From Branchiostoma floridae (lineage: Eukaryota > Chordata > Leptocardii > Amphioxiformes > Branchiostomatidae): a stretch of DNA of 64,000 bases. Below, in pieces: positions 1 through 64,000 of the stretch. Within the stretch, counting starts at the first letter, position 1. Every line of letters begins with the position of its first letter. The stretch lies in NCBI RefSeq assembly GCF_000003815.2, contig NC_049979.1, positions 5,694,762 through 5,758,761 on the forward strand. The letters are read 5' to 3'. The position numbers and the translations under genes were made by a program. The notes under the pieces were generated by a model. The model had not been told where the DNA came from and ran no database searches. It saw nothing but the letters and a program-made list of their open reading frames with translations.

Positions 1-239
1 AGTATTCACACATACTAAAACCACGAGAGAATGAGCGTACACATGCACACTAATAAACTGCCTGCTTAACACAATATAAAGGGCACTTGGGAAGAGACCT
101 GGTACATATTGCTGCATACCACTTGGAAAACCCCTTCAACACAATGGCACATAAATGTATGTCTACATCTTAAAATATATATACAACACATTTAATCATA
201 AACATATGTTCACAGCAGTTTTGGTGTAATTAGGACTGG

Positions 240-560
240 ATTCAAGGTTATTTCGTATCATAACAGAAAAAATGTCCCTCAGGACAGCAATATTCTACAA
301 GACAGCACTTCAGTCAATTGAGACAGCACTATATTCCACTGAGACAGCACTACTGTCCTTGAGGACTGCATTATTTTCCAATCCGAAAGCAATGTTATGA
401 TACAGACCAGCAGTCATGTCCCAAAGACGGAAATATTTTCAATCAGTAGGACAGCAGCATTGCTCTTTAGGACAGCAGTTTTGTCATCAGAGAACAGCAG
501 TTCTTTTAATACAAAACAGCAGTATTGTCAGGCTGGCTGGAAAACCACCTCAAAGAAAAC
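240..560. repeat. Diverged short tandem repeat around 'gacagcac'
   Basis: Imperfect units of roughly 25-30 bp built on gacagca followed by a short A/T stretch recur about ten times. Divergence is high, so this is an old array. I see no exon beside it. The rest of 1-1205 is AT-rich sequence in which I see no gene. Confidence 0.45.
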
Positions 561-1205
561 ACTGTGCTCCAAAGAATGCTTCAGGAAACAATTATTCCAT
601 CTAAAGTTCCATCAGATGTTTTGTAGTAAAACATCATCATTCTCATTCAACATCAAATCATGCAGGCCCACCCTAGCTTACTTCTAGTCTCCAACAAGGC
701 TGCGCACCCTCAAGTCTGCTTTGAACCGATCACGTTCGAACCCAAATCAATCGTCACCAAAAACTCACCACTATCTTCCCTTTCTAGCCATCTTTGTCAG
801 TACCATCTAGCATCATTTTTCACCAGATTAAGAGCAAAGTCAATTCAAACTTGGACCCTCAAAATGCTTTCCTCACTTCCTTGCTGAAACTTCCATAGAC
901 CCATTGCAGAATGTGCACACCACATTATCAACTATGACCTACCCATAATCAATAAATAGAAGTTTCAGTTACAAAGTCAGGTAGTTGTAAAATGCAACAA
1001 ACACAATTTGTTTCTTCTACACATTAAGATATATTAAAATATACACCTAGTAATATATTATATAATCTACATTAAAGCCCATTCCAGACTTCCTGAAGCA
1101 CTAACAGCTTTCAAGGAGGTATCATCATGACTATGTACAATCACAGGCTCCTTCGCTCACTAATGTCACAGAAACTACCCTCTCATATGTTTAATCTCAT
1201 GTTCT

Positions 1206-1350
1206 TGAGACATGTCTTCTGTACTTCAGATGTGTTTCTTGTACTTAAGACATGTCTTCTGTACTGAAGTCATGTCTCCTGTACTTAAAACCTGTCTTCT
1301 ATACTTAAGACATGTCTCTTGTACTCAAGACCTGTCTCCTGCACTTAAGA
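1206..1350 (-). repeat. Minisatellite copying a terminal exon end and its stop codon
   Basis: Five to six units of about 29 bp share the core tgtacttaagac. Read on the minus strand, the unit contains the TCTTAAG that ends the reading frame of the exon at 1345-1503 (stop TAA at 1345-1347). The array therefore starts at the stop codon and runs into the 3' flank, as it does for MRPL14 at 38452-38760. Confidence 0.65.
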
Positions 1351-2100
1351 CCCGTCAGCCAGACGAAGGTCCAGCTCCTCCTTCTCAGGAGGCTCGGTGG
1401 CGCCGTAGGTTTTGTGGTTCCCGTCCTTCATTGGCGGGGCAGACTTGGGCGGCGTGGTGGGCGACACGGACGCAGGGTCCATCAGCAGGGCAGACACAAA
1501 CGGCTGTGGGAGACAAAAGAAACATTAGTAGGAGACACTAACGGTTGTGGGAGACAAGAAACATCAGAAGGAGACACTAACGGCTGTGGGAGACACAAAC
1601 GGCTGTGGGAGACAACAAACATCAGTAGGAGACACAAACGGCTGTGGGAGACAACAAACATCAGTAGGAGACACAAAGATCAGTAGGAGACACTAACGGC
1701 TGTGGGAGACAAGAAACATCAGTAGGAGACACAAAAGGCTGTGAGAGACAAGAAACAACAATAGGAGACACAAACGGCTGTGGGAGACAAGAAATATTAG
1801 TTGGAGACTATAGCTGAAGGTTAGAGGGGCTACTTGTTGCCCTTGTAATTTCAGGCTGTCTCTAGTTATGGTTAGATAAAATTTACTTGTTTTATGATAT
1901 ATAGCCTGGGTCCTGTGGGCTAAAACTGTTAGCTGAAGGTTAGAGGCATTAATTTTTGTGATTTGAGTAAATTCTGTTAGTGCCCCTGTTTGGTGGGCAG
2001 GAGAGAGTGGGGCATGCTGGTCTTCAGGCTGGGAGAAAGAGAAGTTTGAACTTGACTGCAGGCTTACCAAGTCCCCGATGTCAAACGGTGGGTTGAAAAA
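1345..2100 (-). CDS. Last two coding exons of an unrecognised gene
   Basis: Two exons join in phase 0. The first, 2068-2100 (33 bp), follows an acceptor ending ctacatgtag, encodes FFNPPFDIGDL and ends at the donor TTG|GTAAGC. The second, 1345-1503 (159 bp), follows the acceptor ctcccacag, encodes 52 residues beginning PFVSALLMDP, and ends LRLADGS-stop. The tail is rich in Pro, Thr and acidic residues (TTPPKSAPP, EPPEKEELD) and looks like a flexible cytosolic C terminus. I do not recognise the family. Upstream exons should lie at coordinates above 2100, between here and the divergent E2F gene, but I could not identify them; part of that space is an assembly gap. Both exons have consensus splice sites and GC-richer coding-like sequence. 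The last exon is flanked by arrays on both sides. Confidence 0.55.
1501..1811 (-). repeat. Acceptor-type junction minisatellite
   Basis: About eight copies of a unit near 39 bp (core cggctgtgggagacaa) adjoin the exon that ends at 1503. On the minus strand each unit reads TCTCCCACAG followed by CCGTTTGTGTC, the real acceptor plus the first exon bases. The array lies upstream of the exon in transcript order and supplies several decoy acceptors. Confidence 0.8.
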
Positions 2101-2305
2101 CTACATGTAGAAGGAAATGTGGTGAGAAGCATGAAGACAGTATTAAACAGTATGAAGACTTTGTGGGAACTACCTCAAGAGTATTGAAGTGTGGGATTTA
2201 TACTTTTCACAGGAGAGCAGTAATTTTCCGTATATGTGCATAATATAACATAATAATTGTTATCATTTAGGGGTGTTTTTTTACTGAGAAGTTTATGTCT
2301 TTAAT

Positions 2306-2641
2306 GTCAATGGACCGATCCTGATTGAACGCGACATCGAACAAAGAGAACCAGGTAGAACCCCCTACCCCCTATTCTGTTCCAAACACCTCTGTCAAAA
2401 ATAGCCCCAGTGGGACAGAAATGGCCAAAGAAAAATGCTATGCCTTTTTTGTTGAAGACTTTACCCACGGCCCTGTCTGAGAGGACTTCAGGACCCAAAA
2501 AGCTAAACAAAAGTCAGTCGTTTTTATCAGCTAAGCAACGGTGGCGGCCAGTGCTGTCCAACAAGCACCGTTTTTTACAGAGGTGTTCGAAATAGAACCA
2601 TGATCGAACAAAGGACAGGGATTCAGGATCAGTCCATTGAC
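2306..2641. mobile_element. Inverted-repeat (MITE-like) element, about 336 bp
   Basis: The left end reads gtcaatggaccgatcctga and the right end, reverse-complemented, reads gtcaatggactgatcctga, a near-perfect 19-bp terminal inverted repeat. No transposase reading frame is present, so it is a non-autonomous element or foldback. Target duplication is unclear. Confidence 0.55.
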
Positions 2642-2806
2642 TGATTGATCAACTGACTGATCGATTCACTGATTGATCAATTCACTGATTGATTGACTGA
2701 CTGATCNNNNNNNNNNNNNNNNNNNNNNNNNNNNNNNNNNNNNNNNNNNNNNNNNNNNNNNNNNNNNNNNNNNNNNNNNNNNNNNNNNNNNNNNNNNNNN
2801 NNNNNN
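2642..2806. other. TGAT/TGAC simple repeat running into an assembly gap
   Basis: Tetranucleotide-like tgat/tgac repeats (2642-2706) lead directly into 100 N (2707-2806), the usual placeholder for a gap of unknown size. The repeat probably caused the assembly break. Confidence 0.8.
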
Positions 2807-4349
2807 ATTTGGAAAAAAAAATTACCATGTCTTATGAAGTTATGGTGGACTTTGGATTGAGCTCAGGGGTAAAAGTTGTAAAAGACTGCTTTGATAGAGT
2901 GTAGCTAATCAGACAATTTTCTCCTGGATTGTTGTCTAGTCAGCTGTCATTATTGCAAGTATGGTTTTAATAGCCTTTCATTAGTTTCAAGACTTGGGCT
3001 ATCAATTGTACAAGGGAACAATAGGTATTGTCCCATCTCAATACACCAACCGTAGGGGAGGGAAAAAGTGTGAATTTGTATTGTAAGAGGGGTGAAAATT
3101 GTTTTTTACTCTCCTATCATGCCTAATACAATATGATTTCCAGAATTTTAGTGGGGTCTAAAATCTTTTCATTGCATGGGGTAAGAAGAGAATTGGTTAT
3201 CGAAGCCAGAAAAAAGAGCAGGAAGCAACCAGATATTAAAGAGATTTGGCTACCTAAACAAAAATCTGTCAAATGCTCCCGCCACAGAATATGTAAAACA
3301 GTTTGAGAATCTTTTTTTTTTTCCTTTGAGTCTGACAAAAGTTTTCAAATTAGACAATTCACAAGAAGGAAAGTTTAAACTTTGTACCCAGGTGTGAACT
3401 GGTCTCCTGTTCACAGGCCATGATCAAAAGACAAGATTAAACCAACATTTTTTTAATCATCTTACTGGGGTAGCCTTTTGACACTATCTTTGTATTGATT
3501 ATTGGATTAGAAAACAGGATGCAGGTAAATTTTCATTCAACCATTCAAGAGAATAGATTTTTTTAGACAACATCCTAAAACAAAGCAAAACATGGAACGT
3601 GGGGAGCTCATACCCCCGATTTGGCGACCTCACTTTCCTATAGATTTCATTGAATGTTTTAGACCAAACAGGCTGGAATTATTCATTGCAAGATTTGTTT
3701 ATCCTATCACTGTTACGCTGTTAAATTAATGCATATTCCATCCCCTAGCGCACATACCACAACATGAAATGTACCCCTGTAGCTTTACACGTCCAAGATA
3801 AACAAAATCTGTGAATATTTTTTCAGGGTGGGGGCTCCCGTTGACACGTTTGTAAGCAAGTCCCGTCACCGTTACAATAGGCCGACTCTTTGCACTGCTG
3901 TGTAACGTTCTAGTCACTGATTTTCAAAGGAGCTTCTTATCTTGCCTGCCAATATTGTCAACAACATGATGTAGATACTAGAAACGATAACACAGATTGC
4001 AGTAGGAGTGTCCCAAGGATAGAAATTTGTTATGGCAGACAGAACTTTAGCCCTCCAATGCTCTGTCCCGAAAAACTGAACGTCTTGACTTGAAATTGTA
4101 TTTTTGTAAGCTAAACTGACAGAAATAAGAACAACATGGGCTCTCAAACTTTAAGTGGGAGGGGGAAATTTAGACTAAAGTAGCTAGCAACAGCCCTGGC
4201 TGGCTTTTTTTCTGCCAAATGTAGTATTGTTAATTTGTAAGAATTTTGTCAAGACAAGTATTACCCATGATTTACCTACCTAATTAAGACATGCTGCAGT
4301 TTTTAATATTGAAGATAATAAGTAACACAAGTGTTGTCTTTGTTCACAG
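2807..4349. other. Spacer and 5' flank of the E2F gene
   Basis: AT-rich sequence with no exon I can support. The splice acceptor tgttcacag at 4341-4349 shows that the E2F transcript has a non-coding first exon upstream, probably in this interval. The missing upstream exons of the gene at 1345-2100 may also lie here. A hydrophobic minus-strand reading frame (3914-4147) was considered and not called. Confidence 0.5.
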
Positions 4350-4361
4350 ATTTAAGCAGTC

Positions 4362-7300
4362 ATGGCAGAAGAATACCAGTGCTCCCTCGTACCCGAGGGT
4401 TTTAGGAACGTCCAGAATTCCGACACGGAGTCTGAATCAGAACACCAGAGCTCCGTCCTCCCCTTCACTAGCCTCAGCCAGGACAAATCAGACTCCAAAG
4501 ACGACTCAGGCTTCTACGAATCAGGGACCCTCTCAGGTTCTAGTGTTAGTCATGATCAGACGTCCACTGCCACTATATGTGGGCCCACCGAGGATCAAAC
4601 CAGCTCAGGAACTGAATTCAAAAAGCCAAAACCAACCCCCAAGAAGGCAGCTAACCTCACATTGCTGACCAACCTGCCCATCGATGCAGCCAGCGCGTCA
4701 GAAAACGGTGTGCCGGTAACTCCAACAAAACCGGCTGACGGCCAGGAACCTGTGACACCGCTCACGCCGACGGCAAACCTTAAGCTGCTCATGAGTGCGA
4801 TCAGTCCGGATATCCGTACGCGGGAACTACAGATGAAGAGCACGACAAACCTCCAGTCGCTGTTTAGCGCGCTGAGCCCCGACATGAAGAGCCAGGAGCT
4901 GGAGTTGAAGAAGAAGGAACTGTTTCCACGGAAACCAAGGAAAGGAGCGGAGAAGGAAGCATCGTCTCAGACATCCTCTCAAGACGATGATGACTTGGAA
5001 GTTGATGAGGGTGAGAAACCAGTCAGCAGGAAGGAGAAGTCACTAGGACTGCTGTGTCAAAGGTCAGGAGTGTGCTGTGTTTGTTTTAAAACATCGGAAG
5101 ATTTTCTCTTCAGAAAGCCCTGGATATTAACATAAACTAGGCATATATTCTTCTGTTTATCATTTGTATGAAATGCTTTTGTTAGTGTATTCCCAAAGTT
5201 TGACCTACTGCCATTTTTTCACCAGATTCCTCTCCAAGTTTCCCGATGACCCAGAGCCAGGTGTGGGAAAGGAAATTTGTTTAGACGAAGTTGCCAAGGA
5301 TTTAGGTAAGCCAGGCACCAATGATCATTGAAATTCGACTACCAAGTATTACTATTTAGTATACTCCAGTATTTTTTCTCATCAACTTCATGGACCGTAT
5401 CCTAGTACAGCTCACATTGACTGATTGTACTTGTTTGCTAGGGCTAGATATACTTGCCCTTTAGGTTTTTAAGACTAGCAGTTTGACAAATACTAAAAGG
5501 TAAATACAGTGGAATTCGCTTATTTGGATAGCTCATTTGTCAGAGCATTTTATCCAATAGTCCGAAGTATCCAACAGTCCGAAGTTGGGCCACTAACGCC
5601 CCGAAGCCGGGAGGGGGGCGAATATAGGATTACTACTACGCAAGACGCAAACACCACACATACGATACGGAACTTCATTTACAAAACTTTTGAATCAGAC
5701 ATTTGTTCATCTAGAGCAGTAGTAGTCTAAGAGGTAGTTACTGTATTAATAACCTACAGTACTGTTTTGAACGAATGGAACGTCAACTGTTTGAATCTAC
5801 AACATCACTAAATAGCCAGCAAAATATCGAACAGATTCCAGTTACAAGCTTTACATAATTATACGTTCCGATATTATACAATTTACGTGCGATGATAAAT
5901 CTAATAAAGATTTTTAAGTCGGTGGCTAAATGAACATGTAGAAAAATACGCTTGACTCGCACTGCCGAGAGCGTAACTAATTGAACCACAACAAAGACAA
6001 ACACAACTCCGCTTGTATGCCGGAAAAAATTATGTTGATTTCGTAATTTTGAGCAAAATGACGGCAGGTATTGGAGAGATAAACTCTTCACCTTCTTATT
6101 TACATCTTGTGTCCACAAATTACGCTGAAATTTTAAACTCGACGCCGTCTTTCGCAGTTATAGACGGAAAATTTCACTTTTAAAACATTTTTAAAATGGC
6201 GTGGCTTGAGATATCCCGCCATTCAATGCGGCTGATTGCAACATCACAGTTCATTGACCCTGTTGCGTTACGTGCGCTGTAAAAATCTACGTAGTGCAGC
6301 CGAAATCAGCTCAATAATGAGACAGTGGATATATAAAAACACATTTTGTAGGGTAAACCAAGTTTAGACGTCCGCCCATCATGCCTTGCGGCAACCTATC
6401 AAAATGGCGCCTAACCAATGTTCGCATGCTATCACAGCGGCATTGGCAAGATTTTCGGTGGAATCTACCTATCTTACGGTCCTTTTCATGATTTTATGCC
6501 TTCATACATACAGTTGTTGGTTGATTTTGGCCTCATTTTGTAAGTTTTAGCGTATATTTTCCCATTTTATTCGCTACAATTTGACGTGATTCTATCCAAA
6601 AACCCGAATTTTGAGACCGGGGGTTATCCAATTCTGCGAAGCCTTATACAATAGAATGAATGGCAAATGGTTTGGGATTTCGCAATTCTATGCAATTACC
6701 CGAATTATCCAAAAAGGCGTAATACGAATAATTGGAATCCACTGTATGAAAGTCTGTAACAAAAAATGAGAATTTTGTTCCAGTTTAACAAGTCTTATGA
6801 TGATTAACAAGTCTGTACTTTTGCATCTACAGGTGTTGAGAGGAGGAGGATCTATGACATCGTGAATGTCCTGGAGAGTGTTCAGGTGGTCAGTCGTCTG
6901 GCCAAGAACCGCTACAACTGGCATGGCAGGACCCTGCTCAACAACACTCTGTCACGACTTAAGGTAGGTCTCGGGGGTCCTCTTGTACTTAAAACTACTT
7001 TGTGGTCAATTTTGAATCCATTGTTTCAAAGACCTGTTGTTTCGTGATACCACTAGCTCTCCTTTTGTCTGGCTCGTGCTTGTTTGTAGTGCTAGTAACT
7101 AGTATTGCCCTTTACTCTAGATGCCTTGCACTTACGCTTTTGTCTGAAATGAACAAACTATTGTTGTATGTAGTCCCAAAGTTAGGAGAAGGTCATCATA
7201 ACATTTACATGTACTATCACAAAAACAGATGATTCTGAATACCTGTAATTTCCAACCCGAAAAATGGACTTACCCAAATTTTCTACTGTCCAACATCAGA

Positions 7301-8014
7301 CAGTCATATTATGCAGATAACTCACATGCAAATTATGATTCACTGCTGGAACATGACTCAGGCTAAGTCATGTGTTCTATCCGCATTTTTTTTGGTTGAA
7401 AATTAAAGTTTAACTGGCTGTAAAACATTCCTTCTTTATGACAGGTCCAGGGCCTTGAGATGAAGTATGATGAGATGATGGAGCAGGTGAAACAGCAGGA
7501 GGAGGAGGATGAGTTTGAGCCGAGATCTCGCAAGGCGCCGCTCCACGTCAACAAGGACATGAACATGCCTAACCGCACAGGCTACCGCTTCGATGCCTCT
7601 TCTATCCTGAAAGGTAGGAAGGTTTGACTATTGATATATAGACATGTCACGATGTCAGTGTTTTTGGTTGTCTTTCATGGTACAGTATATTATTCGGTGC
7701 CCCAAAGAAGTAAAGGTTAAGATAGACCAACAGCTTTTTTTGGCCAATGGGGCAGTCGGTGAATTGTTATCTGAAGAACACAATGTCTAGCCAGTAATGC
7801 CAGGGATCAAACCCGTTCTTGTGTCCAGTAGCCTAGTGTCTAAGCCAATCAAGGCCATCGAGTTTAGATAAAAGATTTTTTTTGTCACAGTTTGACTGAC
7901 TTTCATCTTTCTTTCTTCCAAACAGCTGGTGCCACTGCCATTGCCATGAGTCGTAGAGACAAGTCCCTCGGGGCCATGAGCCAGAAGTTCATCATGCTGT
8001 TCTTGGCTTCAAAT
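4362..8014 (+). CDS. E2F7/8: Atypical E2F transcription factor (E2F7/E2F8 type), 5' portion
   Basis: Five coding exons join with matching phases: 4362-5062, 5226-5305, 6833-6963, 7445-7613 and 7926-8014, giving 390 codons. E2F7 and E2F8 are repressors of G1/S and DNA-damage genes that bind DNA without a DP partner because they carry two winged-helix domains. The first domain (about residues 222-304) begins [12 protein letters not shown], contains [13 protein letters not shown] and ends NRYNWHGR. The second starts near residue 370 with [13 protein letters not shown] and is cut off after LFLASN. The N-terminal region is Ser/Thr/Asp-rich, with a motif (NLxxLxSAxSPD) present twice at residues 138-184. 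The start follows an acceptor and short leader. The remaining exons are absent: a 259-N gap follows, then the tail of a minus-strand gene. Confidence 0.95.
5507..6744. mobile_element. Pogo/Tigger-like non-autonomous DNA transposon in an E2F intron
   Basis: A 1238-bp element is bounded by cagtggaattcgcttat on the left and the inverted end attggaatccactg on the right, flanked by TA on both sides (5505-5506 and 6745-6746). The cagt...ttcgctta start resembles pogo-family termini from memory. No transposase frame is visible. It lies inside the intron between E2F exons 2 and 3. Confidence 0.75.
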
Positions 8015-8330
8015 GTAAGTCTTCATGTTGAACCTAGCTTTACCATGTCAGGAATTCTTATGTGTAGAAAAGCATGCTCTTCTTGGCTTCAAATGTAAGT
8101 CTTCATGTTAACCCAAACCTCACCATGTCAGTAATTCTTATGTGTAGAAAAGTATGCTCTTCTTGGCTTCAAATGTAAGTCTTCATGTTAACCCAAACCT
8201 CACCATGTCAGTAATTCTTATGTGTAGAAAAGTGTGCTCTTCTTGGCTTCAAATGTAAGTCTTCATGTTGAACCAAACCTTCTTGTCAGTAATTGTTATG
8301 TGCAGAATAGAATGGCCAACAAGGTTGTCC
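7999..8330 (+). repeat. Donor-type junction minisatellite after E2F exon 5
   Basis: Four copies of an 80-bp unit follow the exon. Each carries the last exon bases ttcttggcttcaaat joined to gtaagtcttcatgtt, with donors at 8015, 8095, 8175 and 8255. The copies differ by a few substitutions. Every copy preserves the GTAAGT donor. Confidence 0.9.
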
Positions 8331-8378
8331 CTCAATCCAACTGAAATATTTGACAATTTTGGTTACACAGCTGTAATT

Positions 8379-8637
8379 NNNNNNNNNNNNNNNNNNNNNN
8401 NNNNNNNNNNNNNNNNNNNNNNNNNNNNNNNNNNNNNNNNNNNNNNNNNNNNNNNNNNNNNNNNNNNNNNNNNNNNNNNNNNNNNNNNNNNNNNNNNNNN
8501 NNNNNNNNNNNNNNNNNNNNNNNNNNNNNNNNNNNNNNNNNNNNNNNNNNNNNNNNNNNNNNNNNNNNNNNNNNNNNNNNNNNNNNNNNNNNNNNNNNNN
8601 NNNNNNNNNNNNNNNNNNNNNNNNNNNNNNNNNNNNN
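8379..8637. other. Assembly gap of 259 N
   Basis: Unlike the other gaps it is not exactly 100 N, so its size may have been estimated. It follows truncated E2F coding sequence and precedes a tgat/tgac repeat. The second half of the E2F gene cannot fit in 259 bp. Confidence 0.9.
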
Positions 8638-8926
8638 GGCTTACAGATTGATTGATTAATTGGTTGATTGACTGAGTAGTAAAATAAGAGAAAGACACAT
8701 ATATCCCAGTGTCTGTGGGTAATCACTGACCGAACATGCAGGGGAACTTTCACAGATTGACACAAGACATTACATAAACAATATTGCCCAGTGTAAGTGT
8801 TGTTCATTTTTACCTTAAAATCATATTGTACCGTTGTCTCAATTACATGTAAAATGACAACATTTTGTTTTTCAGTTATCAAAATATATCACAATAGATG
8901 CTAATTCGCACAACTTTGAAGGCATG

Positions 8927-11900
8927 TCAAAGAATAATAGTAGCCATACGTACAGCAGTTGGGGAGCTGCCAGTACTGCCGGCCTCGTCGTCCGTGTCTG
9001 TGAATTGCTGGGAGAAAAAAAGGGAGAATCAGCGACATGGGTGCAGCAAGGCAGGTACATGTACCTATGCATGGTACTTACACAGTGCTACTGGTACTTA
9101 CATGGTATATTATACATGGTACTGGTGTTCACAATGGTTACATGCACTTACATGGTACTTCTGGTACTTACATGGTACTTGAGGTCCTTATATGGTATTA
9201 ATGGTAATTATGTGGTACTTGTGATACTTGGTGGTACTTATATTGTATTCATGGTACTTTTATGGTACTTCCGTGGTACTAGTGGTACTTACGTGGTACT
9301 TGTGTGCTGTCAGGCCACTGAACACACCAAAGCAGGTTTTGGCAATGATGAGAGCGAGAGTCATGACCAGCACCAGAGCAGTGACGATGGTGTGAGCATC
9401 CAGGGTACCTGTGGGAGGGACAGGTAATGTCACCTGGGCACACCTGTGTAGCTCAGGTGAGTTAGCACCTGGGCACACCTGTTTAGCTCAGGTGAGTTAG
9501 CACCTGGGTACACCTGTGTAGCTCAGGTGAGTTAGCACCTGGGCACACCTGTTTAACTCAGGTGAGTTAGCACCTGGGCACACCTGTGTAGCTCAGGTGA
9601 GTTAGCACCTGGGCACACCTGTTTAACTGAGGTGAGTTAGCACCTGGATACACCTGTGTAGCTCAGGTGAGTTAGCACTGGGGCACACCTGTGTAGCTCA
9701 GGTGAGTTAGCACTGGGGCACATCTGTGTAGCTCAAGTGAGCTAGCACCTGGGTACACCTGTGTAGCTCAGGTGAGTTAGCACCTGTATACACCTGTGTA
9801 GCTCAGGTGAGTTAGCACCTGTATACACCTGTGTAGCTCAGGTGAGTTAGCACCTGGGCACATCTGTGTAGCTCAGGTGAGTTAGCACCTGGGCACACCT
9901 GTGTAGCTCAGGTGAGTTAGCACCTGGGTACACCTGTGTAGCTCAGGTGAGTTAGCACCTGTATACACCTGTGTAGCTCAGGTGAGTTAGCACCTGGGCA
10001 CACCTGTGTAACTGAGGTGAGTTAGCACCTGGATACACCTGTGTAGCTCAGGTGAGTTAGCACTGGGGCACACCTGTGTAGCTCAGGTGAGTTAGCACTG
10101 GGGCACATCTGTGTAGCTCAAGTGAGCTAGTACCTGGGTACACCTGTGTAGCTCAGGTGAGTTAGCACCTGTATACACCTGTGTAGCTCAGGTGAGTTAG
10201 CACCTGTATACACCTGTGTAGCTCAGGTGAGTTAGCACCTGGGTACACCTGTGTAGCTCAGGTGAGTAGCACCTGGGCACACCTGTGTAGCTCAGGTGAG
10301 TTAGCACCTAGGTACACCTGTGTAGCTCAGGTGAGTTAGCACCTAGGTACACCTGTGTAGCTCAGGTGAGTTAACACCTGGGCACACTTGTGTAACTCAG
10401 GTGACTTATCATCTGGGTACACCTGCATTTTAAGTTTTTGGGGACGTCCAAATGTTACCAAACTTTTCAACCGCTAGTATTATACTGAATGTTTCAAAGT
10501 TGAAGTGATAAGACTGACATAAATAGTAAGAAGTTGTATTATAAAGGATTCAGGAAAAGATGGCGAGCAACAGACAGTTATGAGGACTGGATTTGAAGGA
10601 TAATCACCTAATTTACGAGGCTGAGCTGTTACATGAGAGAAACGTGGCATGTGAGGAGTGCAGCACACAGTGAGACAGAGAGAACATGTGCATGGTGAAA
10701 GTCACATAAGACACAAGTGAAAATGTTGAAAAACTTAACATTAAAGAAAGATTAGAACAGCACCAAAAATCTGTGCATTGAAGTAAGGAAACATGACTCT
10801 ACTGTGTAAGAAGAAAACATGAAAGTTTACAGTCAGAGTAGAAAGGAAGGTATGATGAGAGAATGAGGTGGAACTACCCAAGTAGATAAGGCAATCTGCT
10901 CAAGAGGTTTGATGCTTGATATTTCTGTGCTGATGTAAGATGCTAATACATGTAGCATGATGTTTAACAGCAGTTACAGTACTACTAGTGAGTGTATCAA
11001 AGGTTTGCCAAAAAGTAGTTACTCAAGCAACTGGATATGATTTTGGAAACGGTCAGACGTTTCAGCTGGCTGTTCAAAGGTTCCTACAATATGCTATGAT
11101 GATGGTAAGGACAATGGTAGCAGCATGAGTTGTTTTCCAAAAAGCAGACATGATTGTACACGGCACGGATTAAGGACTGACAAGTGCAGTGCAGCTGGTG
11201 CAGTGCAGGACTTACTGTCGTCTCCTGAGTCCCGGGGACGGGACGGAAGTGTGCAGATGGAGGGATGGAGAGAGTGCAGCAGAGGAGGAAAAACAGTGTG
11301 AGCATGCAACTGGTAGTATCACCTAGCGACACACCGGTTCAAACTGGTTGTCACTTAGCTATACACACCAGTTCAAACTGGTTATCACTTATCATTGACA
11401 TGTGTCATCACTTCATACTGCAGAACTTGACAAATGCCACCAATATGTACATACAGTGGTACAGGTCTGCAACAGGGAACTGAGGAATCCCTAAGTGTTA
11501 ACTCTAGCCTGTTGCAGCAACAAAAGCCATCTATTTACTTCTCTCTCAATAAACATTATATCTATGACACAGCACAGAGAGGAAGATTGGGGATTGTGCT
11601 GAGGTGTGGGATTGAAGAGTTGTGACTAACCCAGTCTGATGATGGAGAAGAGCAGGCTGCACTGCTGCAGTGTGGGGGGATGGGTGGCAAGTAGTGGTGC
11701 ATACCTAAACTCATATTCAGGTTCAGGTCCGGATTCAGGTCTAGCAGTTCAGGTTCAGGTCCGGACTTTAAGTCCGGACCTGAATCCATCATTGCATATT
11801 ATGTGCGTTAGAAAGTGTTCTTTTTTGAGGGGGAGGGGGGATGGTGCATATAAAATTGCATGTTAGCATGAATTAATGCAATGCAAAAGATACATGCAAG

Positions 11901-14900
11901 TTATATACAGCCAGTGTAAACACGAAATGTTTTTGGTCTTTTTCCAGTGCAAATTTCACTGTCTATGGAAGGTTTTAGATGGTTTAGAACAAAAAAAGGG
12001 AATATAAGTGACAGATAGCTTTTTGCAAGTCCGGACTTTGCTCCGGCCATTTAGGTTTTTTTTTACTTGGACCTAAACATTTTTAGGTCCAATTCCAAGT
12101 CCAGGCTTTAGGTACGCACCACTAGTGGCAAGTATGAGAGAGTGAGTGTGTTTGGGAGGGAGCGCTGCATGCTAGCTGGGTTTGGGTATTTGCTGTGTTT
12201 GGGTGTGTGCTGTGTTTGGGTGTGTGTGCTGTGTTTGGGGTGTGTACTGGGTTTGGGGTGTGTACTGGGTTTGGGGGGTGTGCACTGGGTTTGCACCTAT
12301 TAAGTATAAAATAACGGTTGCTAAACAATTTCAGTATGATCCATACTTCCTAAATTCAGAGTGGTGCAGGTAAAATTTATCTGGTTCAGGTAATTTTCAA
12401 TGCCACCTGGGGTTAGGGGTGGGGGGTGTAGTTATGGGTTGCATTTACCAAGTCTGATGATGGAGAAGAAGAGTAGACTGCACTGCAGCAGCACGGCAGC
12501 AGCAATGACGTAGTTGACGGCCGAGTTGTGGATGTCGGGGCTGATGCGAGACGGGTTGTAGGCGTAGTAGATGTTGTACCTGTCCACCAGGTGCTTCAGG
12601 ATCATGTACGTCAGACCTGCAGGACAACACCTGGTGTTACTAACATCATACATGCACACCTGTCCACCTCTGTACCTGTCCACCACAACACGGGACCGTT
12701 ACCGAAGGGTACGATGAGTGTACTGGTGTGAGACCAGACCGAAGGGTATGATAAAAAGACAGGTGTGAGACCTTACTGAAGGGTATGATGAGCGGACAGG
12801 TAATGCTATAGAGACCTTACCGAAGGGTACGTTGAGTGGATAGGTATGAGACCTTACCGAAGGATACGATAAGCAGACAGGTGTGAGATCTTACCGAAGG
12901 GTACCATAAGCGGACAGATGTGAGACCTTACCGAAGGGTACGATGAGCGGACAGGTGTGAGACCTCACCGAAGGGTACGATAAGCAGACAGATGTGAGAC
13001 CTTAACGAAGGGTACGATAAGCAGACAGGTGTGAGACCTTAACAAAGGGTACGATGAGCAGACAGGTGTGAGACCTTATCAAAGGGTACAATGAGCAGAC
13101 AGGTGTGATACCTTACCAAAGGGTACGATGAGCGGACAGGTGTGATACCTTACCAAAGGGTACGATGAGCAGACAGGTGTGATTCCTTACCGAAGGGTAC
13201 GATGAGTGGACAGGTGATGCTGTAGACTGTGGTAATGGTGAAGATGCACATCATCCAGGCGTACTGCGTGCCGAACTGGAAGTCGTACACGATCTCCTGT
13301 CTGACGGCGTGCTTCTCCGCCTCGGTGCGGGTCAGCAGCAGCCACCAGGCGTAGAGAATCAGCTCCGGGAAGCGGATCAGCTCCAGCGAGGTCCCGATGA
13401 ACCCTGACGTGATGACGTAGTTCACGAAGAAGGCACCGTTGTCTGGCAGGAAGATGCACCTAAAGAAACAAGCAAATGGGTGGGGGTGGTAATCAGTCAC
13501 AAGGTGCAGAAGTGATCGGAGCTCTACAAATCTGCCCGAGTGGCGACATGTTGTCCCTGGACAAATAAATAAAATCAAATGAATGAAATCTGAAACTTAC
13601 GCCCATTTGGTTTGCTGTCCTTCTGGAGTCAGCGCAAATTCCACAAACGCCTTCAGACTGAAACAAAGAGAACACAACAAGGTCAGGACATGTTCAGATC
13701 AAACCTGTTCAGATGAGCTCATGTATGCATTATACATTGTATGAAGAAACCCCAAACAGAAACACACATACACACACAGGCCATCCTTTCTTTGAGACAA
13801 GTCTTAATTGCAAGTTCTTAAGTTAAAGATCTAAAACATGTTTGATTGTGTAACCACCTTGTGAGTCCCAGCGAAGGCAGGATGAGAGTCATGAACAACA
13901 AGAAGACGAAGGTTTTCCTCATCACACTGTGGTTAAAACCCGACCTGAGGAAGGCAGAGGGACACAGAGTTAGCCAGGTATCGTGGGATCAAAAGCACAA
14001 CACAACTATCACTATAACTGTACAGCATTGCTATCATTATAACTGTACAGCATTATCATCATTATAACTGTACAGCACTACTATCTACCTGTGCTATCAC
14101 AATTACACACTTCTACATGTAGGGCATCTAACCTGGGATGGGCTGACCAGAGACTTTGTGAAAGACTCAGGCTTCTTTGGAAATCATCAGATAAAAACAG
14201 CTTGTTGAATCTTATTATCTTGATCATTGCAGGACTGTTAGTTAAAAGCCTTCCAACTGACTTATATTTGTGCAAATGGAAATTGGTGACTTTCTCAGGA
14301 CAGTCTTCAATGTTTCAAAAAAGGCTGTTCTGGAAAACTATCAACAGTTGTTGTTTCGTTACCTTGCCAAAACTTTTTTGATTGTCAACCAATCAATACA
14401 CTACTTATCAGTGTGGATAGCCATATTAATACTAGTCTATGTGCATGTAGCATGTAAGTGTTGACGAGAGCCTTACTTTGTCCAGTGTCCTTCCAACAGA
14501 GAAGTTCGGTAGACCAGAACGGGCAGCACAGCAGTGAAGGTCCAGAGGAGCAGGGTGGGCAGAGTCTGTGATATCAGTGGGCTCTGCATGGGGGAGGAAG
14601 AGAGTCTGTAATATCAGTGGGCTCTGCATGGGGGCACGGGAGGAATGACAATTGTGGGTATTACAATTGTGTTGTGGGTACAGGAGAGAAAAATACACGG
14701 TGACAAGCTTTATTTTATTCCAGTTGGCTAATTACATGTAGGTATTTAAAGGAGCCTTCCTATCGTAGTTCCTAACATAGTTCCTATGGCAGGAGCAGAA
14801 CTGCTTTTAATGGCACAAGGCAAGGGGCCATGCTATGGTACTGGTTCCAGTACTTACATTGTTAGGAGAACTGCTATGGCACTAAGGAAAGGAGCCACGC

Positions 14901-17900
14901 CATAGTACTGGTTCTAGTACTTACATGTAGGCCATCAAAGAGTTTCTTGTAATTCCATTGGTCCAGCGTGTTGAGGATGATGGCAGGCGTGGTCAGAAAG
15001 AAAAGGAAGACCAGAAGAATGAGGTTGATGATGAGGACACGGAACCACCAGGACACTCCAGAGATGGACAGGTTCTCCCTGGGGAGACAACAACACAACC
15101 ACTGTTTCTCTGAAGGAGACAACAACACAACCATGGTTTTCCCTGGGAGAGACAATACCACAACCATGGCTTTTCATGGGGTAGACAACAACACAACCAC
15201 TGTTTCTCTGGGGTAGACAACAACACAACCACTGTTTCTCTGGGGTAGACAACAACACAACCATGGCTTTTCATGGGAGAGACAATACCACAACCATGGT
15301 TTTCTCTGGGGGGACAACAACACAAGCCACATGAGATGTAACATGCAGATAAGGCTAGTGCAGCCGAGGGAGCTCCGCTGAGACTGACCAGTTGACGTCA
15401 TCCGGCGCCGGGGCAAAGTCGACCGTCCAGTGCATAGACTGGACCTGAGTGCTGACACTGGAGGCAGCCGGCGGGCCTTTCAGGAAGGTACGATAGTCTC
15501 CGACAATCCTGCAGCAAACGAACAAACAAGCACAGCCGTCACCAACACCTCTGCCAACATATGGAAAGCAACAACAAAAAAGAGGAAAATTATGTAAAAA
15601 CAGTGAAATGAGGGAATTCTGGGACCTACCTGGCAGCGACCTTGTCGCTGTTGAAGGTGACGAAGGCCATGCCCAGGTCCTCCTGGAAGGATCTTTTCTT
15701 CTCCTTCTCACACTCTGCAGTCAGCCGCTCCTCTTCCTGGGTGTAGTACTCCAGTGCATCCACCTAGCAGAGACAACAAGAACTGCAGGACATGTGTGCA
15801 TCACCCTAACCTACTATTAGGGCTCCTCCTACATGTAGCAGAGACAACAGACAAGTGTACATCACCCTAACATTACTACTGTGTGTAGTACTAGAGCTCT
15901 GTATCTGTATCTTTATAGCCCGTATAACCGCCCTTTGGCGTAACACACCAGCTTTGCAGGCATACGGCGCGGCAGCAGCTGGTTATATTACTCTGAACGA
16001 CCTGTCACACCTAACTTTTGCACATCTATCTGCAAGCGTTCGAGCTCCACCTAGCAGTGACAACCTTCTTTGTATTTACATTCATTGTATACTTTGTATA
16101 TGAAGTTATATTTTGTTTCCAATTATTATTGTTCATACCATTCTGTATCTTATCATTCACTTGTGTATCTTGTTTGTTTTGGGGAGACAATGTGTAGAGG
16201 AAATGGAAAGTTCAATAAACAAATAAAGAACAGGAGCTACAGGACATGTGTACATCACCCTAACCTAATCCTATAAAGAACAAGAATGGTGTTAAAAAAC
16301 ACCCTGGCGACTCGGCTTCTGATGGATTTCAGAGTCTTTATATGAAAAAGAGGTTTATTTGCTAGCCATGCTCACAACACAGTCTTGCACGCATGCAGTG
16401 AGTCTATCTTGGGAGAACAATTCAACGCTGTAAAAAGTTAAGCTTGCCTAATTCTGGGTAAATTCTGAAAATCTATACATATGTAGAGTGGAAGCCGCTT
16501 AATTGCACACCCAATTTGCCAGCGAATTTCGTTCAATTATCCGGCGTGTTCGATAATGCGGAGTTGGTCATTTGGACCGCATCACCACGGTCGGAGGGGC
16601 CGAGAGGTGGTATGGGAGGTAGTACAACGCACAGTTTATTTACGTGTCACAGTAATGCTGTACCTGTTGCGCTCCGGACGTCATATACATGTCTTCACGA
16701 AACATCGTACTGCAATGCACTTGAAATCGAAACTAAAAGTAAGTTACTGTATACGTTATGTAGCTTCCTGATAACGAAACTAAAGCATTGCACCGCCGAA
16801 GGCGAGTGTTATGTCCGTCTGTAGGACCTGAGTCGCTGTGTTGTTTCCAACTGGCTGCCAAGAACATAAAACCACTGCATAAGTATTTTCCCGCGACCCT
16901 AATTACGTAATTAGACAATGGACAGATAGAGAACATTTGTTATTGAGTATGTCATAGCAAGTTGTCTGCCAAATCGTAACGCCGGCTTTGACAACCTTTA
17001 GCGGGCGGGCGTCTCTTCATGGTGCCGATCCCACAATATCGCTTTCGTTTGATCCCAATAACAATTTCATACATGTTGTCAGTATAGCGACTTCACAAAG
17101 GCTGTTATCGGCTTATTTGTCTGACGATTTTTAGCACGCATTTTCAGTCAATTTGTCGACGATGTTTGACAAATTTTCGCGCAATTATCCGGCGTTGGTG
17201 ATTTTTGTCGTGCAGATAAGCGAAGTCACTAACAATGGAGTGAATGGGAGACGGTTTGGGATTTTGGGATTCCGTGCATTTACCCGAAGTGTGCGTTTAT
17301 CCGAGGTGCAATTAACTGGCTTCCACTGATTTACATTCGCCAAAAAGGTTATATTTGGGCGTGTTTAGTCGCCAGGTGACACCCTCTCTATTCCGAACCC
17401 CTTATACACATATCTCTGTGTGTGTCTGTGAACAGCATAACTTGATAAGTCTTGGATGGATCTTTAATGGTATTTGGTAGGAAATCGAAGGTCAAAGTCG
17501 ATAATGGATCCCCTATCTACTTCCTAAGGTACTGCAGCGGAACTACCATTTTTATATTTCCTATTCTTGACATGTCACGGTCTTATTTTTTCTTAAAGTT
17601 GGGTAGCTCTTGGAACAGAGAGTTAGTGCTATAAGTTTGGGTCCCCTGGCACTTTTTTTTCGGAAATTGTTTCGAAGTTTAGAGGAGAATAAATCAAGGA
17701 CGTTTTGACGGATCGTCATGCTGTTTTAGGTTTTGTAGGTCTAAGTGGAGCACACGTCATAAGATAATTATTATGTAAATCAATGTCTAATTCGCGTAAG
17801 TAATGTAATGAGGAAATTTTATAAATCCCTACATTCCATGACACTTGTCACATAATGAGAAAAACTGATTTTTTTTTAGGATATTGATTATGCAAATAGA

Positions 17901-20900
17901 TACCTCATTTGTATAATTAATGACAGGATACTACAATTCTATAGTAGTAAATGATGGAAATTTTATATTTGAGGCATTACGATGCAAACTAAAGTGAACA
18001 GTATTGAACATAAATCATTCAAACCGGCAGGGTACATCACATCTAATTTATGAGGACACGCTACAACAGCCTTATTTCCTTAGAAATAAACAGTTGTACA
18101 GTAATAAACTAAAAACCTATTCCCAAATCAAAAGTCACTTCATACTTGAAAAATACCTTTCGTCAGTTCGTAATAAAGCTTTTGCTGTTAACATAACCAA
18201 ATTAAGAACCAGTTCACATTGCTTGGAAATAGAAAAAGGTCGGTACCGTAATATAGCAGTCAACCAGAGGCTGTTGAAGATGAGTATCATTACTAATGAC
18301 ATGCCCTACATATAGCGTAGATAGACAAAAATTAATGGATATGATCACATGTAAATCTAACACACCTTAACCAACACATGTACTTTCAATCAACTTATGT
18401 CATGTCCAGACTACATATCTTCGTATTTAGGCCAATACACATGTAATGCTCTAAAAAAGAGAGAATCTATTGTACAGTAACAGACCGACTTGTTTAACTT
18501 GCATATTACACTATGTCAATACGCCATTTTTGTTCACATCCCTATACTATACATGTATCTAGTTATAGACCTTAGACGAGTCATTGTATTGATTGACTTA
18601 TCACCATTGCCTTACAATTGTACCATGTAGAAATGTCGTGCAATAAAGTACATTCATTCATTTATTCATTCATTTATTTATTTATAAGATAAGATTTTCA
18701 TACTAAGATAAGATTTTCATAATTTAGACATTTCACACCTTTTGTTCATCGGTACATATTTTTTCTAAAGCTACAAAATTCATCTTAGACTTGCGAGTCT
18801 TGACCATAGCATGGCCAGATCACTAGATATGGAAACCGAAAGTTCACTGCAGTACGGTGGGAAACCGATAGGCGGAACCATTTTAGAACTTGACCTTTAT
18901 TTTCACGACCCTACCACATTCAATGATAATTAGAATCCATACTTTGCTTGTCGATTTATGCAGGCTACAAACAGACACACAGGCAGATAAACGGCACCGA
19001 ACACATAACCTTTAATGGGCGATATTACGTTTTAACGTACTGTAAATGCATTTAAGTTCGCGGGGATTTAATTTCGCGGTAGCGGGAAAAGGGACTTTTC
19101 GCGGTGGTTTTAATTTCGCGGTGAAATGGCCAACGCGAAAACCGCGAACATAAATCCACCGCGAACATTTCTGCATTTATAGTATTACGCTTGGGTTCTG
19201 TACATGTATTCGGTGTCAAGCTTTGTTGGCACTCCCCCACTCCAAAAGAGATATCCAAATGATAGCTAATTATCAACTATGCACTCTGACAATTTTTTGT
19301 TTTAGTGCTTTACCTTTATAACCCTAGCGCGGCAATACAGGTAGAATAATGCTAGGCATTATAAACATTTAGATCTCTCTCGTATTGATCATTAATTGTT
19401 TATTCTGCGATCTATGCTGTACGCTTCATGTACTATACCAGCCAAGTCTATACGATAGTCTACGTAAGTCTAATCAAGTCTTTTGTCTCAGCTGGATTGT
19501 AGATACACTGTTGACAGACGGAATTACGGGCAGTATAAACAGTTACTATGTAACACAACATGTCTACTGTATATCATTAAACCTCAGAGAATCGTCAGTG
19601 TTTGAGCAGTTCAAACTTGGCGATGTACCAATTACTCATAGCTCATCTCACCAGCTATTGGTCGATACCACATTTAAATGAACTTCCAAATATGGTCAAG
19701 TCACATGTCCGATTCCTAAAATAGCCTAGGGGCCTGGTAACACCCAAATATGACCCAAATACAAAATGCGCCATCGTTTCAGTGTCTTCTTTCCAGTGTC
19801 CGGCAAAGTAATAACCGACTGGAAGAATATCGAGGCCGGATGGACTCGACTTAAGCAAGCAAGTAAGCAAGAAAGAATAGCTTAACGTGACCACCTTTTC
19901 ATTAGGCATTTTGCAGTACACAAAAGAGGCAACTACAACCGATTTTAGATTGAAGACATTTGGAGAAAGAACATTTGTGGGTTCCTGCGAACTTGCGAAA
20001 AAGTCTACAAAAGAATGACACGAACAAACTATATTTCAATACACAGTATATTTTGCGGCGCGCGGGTAGCTGTGAACTTGAGAATATAGCTACCCAAGAA
20101 CAATCAAGAATGTCTTATTCTACGGTCACATTTCCCCCGGGCTCTGTCGGGAAGTTACCGGAAACAAAAGTAAAGCTGTTTATAAAGGAATACGCTCAAA
20201 CTAAACTCATCATGGCTTATTTGATGTTTTTTGTGTGTGTTCTTTGGCCCCTTTATGATTATATCATACTTTTAGGGTTCGTTCCAAGGTCTGCTTTACT
20301 ATTCTCCAAGTAGAGGTTTGGTCGCGGAGATAGTTGTGATCTTGTGGAGTACCGGGAGTTTTACTTGCTCCCCTCGTACAAATTCCGACTTCTACCATGA
20401 TATGACTTCTCCGCGACCCAACCTCTGCTTGAAGAATACTGTAATGCATTTAAGTTCGCGGGGATTTAAAATTCTCTGGTAGCAGGAAAAATGACTTTTC
20501 GCGGTAGATTTAATTTCGCGGTAACACCATAGACTGCAGTCTAATGCTATAATAGAAAAATGTTCGCGGTGGTTTTAAGTTTGCGGTGAAGTGGTAACCG
20601 CGAAAACCGCGAACATTTCTGCATTTACAGTATGTGTCACGAGATAACATCGTGATAGTCAGGACCAGGTCTCCCCTGTGATGATAACCATATGGACAGG
20701 GGTCGGATCACACGGCCACGCCACGGTGGCAGTCAGGAGAGGACACGACGTGGGAGAGGACAGAGTAAAGTAGAGTAGCGTACTAGAGCCTCTGAGGGCT
20801 GATAAACAGAATGAAGTTGAATTTATCAACTATATGGCTGTCACCTGTATTTGAACGTGCACGTGACATTCTGGTAGTGCAGCTGGGGTGGAGATGAGGC

Positions 20901-23900
20901 AAGTTCAACCAAGATAGAGATGGGAACTGGGAGATCGAGAGAACTGAGGACGTGGCAAGGCTACTGGGCCTGTGAAGTGTGATGGGTGACGCGCGGGGCA
21001 GGGAGGCAGAAAGAACACATATAAAGATGCCTGCCAATCCCTGACTCTGAAGAGAACGCCAGCCCGGAGTAAATCTTCCATGACCACTGTATTGACACTC
21101 GGGGAGCGAGGCAAGATGCGGCGGGTACGTGCGGTGGAGGGCTTAGTGGGAAAGACATCTCAAACTACTTGTCAGAAGGAAAGGTAGGTGGACCGTGTTG
21201 TGGATACCTGTCTTGTACTGTTGTGTACTTTAACGTTACTTTACTTCATTGTAGTCTTAAATTTTTCGACACTTAGTTATGTGATTGTGACCCGGAGGTC
21301 TGAATATCGGGCAGCGATCCACCATTTTGAAAACAGTAAGAAAACGTAACGTTTGCGTTAACTTTTTTGTACTTCCATAGATTATGTTCAAGTTCATGTT
21401 TATGTATCTGTTCACCACGTAAACGGTTGTGTAGTTTTCTTCCTGCCACATGTCTTCTTCGGATTGTTTTGGTGACGTATACAGTGAGAGAGAAATCCAC
21501 ATAGTGTAGAGCTATATTTGTCGCAGCGGATGTCCGAGAAGTCTATATAAAATGAATTCCAGATGTGGCACAGCGTAGGGAAACGTGATGCATTCTGATT
21601 GGCCCAGGCAACGTGGTCCGAGACGAGACTTAACGTAAACTTTCTACTGTCTAATGTTGTCCGTTTGAGGAGATCGGTACACCTATATCTCAACTATTTC
21701 ATCCACCCAATCCTTGCCAGATTTTTGTGCCCGCATGCTTCCTAACAATGCAACAATTAGACTACTTATTCATGTTGAATAGCATTGTCAAGTGTGAATC
21801 AAACCAAGGTTAGGAGGTTAAAATAATGTTAATCTTCTTGATAAAACCTGATAAATCTATGTAACAAAGCGTTTGGGGTGACGCCTAAGCTTACTTGGTG
21901 TTGCCTGGAAAGTAATAACCACAATGGTTTGAAGTTTGGCTGACATTTATAAAAGGTTTTACATGCCCCGAAATTCGAGCTGTACATTTCTGCGTGAGGC
22001 ATCGAACTTATTGATCACCCCTTAAGATTTATTGATGATTTCGATCAGTATAAGTGCCGTCTATCCTGGTTCGTTGTGCGAACTAGTTTGTTAATTGTAA
22101 AAGTGTGATAAAAAAATGATAATGACTTACTAAGAAAAATTTACAATTTACGTTGCTCTTTCCGGTTATCATATCTGTTATCTTGCCAAAGTGCAAGAGG
22201 ACGCCGAAAATTTGGTTAACGTTTCATCCACCTGCCTTCATGTTCCGCCGGGGTTCCCGGCCTCTCCAAATATTCTCTTCAAATGTTCTCCCTCATCCAT
22301 GCTATGCTGGCCCATATTCATAGGATATTTAATCTTATTCTATACCTCTATTTTTGTAGTCGTCAACATTGTAATGTGCTGATTTTCCAGCCTTTCCAAA
22401 TATACTCCAGTTGAATATTCCAGTAACGGTCAGCTGTTCCCTCTTCGTCCCTATTCGCAGTTACAGGGCTGCAGGGATACGTACTTGACGATTACGTCAG
22501 ACGTTGGCGGTTCCAGTAGGTCAATCATCGAAGCAGCTGCGGGTCAACGTCTTTCGGTATGTCGTCAAGGTAAGTAAGCACGATGTTCCAATGCGTCGAG
22601 TAACCAGAGTTCAACTTAGCACAACTTTAAGCCTGGGGCACAACCCACCGTACGTGCAATTTGTCCTTACGTTTTTTTGTGGAGGCCACGTCCGCCACGT
22701 ATTCCTGAAAACGCTGAGGCTGTACAGAGCAGGTGCGTCGCCCGTACTGGCACGTACGGAGGGCGAATCCGCAGCCCGAACGCAGAGAAAGTTTTGCATG
22801 AACTTAAATTTCTACGGCGTGTCTGCGTGATCCAAAATCCGTCGGATTCCCTACGAGCTCGTACGGAGACGGTACTTACCACTTACGGACACCAAAAGAT
22901 TGCCCACGTTTTGGCACGTAGACAGCACGTATTTGCACGTACGCCCCATGCTTAAGGCAGCTAAGTCAAAATCTGTACACTACATTTCGGCTGACAAGGC
23001 ATAAATAAGCTTACCTCACTCAATACCGAAGACAAATTTCAATTTCTACAGTGTTTTCTGGTTGTTACGAATTGACAAGAAAGAGAAGAGAATTGTTTTT
23101 GTACTTCAATTTTAACCTTTGTTCTTTGCGTGCGTTCTCCCTACGTACATCAGCTCCTGAGATTAACATTAGCTAACTGTGACGACCATCCATGTGGTGA
23201 CTTAATCCATGTAGAACACACACCAACAGACGTACAGCGATAGTAGCAAATTTATGAGGGTGATTTTACAATAATTCATTATTGCTAGCATCACTATTAT
23301 ATTACTATAGTATAAAACTATTACATAAAACGGGTAAAACTGTGTTCTCTCGTGATCTAATGCACAGGCCAACCCTACCGGACAAGAGCGAAGACGACGA
23401 GGTGTTCCTGACAGACGTATATCATGTCCATCAGGACGACACATTCCCGCCACACCCAACATAGAGACTCTTACCGCCACAAGGGAAGTAGGTCGAGTCC
23501 CTTCACGAGAAGTGGCCATCGCTGAGAGGAGCCAGAATAAACGTTTGTGCGGCTTGAAAATTTTGAACAGAGGGGGGCACATAACATCCAGAACAGCGCC
23601 ATCGACAGAAGGAAGGCAACATGAGGGAAGTAGAGGCCAGTAGCAGAGCCAAGACGTGTAGCCGATAGATTTCGATCATACTTGTACATGTATAGAAAAC
23701 CTGACATGACACCAGTTATAGAATTCACGGATTGACTGATTGATTGACTGTTTGTATATCACAAATATGTATTTTAGTGTATACATTGTAGAAGTTTATT
23801 TTATATGTATATCAATGGACATTAGATGAAATAACCGTTGTTTTGCGGAGTGACCTGTCTGTTTGAAACACCAAAATTTGAACACGAGATATAATGTATT

Positions 23901-26900
23901 TGTATGACAGAGGGTCAGAGAGTACAGTTCAGAAGAGAAAGACCGAGGTTAGCGAGGTCAGCATTACCAATATAGTAACGGCAAACTACCTTATATCAAC
24001 AGTCTCCCGTGCCCAGTGTACGGAAAACCTTGTCTCTGCGTCCTTCCTTTTCCTCTATTCTACCTGTACTAGCTGCCCTAGTCTTCAAAGCAGAATCTAA
24101 ACAACATGAAATCCATTGGTTTCATGTCTTGTTTGAAACATGTGACTTTTTAACCTTTCAAAATCAGGCTTTACTTAGTCTGTATCTATATAGCCGGTAT
24201 AACAGCCTTTCGGCGTAACACACCAGCTTCAATTCCAAAGGACAACCACCTTTATATTTTATAAAAAGATATTGACAAAAATCTGTGACACATTGGTCTT
24301 CATTATTTTTTGACCTCGTGAAAGCATATCATCCCACCTTGTAAAAAGCAAAGCTCGAAAGATATTGGCAAAAGCTGTGCTATATTGGTCTTCATTGTCT
24401 TCTTTAAATCACTTTATTTTTCTACCACTCAAACCCAGACTCACTATAACTTCAAACGATAACCAATTGACAGCATTCCATTCCGTATTGTAAAAAGCAC
24501 AAGCTTATATAAGAAATAACGGCAAAAATCTGGGACATATTGGTGTTCATTACAACATTCATAAAGCATGCGAAACATCATAATGATCTGTATGTGCAGC
24601 TTATGATATGCAGTCATTCCCGGCTATGTGAAAAGACCGCTCCCTTAAACCATTAATCCTGACGCAAAGAATGCACAGCTAGAATAGTCTTCAATTACCA
24701 CTGTATGAACTATACCCTTGAGGTTTAGCCAAAAATCAATTCCCAAGGGAATGCATTCGTGCAATTTTCTAAATTCTTTCAAAGCGATCGTAATACTGTA
24801 GAAAATGCCTCCGCCCCTGAGGCGTCGCCAAAAATCTTGAGACTCTCTTGTAAATCTCGAGATTTTTTTAATGGCTAATACCAAATCTCGTGATTCTTGA
24901 TATTTGACATGAGAAAAGTTTAAAAGGCTGTACCTCGACCACCCCGCATCTTGCCGGGCAGAACTTGCCGCACAGCACGGGTTTGATGGTCAGCGGCTTC
25001 TCTGAGCGCTCGTTGATCCTCTGGGTCTGGATCTTGGCTTGCTGGGCCGCCAGTCTGGCAAACAACAAACAACACAACAGTTTCACAGCCTGGCAAACAA
25101 CAAACAACAAACAACAAACAACACAACAGTTTCACAGCCTGGCAAACAACAAACAACACGATAGTTTCACAGCCTGGCAAACAACAGACAACACAACATT
25201 TCACTTTTGAATTGCAAATGACTTTCAGTCCATTGACAAGTCCATTGGCCCAACTGCCCAGGACACGTAAAAAAGGGGGCCTATCAGGTAAGTGCATACT
25301 AGTGTGATTTTTCCATGCACACAGATAGGGCAGGGGACATCAGCTTAGCAGACAGACAGAGCCTGAGGAGGTGTTGTACCGTTTCTTGTCGAGCTTCATG
25401 AGTTTCGTGATGTTGTAGGTGAACTGCACATCAGTGACGACAGAGTCTGGGTATGCCTCCCTGTACAACACAGAAACAAACAGCTGAGTTTACAGCACAT
25501 CCTAATCATTATATAATGTAGGGGATGACAAATGATGATGATGATATAATGTTCACTTTGTTCACAATGACAGCATTTTGACACATAGGCTCTCCTGTGC
25601 ACAACAGACAGCTGAGTTTACAGCATCTAATGATTATTTCAAAATGAATCCCTTTCTGTTGTACATGTACATTTCTCAAAATTGTTCAAGTTGAAGATAC
25701 TGTATCAGGTAGACCGGACTGTTACGCATAATCACACACGTACAGGCAGCAGCAGCTGGATTTTTATGCTAATATATGTATACACATGCTGTACATGTAT
25801 ACTATATTGTACAGCAGCAGGTGGACCTACTAGCGTCAGATCGCATTGCACAGCGACAGCGTGTTTGGCTTGGGACCGAGAGGTGCCGAGTTCAAACCCT
25901 GTCATGTCACCGATCTTGTGCCCATGGGAAACTCACTTAACACGACTTTCCTCACTTTACTGAGGTAAAAATAAGTACCTAGGCTAGGGCCGTCCCTCAG
26001 ATAGGACGTTAAATGGAGGTCCCGTGTTTGGGGAGAGCTACACCCGACACACATTAAAGAACCCGCCGCACTTATCGAATAGAGTAGGGGACCTTCCCAG
26101 TGTAAGTGGATCAAACCTACAGAATGGTCTCCGGGTTGACATCTTGAAAAGGTGTTTTGTCACCTGTTATGTTAATCCTTCCACAAACGTGGTAAATTTA
26201 AATCAATAAATAAATGCTGTTTGACTCACATGAAGTGCTTCTTGATGAGCTCCCTGTCTGTCAGCCCGATGGGCATGTTACGGATGAACAACGTCCGCGT
26301 CACCTAGGCAACATGAGAACAACAGAACATGTCACCTGGACAACTTTTCACTGGTATGCTGTTGAACAGAACCTAACAGAACATTTCACAGCAGCTATAT
26401 TCTCATATATGCTGCTATACAGAACCAAACATTTTAAAGCTGTAATCTGATATGCTGTTGAACAGAACCTAACAGAACATTTCACAACTGTAAGTTGATA
26501 TATGCTGTTACACAGAACCTAACAGCATGCTGCTGTAATTTGATATGCGGTTGTACAGAACCTTACAGAACATTTCACTGTAATCTGATATGCTTCAGAA
26601 TCTAAACAGAGCCTCACAGAACATTCACGGCTGTAATCTGATATACTGTTATACAGAGCCTAACGGCCAGTTGTACGAGTGAAAGTGAAGTGAGAGTGAA
26701 GTACGTACATGTTCCTCCTCCCGATACTGCAGGTTGGTGGTGAAGTGTCTCATGAACAGCACAATGGCGAGCAGGTACAGGATGGAGAATACCGTGTGCA
26801 GCCACAGCAACGGGTTGCTAGGCAACAAACAAAAGTGTTACCATGGAAATCAGGTACAGGATGGAGAATACCGTGTGCATTCACAGCAACGGGTTGCTAG

Positions 26901-29900
26901 GCAACAAACAAAAGTGTTACCATGGAAATCAGGTACAGAATGGAGAATACCATGTGCAGCCACAGCAACGGGTTGCTAGGCAACAAACAAAAGTGTTACT
27001 ATGGCGATCAGGTACAGGATGGAGAACACCTTCTGCAGCCACAGCAACAGGTTGCTAGGCAACAAACAAAAGTGTAACTATGGCGATCAGGTACAGGATG
27101 GAGAACACTGCACAGCAAAGGGTTGTGGGAAAGAAAGTAAAAACATAATATACTATCTACTTTTGCATGGCTGGTGCGATAGTAACTACATGTCAAAAAG
27201 CAGTTATACACTGGGTATGATTTTGGTCCAGTTGATTAAGTTTGCTTGAGCAACTGCTTTTTGGCATATCTTATTACCTGGATGTCTAACCTTCATCGAA
27301 ACACAAGTACATGTAGCACAGGAGAGAAAAACTTACTTTGACTGCAGGTTAGAAACTGTCGTCCTGCCAAACTGATCTGGACCTCCCTCTAAACAACAAC
27401 AATAATAATACGTTAGACAATAACAACAACAACAAAGTCAGGCAGCATGCCTCTGTTGCCGTCTAAACCTGGGTTGGTCAGCCATTACAAAATGTAAGAT
27501 TTCTAATGCATAGATTTATGCTGTGATATTTTTGCAGTGCCATCTTTACAATGATGAAAGAACCACCATTAAAATGCTAATTTGACCATATGGAGTCCAA
27601 GACATCCCACTTTGTCCATAGGTATCTTTCTGTTGCTTCTTTCTCTTATTACTATGCCATATACTGTTTCATTCATCTGTGAAGAATATTTTGACAAGTT
27701 TTGGTGTCAAGAATTTATGCTCATTATCATAAATTTGCAGAAAATGCGAGAACCATAATATTTTTATACTGATAGCATTAACGTGTTATTGGATGGATGG
27801 TTAAAGTATATGTGAAATATAAGGAATTCATGACTTATTTATATGTCTCTGGAAGTAAGAGACAGTTGGAGGGATAAGTGAAAGTCTCACCTTGCGTTCC
27901 TGAGAAGTTGACTGGAAGGAGCACAGCGATGGAGAAAACGGTGATGATTGTGACCAGCACAAGGACGTAACGCTGGAAGGTCATGTACTGCACGGCATCC
28001 AGTCCACATTTGTACGCTATCATGTCATCTCTGGTGAAATAAAAAGCACACTTGTACAATATCATGTCATCTCTGGCGAGATGAATTAAATAATTTACAC
28101 AAAGCAAACAAGTTACATTGTTTCATGTTCGTCACAAAGGCACGTACCATCTTTATTATGTAAACCCACAAGACAAAGGGCTGGACTGCATGCACAAATG
28201 TCAAGTAACATGAAAGAACTGACAGGGACTAAGGGAGTCTATACTGTCTTGTCTAGTCTGTTGTTAAAGCCATCTACTAATCGTTTTTTGTCAGTAGTTC
28301 AGTTTTGTTAAAAATAGATGGCTGCCTTCATACATGACTTTGTTTAAGACACCATCTTACGGAATGAAGATGTGAAGTATACTTACTTTATTTTGAATAT
28401 AGCTGGAACCCAGGAACAAAAGCCCTGTGGGAAAATAAACAAAATGAAGTCAAACAAAATATCATCAGTCACAAGAAAAGATCTACGGCACCAAGTTGAA
28501 AAGGAGATTAAGAGTGCATCTTGAAAGCTTCCCAACTTTTGCTGTGTAGATCATTTAGATATCAAAATTACATAAAATTACAAAAGTTATCATCAATATT
28601 ACCAGCTACAGAACTTATGTAGTCATAGACACCAGCTATAGAACTCACTCTGTCACGGACACCAGCTACAGAACTGTCATGGTCACCAGCTATAGAACTC
28701 ATCCTGTCATGGACACCAGCTAGAGAACTGTCATAGACACCAGCTACAGAACTCAAACTGTCATGGACACCAGCTACAGAACTGTCATAAACACCAGCTA
28801 CAGAACTAACCCTGTCATGGACGCCAGCTACAGAACTCCTGTCATGGACACCAGCTACAGAACTGTCATGGGCACCAGCTACAGAACTGTCATGGACACC
28901 AGTTACAGAACTCAACCTGTCATGGACGCCAGCTACAGAACTCAACCTGTCATGGACACCAGCTACAGAACTGTCATGGACACCAGCTACAGAACTGTCA
29001 TGGACACCAGCTACAGAACTGTCATGGACACCAGCTACAGAACTCCTGTCATGGACACCAGCTACAGAACTGTCATGGACACCAGCTACAGAACTGTCAT
29101 GGACACCAGCTACAGAACTCCTGTCATGGACACCAGCTACAAAACTGTCATGGACACCAGCTACAGAACTGTCATGGACACCAGCTACAGAACTGTCATA
29201 GACACCAGCTACAGAACTGTCATGGACACCAGCTAAAGAACTCACCCTGTCATGGACACCAGGGGCTACGGGATGGCTGCTCAAGCTTTCCCTGCTTTCC
29301 CTTCCGACGGACGTCTCTTCGTCCAGATTTTTCCCCTCGGGTGGCGGCTCGTGGTCCCCATAGAATAAACTGGTCCACCTGTGGGCATGGGAGCATGGCA
29401 TTATGGGTAACTAAATATGGCTTTTGACATCAGACCTCAGGAGCTTCTTTGTGAGAAATTGATAATAAAAAAGGTGAAGCTGTTTCAATCAAGTCGTTTT
29501 AAAATAAACAAAATCTCCCGGTAAGCAAAGCAGGGCACAACAATATGACTTTCTGCAATATTATTTTTAGTAAATGATGCAATGTACACGAAGAACAACA
29601 AAACAAAGCAAACAGCAAGTACTTAAAGGAGTCCTAAACTCCAGAAGGGAGTGTTATATTTCAATAGATTATGTAACAACAAAAACACAAACACAATTGT
29701 GGATTGTTCATTCCTTGACAAAGACTGGTGCTGTTCAGTCAAAAATTTGGGTGAGTCCAATTTTTGTGTTGGATATTACGTAACTATAAAGTTAAACTAC
29801 TTCAATAATGGCTTCTACTAACACAGATGAACTTTCATGTTAAAAACACAATCAGTCGACTTTTTGCAGATTTTCTCTTGTTCTAATACAACATGACACT

Positions 29901-31856
29901 CACTTAACTCATGCAGACCCTAGCCATGTTTTTCCTAATATATGGATAGACACTTGTGCAAGTTGTGCCTTCATCATGAATATTTTCCGCATCAATGAGA
30001 GACAATATGCACAACAAGAAGGCCGACCGTTCACAAAATATCAAACACATGAAAAGACAAGTTTTTAAGATCGCCCCTCCAACTGGTTTTGTAACCTAAC
30101 TTCTGTCAGGTCTTGACACTATTTAATTTAACCAAAGGGTATAGTGGAATAATGACTTTTGATGCACATGTGACTAGTGGGTACTTTATCATTGTAATGT
30201 AGTAATGTACTAAAAAAACTCAATATTCATCGGAAAATAACACTCTCTTCTTGAGTTTAGGACTTCTTTAAAAATAACACTGGCAACAAATGACAAACAG
30301 AAAAGGAAACTGAAATCCCTACACGTCATAATCTCCCGCCCCTTTCCCGTTGCTTGACAGTACACGGGTCCTAAACAAAGAAAATGAACAAAAAAAACGT
30401 GTACATAAACAACACATCAACTGTTAACATTCAAAAAAGGAAACCAGCATAAAACAATGATGAGGCATAATGATTGATAAATAATAAATGTAAATGTGCA
30501 TACCAAAATGGAAACATGAAACTGTGCAGAAGTACAAATATATTGGACATCACACACACACACACGCATGCACACACACACACACACAAACACGCCCATA
30601 TCCGCACATGTATGCATGCATATGCACACAAATGGTGTGCAAACACATACAAACACACACACTGCTGTAATGTTACCTTTCACAAGCAGACTCTGCTGTA
30701 ATGTTACCTCACACAAGCTGAGTCTGCTGTAATGTTACCTCTCACAAGCAGACTCTGCTGTAATGTTACCTCACACAAGCCAAATCTGCTGTAATGTTAC
30801 CTCACACAAGCTGAGTCTGCTGTAGTGTTACCTCACACAAGCTGAGTCTGCTGTAATGTTACCTCTGGTGTAATGTTACATGATACTGATGAATGTTACC
30901 TTTCATCTGCCCGTGACATGAGCGCCAGCCGACCGTAGTCCCAGGCTATCTTCCGCAGAACAGCAAACAGCAGCAGTAGCAGCTGAGAAAGAGAAGACAA
31001 AAATCAGCATGGAGATTGATTCATGCTCAATATGTGCTAGGAATTTGTTAGAGCGATGATTTTAAATACCCGGTCAAGTTATCACAGGTTGTACTGTTGT
31101 ACTCACCACCCATGCTGCCATGTTGAGCCCCAGGTTGAAGGGTATACTGAGTATTACTGTGTGTTACGGTGTTGTATTGTTTGGAACTGTGTTATACTGG
31201 GTTGTACTGTTGTACTCGTGACCAACCATGCTGCCATATTGAGCCCCAGGTTGAAGTGTATACTCAGTGTTACTGTGTGTTACGGTGTAGTACTGTGTTG
31301 TAATGTTGTACTGAGTGATACTGTGTTGTAATGTTGTACTGGGTTGTACTCACCACCCATGCTGCCATGTTGAGCCCCAGGTTGAAGGGTATACTGAGTA
31401 TTACTGTGTGTTACGGTGTGTTACTGTGTTGTATTGTTTGGAACTGTGTTGTACTGGGTTGTACTGTTGTACTCGTGACCAACCATGCTGCCATATTGAG
31501 CCCCAGGTTGAAGTGTATACTCAGTGTTACTGTGTGTTACGGTGTAGTACTGTGTTGTAATGTTGTACTGAGTGATACTGTGTTGTAATGTTGTACTGGG
31601 TTGTACTCACCACTCATGCTGCCATGTTGAGCCCCAGGTTGAAGGGGATGCCTCCGTAGTAGAGCTGCTCCTGTACCAGGACGGTTGGCATGCCGCGCCC
31701 GGTGACGTTGCGGATGTAGACGTCACATTTGGCGGCGGCGGGAGAGAGGCTGGAGTTGGGGAAGATGGTGTAGGGGGTGATGGAGGCGTCGGCCTGCAGG
31801 TTCAGCCCTCCCCCCAGACTCACCGGGGTCACGAACTCCGGCTGGTTCTCACCCAT
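8927..31856 (-). CDS. TMEM63: TMEM63/OSCA (CSC1-like) mechanosensitive cation channel
   Basis: Twenty coding exons join in phase to exactly 790 codons: 31611-31856, 30900-30982, 29246-29378, 28387-28424, 27891-28030, 27337-27388, 26709-26817, 26230-26303, 25380-25460, 24934-25054, 15630-15763, 15389-15508, 14925-15078, 14477-14583, 13858-13944, 13601-13657, 13191-13459, 12449-12616, 9293-9408 and 8927-9007. TMEM63 proteins are osmo- and stretch-activated cation channels in plasma or endosomal membranes. Diagnostic stretches include [38 protein letters not shown], the RRM-like loop start [11 protein letters not shown] (about residue 268), [26 protein letters not shown] and [20 protein letters not shown]. 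The C terminus is acidic and Ser-rich ([15 protein letters not shown]). A 5' non-coding exon boundary lies at 31881. One anomaly: codon 81 in exon 1 is TGA, whereas neighbouring repeat copies read TGG. Confidence 0.96.
9060..9292 (-). repeat. Donor-type short-period array after TMEM63 exon 19
   Basis: Short units of 10-17 bp with core ggtacttac abut the exon that begins at 9293. On the minus strand they read GTAAGTACCA, the start of the real intron (CAC|GTAAGT). Many units keep a GTAAGT donor-like string. Confidence 0.65.
9412..10430 (-). repeat. 36-bp minisatellite, about 28 copies
   Basis: Unit core is acacctgtgtagctcaggtg followed by agttagcacctgggc. The array lies immediately upstream, in transcript order, of TMEM63 exon 19 (acceptor at 9409-9410). 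On the minus strand the unit contains TACACAG|GTG, resembling the real CCCACAG|GTA acceptor. Each unit has CACCTG and CAGGTG, so the array is also dense in E-box hexamers. Confidence 0.9.
11635..11672 (-). pseudogene. Isolated copy of the 3' end of TMEM63 exon 18
   Basis: The segment agtctgatgatggagaa followed by gagcaggctgcactgc closely matches the 3' end of exon 18 at 12449-12490, including a donor-like boundary (GTTAGT here, GTAAAT at the real exon). It lacks the rest of the exon and any acceptor. It looks like a stray unit of an old junction duplication, later separated by the transposon at 11692-12124. Confidence 0.6.
11692..12124. mobile_element. hAT-like MITE with perfect 8-bp target duplication
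   Basis: A 433-bp element has ends tagtggtgcatacctaaa and, inverted, tttaggtacgcaccacta. It is flanked on both sides by gtggcaag (11684-11691 and 12125-12132), an exact 8-bp duplication typical of the hAT superfamily. Internal ggtccggac palindromes recur. There is no coding capacity. It lies in TMEM63 intron 18. Confidence 0.85.
12170..12295. repeat. G/T-rich minisatellite in TMEM63 intron 18
   Basis: Units of about 18 bp based on gtttggggtgtgtactg are repeated six to seven times. No splice-junction sequence is evident in the unit. Confidence 0.75.
12690..13190 (-). repeat. Donor-type junction minisatellite after TMEM63 exon 17
   Basis: Thirteen copies of a unit of about 37 bp (core accgaagggtacgatgag plus cggacaggtgtgag) lead up to the exon beginning at 13191. 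On the minus strand each copy reads the exon end CCCTTCG followed by GTAAGG, the real donor. Copies farthest from the exon and those with aacgaag or atcaaag have mutated donors. Confidence 0.92.
14584..14640 (-). repeat. Acceptor duplication upstream of TMEM63 exon 14
   Basis: The segment gtaatatcagtgggctctgcatggggg repeats the acceptor and first exon bases found at 14570-14595. One extra copy is present, so this is an early-stage or reduced junction repeat. Confidence 0.7.
14830..14924 (-). repeat. Donor-region duplication after TMEM63 exon 13
   Basis: The string ggtactggttcyagtacttacat occurs twice, at about 14838 and 14905; the second abuts the exon beginning at 14925. On the minus strand it carries GTAAGT, the real donor. 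Confidence 0.65.
15079..15325 (-). repeat. Acceptor-type junction minisatellite upstream of TMEM63 exon 13
   Basis: About seven units of 33 bp share ctctggggtagacaacaaca. On the minus strand each gives GTTGTCTMCCCAG|RGARAA, the real acceptor and first exon bases. Together with the donor duplication at 14830-14924, exon 13 has arrays on both sides. Confidence 0.85.
16486..17328. mobile_element. TIR element related to the pogo-like family
   Basis: The left end gagtggaagccgcttaatt and the inverted right end caattaactggcttccactg form matching termini resembling those of the element at 5507-6744. The left flank is TA; the right flank has drifted. It is about 843 bp with no transposase frame. Outside it, gccaggtgacaccc (about 17374) and caccctggcgact (about 16300) form a looser inverted pair that could mark an older host element. 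Confidence 0.65.
19040..19182. mobile_element. Foldback MITE, TA target site (copy 1)
   Basis: A 143-bp palindromic element begins ctgtaaatgcatttaag and ends gcatttatag, flanked by TA on both sides. Its interior repeats ttcgcggt and its complement accgcgaa. The whole element can fold into a long hairpin. Confidence 0.8.
20298..20438. mobile_element. Foldback MITE with 30-bp inverted repeats
   Basis: The left arm attctccaagtagaggttt plus ggtcgcggaga pairs with the right arm tctccgcgaccc plus aacctctgcttgaagaat. It is about 140 bp and directly abuts the next foldback element, suggesting insertion at a shared TA. Confidence 0.7.
20439..20630. mobile_element. Foldback MITE, TA target site (copy 2)
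   Basis: A second member of the family at 19040-19182: ctgtaatgcatttaagttcg at the left, gcatttacag at the right, TA flanks at 20437-20438 and 20631-20632, and internal ttcgcggt/accgcgaa strings. It is 192 bp, longer than copy 1. Confidence 0.8.
22626..22958. mobile_element. MITE-like inverted-repeat element
   Basis: The left end ttaagcctggggcacaacc then cgtacgtgcaat pairs with the right end, which inverted reads ttaagcatggggcgtacgtg. Roughly 330 bp with several cgtac strings inside. No coding capacity. Confidence 0.55.
25055..25195 (-). repeat. Acceptor-type junction repeat upstream of TMEM63 exon 10
   Basis: Three to four units share ctggcaaacaacaaacaac and cacaacagtttcacagc. On the minus strand each carries GTTGTTTGCCAG, the real acceptor of the exon ending at 25054. 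Confidence 0.8.
25815..26200 (+). mobile_element. tRNA-derived SINE (copy 1)
   Basis: The head has a B-box-like gccgagttcaaacc. The body has gggaaactcacttaacacga, ataggacgttaaatggaggt and gtgtttggggagagc, shared with the sequence at 45595-45850. It lies in a TMEM63 intron in the opposite orientation to the gene. Confidence 0.75.
26818..27120 (-). repeat. Acceptor-type junction minisatellite upstream of TMEM63 exon 7
   Basis: Four units of about 80 bp copy the acceptor (minus strand TTGCCTAG|CAACC) with the first 50 or so exon bases, which encode [15 protein letters not shown]. Copies differ by a few substitutions (for example catgtgcagcc, ttctgcagcc). Confidence 0.92.
28031..28085 (-). repeat. 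Two-copy acceptor duplication at TMEM63 exon 5
   Basis: The string tatcatgtcatctctgg occurs at 28018 and again at about 28062. On the minus strand it gives CCAGAGATGACATGATA, acceptor plus DDMI codons. The reading frame stays open through both copies. Confidence 0.75.
28590..29245 (-). repeat. Donor-type 24-34 bp minisatellite after TMEM63 exon 3
   Basis: About 25 units with core tcatggacaccagctacaga. On the minus strand they repeat the exon end GGTGTCCATGACAG, with or without the following GGTGAGTTC donor. Most units are 24 bp, a multiple of three, so the minus frame stays open through the array and would encode (GVHDSSVA)n if the intron were retained. Confidence 0.93.
30540..30660. repeat. 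CA-rich microsatellite
   Basis: Interrupted (CA)n with acacgcatgcac and catgtatgcatgcatat interruptions. It lies in TMEM63 intron 2. Confidence 0.9.
30661..30899 (-). repeat. Donor-type junction minisatellite after TMEM63 exon 2
   Basis: About seven units near 31 bp share ctgctgtaatgttacctcac. On the minus strand each reads GAG|GTAACATTAC, matching the real donor AAAG|GTAACATTC at the exon starting at 30900. Confidence 0.85.
31080..31610 (-). repeat. Higher-order donor-type array after TMEM63 exon 1
   Basis: Two copies of a composite unit of about 250 bp each contain two copies of the exon 3' end (ccatgttgagccccaggttg). Donor-proximal copies carry GTGAGT or GTCACG. The array copies read GCATGG, whereas the exon itself reads GCATGA, giving an in-frame stop only in the exon copy. 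Confidence 0.88.
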
Positions 31857-31881
31857 GGCTGCTCAACACTAACTAACGGAC

Positions 31882-32490
31882 CTGCAACATATACGGGAAC
31901 ATTCAATACAATATGGTCACTTTTAACTAGTTAACAGAACTGCAAAACACAAGGAAAATTCCTGTACTTACAATATGGTCACTTTTTAACTAGTTAACAG
32001 AACTGGAAAACACAAGGAAAATTCCTGTACTTGCAATATGGTCACTTTTAACTGACAGTCCTGCAAAACACAATGAAAATTCCTGTACTTGCAATATGGT
32101 CACTTTTAACTTACAGAACTGCAAAACACAAGGAAAACTCCTGTACTTGCAATATGGTCACTTTTAACTAACAGAGCCATCAGCAAACAAGCCCCTTGAA
32201 TTGAACTCTGGACTTTACCTTAATATTAATGATAATTTCCAAGTTGCATCATTAAGTTTATGTATTTTGTTTTCATTTTGCACACCTTTTTGTATTCTAG
32301 TCTACATTGTCATTGTCCCCGCGTAGTGTCATAGTCTGCATAGACTGACTGACAGTAGTAACTATCAGAGCTGCAAAACACAAGCGACAAGGAAAATTCC
32401 TGTACTTGCAATAAGGTCACTTTTAGCTAACAGACCTGCAAGACACAAAGAAAATTCCTGTACTGAAAATATGGCCACTTTTAACTAATC
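31882..32490 (-). repeat. Acceptor-type repeats upstream of the TMEM63 start-codon exon
   Basis: Units of about 72 bp share aatatggtcacttttaac and gcaaaacacaaggaaaattc. On the minus strand each contains TTTTGCAG|TTCTGTTA or similar, close to the real 5'-UTR acceptor TTGCAG|GTCCGTTA. Five to six copies are spread with some intervening sequence. Confidence 0.75.
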
Positions 32491-32954
32491 TTAATTTACT
32501 AATCAACCTAGAAAAATACATAGGAAAATTTCTATTACTTACAACTGGGCATTTTTATGGTACAATTAAGTGTTCATTTCTAACAATAAATAAGTTGTTT
32601 AATCTATGCTATCACAATATGCCAACTAACTAGTAGTAGCAACACTCATCAAAATATAAATTTCATATGTGACATTGTCAATAGAAACATGTTGTTCAAG
32701 ACCTGTAGACACCAGTTTTGCTTGATGTTTCAGTACAATATTACAGCATTACTACATTATAAGATACATACATGTATTAAAGCTAACAACCCATTAAAAT
32801 TCCATGCCATGCCCGGCCCTCATGACAGTGGGTAATCTTGGCTCATTAAATACACAGTAATCGCCTGAGAAATGATTGTCTGGGCTCAGCAGGAATGAAA
32901 ATACTGGAACAATCACAGAGCCTCCATGCTTACGCAATCATGGGTCCTCTGGGC

Positions 32955-33325
32955 TGATGCATCTGGCTACATGTACCAGTCTTAACTCATCTGGCTACAT
33001 GTACCAGTCTTAACACATCTGGCTACATGTACCAGTCTTAACACATCTGGCTACATGTACCAGTCTTAAGTCATCTGGCTACATGTACCAGTCTTAAGTC
33101 ATCTGGCTACATGTACCAGTCTTAAGTCATCTGGCTACATGTACCAGTCTTAACTCACCTGGCTACATGCACCAGTCTTGACTCATCTGGCTACATGTAC
33201 CAGTCTTAACTCATCTGGCTACATGTACCAGTCTTGACTCATCTGGCTACATGTACCAGTCTTAACTCATCTGGTTACATGTACCAGTCTTGACTCATCT
33301 GGCTACATCTACCAGTCTGACACAT
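32955..33325. repeat. 27-bp minisatellite
   Basis: About 13 copies of tcatctggctacatgtaccag plus tcttaa. It lies in the interval upstream of the TMEM63 coding exon. No splice-site anchor is known for it. The rest of 32491-36540 holds no exon I can support, an assembly gap of 100 N (34160-34259), and AT-rich intron-like sequence. Confidence 0.9.
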
Positions 33326-35169
33326 TTTTCCTGCTACCAGTCTTGACTTGACGAGTACAGTACCAGAATAGATAGTTTAGCAGCTTTGCCAATCTCTGCC
33401 ACAGTCACTAACAATGTGAAACACAGCTTCCAAACAGCTTCACTTGTCACAAGGGCAAAGCAGCCACGTATGGTTATATTTGCTTCACTCACTATCCGGT
33501 TAAGCATCCATTGTTCCCTGTCTTGCAGAGGTTGGACATATTGCCAAGTCGTGAGTGAGTGCGAGTGTTGTTTGTTCCAGTTCCAGAGTGCTAAGTCCAT
33601 GACTCAACTGTCTCGTGGTGCAATGAGGTCATTGACCTCAGGCTTCCTCATTTGCCATTTGTTCAGAAGTGTAAAGGCCAACAATTTGACTGAGTCTCTT
33701 AATAATTAGATTTTTCTACTAGTAGACATTTCTCCCTAGGTGGATTATTATTGTTTTTTATTTTGAGGCGAGGGCGGCCTCTTTGCAATGGAGGTGGACT
33801 TTGGCTCACGGACTTATATGAGTGAAATCCAGGCCTAAAGCCACTGAAACTATGAGTATGAGGAAAGAAAAGACACCCTTGCCATGAAGCTGTTTACCAG
33901 TCATTGAAAAGACGAAGACTAAAAATACTCAGCACATAGAGACAACAAGATTACCATTAAATGAGACCTCACTGGGGTCAACATAACATGCCCTTGCCAT
34001 GAAGTTGTTTACCAGACTAAAAATACAAATTGAGAACAAGCTGGCCCTGAGACAGACCTTTAATACTGGGGTCAACATATCTTGTGAGAGACAAATCCAG
34101 ACACAAACTTCCACTCACTGATTACTAAACTTTATGACTGACGCCTGCAGGCAGGGTGTNNNNNNNNNNNNNNNNNNNNNNNNNNNNNNNNNNNNNNNNN
34201 NNNNNNNNNNNNNNNNNNNNNNNNNNNNNNNNNNNNNNNNNNNNNNNNNNNNNNNNNNNCATTAACAAGTCAGCACAGCACAACATGTAACATATCTCAA
34301 TACCATATTACCAGATCTCAACACTGACATTAGTAACAAGCCAGCACGGAAGTAAATATAACATAACATATCTCAAGATCTCAGCACAAAATACACATAC
34401 AGGTCAGCGAGGGAAAATATATCTAAACATTAACAAATTGCAAGCATAACAAATAACATCTCTGTACCCCCATAATCAGCAGAAGTTAGTATACCTTATG
34501 ACAAGCCCCTTCCCAACATGATGTACTCTATCTGATGTACTATAAAAGTAAGATGTGCTGTCCTGTTATTCCAGCAATTTATTTATTTACAATGGACACT
34601 ATGTGAAATGTCTCATTTACATGGCATCCTTTGTTAGTTTGTACATACAGCATACATACCAGAGCATAAAGCCTTAACTTAAGCTTGCTGAGAACCAAGG
34701 CTGTAGTAGTATTAGATGTAAACACCATTCTATTAGTAGAACTATGTACATTAATTACTATTTCCAGACCTAAACTGCAGAGGCATGACACTGCTTGCGA
34801 CGTCTCCTGTCCTCAGGGTTAATTCTCAGCTCTTAAGCATTGTCCATGACAGAAGCTCAGGAAAGCATATATTATATTATAAATTGTAGATGATAAAAAT
34901 TTCCCTGGTTAGTGGAACTTTATCAAACCCAACACGCAAACATGTTTGCCGTGTGTAGCTAGCCGTGTGGCTTCTTCACTGACTTCAGTGCTTTGGGCTC
35001 AAGAGAGCACAGTGTGTTCGTCACAAAAATTTGCCTGGTATACATAGTATTACTTTTAGTAACTGTTCCCACCTGGCCTTGATCATATTGATCCATTCTG
35101 TAAGCGCTCCGGTAATCAAATCAATATCAACTAATCAATGACGTTTCAGCAGGAACTCCTCTGGGCCAG

Positions 35170-35340
35170 ATGTCACCACAATTCTGTCTTAAGAGTCTCC
35201 TTCCTCATCTTAAGGGTCTCCTTCCTCATCTTAAGGGTCTCCTTCCTCATCTTCCCCATCTTAAGGGTCTCCTCTATCATCTTAGGGGTCTCTGTCCTTA
35301 TCTTTAATAAGGGTCTCCTTTCTCATCCTAATGCGCTCCT
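35170..35340. repeat. 22-bp minisatellite
   Basis: Six to seven copies of a unit with core ttaagggtctccttcctcatc. It is followed at 35440-35550 by a looser repeat of aaatacatatcgcctgctgat. Confidence 0.8.
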
Positions 35341-36540
35341 TTCCACCCACGTAAGATTACGGACCCGCAATTAGAGTTATTGAAATTTTTACATTACCGA
35401 ATACAAGTTTCAGGTTATTCAAACTTATTCATTTCACCAGGAAATACTTATCGCCTGCTGTTATATGAAATACATATCACATGCTGATATAGGAAATACA
35501 TATCACCTGCAGATATTTCACCAGGAAATACATATCGCCTGCTGATATTTTTTGCAAAGATTCCTCAGATGGGGAACCCCAATATAGAATAATAGTAATC
35601 ATATGATCATTACGAAAAATGGTTATACATGTATAAGATAAATATTGTCATAGATTAATAAACTAGTAACATTTGTATCAGAATTCATGATCCAAAATGC
35701 TCATGGCCTTCTTTTGTGATGTAAAAATATGGATATGACGACTGGTACCATTAACATATCCCATTGGTACTCATAAACATTCTAGCCCATATGTCAATGT
35801 TGTATTGTTATTCCTTGGAGGTTTTATCAATTTGATTTCATAAAACCCTCTTTGTTATTGTAAGTTCTTTCATAATTAATACAATTTTATACCTTAGTCC
35901 TTGTCATGATAATGAGGAGTAACATTTCCCAATCAACGCAATAAAGGCCAAACAGTGAAACCAGCCACCACTCCATTAATTTTTGAAGACCTTATTTCAT
36001 TCAGCCATGGGTGATAGAGTCACCACAAGATGATTTCCTGTGCCTGGTGTGAGCGGTGGTCCCGTGCTGATAACGTTTCTGGGTGAGGAGTTGCTAATTG
36101 GATCGGAAAGCCCCATCTTTATTTATTCCTCCCCCGTGTCTGCAGCATCAGTACCGCACCTGCACGTCACTTCATCACTTTTTCATCACTTTATCCTGAT
36201 TGACGCGGTTTGTGTCATTTAAAGGCCGATCGTTGATGAGAACACAAACCGCCCCGTACGGCCCCCCATACTGAAGGCGGTTTGCCCTGCCGATGGCCCT
36301 GCTGAAGGGTTTATTTGTGATATTTAGTGCGGCGGGAGACCAGAGTTTCACCATGAAAATGTCGGCAGGATTCCGCCACTCCCACCTGATCAACCGGTAC
36401 CTGCACAACGAACAGCCGGTAGGACAACCTTGCGGCGAACAAAGTACAACAACTCCCTAACGGAGCCCTCAAACTAACCCAAACTCGCACACACAGCAGA
36501 TAAATGCGTTATGAACTAACCACACCAATATTGTGCTTAC

Positions 36541-36692
36541 CTGATGCTGTTTAGGACGGCAATCTTGGGGTAAAATCAAGTCATTTTGGCACCTCCGATA
36601 TCGGTGATGTCATGTCAGAACTCACCTGCTGGTGCGCATGCGCACTACTGCCAGCCTCGGTCTGGTGCACGGCTGCACTTCCGGGATTGGGA
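36541..36692. promoter_or_regulatory. Candidate bidirectional promoter of TMEM63 and MRPL14
   Basis: An exact palindromic NRF-1 consensus, tgcgcatgcgca, lies at 36633-36644. An ETS/GABP core, acttccgg, lies at 36677-36684. Both are classic elements of nuclear genes for mitochondrial proteins, which fits MRPL14. On the minus strand two strong donors, CAG|GTAAGC (exon edge 36541) and CAG|GTGAGT (exon edge 36626), could end non-coding first exons of TMEM63. On the plus strand GAAG|GTCAGG at 36692 could end the first exon of MRPL14. TSS positions are inferred. Confidence 0.65.
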
Positions 36693-37053
36693 AGGTCAGG
36701 TCACAAGTGGGGAGGGTGAAGGGGTCAAGACGGACCTCAAGACGTGTTTCTTCAAGGTGGGGTGGTTAGAGACGTAAGCTGTGGGGTAGGTGTGTTACGT
36801 GCTTTGTCGTGTTTCCACTGGTGCACTTACAAAGTTCTGTGCTCGGCAAAGCCCGGTCCCACGGCTTCTGCTATGTGCACACGTGTGTTGCTTGTGCATG
36901 CATGGCAGTCAGTGGCTGCCTAAACACCAACATCAAGCTCTAGATCGTTATAGGCTCGTCTCGTGCCTATAACCTTATCGGTGTCATCCCAGTTTATAGT
37001 TCGTGTAGGCTGCAGAAGCACTCACAATATTACAAAATTTATGTAACATTATC

Positions 37054-37486
37054 AGGGGTGCCTTATAAGCATTTGCATGAAACTCGTATGGATCTTATGT
37101 GATATGAATCACTATGTATGCGAAAACGTATATGATACACACGAATCAATCACTATGTGACGAATCACTGTGAATCTCATGCGATACGCACAAATGTTAT
37201 GCAAACCGGCCTACTGCTACGTCGTAGTCAGATCGTATTTTCCATTCGCCAAAGATCAAGGCCGCCATCTTGAATATCCCGCTCCATCTGTCACGTGACC
37301 CCGGCAGGGGTTTGCCGGTTTGCATTAGGTTTGTGCAAATCACACAAGATTTGTGCATGTCACATAGCGATTCGTGCATATCACTTAAGGTTTGTACGTT
37401 TTCACATAGTGATTCGGACGTATCACATCAGAAAATTAAGATTCGTATGAATTCCATAAGGTTCGTGCAAATGCTTAGGCACCCCT
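37054..37486. mobile_element. MITE with long inverted termini
   Basis: The left end aggggtgccttataagcatt pairs with the right end, which inverted reads aggggtgcctaagcatttgc. Subterminal gattcgt and cacatagtgattcg strings recur in both orientations. It is 433 bp with no frame, and lies between the candidate promoter and the MRPL14 start codon. Confidence 0.75.
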
Positions 37487-37804
37487 GGTTATGTTTGGGC
37501 TGTCCAAGGAGGTTAATGACCTTAAGTCACACACACATGAGAGTAGGTCACTCAGTGAACAAGATGGACTGATTGCCATCGAAAATTTGGAGGTAAAAGT
37601 GTGTGTACCTTTTAAAAGATGTTACCGTTAGATAAATTCTATTAACTATCAACACTACTTCAGTTCAAACTCACTCAGGTTCCATGCCAGAACAATTATT
37701 TACAGTTAGACTCTCAGTTTAAGTTAAAGCGGTCTCTTGGTGCTGGGTCAGGTGGAGCAGGTTCCAGTTTGTTTATGCCCTGTCATTCTGTTGCAGCTCA
37801 GCAG

Positions 37805-38451
37805 ATGGCGCTGGTGAGAGGTATCACAGGTCTTCAGCAGCAGCTGCAACATCATGTGACCTGCGGCAGCAGAATGTTCAGGTTTGTTCTGCTTCTGTCT
37901 TTACTCCGGCTGGAGTTCACACCCCTACAGTTCTCCAGGTAGCATGCAACTGGATAGAGTAAGAGGCCTTATGGGTTAACAGAAAAGGCTGGGCCCAGGA
38001 TTACAGTCCTTAGGATAGGGTGTTAAGCTGTTGTCTAACTGTTCATTGCGCTTGTTTAAAAGAGCTACGGGGAATTTCCCCAGTTCAANNNNNNNNNNNN
38101 NNNNNNNNNNNNNNNNNNNNNNNNNNNNNNNNNNNNNNNNNNNNNNNNNNNNNNNNNNNNNNNNNNNNNNNNNNNNNNNNNNNNNNNNTCCCGTCTACAG
38201 AAAACAGCGTCGGCAAGGTGGGAGACAAGGTGCTGGTGGCCATCATGGGCCAGAAGAAGAAGGCCCTGATCGTGGGCCACAAGCAGAATGGGCCGCGCAT
38301 GACGCCTAAGTTTGACTCGAACAACATCATCCTGCTGGAGGATTCTGGGAACCCCACCGGCACCAGGATAAAGGTTCCCGTGCCGTCACTACTCAGGAAA
38401 AAAGCTGCTGACCAGTCCAAGGTGCTGGCCATCGCTTCCAGGTTCATCTAA
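37805..38451 (+). CDS. MRPL14: Mitochondrial ribosomal protein L14 (uL14m)
   Basis: Two exons are visible. The first coding exon follows the acceptor ctgttgcag (37796), starts ATG at 37805 and ends at 37881 in phase 2 ([13 protein letters not shown]... an import-type N terminus rich in Gln, Arg and His). The last exon, 38201-38451, follows ccgtctacag and encodes [44 protein letters not shown] and [10 protein letters not shown]-stop, the C-terminal two thirds of uL14m. The protein is part of the mitoribosomal large subunit in the matrix. The middle exon (about 40 residues, including the VVDNS region expected in this family) must lie in the 100-N gap at 38089-38188. The first donor, AG|GTTTGT, is weak. 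The terminal exon is followed by a tandem array copying its own 3' end. Confidence 0.93.
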
Positions 38452-38760
38452 ACACTGCTGACCAGGCCAAAGTGTTGGCTATCGCTTCTAGGTTCATCTA
38501 AACACTGCTGACCAGTCCAAGGTGCTGGCCATCGCTTCTAGGTTCATTTAAACACTGCTGACAAGTCTAAAGTGCTGGCCATCGCTTCTAGGTTCATCTA
38601 AACACTGCTGACCAGTCCAAAGTGCTGGCCATCGCTTCCAGGTTCATCTAAACACTGCTGACCAGGCCCAAGTGCTGGCCATCGCTTCTAGGTCCATCTA
38701 AACACTGCTGACCAGTCCAAAGTGCTAAGCCATCGCTTCTTGGTACCAAAGTGCTGGCCA
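38452..38760 (+). repeat. Stop-codon minisatellite downstream of MRPL14
   Basis: Six units of 50-51 bp (core gctgaccagtccaaagtgct plus ggccatcgcttc) copy the last codons of MRPL14, [10 protein letters not shown], and the TAA. Because 50 is not a multiple of three, copies are not translated in tandem. They form the start of the 3' UTR or flank. Confidence 0.93.
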
Positions 38761-40757
38761 TTGCTTCTAGGTTTACATGTATATGTCTGTGACTGCAGAT
38801 ATAATTCAGTATTTGTTGCCAGTGTCTTAAGTAAGGTCTGGATTAGGGGTGCCTATCAGCGCACAAAATTCAGGCACTGGAGGTCTAGACCTGAATGTTA
38901 GTACAGCAGTGCTAAGTTATATAAAGAAGGTGAGACACAAGTATAGGTCTCTGTGAGCAATGGTGAACAAATAATGTTCTGTATATTTAGAATTACAGAA
39001 TGATAATTTTCTATGCAGTACCCTGAAAAAAAAAAAGTCATGTGCAGGTCAGGCAAAACAGGTAAATGCCTGTCTGCCTGCTCATCTGTCGAACCGACAG
39101 GAGAACCGTTAAAAATTACCCTGACAAGTAAGGTGTGGACTGAGGTAACATTTCACACCCTTCCATACACAGATGCTAGAAAGATGTTACCGACTGTAGG
39201 TATAATGTTGACTTGAAAGATAAGCCTTTGAAAACTTTCCAAATCATTTTCTCAAGTTGAGTTGGTAACTGTTTCATTCACCATAAACTGTGGCTACTTC
39301 GAGGGAAGCAGCAAACATTTCCAGTGAATAGTTTGATTTGGACCAATAAAATTGATATTTTGTTGTCTCAGAAGCTTCTCTTCTTTTTGTACCGTTTGGT
39401 AACGTTCCCAGATTCATGTGACAAGAGCCCAGTGGAGGCAAGGGAGTTATGTTATTCACAGTTATTGTGTTGTTACTAGACTACGATCTATCGTGTGTAT
39501 TAAGTAGTCAAATAGGTTACATTTTCGGCAAAACAAAGCAAAAGGAGGCATCATATTTTAACCTAATTTAATTCTTCATTTGCAACAATACAGACAATAT
39601 TGCATCAATGTAGCCTTGGAACAAAGTATCTACATGTACATGATAGTTCCTTTTTACAGTATATATGAATCCCAAAGACCAACACAGGACCTTACTTTTA
39701 AGTTAATCAAGTTTAGGCTTCATTTATAGCTGGCTACAGGACCTTTTTGTCAGGAAACCAGCTACAACACAACCTGGAGAAGGACGATTGAGATTTCCTG
39801 TCACCAACCAAGGTTTTCAACTTTTAATTCATGGGACAATAAACCAGATAGTGATGAACCTCAGCTGTAGCATGGGTCCCAGACTGGTTAGGCTACTTCA
39901 TTTTGCACCTCAGCTGTAGCCTGGGTCCCAGACTGCTTACATTACTTCATTTTGCACCTCAGCTGTAGCCTGGGTCCCGGACTGGTTAGGCTACTTCATT
40001 TTGCACCTCAGCTGTAGCCTGGGTCCCAGACTGCTTACATTACTTCATTTTGCACCCTCAGTTGTAGCCTGGGTACCAGACTGGTAAGGCTGCTACGTTT
40101 CGCATCTCAGCTTCAGCATGGGTCCCGGACTGGTTAGGCTGTGCCCACTGCCCTATATGTGACATACATGACCATCTATTTTGCACCTCATCTGTAGCCT
40201 GGGTCCCAGAACTGGTCAGGCTATGCCCACTGCCCTATACGTGACATTCATGTCCGTCTATAGCTCCAGAAATGCTGCCTACATACAGATGTAAGTTCCT
40301 TGTTTCTGCTGAAATTGACGGCACTGAGAGTCTCTTACCAAAGCTGATTTCCTTCAGCACTTTCGGCTTGGTAGTAAGTGATATCTTAAAATGGTTTAGT
40401 AAAAACAAGTAGCATGTGATCTCTTAAGATGGTTTAACAAGTAGCATATCTTAAGATGGTTTAGTAAGTAGAATGTGACATTTTCAATCCTAACAAAGCT
40501 TGGCATGATGGGAAAGATTGGAACAGTGAAATGTAAGATTGTCATTGAGTAGATGGAAGTTGTTGCCAAAGTCAGGATGCATACTTTATTTGAGGTTATT
40601 GCACAGATAGATGGGAAAGGGACCTCAAATAGAGCAGGTTGGTACGTATCTATAATCAAGGCAATTCAGTACAATGTCCTGTACGATAGGTCCATGATTA
40701 TGTGCCTTCTGAGTAGATATTGGTTTCATCATAAATTCCAGGTAAGTTGCAATAGCG
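38761..40757. other. Convergent intergenic region of MRPL14 and CLCC1
   Basis: No coding sequence recognised. At 39843-40240 there are seven to eight copies of a unit of about 56 bp with cacctcagctgtagcctggg and actacttcattttg-like strings. These are not tied to a splice site I can see. The rest is AT-rich. Confidence 0.75.
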
Positions 40758-43700
40758 CTAATCTAAGCTTATGTTCCTAACATCGACATGCCCTCTCCCC
40801 TCCTGGGGTCCCAGTGTTTCTGTGTTAGCTTCTGTTTCCTCAGATTCTGAGTCTTCACTTTCCTCCTGAGGCATTTTCTGTGCATGGTCCCTGTGTTCTG
40901 TCTGTATGGGTGCTTCCTGTATGGGTGCTGCCTGTATGGGTGTGCTCCTGTGACCCTCCTGTATGGGTGCGCTGTGGGATCTCTGCAGCAATGTAGATTT
41001 GCTGTGTGGCCCAGCAGAGTGTGGCCCAGCGGCATACCCAGCGGTGTGCAGCCCAGCGGCGTATGGCCCAGCGGCGTGTGGCCCAGCGGCGAGGGGACGG
41101 CTGCTGGCGCTGCTGTTCCGGGTGAAGCTGACCCCACGGCTCAGGTTGATGCGGTTCTGCGTCTGGTTGTACGGCAGGTTCGAACCGGAGGCGTTAGCCT
41201 GCGAGATCGCCGGTGTTACCTGTTCCACACGGTCACCAATTGCAGCACGCTGCTGTTCCACCTGGAGGTGTGCTGTCCCATCAGCGCGCTGCTGTTCCAA
41301 CCTGACATGGGGTGCTGTCCCGTCAGTGATCATAGCACGCTGCTGTTCCTTCAGGATGTTGACAACCTGCAAAACCTGAACAGGACAGAGGTTAAATCAT
41401 TTACGCTGCAGCTCAATACTTCTGCCTCAAGATTTCATTATCAAAACAAGTGTGACACTGCGGTTGCAGGCCTCTATCCCTGACCTATAGCCCTGACGCC
41501 TAAACTATGACCCCTGTACCTGCTGGCATGTGTCCTCCATGCATGTCTGTGTCTCCACCGGGAGGGTGATGGTGTTCACATCACCCAGCTGCAGGTGTCT
41601 ACCCCTGACCTTTATCCCTGACCTATGACCCCTGTACCTGTTGGTGTGTCCTCCATGCATGTCTGTGTCTCCAGCAGTAGCCTGGTGGTGTTCATAGCAC
41701 GCAGCTGCAAGCCTCTACCCCTGACCTTTAACCCTGACCCCTAACCTATGACCCCTGTACCTGCTGGCCTGCAGGCCTCTAGCCCTGACCTATGACGCCT
41801 GACCCCTGTACCTGTTGGCGTGTGTCCTCCATGCATGTCTGTGTCTCTAGCGGCAGGGTGACGGTGTTCACGGCGCGCGGCTGCAGGCTGAAGATGAAGG
41901 GGATGTTGATGCTGTAGCCAGCCATCATGATCATCAGCAGCAGGGACATCAGCATCACGGCCAGGAAGGCCAGCGGCCACAGCTGCACTGGAAGGTCGTG
42001 GAAAACTCCCCCAAAGAACTTGCTGAAGGAACGGCCGATGTGCTCCATGGGCTCCAGGAAGAACTTGGTGAGGGTCACGGCAAAGGCCTGGGGAGGGTAG
42101 TTATGATGAATAAACAATGGAACAAATGTGGGGAGTCAGATGAACAAGGTGGCTTTACAAAGCTGGGGTGTTATGCCAAGGGCTACCTACAACTATTCAT
42201 ACAAGAACATACACGTATACTAGACAGGTGTTAAAAATCTGTACAACAGTTCATCATCTTCACGTTAACTAGCATGAACCCCTGAAAATAGTATACATGT
42301 ATATACATGTAACTTATAATGTAAGCTCGGAAACTCCAAATAACAAACCTGCATCTGCTGGGGCCGTCTTACACGTGACATGCAGTTCTGTCCCTGTGAG
42401 GCTCAGTGTGCCAGTAGACGAGAGGATGAAGAAGGACGTGCACATCTTAAAAAGTCACGTGCAGGCCGGGCAGACGGCAAGTCAAACTGTCTGCCTACCA
42501 TTGTCTTCCGAGACAGATGGACGCCCACATAATGTAAGCTCTAAGCACACTACTTTCACCTGCAAAACGCCCCACCTTTGTTGGTGTGACCTCCCAGAAG
42601 GCGTCCACCACCAGAGCCTCGTGGTAGTTCGCACACTTGTCTTCCTGCAGGGTGAAGGCAGAGCTGAACCACTCTGGGGAGAGCAGGTAATGTAGAGACG
42701 TGTGAGCTGTACTGACATGTGACGTGGGTCTTATTGGCAGAAACATTAATATCTCAAAGCAGTTGTTACAATATGCAAACAGGAATTTACAATTTTTTTC
42801 TTACCAAATATACCATGGAGCGCGGTCCTGTCAGCCGTGCGGCACTCTCGAGGCATCTGCTTGGAAAGTTCTCCCTGTTTCTTGGCATGAGCTTTCTGAG
42901 GAAGGAATTAAGACAGTTTGGATCAAATTGGATTCTTCTGTTGAGAACTGATAAAATGAACAAAATATCGTACATATCCATCCACAAGCTGTTCAGGAAT
43001 CCTGTCAATGAATCTATCCAAAGGCAAAGCACACTGACCACAGAGGTTATAGCATCAGGTATGGAGTCTGTTCATCTCACAGTGGCTACTCTGATAGGCA
43101 ATGAGGCAGTGAAGAATGGCTTTTACACTGCAAAGGTGTAAGATCCTCCCACCTTATACTGGTACATCCTGAGTAAAGGTTTGAGGTTCTCCCACTATAT
43201 ATTAGAATGTACATTTAAGGTACCTTGTACTCGTGCATCCATGTCCAGCCAACACTAACGAGTGTGAGTGAGTGTGAGTAAGAGTTACCGGTAGTGAGAT
43301 CTTCCCACCGTATACTCATGCATCCATGTCCAGCACACACTAATGTGATGTACCTTATACTCGTGCATCCATGTCCAGCCCACGCTGACAAGTGTGAGTA
43401 AGTGTGAGTAAGAGTTACCGGTAGTGAGATCTTCCCACCGTATACTCATGCATCCATGTCCAGCACACACTAATGTGATGTACCTTATACTCGTGCATCC
43501 ATGTCCAGCCCACACTGATGAGGAAGCCGATCAGGAGCAGCCGGAGGAACTGTTTCCTCCAGGAGACGTGGCTCCAGATCTCCAGTGCTACCAGGCAGAG
43601 CACTAACAGCACCATGATCACCGCCTGGCAACATAAACATAAACATAAACAAACATGTACAACACAACACAACAAGACGTGACTCCTCTCCAGTGCCACC

Positions 43701-46700
43701 AGACAGAGCACTAACATCACCATGACCACCGCCTGTCAACATAAACACAAACATAAACATAAACAAACACGTTCAACACAACACAACAAGACGTGACTCC
43801 TCTCCAGTGCCACCAGACAGAGCACTAACAGCACCATGATCACCGCCTGTCAACATAAACATAAACATAAACATAAACAAACACATACAACATAACACAA
43901 CAAGACGCGACTCCTCTCCAGTGCCACCAGACTGAGCACTAACAGCACCGTGATCACCGCCTGGCAACATAAACATAAACAAACACGTTCAACACATCAC
44001 AACAAGACGTGACTCCAGATCTCCAGCGCTACCAGGCAGAGCACTAACAGCACCTGATCACAGCCTGGCAACATGAACATAAACATAAACAAACAACATG
44101 TACAACACAACATGGCTCCTCTCCAGCGACACAGGAACAGGAGCACTGTGATCAAATTACTGGGTATAAGATACCTAGTCATTCTGCCCTAAGGAATTGG
44201 TTCTAGGAATCTGGGTAATGTTCTGACTCATCTTAAAATTTTTGTCACATAGTCACTTTCATATGTTTGAAAAAACTATGAAGATTAGTCCATCAGTAAC
44301 TATTATCAAACAAATCATCAGAAGGTGCAGGTAAAATTTGTCTGGTGCAGATAATTTTCAGTGTTACCTGCACCAGTGCAGGTATGCAGAAAAAAGTATT
44401 TCAAGCCCTGAGTATATTATCAAACAAATCATCAGAAGTTCTTGGCTGTGGTGGAAGGAGTTTCCCACCTGCATCAGCACCTGCACCTCCAGCCCAGTGT
44501 AGTCTTCAAGTCTCTTCTGCCACCTGTTCACCTGTGCCTGGCGGCTGGACACACCTGGACAGGGGACATACATGGCAGCAGGTCAAACAACTATGTTATG
44601 GATCTAAGGAGGAGGCACCTCAAATCTCTACACCACTTCTCCCGTAAATAGTTTCATCAGGTTGATAGATGAATTGAACAAAGTCTTATTCATTACACAA
44701 CCTTTTAGTTCTTCCGTAAACGTTTCGACGACCATCTGTCGCCTTCATCTGTACAAAATGAAACAATTACTATCGGTGCGATATGAACTAGACAGAGTCA
44801 GTGCAATACGAACTTAACCTATTGTATTGTGACATGGAATGTTCTCGAACGTGATACGTTAATCATCCTTGCCACTTTGTGACGTAGTGGCCAGGATGCG
44901 GTCCCAAACATTCCAAAGACTTTTTTCGATACACCACTTCTTCCTTATATCTGCCACCAAAATAGACCATGGCATGTCTAGGACAAAAGATACAAAAATA
45001 GAAAGTTCTGCTGCAGTACCAAGGTCACAAACCAGGAGGCCCAAAATCGATCTTGACCTTTGTTTTCCCAACACCTACCCACAGACCGAATATACCCACA
45101 GACCAAAGATACAAAATCAAGCAACCTACCAAAAGTAACATATTAAAGAGCAAAAAAATTTTGAGCCATGACTTAATTGTTAAGACAACCCAAATCTGAC
45201 ATCTGGTTGTGGGAAGGTGAGAGTTCACCTTAATATAAGTGTCTCCTGGAGACAGCTTACCTGTTATAAGTGTCTCCAGGACCTGCATGGTGTCTTGCAG
45301 GCTGCCTTGGTCCTTAGCTTGGTCCTTGGCGATGAACTTGTTCAACAGCAGCCAGTTCTCAGCAGTCACCGTCATGTGCACGTCATAGTCAACTGCATCT
45401 ACCTCATGCATGTCACCTGTGGGCTGGGAAACGGGACAAGAACAAGATAGCTACAGCTTGTAATGTGGGCTGGGAAACAGGACAAGAATGGGATAGCTAT
45501 GAAGTATCTTGTACGTGTGGGCTGGGAAACAACGAGGACAATCATGGCATGCAGTGCATGGTGTAATTGCAGAAGCTCAAGGTCTAAATCTCCTGACATG
45601 CTACTAAAGTTGGTCCTTGGGAAAGGCACTGTACACGACTTTCCTAACTTCATTTAAGTGTATATGAGTATCTAGTTGCAGTTGGTGTCATCCCTCGGAT
45701 AGGACGTTAAAAAACTTAAATGGAGGTCCCATGTTTGGGGAGAGCCAAACCTCAAGTATGTCAAGAACCAACCACGCTTATCAAAAAGTGTCATAAGATT
45801 CTTCTCGGTGTAAGTGGCTCAAATGCAGCTTGTACTCTTCATTACAACTCTAGTGTATTACGCCATGAGAAAGTTTTTCAGGTATGCAATACAACAAATT
45901 AATACACACACACTCTTACCTCCATCACATCTCCCAACTGTTTCAGCAGCCCACGGACAAACCGCCGCACATACGGAGCCTCCTGGCCTCCCCCATACGG
46001 AGCCTCCTTGGCCTGGTGGGAGCTCTGCTGGTCCGCCTGGCAGGTCTGCTCTGCCGACTGCAGCCGCAGCTGACACGTCTGCAGCTGTTTCTGCAGCTGT
46101 TGCTGTTCTTGCAGCTGCACAGCACATGCTGCGGGTGCTTCAGGTGCTCCTGGCAGCTGTTTTTCCGACAGACGTGGCTGAAGTTGTAAGAGAAGTAGAA
46201 GAGTGTTAATTCTGCAAGCAGTGATGTTCAATGGTTGCCATGGCCAAAGAACGATCCTGTCTCTCAAGGCTCAACACTAGTAATGCCATATCCTCTACTC
46301 TATCCCAACTGAACACCTGATCTCAAGCCTGCCATCTACTTATCTCTTAGCTGGGTGCCCTGGCTGGGTGCTGACACATCAGGACGAATTCTCACCAAAT
46401 GTTCCAAGCAGAATCGTCTATCACCCCTTTGTTCTCCATTATCTCTGCTCTCAGGAAAGTTGTTTCTCAGCTTCTGTGGATTTCTCAGAAACCTAGCCAA
46501 GGGTCATTCTGAGATTTATACAATATCAATATCCGCTCTATTACAAAGTAGTCGAGATCGAGACATGTTCAAAACTGGACTTATCAAAGTGTTCACAAAG
46601 TAGCTGTATCTCCATTGCAGAGCAGCAGACTGTAAGTTATCAATGACCTGTAACAAACACAAATTTGATGCCAAAAGGCTCCTTCAGCAGGGAGGTTAAT

Positions 46701-47438
46701 TATGCAAATTAGATTGCTGTTTTGCATAATTACTATCTACTAATTATCATCTAAGTATATCAAGCATCACTTGAGCTTTCGACATACCAAAAGTCATGAC
46801 GATTCATCGATCTGGATTTATTGTCTTTTAAAGTCTAAAATTACTTTACAGACTCCCGCAGTTCCGAACAAGCCACTAGGGGGCCCAAATGTAAATCACT
46901 TACATTCTGTCCCATTGTTTAAAACGTAACTCAAAAATCAAGACCAGAGCATGTCCAGAACCCTAGGAATTCACACAACAACAAGACGCCAGGGGGCACA
47001 AAATCTAAGCATTTCAAGGTCTCATGAAGACCTACTCACATACATAATACTAATATGAATACATAATCTCAGGCCTAATCTTGAGTTATGCTGTCCACCC
47101 ACAAACTGACGAAGCATACACTCATGGCGTTACAGCAAAGGGATCGTGAGATATAGCCGTGACCGTACGGATATGACTAAAAACAATACCTCATTCGGGA
47201 GGTGATTAATTAAGTTGAATTATGACCGCGATGGTGAACATGATATTAAATCAGGAGCGACAGTCAGCCTGACCTGGTCGCGATGGTTCTTCATCGTTCG
47301 CGAGTCGGAGTTGTAATTGAGCATGTCCCCCGGGTCCACCCAGTCCTCCATGTCGGGGGGCCCGAGGTCGGGGTCCTGGCAGTGCCCACAGCACAGCAGG
47401 GCGGCCAGAATCGCCGTCAGGCCGAGAAAACTGGACAT
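40758..47438 (-). CDS. CLCC1: Chloride channel CLIC-like protein 1 (MCLC)
   Basis: Nine coding exons join in phase to 629 codons: 47274-47438, 45920-46177, 45261-45423, 44469-44554, 43484-43624, 42805-42895, 42576-42673, 41812-42087 and 40758-41366. CLCC1 is an ER membrane anion channel. A signal peptide (about residues 1-20, LTAILAALLCC) precedes the family motif DWVDPGDMLNYNSDSRTMK. A Gln-rich coiled-coil stretch follows (QLQEQQQLQKQLQ), then RRFVRGLLKQLGD and DMHEVDAVDYDV. Three hydrophobic segments are visible: VIMVLLVLCLVAL (about 226-238), RLLLIGFLISVGWTW (about 252-266) and LAFLAVMLMSLLLMIMM (about 373-389). WEVTPTKAFAVTLTKFFLEP matches the conserved PTK-A-AVT-T region. The last exon encodes a long low-complexity tail with (AAGPH)-type repeats and an acidic end. 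Exon 2's acceptor was chosen by frame. Confidence 0.95.
41510..41811 (-). repeat. Donor-type junction repeat after CLCC1 exon 8
   Basis: Three units of about 110 bp repeat the exon end (tgtcctccatgcatgtctgtg) with the donor context ctgtacctg, which is CAG|GTACAG on the minus strand. Interspersed ccctgacctatgacccctg strings form a smaller sub-repeat. Confidence 0.85.
43215..43483 (-). repeat. Donor-type junction repeat after CLCC1 exon 5
   Basis: Four to five units with tactcrtgcatccatgtccag copy the last 30 exon bases (WTWMHEYK) and the donor AAG|GTACAT. Spacers include gtgagtaagagttaccggta. The array abuts the exon starting at 43484. Confidence 0.88.
43625..44095 (-). repeat. Acceptor-type junction repeat upstream of CLCC1 exon 5
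   Basis: Four to five units of 100-117 bp copy the first 60 or so bases of exon 5 (agagcactaacagcaccatg) plus its acceptor, GCCAG|GCGGTG on the minus strand, followed by (ataaac)n. The exon is therefore bracketed by two independent arrays. Confidence 0.9.
44640..45180. repeat. Dispersed repeat fragments in CLCC1 intron 3
   Basis: The 3' part (about 45000-45085, ctgctgcagtaccaaggtca and cgatcttgacctttgttttc) resembles sequence near 18850-18910 (cactgcagtacggtgggaaa and gaacttgacctttattttc). This suggests a dispersed family with two diverged copies here. The 5' part contains gtaaacgtttcgacgaccat, a string common at ends of some invertebrate repeats as I recall. Confidence 0.35.
45424..45530 (-). 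repeat. Acceptor-type junction repeat upstream of CLCC1 exon 3
   Basis: Three copies of tgtgggctgggaaac followed by gggacaagaa. On the minus strand each contains GTTTCCCAG|CCCACA, which is exactly the acceptor that keeps the reading frame. Confidence 0.8.
45595..45850 (+). mobile_element. SINE (copy 2), 5' part degraded
   Basis: Shares gggaaaggcact-acacgactttcct, ataggacgttaaa, aaatggaggtccc and gtttggggagagc with the copy at 25815-26200. A short insertion (aaacttaaa) splits the core. No clear tRNA-like head. Confidence 0.65.
46178..47273 (-). other. CLCC1 intron 1
   Basis: About 1.1 kb with repeated atgcaaatta/taatttgcat strings (46690-46750), similar to ones at 48000-48260. Nothing else recognised. 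Confidence 0.6.
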
Positions 47439-48861
47439 TTTCCTCCTCAGCAGGTTTATTATGACATGTACGGGACGGCTTCGCTGGACCGGAAGTGACC
47501 TGGATTATTCCAATATGACACTTATGCGGGGGTCTCCTTCTTTCGAATAAAGCACACATCCCTGGTAATGAATATTCTGGCTTTTTCATAAACTATATAA
47601 TATTCGTCAAATAAAGAACAACATTATCTATCCATTGAAGTAATGATGCTACAAAGCCTCGGAGACGAGCAAATATTTGCACGGAAAGTTGGTTACCGAA
47701 AGTGGGAGGTCCCGTCGGCCTCCGGACGGCCTTACTCGTGATCGTGTGAAGACAAAACTTAACGTTACTTTTAACGTTTCACATTCAGGATTGTTGGGCA
47801 ATGTGAGGGCAAGTAGCACAGTTGAGGTATTAACACCCCGGCCCTCCAAGTACAGCCGCGGACTCCACACAGTCTTCAGCACGGCCTTCAGGTCTCCTGG
47901 GTGGGTGAAGTTTTCAATCTCATAGTCATACAAATTACAAACAAGAGTTGAAAGACCTCATACCTCCACGAAAAATTATTCTTGATTCCATGTTTACACT
48001 TCATCTTATGCAAATAAGAATGAATTTGCACATGTAAGTAATCTATGCATAGTTGAGTACACATGTCATAAGTCAGGTAATTGCCATCGTTTACTGCTCG
48101 GAATTATGGCGCTTTTGCATTAAATATGCAGATTAGAGTCATTTGTGTCAGTTACTGGCCTGCATGCCATAGATGATGTTACATGTGTGAAAGTTCCATT
48201 GTGGGAGACTCTGGAAATGCATTTTCCTCATTAATGCAAATTATCTCCTAATTTGCATAATTTAGTCATTGTGCTTATCTCTGTCTGTCATTTTATCTAA
48301 CACCATGGAAATCAAGTTATCCTTTAATGTAGTTTTGCATATAATATTGTGCACAATTTGTGAGAAGTCCAAGTGTTTTTCTGGAATGTCTGGACATAAC
48401 AATCTCAAAGCAGATCCTACAATAGCACAAGATAGTATCAAAGGGTTTAATGAAAGAGCTGGGCTGTGCCCCTGGCCTGTCTACCTGGCCTGTCTAGCTA
48501 GAGACCAGCACCAAGATATACCCGGCCACAAATGGCCAGCCTCTCATGTAGCTGCGCCCTCTAGCTGAATGCAGAAAAATTAAAGCTATTATGCTGGTAC
48601 GTCATGAAAACATGTACTTGTCTGAATTTCTAAGGGGTCTGCAAACAGGTAATCTGCAACATTAAGCCCAGTATCAAAAGCTGGCAGAGGAGTGAAGCCG
48701 GCTTAGGAGTGTGTTTTGCATGCTACAGGGGAAAAGTATTATAGTACACCTTTTGGCTGACTACACTCCTTGGCCAGTTTGGTACTATCTTATGTCATTG
48801 TAGGATCTGCTTGGAGATTAGGGCATAATGCATGTCTTAAATTAGATGCTGCAGCAGACTG
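47439..48861. promoter_or_regulatory. Divergent interval between CLCC1 and the ACOT-like gene
   Basis: An ETS/GABP-type site, accggaagt, lies at 47488-47496, about 50 bp upstream of the CLCC1 start codon, and is a plausible core promoter element. Octamer-like tgcaaat strings are frequent at 48000-48260. A minus-strand frame of 94 residues (47649-47933) is open but unrecognised. The acceptor gatgctgcag (48854) precedes the ACOT start, so that gene has an upstream non-coding exon in or before this interval. Confidence 0.45.
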
Positions 48862-51800
48862 ATGGCGTCTATAGCAGTGAGCCCTCCAACCAGCCTGGTG
48901 ACAGACAAGGTCGACATCCGAGTCACTGGTCTGGGGAAGCAGCAGCCCGTTACTCTCACTGCTGCAGTACAATATTCCAGGTACAATTACTCTCACTGCT
49001 ACGGTATGATATTCCAGGTACAGTTACTCTCACTGCAACGATAGTACAATATTCCAGGTACAGTTACTCTCACTGCAACGATAGTACAATATTCCAGGTA
49101 CAGTTACTCTCACTGCTACGGTACAATATTCCAGGTACAGTTACTCTCACTGCTACGGTATGATATTCCAGGTACAGTTACTCTCACTGCAACGATAGTA
49201 CAATATTCCAGGTACAGTTACTCTCACTGCTACGATAGTACAATATTCTAGGTACAGTTGCTCTCACTGCGATGGTTTCCAATTTTGTTAGAACCCGTTG
49301 TTTAAGAGCGCGAGTCGTTCCCGCCATCACGGTCGTTAGATGCGCGTTTCCCAGAAATTTGTTGTCTTGGTGGGTAGTTCGAATCCCACCGCTGCCACCA
49401 CGTCAGTAGTAAACTCCAGGGATCGCTAGAACAACTCGTGTGAGGTGGAGGAACACATCTGGGACCTTTCCTCATTAACATATCGGTGATATAACAGTAG
49501 TGCATTAACATAACGGTGAGGTCATAACATAACATAACTGTGGCGCTGCTCTGGTACAATATTCCAGGTACAGTTAGTAACTTACTCTCACTGTTTCTGC
49601 CACACTGTGTAGTGTGGGAGTGATTTTTACAACTACCGATGTATAACTTTTCTACAAATTTCAGGGATGCCCAGTTCCAGTCCCACGCCCACTACGCAGC
49701 CGACAGCTCTGGAAGCGTGGTTTGCAGCAGGCATGCAGCAGTTGGGGGTTCTTTCTCAGGTCACTCTCACTTACTCTGTCCAATAGCTTACATGTCTTTT
49801 TCACTCAGTCCCATAGCTACGAGTCACATCACCTTTTCAGAGGAAGAGGAGATGTAACTTTAATAGTCCACTACTTTTGGTTTTTCTTTTGGTGGAAGTA
49901 AATGACTCAAGTTGAAATGTGGCTTAGTAGAATGGCTTGTTTCTTCTTCCAAGTCGCAAACAAATTACTAGGTTTATCGATATTGTATACATTGTTAACA
50001 TTTGCATGCAAGGACATTTAATGTAACAGGAATGTCTGTTGCACAGGTGTTGAGCAGATGGGTCTGTTGTGGAGTCTGCAGCCTGCAGCAGCTCAGCGGG
50101 TGAAACGTATGATTCCCAGGGACGTCACCAAACCGCTGGAGGTGCAACTGTGCGTGTACGATGGACACATCGACACAAGGAGGGGACAGGACGGAGTGCC
50201 AGCACCACTTGCCTCCTGTGTGGTGGAGAGGAGGTTTATTCGAGATGGCGTCAGGAGGATAGTTGTGCGGGAGGGCCGGGTTAGAGGAGTGCTGTACCTT
50301 CCTGAAGGTTAGAGGAGTGCTGTACCTCCCATAAGGTTAGAGGTGTGCTGTACCTCCCTGAAGGTGAGGTGTGTTGTACCTACCTGAAGGTTAGAGGTGT
50401 CCTGTATCTCCTTGAAGGTTAGAGATGTGCTGTACCTTCCTGAAGGTTAGAAATGTGCTGTACCTCCCTGAAGGTTAGAGGTGTGCTGTACCTCCCTGAA
50501 GGTTAGAGATGTCCTGTATCTCCTTGAAGGTTAGAGATGTGCTGTACCTTCCTGAAGGTTAGAGGAGTGCTGTACCTCCCTGAAGGTTAGAGGTGTGCTG
50601 TACCTCCCTGAAGGTGAGGTGTGTTGTACCTACCTGAAGGTTAGAGGTGTCCTGTATCTCCCTGAAGGTTAGAGATGTGCTGTACCTTCCTGAAGGTTAG
50701 AGGAGTGCTGTACCTCCCTGAAGGTTAGAGGTGTGCTGTACCTCCCTGAAGGTTAGAGGTGTGCTGTACCTCCCTGAAGGTGAGGTGTGTTGTACCTACC
50801 TGAAGGTTAGAGGTGTCCTGTATCTCCCTGAAGGTTAGAGATGTGCTGTACCTTCCTGAAGGTTAGAGGTGTGCTGTACCTCCTTGAAGGTTAGAGGTGT
50901 ACTGTACCTCCCGGAATGATACAGGTGTGCTGTACCTACCTGAAGGTCAGGAGGAGGGTTGTGCAAGAGGGCCAGGTTAGAGGTGTCTTGCACCTGTACC
51001 TCCCTGAAGAGCAAAGTCATTTTTCTTTTGGACTGTTTAGCCACAACCAATGCTGCAGAGTTGATGTTATACACTGTGTACGTAGTTAGCATTTTACCAT
51101 GGTCCACTTCTTTTAGTTGACATCAGTTGAAATAGTTTCTTCAGAGAACCTGTAGCCTTTCACCATAACTTTATGGGTTTGGACAGGAATTTTTAAAATT
51201 ATCTCTTTAATCTCAAGCCTATTTATAAACTGTGTATTGTCATGTGATAATCAACATCATCGGTCATGTGATCAGAGAACTCCAAGATGAGATCTGACTT
51301 ACCGAACCTGAAGAAGAGGCCGAGTATGTATCAAAAGTCTTTTGTTGTGTGTAATCATTTAAATATTGCACGAAAAATAATCTGTTTGCTCTTCTGTTGG
51401 TTTCCAGAGGAGGGTCCTTTCCCCGGGGTGATTGACATGTACGGCTCGGGCGCTAACTTCGAGCACCGCGCCGCCCTGCTCAGCTGCCAGGGCTTTGCTG
51501 CCTTCAGGCTCATGTACTGCAACTTCGACGACCTGCCCAAGGCCGAGACCCACCTCGATTCTGAGTATTTTACGGTAAGGCTCTTCCTCCTGATATTCCT
51601 GATATTCCTGCCTTTGTGACTGCTGACATTGCTCAACACTGAAAGTAAACAGGTTTGAAATGGTTCACAGTAGTCATAGTGAATTTGCACTTAATGAATT
51701 CATCTTTACAGAGCACAACTATGCGTATTAACTTGCCCTATTCCTGCATGTCCGTGCACACCCCTGCATGTCCGTTGCACACCCCTGCATATGTCCGTGC

Positions 51801-54800
51801 ACACCCCTGCATGTCCGTTGCATACCCCTGCATGTCCGTTGTACACCACTGCATGTCCTGTAGCCTGACCCTGTGACTGTCCTGTAACCTGACCCTGTGA
51901 CTGTCCTGTAACCTGACCCTGTGACTGTCCTGTAACCTGACCCTGTGACTGTCCTGTAACCTGACCCTGTGACTGTCCTGTTCCTGTAACCTGAACCTGT
52001 GACTGTCCTGTTCCTGTAGGATGCCGTGGATTGGTTCAGCAGCCACTCCCTGGTGCAGCCCGGGGGGGTGGGGGTGGTCGGGACATCCTTCGGGGGGTTG
52101 CTGGCACTCATCATGGGCACTCTTACGGACAAGGTAGGTCAGCCTGGGGTGGGGGCATTTTTCACAACGGGATCCATGGAGAAAAAAAGTGAGGAAAGGT
52201 TTGTGAGGGTCCAGGTTTGAGTTTACATTTCTCATTATTTACTGCGAAATGACATTAAATACTAACATGGCTGAAAAGCATAGGGCGTGGTGTGTTTCTT
52301 ATGATAATTGTGTTTTGGCCAGATCCTCAGTTCTGGGTATCAGTATGCCCGTATAAAGTTATTTTGCTTCTGGATAACTCCCTAGAAGAGATGATCACTT
52401 GACTTGAGGGTGAGCAGCCTCCAATTGAAACCCAAAATAAACTGGGGAGTGCCCCTTTATGTCTTTCTGTAAAAAGCCTCGACAACCTACATTGGTATGG
52501 CTGACTGTGTCCCATGTATATTACAGATTATATCTTCCTGTGTACAGATAATAACGTTATCTTCCTGTGCCCCATGTACAGATAAATGCAATTGTATGGC
52601 TGAACGGTTTTTCTGCCATGCCAGTCTCAACTCAGTTCAACTACAAGGGCAAGATCCTTCCCACCCTGGGGTAAGCACAGACACGCTCTCTCCTCCCCAC
52701 CCTGGGGTAAGCACAGACACACTGTATCCTCCCCACCCTGGGGTAAGCACAGACACGCTGTCCCCTCCCCACCCTGGGGTAAGCACAGACATGCTGTCCC
52801 CTCCCCACCCTGGGGTAAGCATAGGTGTGACATGTCCATGTTACAGGTGTGGCATGTCAATGTTACAGGTGTGAAATGTCAATGTTACAGGTGTGAAATG
52901 TTAATGTTACAGGTTTGATATATCAAGGGTGAAAGTTATGGAGGAAGGACACCTGTACATTCTGGATACGGTGGATGATCTCGCTCTGGAGCCAGAGAAG
53001 TGCATACAGGTGAGTGAATGCAGTAGCCATAGCAACAGTAGCCATGGCAACACTCTGGAGCCAAAGAGGTGCATAGGTTAGAGCATACCAAACCTTGGTT
53101 AGTGAGGGTTAAGTGTCCTGAGGATGGGTTGGTGAGGGTCAACAGTGTGCTAAGGTTGGGTTGGTAAGGGCTAACTGTCCTGAGGTTGGGTTGGTGAGGG
53201 TTAGCAGTGTCCTGAGGTTGGGTTGGTGAGGGTTAACAGTGTGCTAAGGTTGGGTTGGTGAGGGTTTACAGTGTGCTAAGGTTGGGTTGGTCAGGGTTAA
53301 TAGTATCCTGAGGTTGGGTTGGTGAGGGTTTACAGTGTCCTGAGGTTGGGTTTGGTGAGGTTTAACAACTTAACAGTGTTGCTGAGGGTTAACTGGTGCC
53401 TTGTCCCCCTAGGTGGAAACAATCGCATGTCCAGTCCTGTTTGTGGTCTCAGAGGATGACAAAAACTTGAGAAGTGACAAGATGGCCGAGCAGGTCAGGA
53501 GGTTTTTATAGTACTACATGTTCATTTACCGGTAACAAGCTTGGACCTTGCCTGAAAATAAGAGACTTTGAAATGACTCAGATTTTTAAGGCAGTACTAT
53601 AGATTGTAAACATCAAGTTCCCCTTCATCAATTTCAAAATAGTTCATGAAGGTTGATACTTTCATTCAACACATTTAAGCAATCTGCTCACCTCAAATTA
53701 CTTTCAACCTTACAACCTTCATCATGGATAGTGTACCAACACAGATGAGCTTTCATGTGAAAAATCAATTGTTCTGATCTAATCTTTTTGGTAACTCCTC
53801 AGGGACAAGCCTAATGGTCTAATAGTACTGTGTGCGGTCTGCAAGAATTCTAGGAATTTTACAGGAATGTGTCCACAGGAATGCTAGAGTCCACAGGAAT
53901 GTTTGGAATGTTACTGTGGTGGTGGAAAGTTGGTAATGAAGGCTCCCAGGAGGAATCTAAAATGTATGTATGAAAAGGAAAATCAACAACATTATTGGAC
54001 TTCCAAACAATGAGCAGGACAGAAAAGAAAAGCTGGAGACGACCCTGATCTCGATGTTCCTCAATACATGACTCAATTGTATGTTCCCTAACTTCTAAAT
54101 GTTTTCCCACAGGCCATAGCCCGGATGGAGGCCCATGGGAAAACCAACCATCAGCTGCTTGCCTACCCCGGCGCAGGGCATCTCCTAGAGCCTCCCTACA
54201 TGCCGCACTGCAAGATTTCCTTCCACCCCATCCCAGGTAACCACAACGTTCCTCCACCCCATCCCAGGTAACCCTCCACCCCATCCCAGGTAACCCTCCA
54301 CCCCATCCCAGGTAACCCTCCACCCCATCCCAGGTAACCCTCCACCCCATCCCAGGTAACCACAACGTTCCTCCACCCCATCCCAGGTAACCCTCCACCC
54401 CATCCCAGGTAACCCTCCACCCCATCCCAGGTAACCACAACGTTCCTCCACCCCATCCCAGGTAACCACAACCCTCCACCCCATCCTAGGTAACCACAAC
54501 CCTCCACCCCATCCCAGGTAACCACAACGTTCCTCCACCCCTTCCCAGGTAACCACAACCCTCCACCCCATCCTAGGTAACCCTCCACCCCATCCACCCC
54601 ATCCTAGGTAACCCTCCACCCCATCCAAGTTGTTCTGAAGCACAACAAGGCTTGACTCCAGGCTACTGCAGCCCAGCATTATCATAGTGCTAGTTTTACC
54701 AACTGTGATGTGTTACATGTGCAGTTGTAGATTGGGCATTATTGTAGCGTTAGTTTTACCAACTGTAATGTGTTGCAGGTGCAGAGGTGGATTGGGCATT

Positions 54801-55071
54801 ATCTTAGTGCTTGTTTTACCAACTGTGATGTGTTACATGTGCAGTTGTAGATTGGGCATTATTGTAGCGTTAGTTTTACCAACTGTAATGTGTTACAGGT
54901 GCAGAGGTGGATTGGGCATTATTGTAGTGTTAGTTTTACCAACTGTAATGTGTTACAGGTGCAGAGGTGGATTGGGGAGGGGAGACCAGAGCCCACTGTG
55001 CAGCCCAGGAGGACCTCTGGCCCAGAATGATCGCCTTTCTCAGGAACAGCAGGCTGCACAGCCAGCTTTGA
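48862..55071 (+). CDS. ACOT: Acyl-CoA thioesterase of the ACOT/BAAT family
   Basis: Ten exons join in phase to 420 codons: 48862-48980, 49665-49759, 50047-50307, 51408-51574, 52020-52133, 52582-52670, 52913-53009, 53413-53493, 54113-54236 and 54959-55071. Type-I acyl-CoA thioesterases hydrolyse fatty acyl-CoA to acid and CoA; the related BAAT conjugates bile acids. The length, 419 residues, matches the family (about 418-421). The N-terminal domain has VDIRVTGLGKQQPVTLTA and MGLLWSLQP. The alpha/beta-hydrolase domain has GPFPGVIDMYGSG, the nucleophile elbow GVVGTSFGG (Ser 237), the acid in VSEDD (329/330) and GAGHLLEPPY (His 364). The nucleophile is Ser, as in thioesterases, not the Cys of vertebrate BAAT. 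It ends HSQL, a variant type-1 peroxisomal signal. Seven introns carry junction minisatellites. Confidence 0.95.
48960..49265 (+). repeat. Donor-type junction minisatellite after ACOT exon 1
   Basis: About nine units of 35-38 bp copy the exon end gttactctcactgctgcag-acaatattccag and the donor GTACA. Many copies keep CCAG|GTACAG. Confidence 0.92.
49300..49480 (+). mobile_element. Possible tRNA-derived SINE head
   Basis: A B-box-like gtagttcgaatcccacc near 49375, preceded by tagatgcgcgtttcccag, gives a tRNA-like region. The body beyond is unique within this window. Confidence 0.35.
50308..50990 (+). repeat. Donor-type junction minisatellite after ACOT exon 3
   Basis: About 22 units near 30 bp, core gtgctgtacctccctgaagg plus ttagag, copy the exon end (codons VLYLPE) and the donor GAAG|GTTAGA. 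Higher-order blocks of about five units recur. Confidence 0.95.
51740..52017 (+). repeat. Two arrays upstream of ACOT exon 5, the second acceptor-type
   Basis: At 51740-51855, about six units of 20-22 bp with acccctgcatgtccgt. At 51856-52017, about seven units of 24 bp with cctgtaacctgaccctgtga, leading into the real acceptor ctgttcctgtag. Confidence 0.8.
52671..52820 (+). repeat. Donor-type junction minisatellite after ACOT exon 6
   Basis: Four further copies of ccaccctggggtaagcacag (33-34 bp unit) repeat the exon end and the GGG|GTAAGC boundary. Confidence 0.93.
52835..52912 (+). repeat. Acceptor-type junction repeat before ACOT exon 7
   Basis: Four units of about 20 bp, aatgttacaggtgtgaaatg, end at the real acceptor atgttacag|GTTTGA. 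This intron thus begins with a donor array and ends with an acceptor array. Confidence 0.9.
53060..53400 (+). repeat. Minisatellite in ACOT intron 7
   Basis: About eight units of 35-40 bp share gaggttgggttggtgagggt. No clear splice-junction content. Intron 8 (53494-54112) looks unique. Confidence 0.85.
54237..54625 (+). repeat. Donor-type junction minisatellite after ACOT exon 9
   Basis: About 18 units of 19-31 bp, core ccaccccatcccaggtaacc, copy the exon end (codons HPIP) and the donor CCAG|GTAACC, some with a cacaacgttcct insert. Confidence 0.95.
54690..54958 (+). repeat. Acceptor-type junction minisatellite before ACOT exon 10
   Basis: Four to five units of 60 bp copy taatgtgttacag|GTGCAGAGGTGGATTGGG, the real acceptor and first exon codons (AEVDW), plus cattattgtagtgttag. 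Confidence 0.93.
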
Positions 55072-55379
55072 CCTCAGATAATGAAAATGAGACCGTGAAA
55101 CAATAGTTTTTACCATAAGATTAAGAATCTCAGGATGGCTCCCTACATGCTGAAATGGCTGCCTGCTGATGGCGTGAAACAGGCAGCAGACAAGGCAAAA
55201 CCAAACCGGATGTTTAAGGCTGATTCCGCATGTCAATGGCAGTTTCAATGGACAGGTTCAACAACTGCACGTTTGGCTCCAAGAACATTATAGTATATTA
55301 TCATTGCCATCATAATATCTGTCTGTACTGTTTCTGACATGCTTACTGCTTGGGGTGTGGTGGGAGAGGTTACTACATA

Positions 55380-55980
55380 TTTTCATCAAGCAATCCATGG
55401 GCATAGACATAGAATGCCATCCCCAAACAGGTAAACATACCTGTTCCTGGTGGTCAACACCATCCCCAACATTCCCAAACAGATAAACATACCTTTCCTG
55501 GTGCAAACACAATCCACACACATGTAAACACCATCCACACCCAGGTTAACACACCTGTCCTTGGTGCTGAACACCATCCACACACAGGCAACTACACCTG
55601 TCCCTGGTGCTGAACAACATCCACACACAGGTGAACACACCTGTCCGTGGTGCTTAACACCCTCCACACACAGTTAAACGCATCTGTCCCTGGTGCTCAA
55701 CACCATCCCCAAACAGTTAAAAACACCTGTCCCAGGTGCTGAACACCATTCACACACAGGTGAACACGCCTGTCCCTGGTGCTGAATACTATCCACACAC
55801 ATGTAACCATACCTGTCCTTGGTGCTGAACACCATCCATACACAGGTAAACACACCTGTCCCTGGTGCTGAATACTATCCACACACATGTAACCATACCT
55901 GTCCTTGGGTCTGAACACCATCCATACACAGGTTAACATTCCTGTCCCTGGTGCTGAACACCATCAACACAGATAAGTAT
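55380..55980. repeat. Minisatellite between ACOT and GH16 genes
   Basis: About ten units near 59 bp share aacaccatccacacacaggt and acacctgtccctggtgct. It lies 3' of both convergent genes. No exon anchor is apparent. The rest of 55072-56220 holds no gene I can support. Confidence 0.9.
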
Positions 55981-56220
55981 ACCTGTCACAGAATTTCATT
56001 CACACATGTTGACAAAAGAAAGCAAACTCATAAAGATGAAATACAAGTCTATAAAAATGACCAGCCTTTCTAGATTCTCCCATTTATTTGCCAGTCAAGT
56101 ATGCACGTGCGTGTCCGATGCTATCAGCTATTGATAAAGGATCACAGATCTCGGAACAGCTAGTGATAAAGGATCGGAATTAAAACGCTCACAAATCTTG
56201 GAGCAGCTGAGTACGAAAGA

Positions 56221-59200
56221 TTACAGATCTCTGAACTTCCAGACTTTGACAGACTTGACCTGCATGGCTGCGTCCTCGCCGTTGTTGTGTGCCGGGTTCC
56301 AGGTGGGCAGCCACTGGTCGCGCGCGCGCCAGAAGCTGGCCATGGCCTCGGAGCGGGACTGCGCGTTGGCCCAGGGCTTGGGGTGCGGCATGTTCACGTA
56401 GTCGTCCATGAAGAAACCGTTCGTCCCGCCAGTGGCCACGTTCATGATCAGGTAGAACTGGAAGAACAAAAATATTTTCTTAGAATCAAAGATAAAGTTA
56501 AGATCCCGTGGACTTGTATTGGTTGTAGGGACAGTGCCAGTGGGTTGGTAGTCCACTGTGTCTAAGGTACGCAAGGTGGAGCTCCTTACACTTCCTTTTA
56601 TACCTACTAGTCGAAGTCAGATGCCCATTTGTACACAGTGCCGACCATAAAGGCTGCTGACGAACTGCCACCAAGCCTCCACATCTACGCGCATGCATGT
56701 CTAACCTTCGCCTGACGAGGAACATCAAAGTACAAGCCCAATAGTGTGTGAGTGAGAGTTGTGGAGTGAAGAAAATTGGAGAAGAAGCATATAGTTGCCA
56801 GGAAAACTCCAATGGTCTCTCTACGCTTCGAAGACCTACGGAGATCACACATTGTATTTTGCACAGAATGTTTCTTTATTTGCAGTGAAACCTGCATATT
56901 TCACGCTGGCGAAACCTACGTCCTGATCCAACGACGCCATCCTGCCCGCCCGACACAGTAACCATGACAATAGTGACCATAGCAACAGTACAGCTGGTGA
57001 AACCTACGTCCTGGTCGAACGGAGCCATCCTGCCCACCCCGCTCCAGGATTTTCGCTGTCTACAGTTACTATGAAAATGGTAACCGTGACAACAGTAACC
57101 ACAGCGAAACCTACGTCTTCGTCGAACGGGGCTATCCTGTTCTCCGCTCCAGGGATTGTCGCTGTCTACAGTTACCATGACAACAGTAACCATAGTGAAA
57201 CCTACGTCCTGCTCAAACGGAGCCATCTGCCCACCCCGCTCCAGGGATCGTTACTGTCTACAGTTACCATGACAACTGTACCGATGGTGAAACCTACGTC
57301 CTGGTCGAACGGAGCCATCCTGCCCGCCCCGCTCCGAGGATTGTCGCTGTCTACAGTTACTATGACAACAGTAACCATGGTGAAACCTACGTCCTGGTCG
57401 AACGGAGCCATCCTGCCCGCCCCGCTCCAGGGATTGTCGCTGTCGGGCAGCCCGAAGTCTCCCAGCGCCCAGAACCCGTTTGGTGGCGACACCGTTAGCA
57501 TCAGCTCATCATCTACGAAGAACCTGGAGCAGAACGGCAAGATAACCATGACAACAGTAACCATACCGACACCGCCAGCATCAGCTCATCATTTTCAGAA
57601 AACCTGGAGTAGAACGGCAAGGTAACCATGACAACAGTGACCATAACGACAGCATCAGCTCATCATCTACGAAGAACCTGGAGCACAATGGCAAGGTAAC
57701 CATGACAACAGTATTGGCACGGCTGGCTTTATCGACTCCCAGGCACCTTTGACCCGCTCCAGACGTCACGTTTCTCGTGACGTCACGTTTCACGGAGTTT
57801 ACTCATGTCAGAAGAGAGTCAGGTCAGGCGCCCAATGAAGACAATGAGATTGGTGTAATTTTCCTTTGTATCGATTCATATACTCCTTAACACCAGATTT
57901 TATCTAACCTTTCAGAATCGATGTTTTCTGTCCATGATACGTCACCAACAACAGATTTAGGGAAAATGGCATATTTTATGATCTTACTTGAGATACTGGT
58001 CTGTCCACACCATGGTCCACTTGTGGAAGTCACTGCCGTATGTCCCTGTGTGCGCCTCTCTGGCAAGGGGCAAGGGACAGTGTAGAGATTGGCACAAGCT
58101 TAAGTCGGCCAGACCAGTTACACACTTCTAGGCAAAATCTATGAAACTTAAGACTTACTTCATACAATTGTTTGTGCATGCCTTCGTGCATGTAACTAAT
58201 ATGTAAAATACAGTAAAGAAGAGCTAAGAAACAAAGATGGCCACAGTTCAACGAGAAACGAGTAACGAATCCTTTTTAAGACAGCTCACTGGAATATCAA
58301 CTACTCAAAATACAAAACCAACACAGTATTAAAAGCAAGTTGTACCGCAGAAATTGGTCCTTATTAAGAACAGTTCTGGTTTGTCCCCATGTGGTTATGG
58401 AGGGATACGAAGAACAAAGGAAAGATTACTTCTCTGCTCTAGTCTTGAAGAAGCCGTTATAAGGCCAGACGCCGCTGCTTCCCCAGTGCAGGGTGCTGGT
58501 GGTGACATCGATGCCGAGGGAGGCGCCCCAGGACGCGTAAAGGTCACGGTTTCCTAGGGATCAGAGGGGGTTACAGGTTACGGTTTCCTACTCAGGACAG
58601 AACAGAGGGGGGTACCGGTTACGGTTTCCTACTCAGGACAGGGGGGTACAGGTTACGGTTTTGACTCAGAACAGAGGGGGGTACAGGTCACGGTTTTGAC
58701 TCAGGACAGAGGGGGGTACAGGTCACGGTTTTGACTCAGGACAGAGGGGTACAAGCCACAGTTTCCTACTCAGGACAGAGGGGGGTACAGGTTACGGTTT
58801 CCTACTCAGGACAGGACAGAGGGGGGGTACAGGTTGCGGTTTCCTACTCAGGACAGAGGGGGGTACAGGTCATGGTTTCCTACTCAGGTCAGAACAGAGG
58901 GGGTACAGGTGACGGTTTCCTACTCAGGACATAACAGAGGGGGTACAGGTGACGGTTTCCTACTTAGGACAGAGGGGGTACATGTTACGGTTCCCTACTC
59001 AGGACAGGGGGTTACAGGTTACGGTTAGGTTTTATACCCATGACAGAACAGAGGGGGATACAGTTTCCAACTCAGAACAGGTGTTAATGCGTTGGAGGCA
59101 TTGTTTTTATTTTGTTCTCAGTTCTAGGAATCTTTTCTGTTTGATGCAGAATTCTAAACTCTCATTTATCGAGAGTTTTGCCCACCTCGTGTCTCCACGA

Positions 59201-62200
59201 TGTCAATCTCCCCTGATCTCGGCCAGTCCCCGTAAACCCAGGTCTGAGGCAGCAACCAGATCGCTACAGATAAGGCAGAGCAAACTCAAGATGTTAGAAG
59301 CCACTTGCAAATAAACAAAGAATTGGTGACATTGCATTAGCGAAGTTTCTAGCAATGCCAGAAATTAACCTTAGATCCTACCTTGACAAGGATAGTTGCT
59401 GTACGACCGAAATTACAGTTAAACCTTGCTGCAGTATTGAAGGTATCATTTATAATGCAATCTCGGCAAACATCAATGAGTAGTGTTGATGGACAACTGA
59501 TGTTAATCCTAACCTTGCCTCGCCTGCCACATGTTTATCCTAACCTTACCTCATCTGGTCACGATTGCCTCATCTGGCCACATGTTCATCCTGACTTGTC
59601 TCACCTGGCCACATGCTCATCCTGACTTGTCTCACCTGGCCACATGCTCATCTGACTCTTACCTCACCTGGCCACGATTGCCTCACCTGGCCACATGTTC
59701 ATCCTGACTTGCCTCACCTGGCCACATGCTCATCTGACCCTTGCCTCACCTGACACATGTCTATCCTCACCTTACCTCACCTGGTCACGATTGCCTCACC
59801 TGACCGCATGCTCATTTGACCCTTACCTCACCTGGCCACGGGTGCCACACCTGGCCACGTGTTCAGCCTAACCTTAGCTCACCTGGCCATATCCAGTCTC
59901 CTGTTGGCATCTTGGCCGTGACCTCCACCTTGCCGTACCTGAAGCTGAAGCTGTGGGCGGTGGTGAGCCTTGCTGAGAGGACGGGAGGCAGGTGCTGGCT
60001 TGGCGAGCCTGCAATGTAGCAGCCGTTCCAGTTCTCCAGGGTGCACGTGCCGCCCACTGGGAGAGGGTATAATAACAACATGGTTACATACAAGCTTCAG
60101 TGCTACACACAAGCTTCTGTATCTGTACTTGTAAAGCTGATATAACCCCCCTTCGTTCAGCTGCTGTCTGGGGGAGCCAGCCATGTACCAGCCGTTCCAG
60201 TTCTCCGGCGCTCACCGCTCTCCGGGTGGGGGAGGTACAATAGCCAGACTTGCACTGCACGAAATGTGGGATTTACCAAACATGGTAATGTAGAATATTT
60301 TAACAATTTTACGCATATATCCATTATTTTCCATCAATTAACAAAAAAGTGGTGTACAAAGTATCTGTAAAAGGCAACACTTATTAGTCGAAAGTGCTCG
60401 AGCCTCTGCTCAGTCCAAAATCGTCCGCTCACATTTGTCCTGCTTTTGGAACACACTTCACTACTTTAGTGGACCAGCTGCCTGCTGTATTGGTGTGACT
60501 TGGGACTAGAGATGGTGCCGCCTTATGTACGCTAGCTGACGATCTTCATTTCACGTTTTGTTTATTTCATTAATGTATATTACACCTTACTATTGTCATT
60601 ATACCCTTTCCGTGTATACTTGCAATTAGCCTTCAGAATTTTCAATAAATTTATTATCATAAACAATGTAGCGATCTTTAGCGATTTAAGTCAATGCTAG
60701 TCTTCCTACGCAATTCTGCTTGTGAGGTTCGCGCTTAAAGGTTCAGGTTTTAGGGGTTTCCTGCGCTTCTCTACGTCCCACCTGATGTGTAGATGGAGTT
60801 TTTCCACCCATTGCCACACATTTGCCCTGCGTCCCCTCCGCACGGAATGGCACATTCTGACTCAGGAGCGGCGCCAAACTTTCCGAAACTGTCCCCACAG
60901 AAACACTCTGTGCCGTACTGCAGCCCGGCGTAGGTGTACCTGTCACAACAAACAAACAAACAAACACAGGTTAATCATGCCGTACTATACCCCAGAATAG
61001 GTGTACATGTGAACATAACAAAGACAGTTTAAACATTCAGTACATATGTCAGAAGTTATAAAATATTCTACAAAGTGAATAAGACATCTAATTCCTACAG
61101 GCCAGTGTCCTAGAGGCTGAGAAATGTGCGGCTTAACCCGCCCTGCACCGCGCAGGATTGTTTGATTGCAAATTGTTTACCTCCTCAAGCGCTGTGCAGG
61201 TGTTTTTTCTTTGCTTGTTTGTGTACCTACCCTGCCTCCGTGCAGTGGTCCAGGCACAGTTTGGGCGTCAGGTAGGGTGATGTCATGTTGTCCCCATTTA
61301 GGTCACGTGAGTCCATGCTCCCGCCATCATGGTAGCACCCGAGGTACAGCGCGTCCTCTGCCGACGATAAATATAACATTAGGACAGAGGATATTCTATT
61401 GTCGTCTTTCCCGATCTATGTGAACGTTATCCAGCACGGGGACAGCCCACAGTGTTCCCACGCCCCCACGTTCCAACCCGATGCCATTTCGGTGACCGGT
61501 CGATATCCGAACGTATCATGCAAAACGTATGAAAATAAAACCGTCAATAACCAATTGTATGGCAATACCGTAAAAAAGTGTTTTAGAAAATTACTGAGAG
61601 AGAGAGAGAGAGAGAGAGATTAGGTTCGAACCCGGTTCAAAAAGCCAGCCCAATCCTTAATACGAGTAAACCTATATTAAATCACGTTGTTTGCGGAACA
61701 GACACTTCAAGTGTACCAATTTGCGATATATGGCAGCGACAGTTTCAAATGGCAACGACCGCTTGCAAGACGGAAATTAGCTGGGGTGACCGCAGTCGCG
61801 CCACCAATAACCATATTCATGGGTCCAAGTGCGCAGCGACAGGTATACTGGGTATAATACGTCAAACTAGTGAAGGCCCCTGAGACTTAAGCAAAACGCG
61901 TATGGACATTGTTTTGAAAATCGAGACAATGAATAATCAAGTCAAGTTGGATGCCTTCATCTTTGACATATTATCCACAATTCCTGTCGCTGCACATGCG
62001 TACTTCGAACCGTGAAGGTGCTTATTGCGCCTCCTCACCTCTCAGGTTGATGACTCCCTCCGTCAAAAACTTCTCCCCGAGCCGCTCCGCCGCCAGCGTC
62101 TGTCACGGGACAGGAGAAAATCAGGTATAAAACTCCCGTTCTGTTGTTGCAAGAGGAACTGGCTGCTTTCATGCATCGCATAGCATAACCAATCTGTTTC

Positions 62201-62975
62201 ATTTCATTCATTTAGTATTTATCCAGGTATAACATATCACCACTAGGGCGGTCTTCAAAGTTTCCTGCACATCTTAACGAAACGTAGTTCAACGAGGCAT
62301 CAAAAATAACTGAACAAACTGAAGAATATTAATGATAGATAAGATAAACGTTCGCCAAAGGTACTTCAGGTTGACGCAACAAAATGTTGACTTACGGACT
62401 CACTTCTCGTTGTTGTTCATGCAAGGACGAAGGATTAAGAACATTTCAAGTCAATTTTGATAATTTCAGATTTTCTCAGCGCGTAATACCCGGATATAAC
62501 GTATGCGGGCGCACTGTGGCCAAGTGGCCTTGCAGTCGGTAGGTCGAGAGTTTGATCTCCGGCCGAGTAATACCAAAGACTTTAAAAATGCTGCTTTCTC
62601 AGCTTAGCACTCAGCATTTTGAAAAGACTATGGTAGCTGAACACGCAGAGCCACGTAGGTACCTGTAGTGATTGCACAAAGCTGTGCGGCCCAAAGCTAC
62701 AGAAACGGAGATGGGTGCCGCCCTATTTTATTTACTATTTTAGCTTAACGTAACTTTGTGTTTTGTATTATGTAGAAAACGGTTTCTTTTCCATCTCATT
62801 GTTACCTAGCCTGATTTAATCGCGCTTCTTAGGCCCGCCTTACATTGCCTACCAGCTCCGGATAGCGGAGTTTGTGCCACACAGACCAATTGTTACCCAC
62901 CGGCTTGAGGAAGAGCGTTCCGTTCCGAGTGTACAGGTTCTCCGGCAGGTTCACGTACGTCTGAAACTCTTCATT
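56221..62975 (-). CDS. GH16 beta-1,3-glucanase / glucan-binding protein with nested WSC domain (5' partial)
   Basis: Ten exons join in phase to 413 codons: 62901-62975, 62039-62099, 61231-61357, 60782-60939, 59883-60056, 59186-59263, 58430-58553, 57988-58059, 57391-57523 and 56221-56457. GH16 proteins of this group cleave or bind beta-1,3-glucans, in digestion or antifungal recognition. The GH16 part has NEEFQTYVN, ENWNGCYIAGSP, FSFRYGKVEVTAKMP, DWIWPAIWLLPQ, the active-site SGEIDIVETRG with both glutamates, DFHKWTMVWTD, PFDQDFYLIMNVATGGTNG, and the C terminus VKVWKFRDL. Between VINLR and GGTCTLENW, two exons encode a WSC carbohydrate-binding domain (YLGCYHDGG, YTYAGLQYGTECFCG, CGGDAGQMCGNGW). 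The exon encoding the N terminus and signal peptide is missing, probably in or beyond the gap at 63442-63541. Secretion is expected but not seen. Confidence 0.93.
56895..57390 (-). repeat. Donor-type junction repeat after GH16 exon 9
   Basis: Five extra units of 90-108 bp copy the exon end (codons GRMAPFDQD) and the donor GAC|GTAGGTTTC, joined by cagttaccatgacaacagt strings. The frame is open through several units. Confidence 0.92.
57524..57720 (-). repeat. Acceptor-type junction repeat before GH16 exon 9
   Basis: Two to three units copy acceptor plus exon start (minus strand TGCTCCAG|GTTCTTCGTAG, codons FFVDDELM), with ggtaaccatgacaacagt spacers. Exon 9 is bracketed on both sides. Confidence 0.88.
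58554..59075 (-). repeat. Acceptor-type junction minisatellite before GH16 exon 7
   Basis: About 14 units of 36-37 bp, core ggtttcctactcaggacaga, read CTGAGTAG|GAAACCGT on the minus strand; the real acceptor is CCCTAG|GAAACCGT. Confidence 0.93.
59530..59882 (-). repeat. Donor-type junction minisatellite after GH16 exon 5
   Basis: About ten units of 31-40 bp share cctcacctggccacatg. On the minus strand they read TGGCCAG|GTGAG, matching the real exon end and donor at 59883. Confidence 0.88.
60110..60245 (-). repeat. Stray partial copy of GH16 exon 5 start
   Basis: The string ccagccgttccagttctcc at 60187 duplicates exon sequence at 60020-60038, followed by a degraded acceptor region. It is preceded by a fragment of the dispersed family seen at 15900 and 24183 (ctgtatctgtacttgtaaagc). 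Confidence 0.6.
61585..61619. repeat. GA microsatellite
   Basis: About twelve GA dinucleotides in GH16 intron 2. The remainder of 61358-62038 is unique. Confidence 0.9.
62505..62735 (+). mobile_element. tRNA-derived SINE
   Basis: The head has an A-box-like gtggccaagtggc and a B-box-like gagagtttgatctcc, 30-35 bp apart. The body has ccaaagactttaaaaatgct and ends gggtgccgccctatttta. A related tail (gatggtgccgcctta) occurs near 60510. Confidence 0.7.
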
Positions 62976-63219
62976 CTGCAAAGAGAAAAGCTTGTCAGCT
63001 GGTTGTAAGGAATCTAAAGGCTAGAATAGAAAGTAAGTATACAGAAGACGACACTAAAGCCTGTTGTCAGATGTTTTGGATGACTGGAATTAAAGGCATC
63101 TCGACCTGATGATCTTTTTAAAAAAAGACTAATTTTCATGTTTGGAAAACTCTTCCGCGATCCGATTTCACAGGAGGGTGTCTATCGCAGTATCATGTCC
63201 CAGCCGTCCCCAGTCGTAG

Positions 63220-63541
63220 CTGCCCCCCCCCCCCCCCAGCCATTTCTTACCCGCCAGCACCCCTACACACAGCCATTACCTACCCCCACATACAGCCATT
63301 ACCTACCCCCTCAACCATTACCTCCCCCTCCCCCTTCACAACCATTACCCTCCACACACACACACACACTCACACACACACACATACACACAACCATTAC
63401 CTACCCCCAACACACACACACAACCATTACCTACCCCTACCNNNNNNNNNNNNNNNNNNNNNNNNNNNNNNNNNNNNNNNNNNNNNNNNNNNNNNNNNNN
63501 NNNNNNNNNNNNNNNNNNNNNNNNNNNNNNNNNNNNNNNNN
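63220..63541. other. C-tract and CA repeats ending in an assembly gap
   Basis: A run of C, then repeated accattacctaccccca and (CA)n, leads into 100 N (63442-63541). The exon of the GH16 gene that precedes 62975 is probably lost here or beyond. Confidence 0.85.
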
Positions 63542-63593
63542 GATAAAGAGGACAGCAGCACCTTGCGGTCCAGCTGGTCCTCCGTCAGCACGG
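63542..63593 (-). CDS. Possible exon fragment at gap edge
   Basis: On the minus strand the acceptor ctgttcacag precedes a 52-bp open segment encoding VLTEDQLDRKVLLSS in one frame, cut by the gap. It could be an upstream exon of the GH16 gene or of another gene. The sequence is not recognisably GH16. Confidence 0.35.
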
Positions 63594-63599
63594 CTGTGA

Positions 63600-63990
63600 A
63601 CAGGTGAGAACAGGTGTAAACATTACACACCTGCTGTGTACAGGTGTGAATATGTGTGAACATTACCCACATGAAGTGTACAGGTATGGACAGGTGTAAA
63701 CATTGAGCACCTGTGGTATACAGGTGTGAACATCACGCACCTACTTTGTACAGGTGAGAACAGGTGCAAATATTACCCACATGTACTGTACAGGTGTGAA
63801 CAAGTGTGAACATTACGCACCTGTAGTGTACAGGTGTGAACATTATGCACATGTAGTGTACAGGTGTGTACAGGTACGAACATTGAACACCTGCTGTGTA
63901 CAGGTGTGAACAGGTGTGAATATTGCCCAGCCCAGGTACGCACCTGCTGAGTAAAGGTGAGCACAGGTGTTTAGCACTACAGCTCAGGTA
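63600..63990. repeat. Minisatellite with tacaggtgtgaacat units
   Basis: About ten units of 36-42 bp share gtacaggtgtgaacattac and gcacctg. It lies beside the candidate exon at 63542-63593, whose acceptor (minus TGTTCACAG) resembles the unit, so it may be another acceptor-type array. Confidence 0.85.
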
Positions 63991-64000
63991 TACGCCCGTA

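Follow-up and report, generated by a model that had tools for sequence, protein, structure and literature searches.

Large tandem arrays across exon edges in a 64-kb window of Branchiostoma floridae DNA and in sampled genes elsewhere

Genes and tandem arrays of the window

The window, a 64,000-nt stretch of B. floridae DNA analysed at its full length, contains genes for E2F8, TMEM63, MRPL14, CLCC1, an acyl-CoA thioesterase and a WSC-domain protein, and tandem arrays lie across or against exon edges of these genes. Tandem Repeats Finder (TRF) returned 56 clusters with a score of at least 50, which together occupy 13.6 kb (21%) of the window. The 55 clusters with a period of at least 10 were classified, 31 as strong (score of at least 200) and 24 as weak (score 50-199). 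Exon edges were taken partly from homology (TMEM63, E2F8 and thioesterase) and partly from ab initio prediction or inspection.

The first array (1492..1808, reverse strand) was of the acceptor type, with a 39/97 bp unit and 12 bp of an exon defined by open reading frame only. On the forward strand, a donor-type array at 7993..8314 (80 bp unit, 4.1 copies) included the last 22 bp of an E2F8 exon ending at 8014; the exon was identified by homology to E2F8 (PDB 4yo2) and its donor by extension, with which an ab initio run agreed. A second E2F8 DNA-binding domain was sought beside the array at 9431, where nothing convincing was found.

TMEM63 lies on the reverse strand. Its donor-type array at 12694..13216 (37 bp unit, 13.9 copies) carried 26 bp of the exon end at 13191, an edge obtained from spliced alignment to solved TMEM63/CSC1-like proteins, and an acceptor-type array at 26764..27105 (79 bp unit, 4.3 copies) carried 54 bp of the exon start at 26817. 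Two arrays abutted acceptors, one at 15081..15330 (acceptor 15078) almost without exon copy and one at 25059..25204 (acceptor 25054) with purely intronic copies. A further donor-type array at 31087..31646 (257/131 bp unit) contained about 36 bp of an exon end near 31611; this exon was found by homology and its edge set by inspection, the automated alignment having assigned a short exon to the second copy, and the anchor copy held an in-frame stop.

In the forward-strand MRPL14 gene, an array with a 50 bp unit (38405..38772) repeated the last 15 or so codons, the stop codon and some 3' UTR. CLCC1, on the reverse strand, was identified by a Pfam MCLC match. Arrays flanked both sides of its ab initio exon 43624-43484, one of the donor type at 43220..43520 with 37-39 bp of exon and one of the acceptor type at 43579..44112 with 46-61 bp. 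The copies of another donor-type array, at 41505..41754, consisted of the end of the CLCC1 exon ending at 41812 plus GTACAGGG, an assignment made from an ab initio exon and from reading the letters. Its TRF edge fell 58 bp short of the donor, and the array was classified as "other".

The thioesterase gene is on the forward strand. A donor-type array at 48949..49270 (40 bp unit) included 32 bp of an ab initio exon. The array at 50279..50951, also of the donor type (28 bp unit, 24 copies), had a unit that was nearly all exonic (encoding VRGVLYLPE); here the gene was assigned by ACOT2 homology and the donor at 50307 by inspection, automated models having placed short exons inside the array. Next came an array abutting acceptor 52020 without a junction copy (51743..52018), a donor-type array at 52655..52821 (36 bp unit, 16 bp of an ab initio exon) and two arrays at exons located by ACOT2 homology, one of the donor type at 54222..54626 (22-31 bp subunits, 15 bp of exon) and one of the acceptor type at 54676..54976 (60 bp unit, 18 bp of exon). 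The WSC-domain gene at about 57 kb, which we take to be of the GH16 type, lies on the reverse strand. One of its exons had a donor-type array at 56999..57444 (93 bp unit, 54 bp of exon), for which the donor, 57391, was set by inspection and an ab initio run had the exon ending within the array, as well as an acceptor-type array at 57487..57713 (80 bp unit, 37 bp of exon, exon ab initio). Two more reverse-strand arrays lay at ab initio exons: one at 58562..59026 stopped 8 bp short of acceptor 58553, and one at 59506..59889 was of the donor type with 7 bp of exon.

Placement of arrays relative to exon edges

Fifteen of the 31 strong arrays spanned an exon edge (at least 5 bp of exon plus its intron), four ended within 8 bp of an acceptor, one lay over the MRPL14 end and stop codon, and 11 were placed otherwise. 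None of the 24 weak arrays spanned an edge and one abutted. When arrays were placed at random in 2000 runs, each being permitted to overlap an exon by no more than about one unit, 3.2 of 31 spanned on average, with a maximum of nine, against 16 of 31 observed with the stop-codon array included; the P value from this comparison is softer than it looks because the exon set was curated. Exons with profile support below 25 were left uncounted, except two of TMEM63; several weak ab initio exons were omitted (47426-47274, 41198-41025, 50558-50639, 50752-50779, 52928-53009, 63947-63944, 63593-63562, 57165-57115, 56711-56706, 55497-55493 and 55053-54981), and edges 31611, 50307 and 57391 had been set by inspection.

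The initial annotation had listed 24 positions at which repeat units were thought to copy a splice junction, and this observation was confirmed in part. Sixteen spanned a junction, 11 at donors (8002, 12690, 31080, 41510, 43215, 48960, 50308, 52671, 54237, 56895 and 59530) and five at acceptors (1501, by open reading frame only, 26818, 43625, 54690 and 57524), and the two-sided pattern that it described stands. Four acceptor positions (15079, 25055, 52835 and 58554) merely abutted, the exon copy being absent or uncertain; at 52835 a weak array lay next to an ab initio exon. The other four could not be confirmed: there was no homology at donor position 28590, the array at 30661 began 20 bp into the intron with about 10 bp in common with the donor, that at 31882 lay some 47 bp upstream of the first coding exon, and TRF detected no array at 45424. 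Its statement that arrays away from junctions are few does not hold for the weak arrays, nor for 11 of the 31 strong ones.

Genes elsewhere in the genome were sampled at 42 conserved-gene loci with 264 intron zones. Seven of nine strong arrays spanned a junction by at least 5 bp of exon (four donors, three acceptors); unit starts at any position, with spanning arrays tolerated, would give 2.0-2.7 (P 0.00037-0.0024). The score cut of 200 had been picked after the data had shown the split between strong and weak arrays. At a score of at least 150 the count was 7/11 (P 0.0015-0.0068). No weak array of 18 spanned a junction (1.0-1.2 expected), and for all 27 arrays scoring at least 50 the summed expectation was 3.0-3.9 against seven observed. 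In the window, TMEM63 alone gave 2/7 strong spanning arrays under the strict rule (P 0.05-0.19). The sampled loci held 12 strong arrays; three outside the first or last counted exon were excluded from the nine, of which the first array of L066 and that of L046 look junction-spanning and that of L010 (3209-3522) does not. A fourth array not among the nine, at a donor of L069, scored 199. The sampled introns are not fully independent, since the loci include close paralogs (L057/L058, L035/L037).

Counted per base, duplications were no commoner at junctions than inside introns (10/249 donors and 9/249 acceptors vs 440/5801 control points), and the excess concerns the number of separate arrays only. 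This test and the first strong/weak split were run without L009, L010, L011, L020, L021 and L029, which were overlapping or weakly covered; for the later junction count L009-L011 were restored and L043-L046 added, and L001-L008 and L067 entered no count outside the window. Large arrays occurred in one of 186 introns of CCT genes (eight of the nine multi-exon CCT genes, two of them in part) and all but two myosin loci, vs five of 51 introns of SNF genes and the two other myosins (P 0.002, differing intron lengths being ignored). CCT and most myosin genes are presumably highly expressed.

A reading by tolerance alone holds that duplication is even along genes, that exonic duplications are purged, and that intronic or edge-crossing ones survive with no favour shown to edges. 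It accommodates the two sides, the stop-codon case, the uniform exon share of units and the unremarkable spare splice signals described below; the weak arrays (0/18) fit it, and the pooled outside arrays (7/27) are only mildly above its expectation. It falls short on the strong arrays, both outside (7/9 vs 2.0-2.7) and in the window (16/31 vs 3.2), and we regard it as doubtful, though a serious contender. The part of the initial annotation that appealed to tolerance thus fits as far as it goes, and by itself under-predicts the large arrays. Our modest sample suggests that large arrays are more frequent at exon edges than simple tolerance explains.

Unit content and choice of splice site

The array copies that were read consisted of contiguous, unspliced exon and adjoining intron DNA, so that a spliced-RNA template is unlikely, and in these copies the signature of RNA templating (exon-exon joins, ends exactly at splice sites) was absent. 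The exon share of the unit ranged from 8% to 100%, a spread indistinguishable from uniform over 25 arrays (KS P 0.26), so that unit edges do not coincide with the splice site. Nearest-copy offsets were 28-133 bp at 27 of 28 junctions, the remaining one being 227 bp and abutting only; best TRF periods reached 257. Unit lengths showed every phase: 18 of 28 were no multiple of three, as chance predicts.

These observations bear on a junction-targeted process, in which R-loop, splicing-linked or RNA-templated repair would duplicate DNA at splice sites, as the initial annotation had proposed. Such a process would account for the excess of large arrays at junctions, but the unspliced copies and the unit edges placed away from splice sites speak against it. 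Weak duplications, its expected first step, show no excess (0/18), the presumably highly expressed CCT and most myosin genes are the poorest in large arrays (1/186 vs 5/51 introns), and the MRPL14 array covers a stop codon, which is not a site of splicing. We consider this process improbable, and the interpretation offered in the initial annotation is on the whole partly supported.

GT or AG had survived in 115 of 127 spare copies, as might be expected if selection preserved these sites in reserve or for use in alternative splicing. Yet the splice-core positions of the spare copies varied no less than their neighbours (18 arrays, P 0.39), and with unit phases at chance this role seems very improbable. 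An initial P of 0.006 for core conservation was lost once the truncated outermost copy was removed and a matched window used; likewise, the exon-derived parts of spare copies had seemed more alike (P 0.007), an artefact that disappeared without that copy (P 0.15-0.22).

Unaided spliced alignments chose the exon-proximal copy at TMEM63 edges 26817 and 13191, at thioesterase edges 54236 and 54959 and, outside the window, in L050, L059, L066 (two), L070 and L045. In four cases (31.6 kb, 50.3 kb, 57.4 kb and L052, with a 12-bp exon) automated models located a whole exon or the end of one within the array, the three in the window then being set by inspection; inner copies may therefore be in use. 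In most cases the exon-proximal site agrees with the conserved protein, consistent with its being the one used.

Relation to known amphioxus arrays and to intron gain

The arrays of the window are of the same kind as the published amphioxus mirages, a kind already known, and what the initial annotation says of them is correct: they have been published, and for both sides of the exon (PMC3087553). PMC3087553 and PMC3902484 describe mirages in Adh3, the globins BflGb6 and BflGb9, troponin C and PGBD5 as tandem copies across 5' or 3' exon-intron boundaries with units of about 10-160 bp. Splicing is reported there as undisturbed, with normal mRNA despite the extra splice signals, and the Adh3 mirage showed length polymorphism and somatic instability. 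The present arrays share the unit lying across an exon-intron boundary (15/31 strong arrays in the window, 7/9 outside), the involvement of both boundaries and, for 27/28 junction offsets, the published range of unit length. Unlike in those accounts, many arrays lie in one 64-kb stretch, some exons are flanked on both sides and one array contains a stop codon; a further difference is the count against chance in sampled genes. A search for the GFP family, intended as a check on amphioxus identity, gave no match, and its control gave none either. Like ordinary intronic minisatellites, they have fractional copies, near-identical units and many unit lengths; unlike them, the large ones are in excess at exon edges.

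The age of the introns could be judged in the SNF family; of TMEM63, only one copy was found. The donor of a 125-bp SNF exon carried an array in L070, and no array scoring at least 150 was found at the same donor in L068, L069, L071, L072, L073 or L045. Array-bearing SNF introns exist, with equal exon lengths, in array-free paralogs, so the introns there predate the arrays. In the Rogers model of intron gain, a duplication likewise crosses an intron-exon boundary, but there it makes a new intron, as PMC4974935 shows for a potato gene. That the arrays are intermediates of such gain, as proposed for amphioxus globin genes (PMC3087553) and as the thioesterase array at 50279, whose unit itself provides the donor AAG|GTTAGA, might invite, is most improbable given the older SNF introns.

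Proposed origin of the arrays

The explanation that we judge probable, with appreciable doubt, is mirage-type minisatellite turnover hidden by splicing, together with an unexplained bias towards exon edges. A stretch of DNA crossing an exon edge would be tandemly duplicated, and the array would then expand, contract and homogenise like any minisatellite. If splicing stays on the exon-proximal site, that is, the first donor copy or the last acceptor copy, the extra copies would be intronic and the protein unchanged. A stop codon could act as an edge in the same way, the extra copies turning into 3' UTR. That splicing removes the extra copies appears likely from the sites chosen in alignment. 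Large arrays were about threefold more frequent at junctions in the sample than under uniform placement, and exon-flanking DNA may thus be a favoured place for them to start or last. The post hoc score cut, the absence of a per-base excess and the automated exons inside arrays weaken this explanation. A bolder version, which we put forward tentatively and hold to be rather unlikely, is that exon edges in themselves, and stop codons with them, seed large minisatellites or keep them going: each exon would be an anchor from which arrays grow outward, the constrained exon copy re-seeding the unconstrained intronic array.

Because they set numerous nearly identical splice sites next to one another in natural genes, junction-spanning arrays offer ready-made tests of spliceosome site choice; they also bear on the idea that introns originate by duplication. 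If the exon-edge excess holds genome-wide, it would point to an unrecognised bias in the start or persistence of minisatellites, and annotation and assembly of such genomes would need care at exon edges.

Whole-genome pattern counts

Pairs of 9-mers 16-46 bases apart were counted over the whole genome, with the reversed pattern as control; no clean donor signal emerged from these counts and no conclusion was drawn. AAGGTAAGT gave 31 matches (10 reversed), the GT-to-GA control CAGGAGAGT gave 24 (58 reversed) and the acceptor-like TTTTGCAGG gave 18 (10 reversed). Higher counts were obtained for CAGGTAAGT (260 matches vs 4 reversed) and CAGGTGAGT (1701 vs 4). Among the matches listed for these two, most appeared by eye to belong to an interspersed element of 51-bp period arranged in inverted pairs, and those listed for CAGGTGAGT also included the window's own array at 9431-10425.

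Large tandem arrays at exon edges

The window (G000:C1:5694762-5758761) is part of an assembly of 513 Mb with 431 contigs, and tandem-repeat clusters of score ≥50 (n = 56) occupy 21% of it. Matches of translated segments placed there a minus-strand gene for a TMEM63/CSC1-like channel, its N-terminal part matched separately, together with an atypical E2F (E2F8), MRPL14, CLCC1 (through Pfam MCLC), an acyl-CoA thioesterase and a WSC-domain gene, which we take to be of the GH16 glucan-binding type. For TMEM63, E2F8 and some of the thioesterase, exon edges were set by spliced protein-to-genome alignment against solved homologs, and exons of CLCC1, the WSC gene and the remaining thioesterase came from an ab initio run with training genes from outside the window. 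Since the automated models put exons or exon ends within the array, edges 31611, 50307 and 57391 were set by inspection.

The initial annotation had held that array units copy splice junctions and that few arrays lie away from them. The first proposal was borne out for 15 of the 31 strong arrays (score ≥200), which span an edge, but for none of the 24 weak arrays (score 50-199). A further four strong arrays abut an edge, one lies over a stop codon and 11 lie elsewhere, so that the second proposal was not sustained. When array position was compared with random placement, 16 strong edge arrays (the stop-codon array included) were observed in the window against 3.2 expected.

Two TMEM63 arrays on the minus strand illustrate the arrangement. 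In the array at 27105-26764, the 79-bp unit consists of 25 bp of intron end and 54 bp of exon start; the copy running on into the conserved exon is the last one, and the exon start encodes NPLLWLHT, aligned to NNLLWLHT in a solved CSC1-like protein 2. The array at 13216-12694 comprises about 14 repeats of 26 bp of exon end plus 11 bp of intron, and here the conserved exon adjoins the first copy. In MRPL14 (38405-38772), roughly the final 15 codons are repeated in tandem together with the stop codon, and the copies run into the 3' UTR; this array lies at an exon edge that has no splice site.

In TMEM63, the anchor copy that closes the first coding exon (31612-31646, minus strand) carries an in-frame TGA where the next array copy (31354-31392) has TGG; the difference could be allelic, could stem from copies being confused during assembly or could reflect genuine use of another copy.

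Arrays in genes sampled outside the window

To be free of the choice of window, we searched the whole genome by family for CCT chaperonin, myosin-head and SNF transporter genes, blind to repeats, and analysed a sample of them; profiles made from the family-search matches served to map their exons. The 42 loci, with 264 intron zones, held 27 arrays of score ≥50 in or across those zones. If duplications were born evenly and survived in introns or across edges without edge preference, 2.0 (shortest period) or 2.7 (best period) of the nine strong arrays would be expected to span a junction. Seven did so (four donors, three acceptors; P 0.00037 and 0.0024, respectively), although these P values do not come from a pre-set test, because the cut-off was suggested by the strong/weak split of an earlier, looser count (36 gene models including TMEM63; 9 of 12 strong arrays spanning and none of 16 weak ones). 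Among weak arrays outside the window, none of 18 spanned a junction against 1.0-1.2 expected. Under the strict rule, TMEM63 alone gave two spanning arrays out of seven strong ones (P 0.05-0.19). Another three strong arrays fell beyond the exons that entered the count at their loci; of these, two seem to span a junction and one does not.

The excess over such even tolerance in the sampled genes, which is limited to large arrays, together with the array over a stop codon, suggests that the exon edge counts rather than splicing, and we infer that the birth or persistence of arrays is favoured there.

Large arrays were found at a rate of 1 per 186 introns in CCT and all myosin loci except two, and of 5 per 51 in SNF and these two other myosins, L059 and L066 (P 0.002; total intron lengths were unequal, 70.8 kb versus 30.1 kb). 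Muscle myosins and CCT are highly expressed. If the array-poor genes are the more highly expressed ones, either transcription-driven array birth would be disfavoured or selection against arrays would be stronger in CCT and most myosins.

In L066, presumably a type I myosin-like gene (G000:C10:21155200-21158400; contig 10 of the same genome), a 3.2-kb stretch holds arrays at an acceptor, at the same exon's donor and at the next acceptor, where the unit is repeated 22 times. In the SNF search, the same profile stretch was matched twice (1-42 and 11-39) at G000:C7:214065-214190 and 214263-214349, with starts 198 bp apart; this double match may possibly represent another donor-type array.

Content of the copies and age of the arrays

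The array copies consist of exon and intron in unspliced form. Exon sequence made up between 0.08 and 1.0 of the unit (n = 25 arrays; KS versus uniform, P 0.26), and the nearest-copy offset was not divisible by three in 18 of 28 cases, in line with chance. GT or AG was intact in 115 of 127 spare copies, that is, copies other than the exon-proximal one. With the truncated outermost copy left out, splice core positions in spare copies varied no less than their neighbours (P 0.39), and exon-derived parts were not significantly more alike than intron-derived ones. The spare copies thus give no sign of selection.

Three SNF exons were compared among genes. In L070, the 125-bp exon bears an array at its donor, and six other genes showed none of score ≥150 at that place; the 104-bp exon has one in L045 and none in five other genes; the 233-bp exon has one at its acceptor in L046 and none in L044. 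In these cases the introns predate their arrays.

Relation to published cases and other repeats

The 'mirage' minisatellites mentioned in the initial annotation could be traced: PMC3087553 describes tandem duplications across exon-intron boundaries in amphioxus globin genes under that name, notes both boundaries, cites Adh3 and other loci, and proposes intron gain. PGBD5 and troponin C are added as further cases in PMC3902484. The window arrays add a dense group of new, well-supported examples to this known kind. No genome-wide count of such arrays was found in a search of mainly open-access literature, which does not prove its absence.

Downstream of the E2F8 exon array, a 35-bp unit is repeated 28 times (9431-10425), many copies containing CAGGTGAGT, and no exon edge could be placed at this array. 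An interspersed element found genome-wide carries 51-bp tandem repeats that contain CAGGTAAGT/CAGGTGAGT and form inverted pairs with a spacing of about 1 kb (for example, G000:C1:9479866-9481441, C1:29239917-29241473 and C2:2328458-2330010); it resembles a transposon whose subterminal arrays are inverted.
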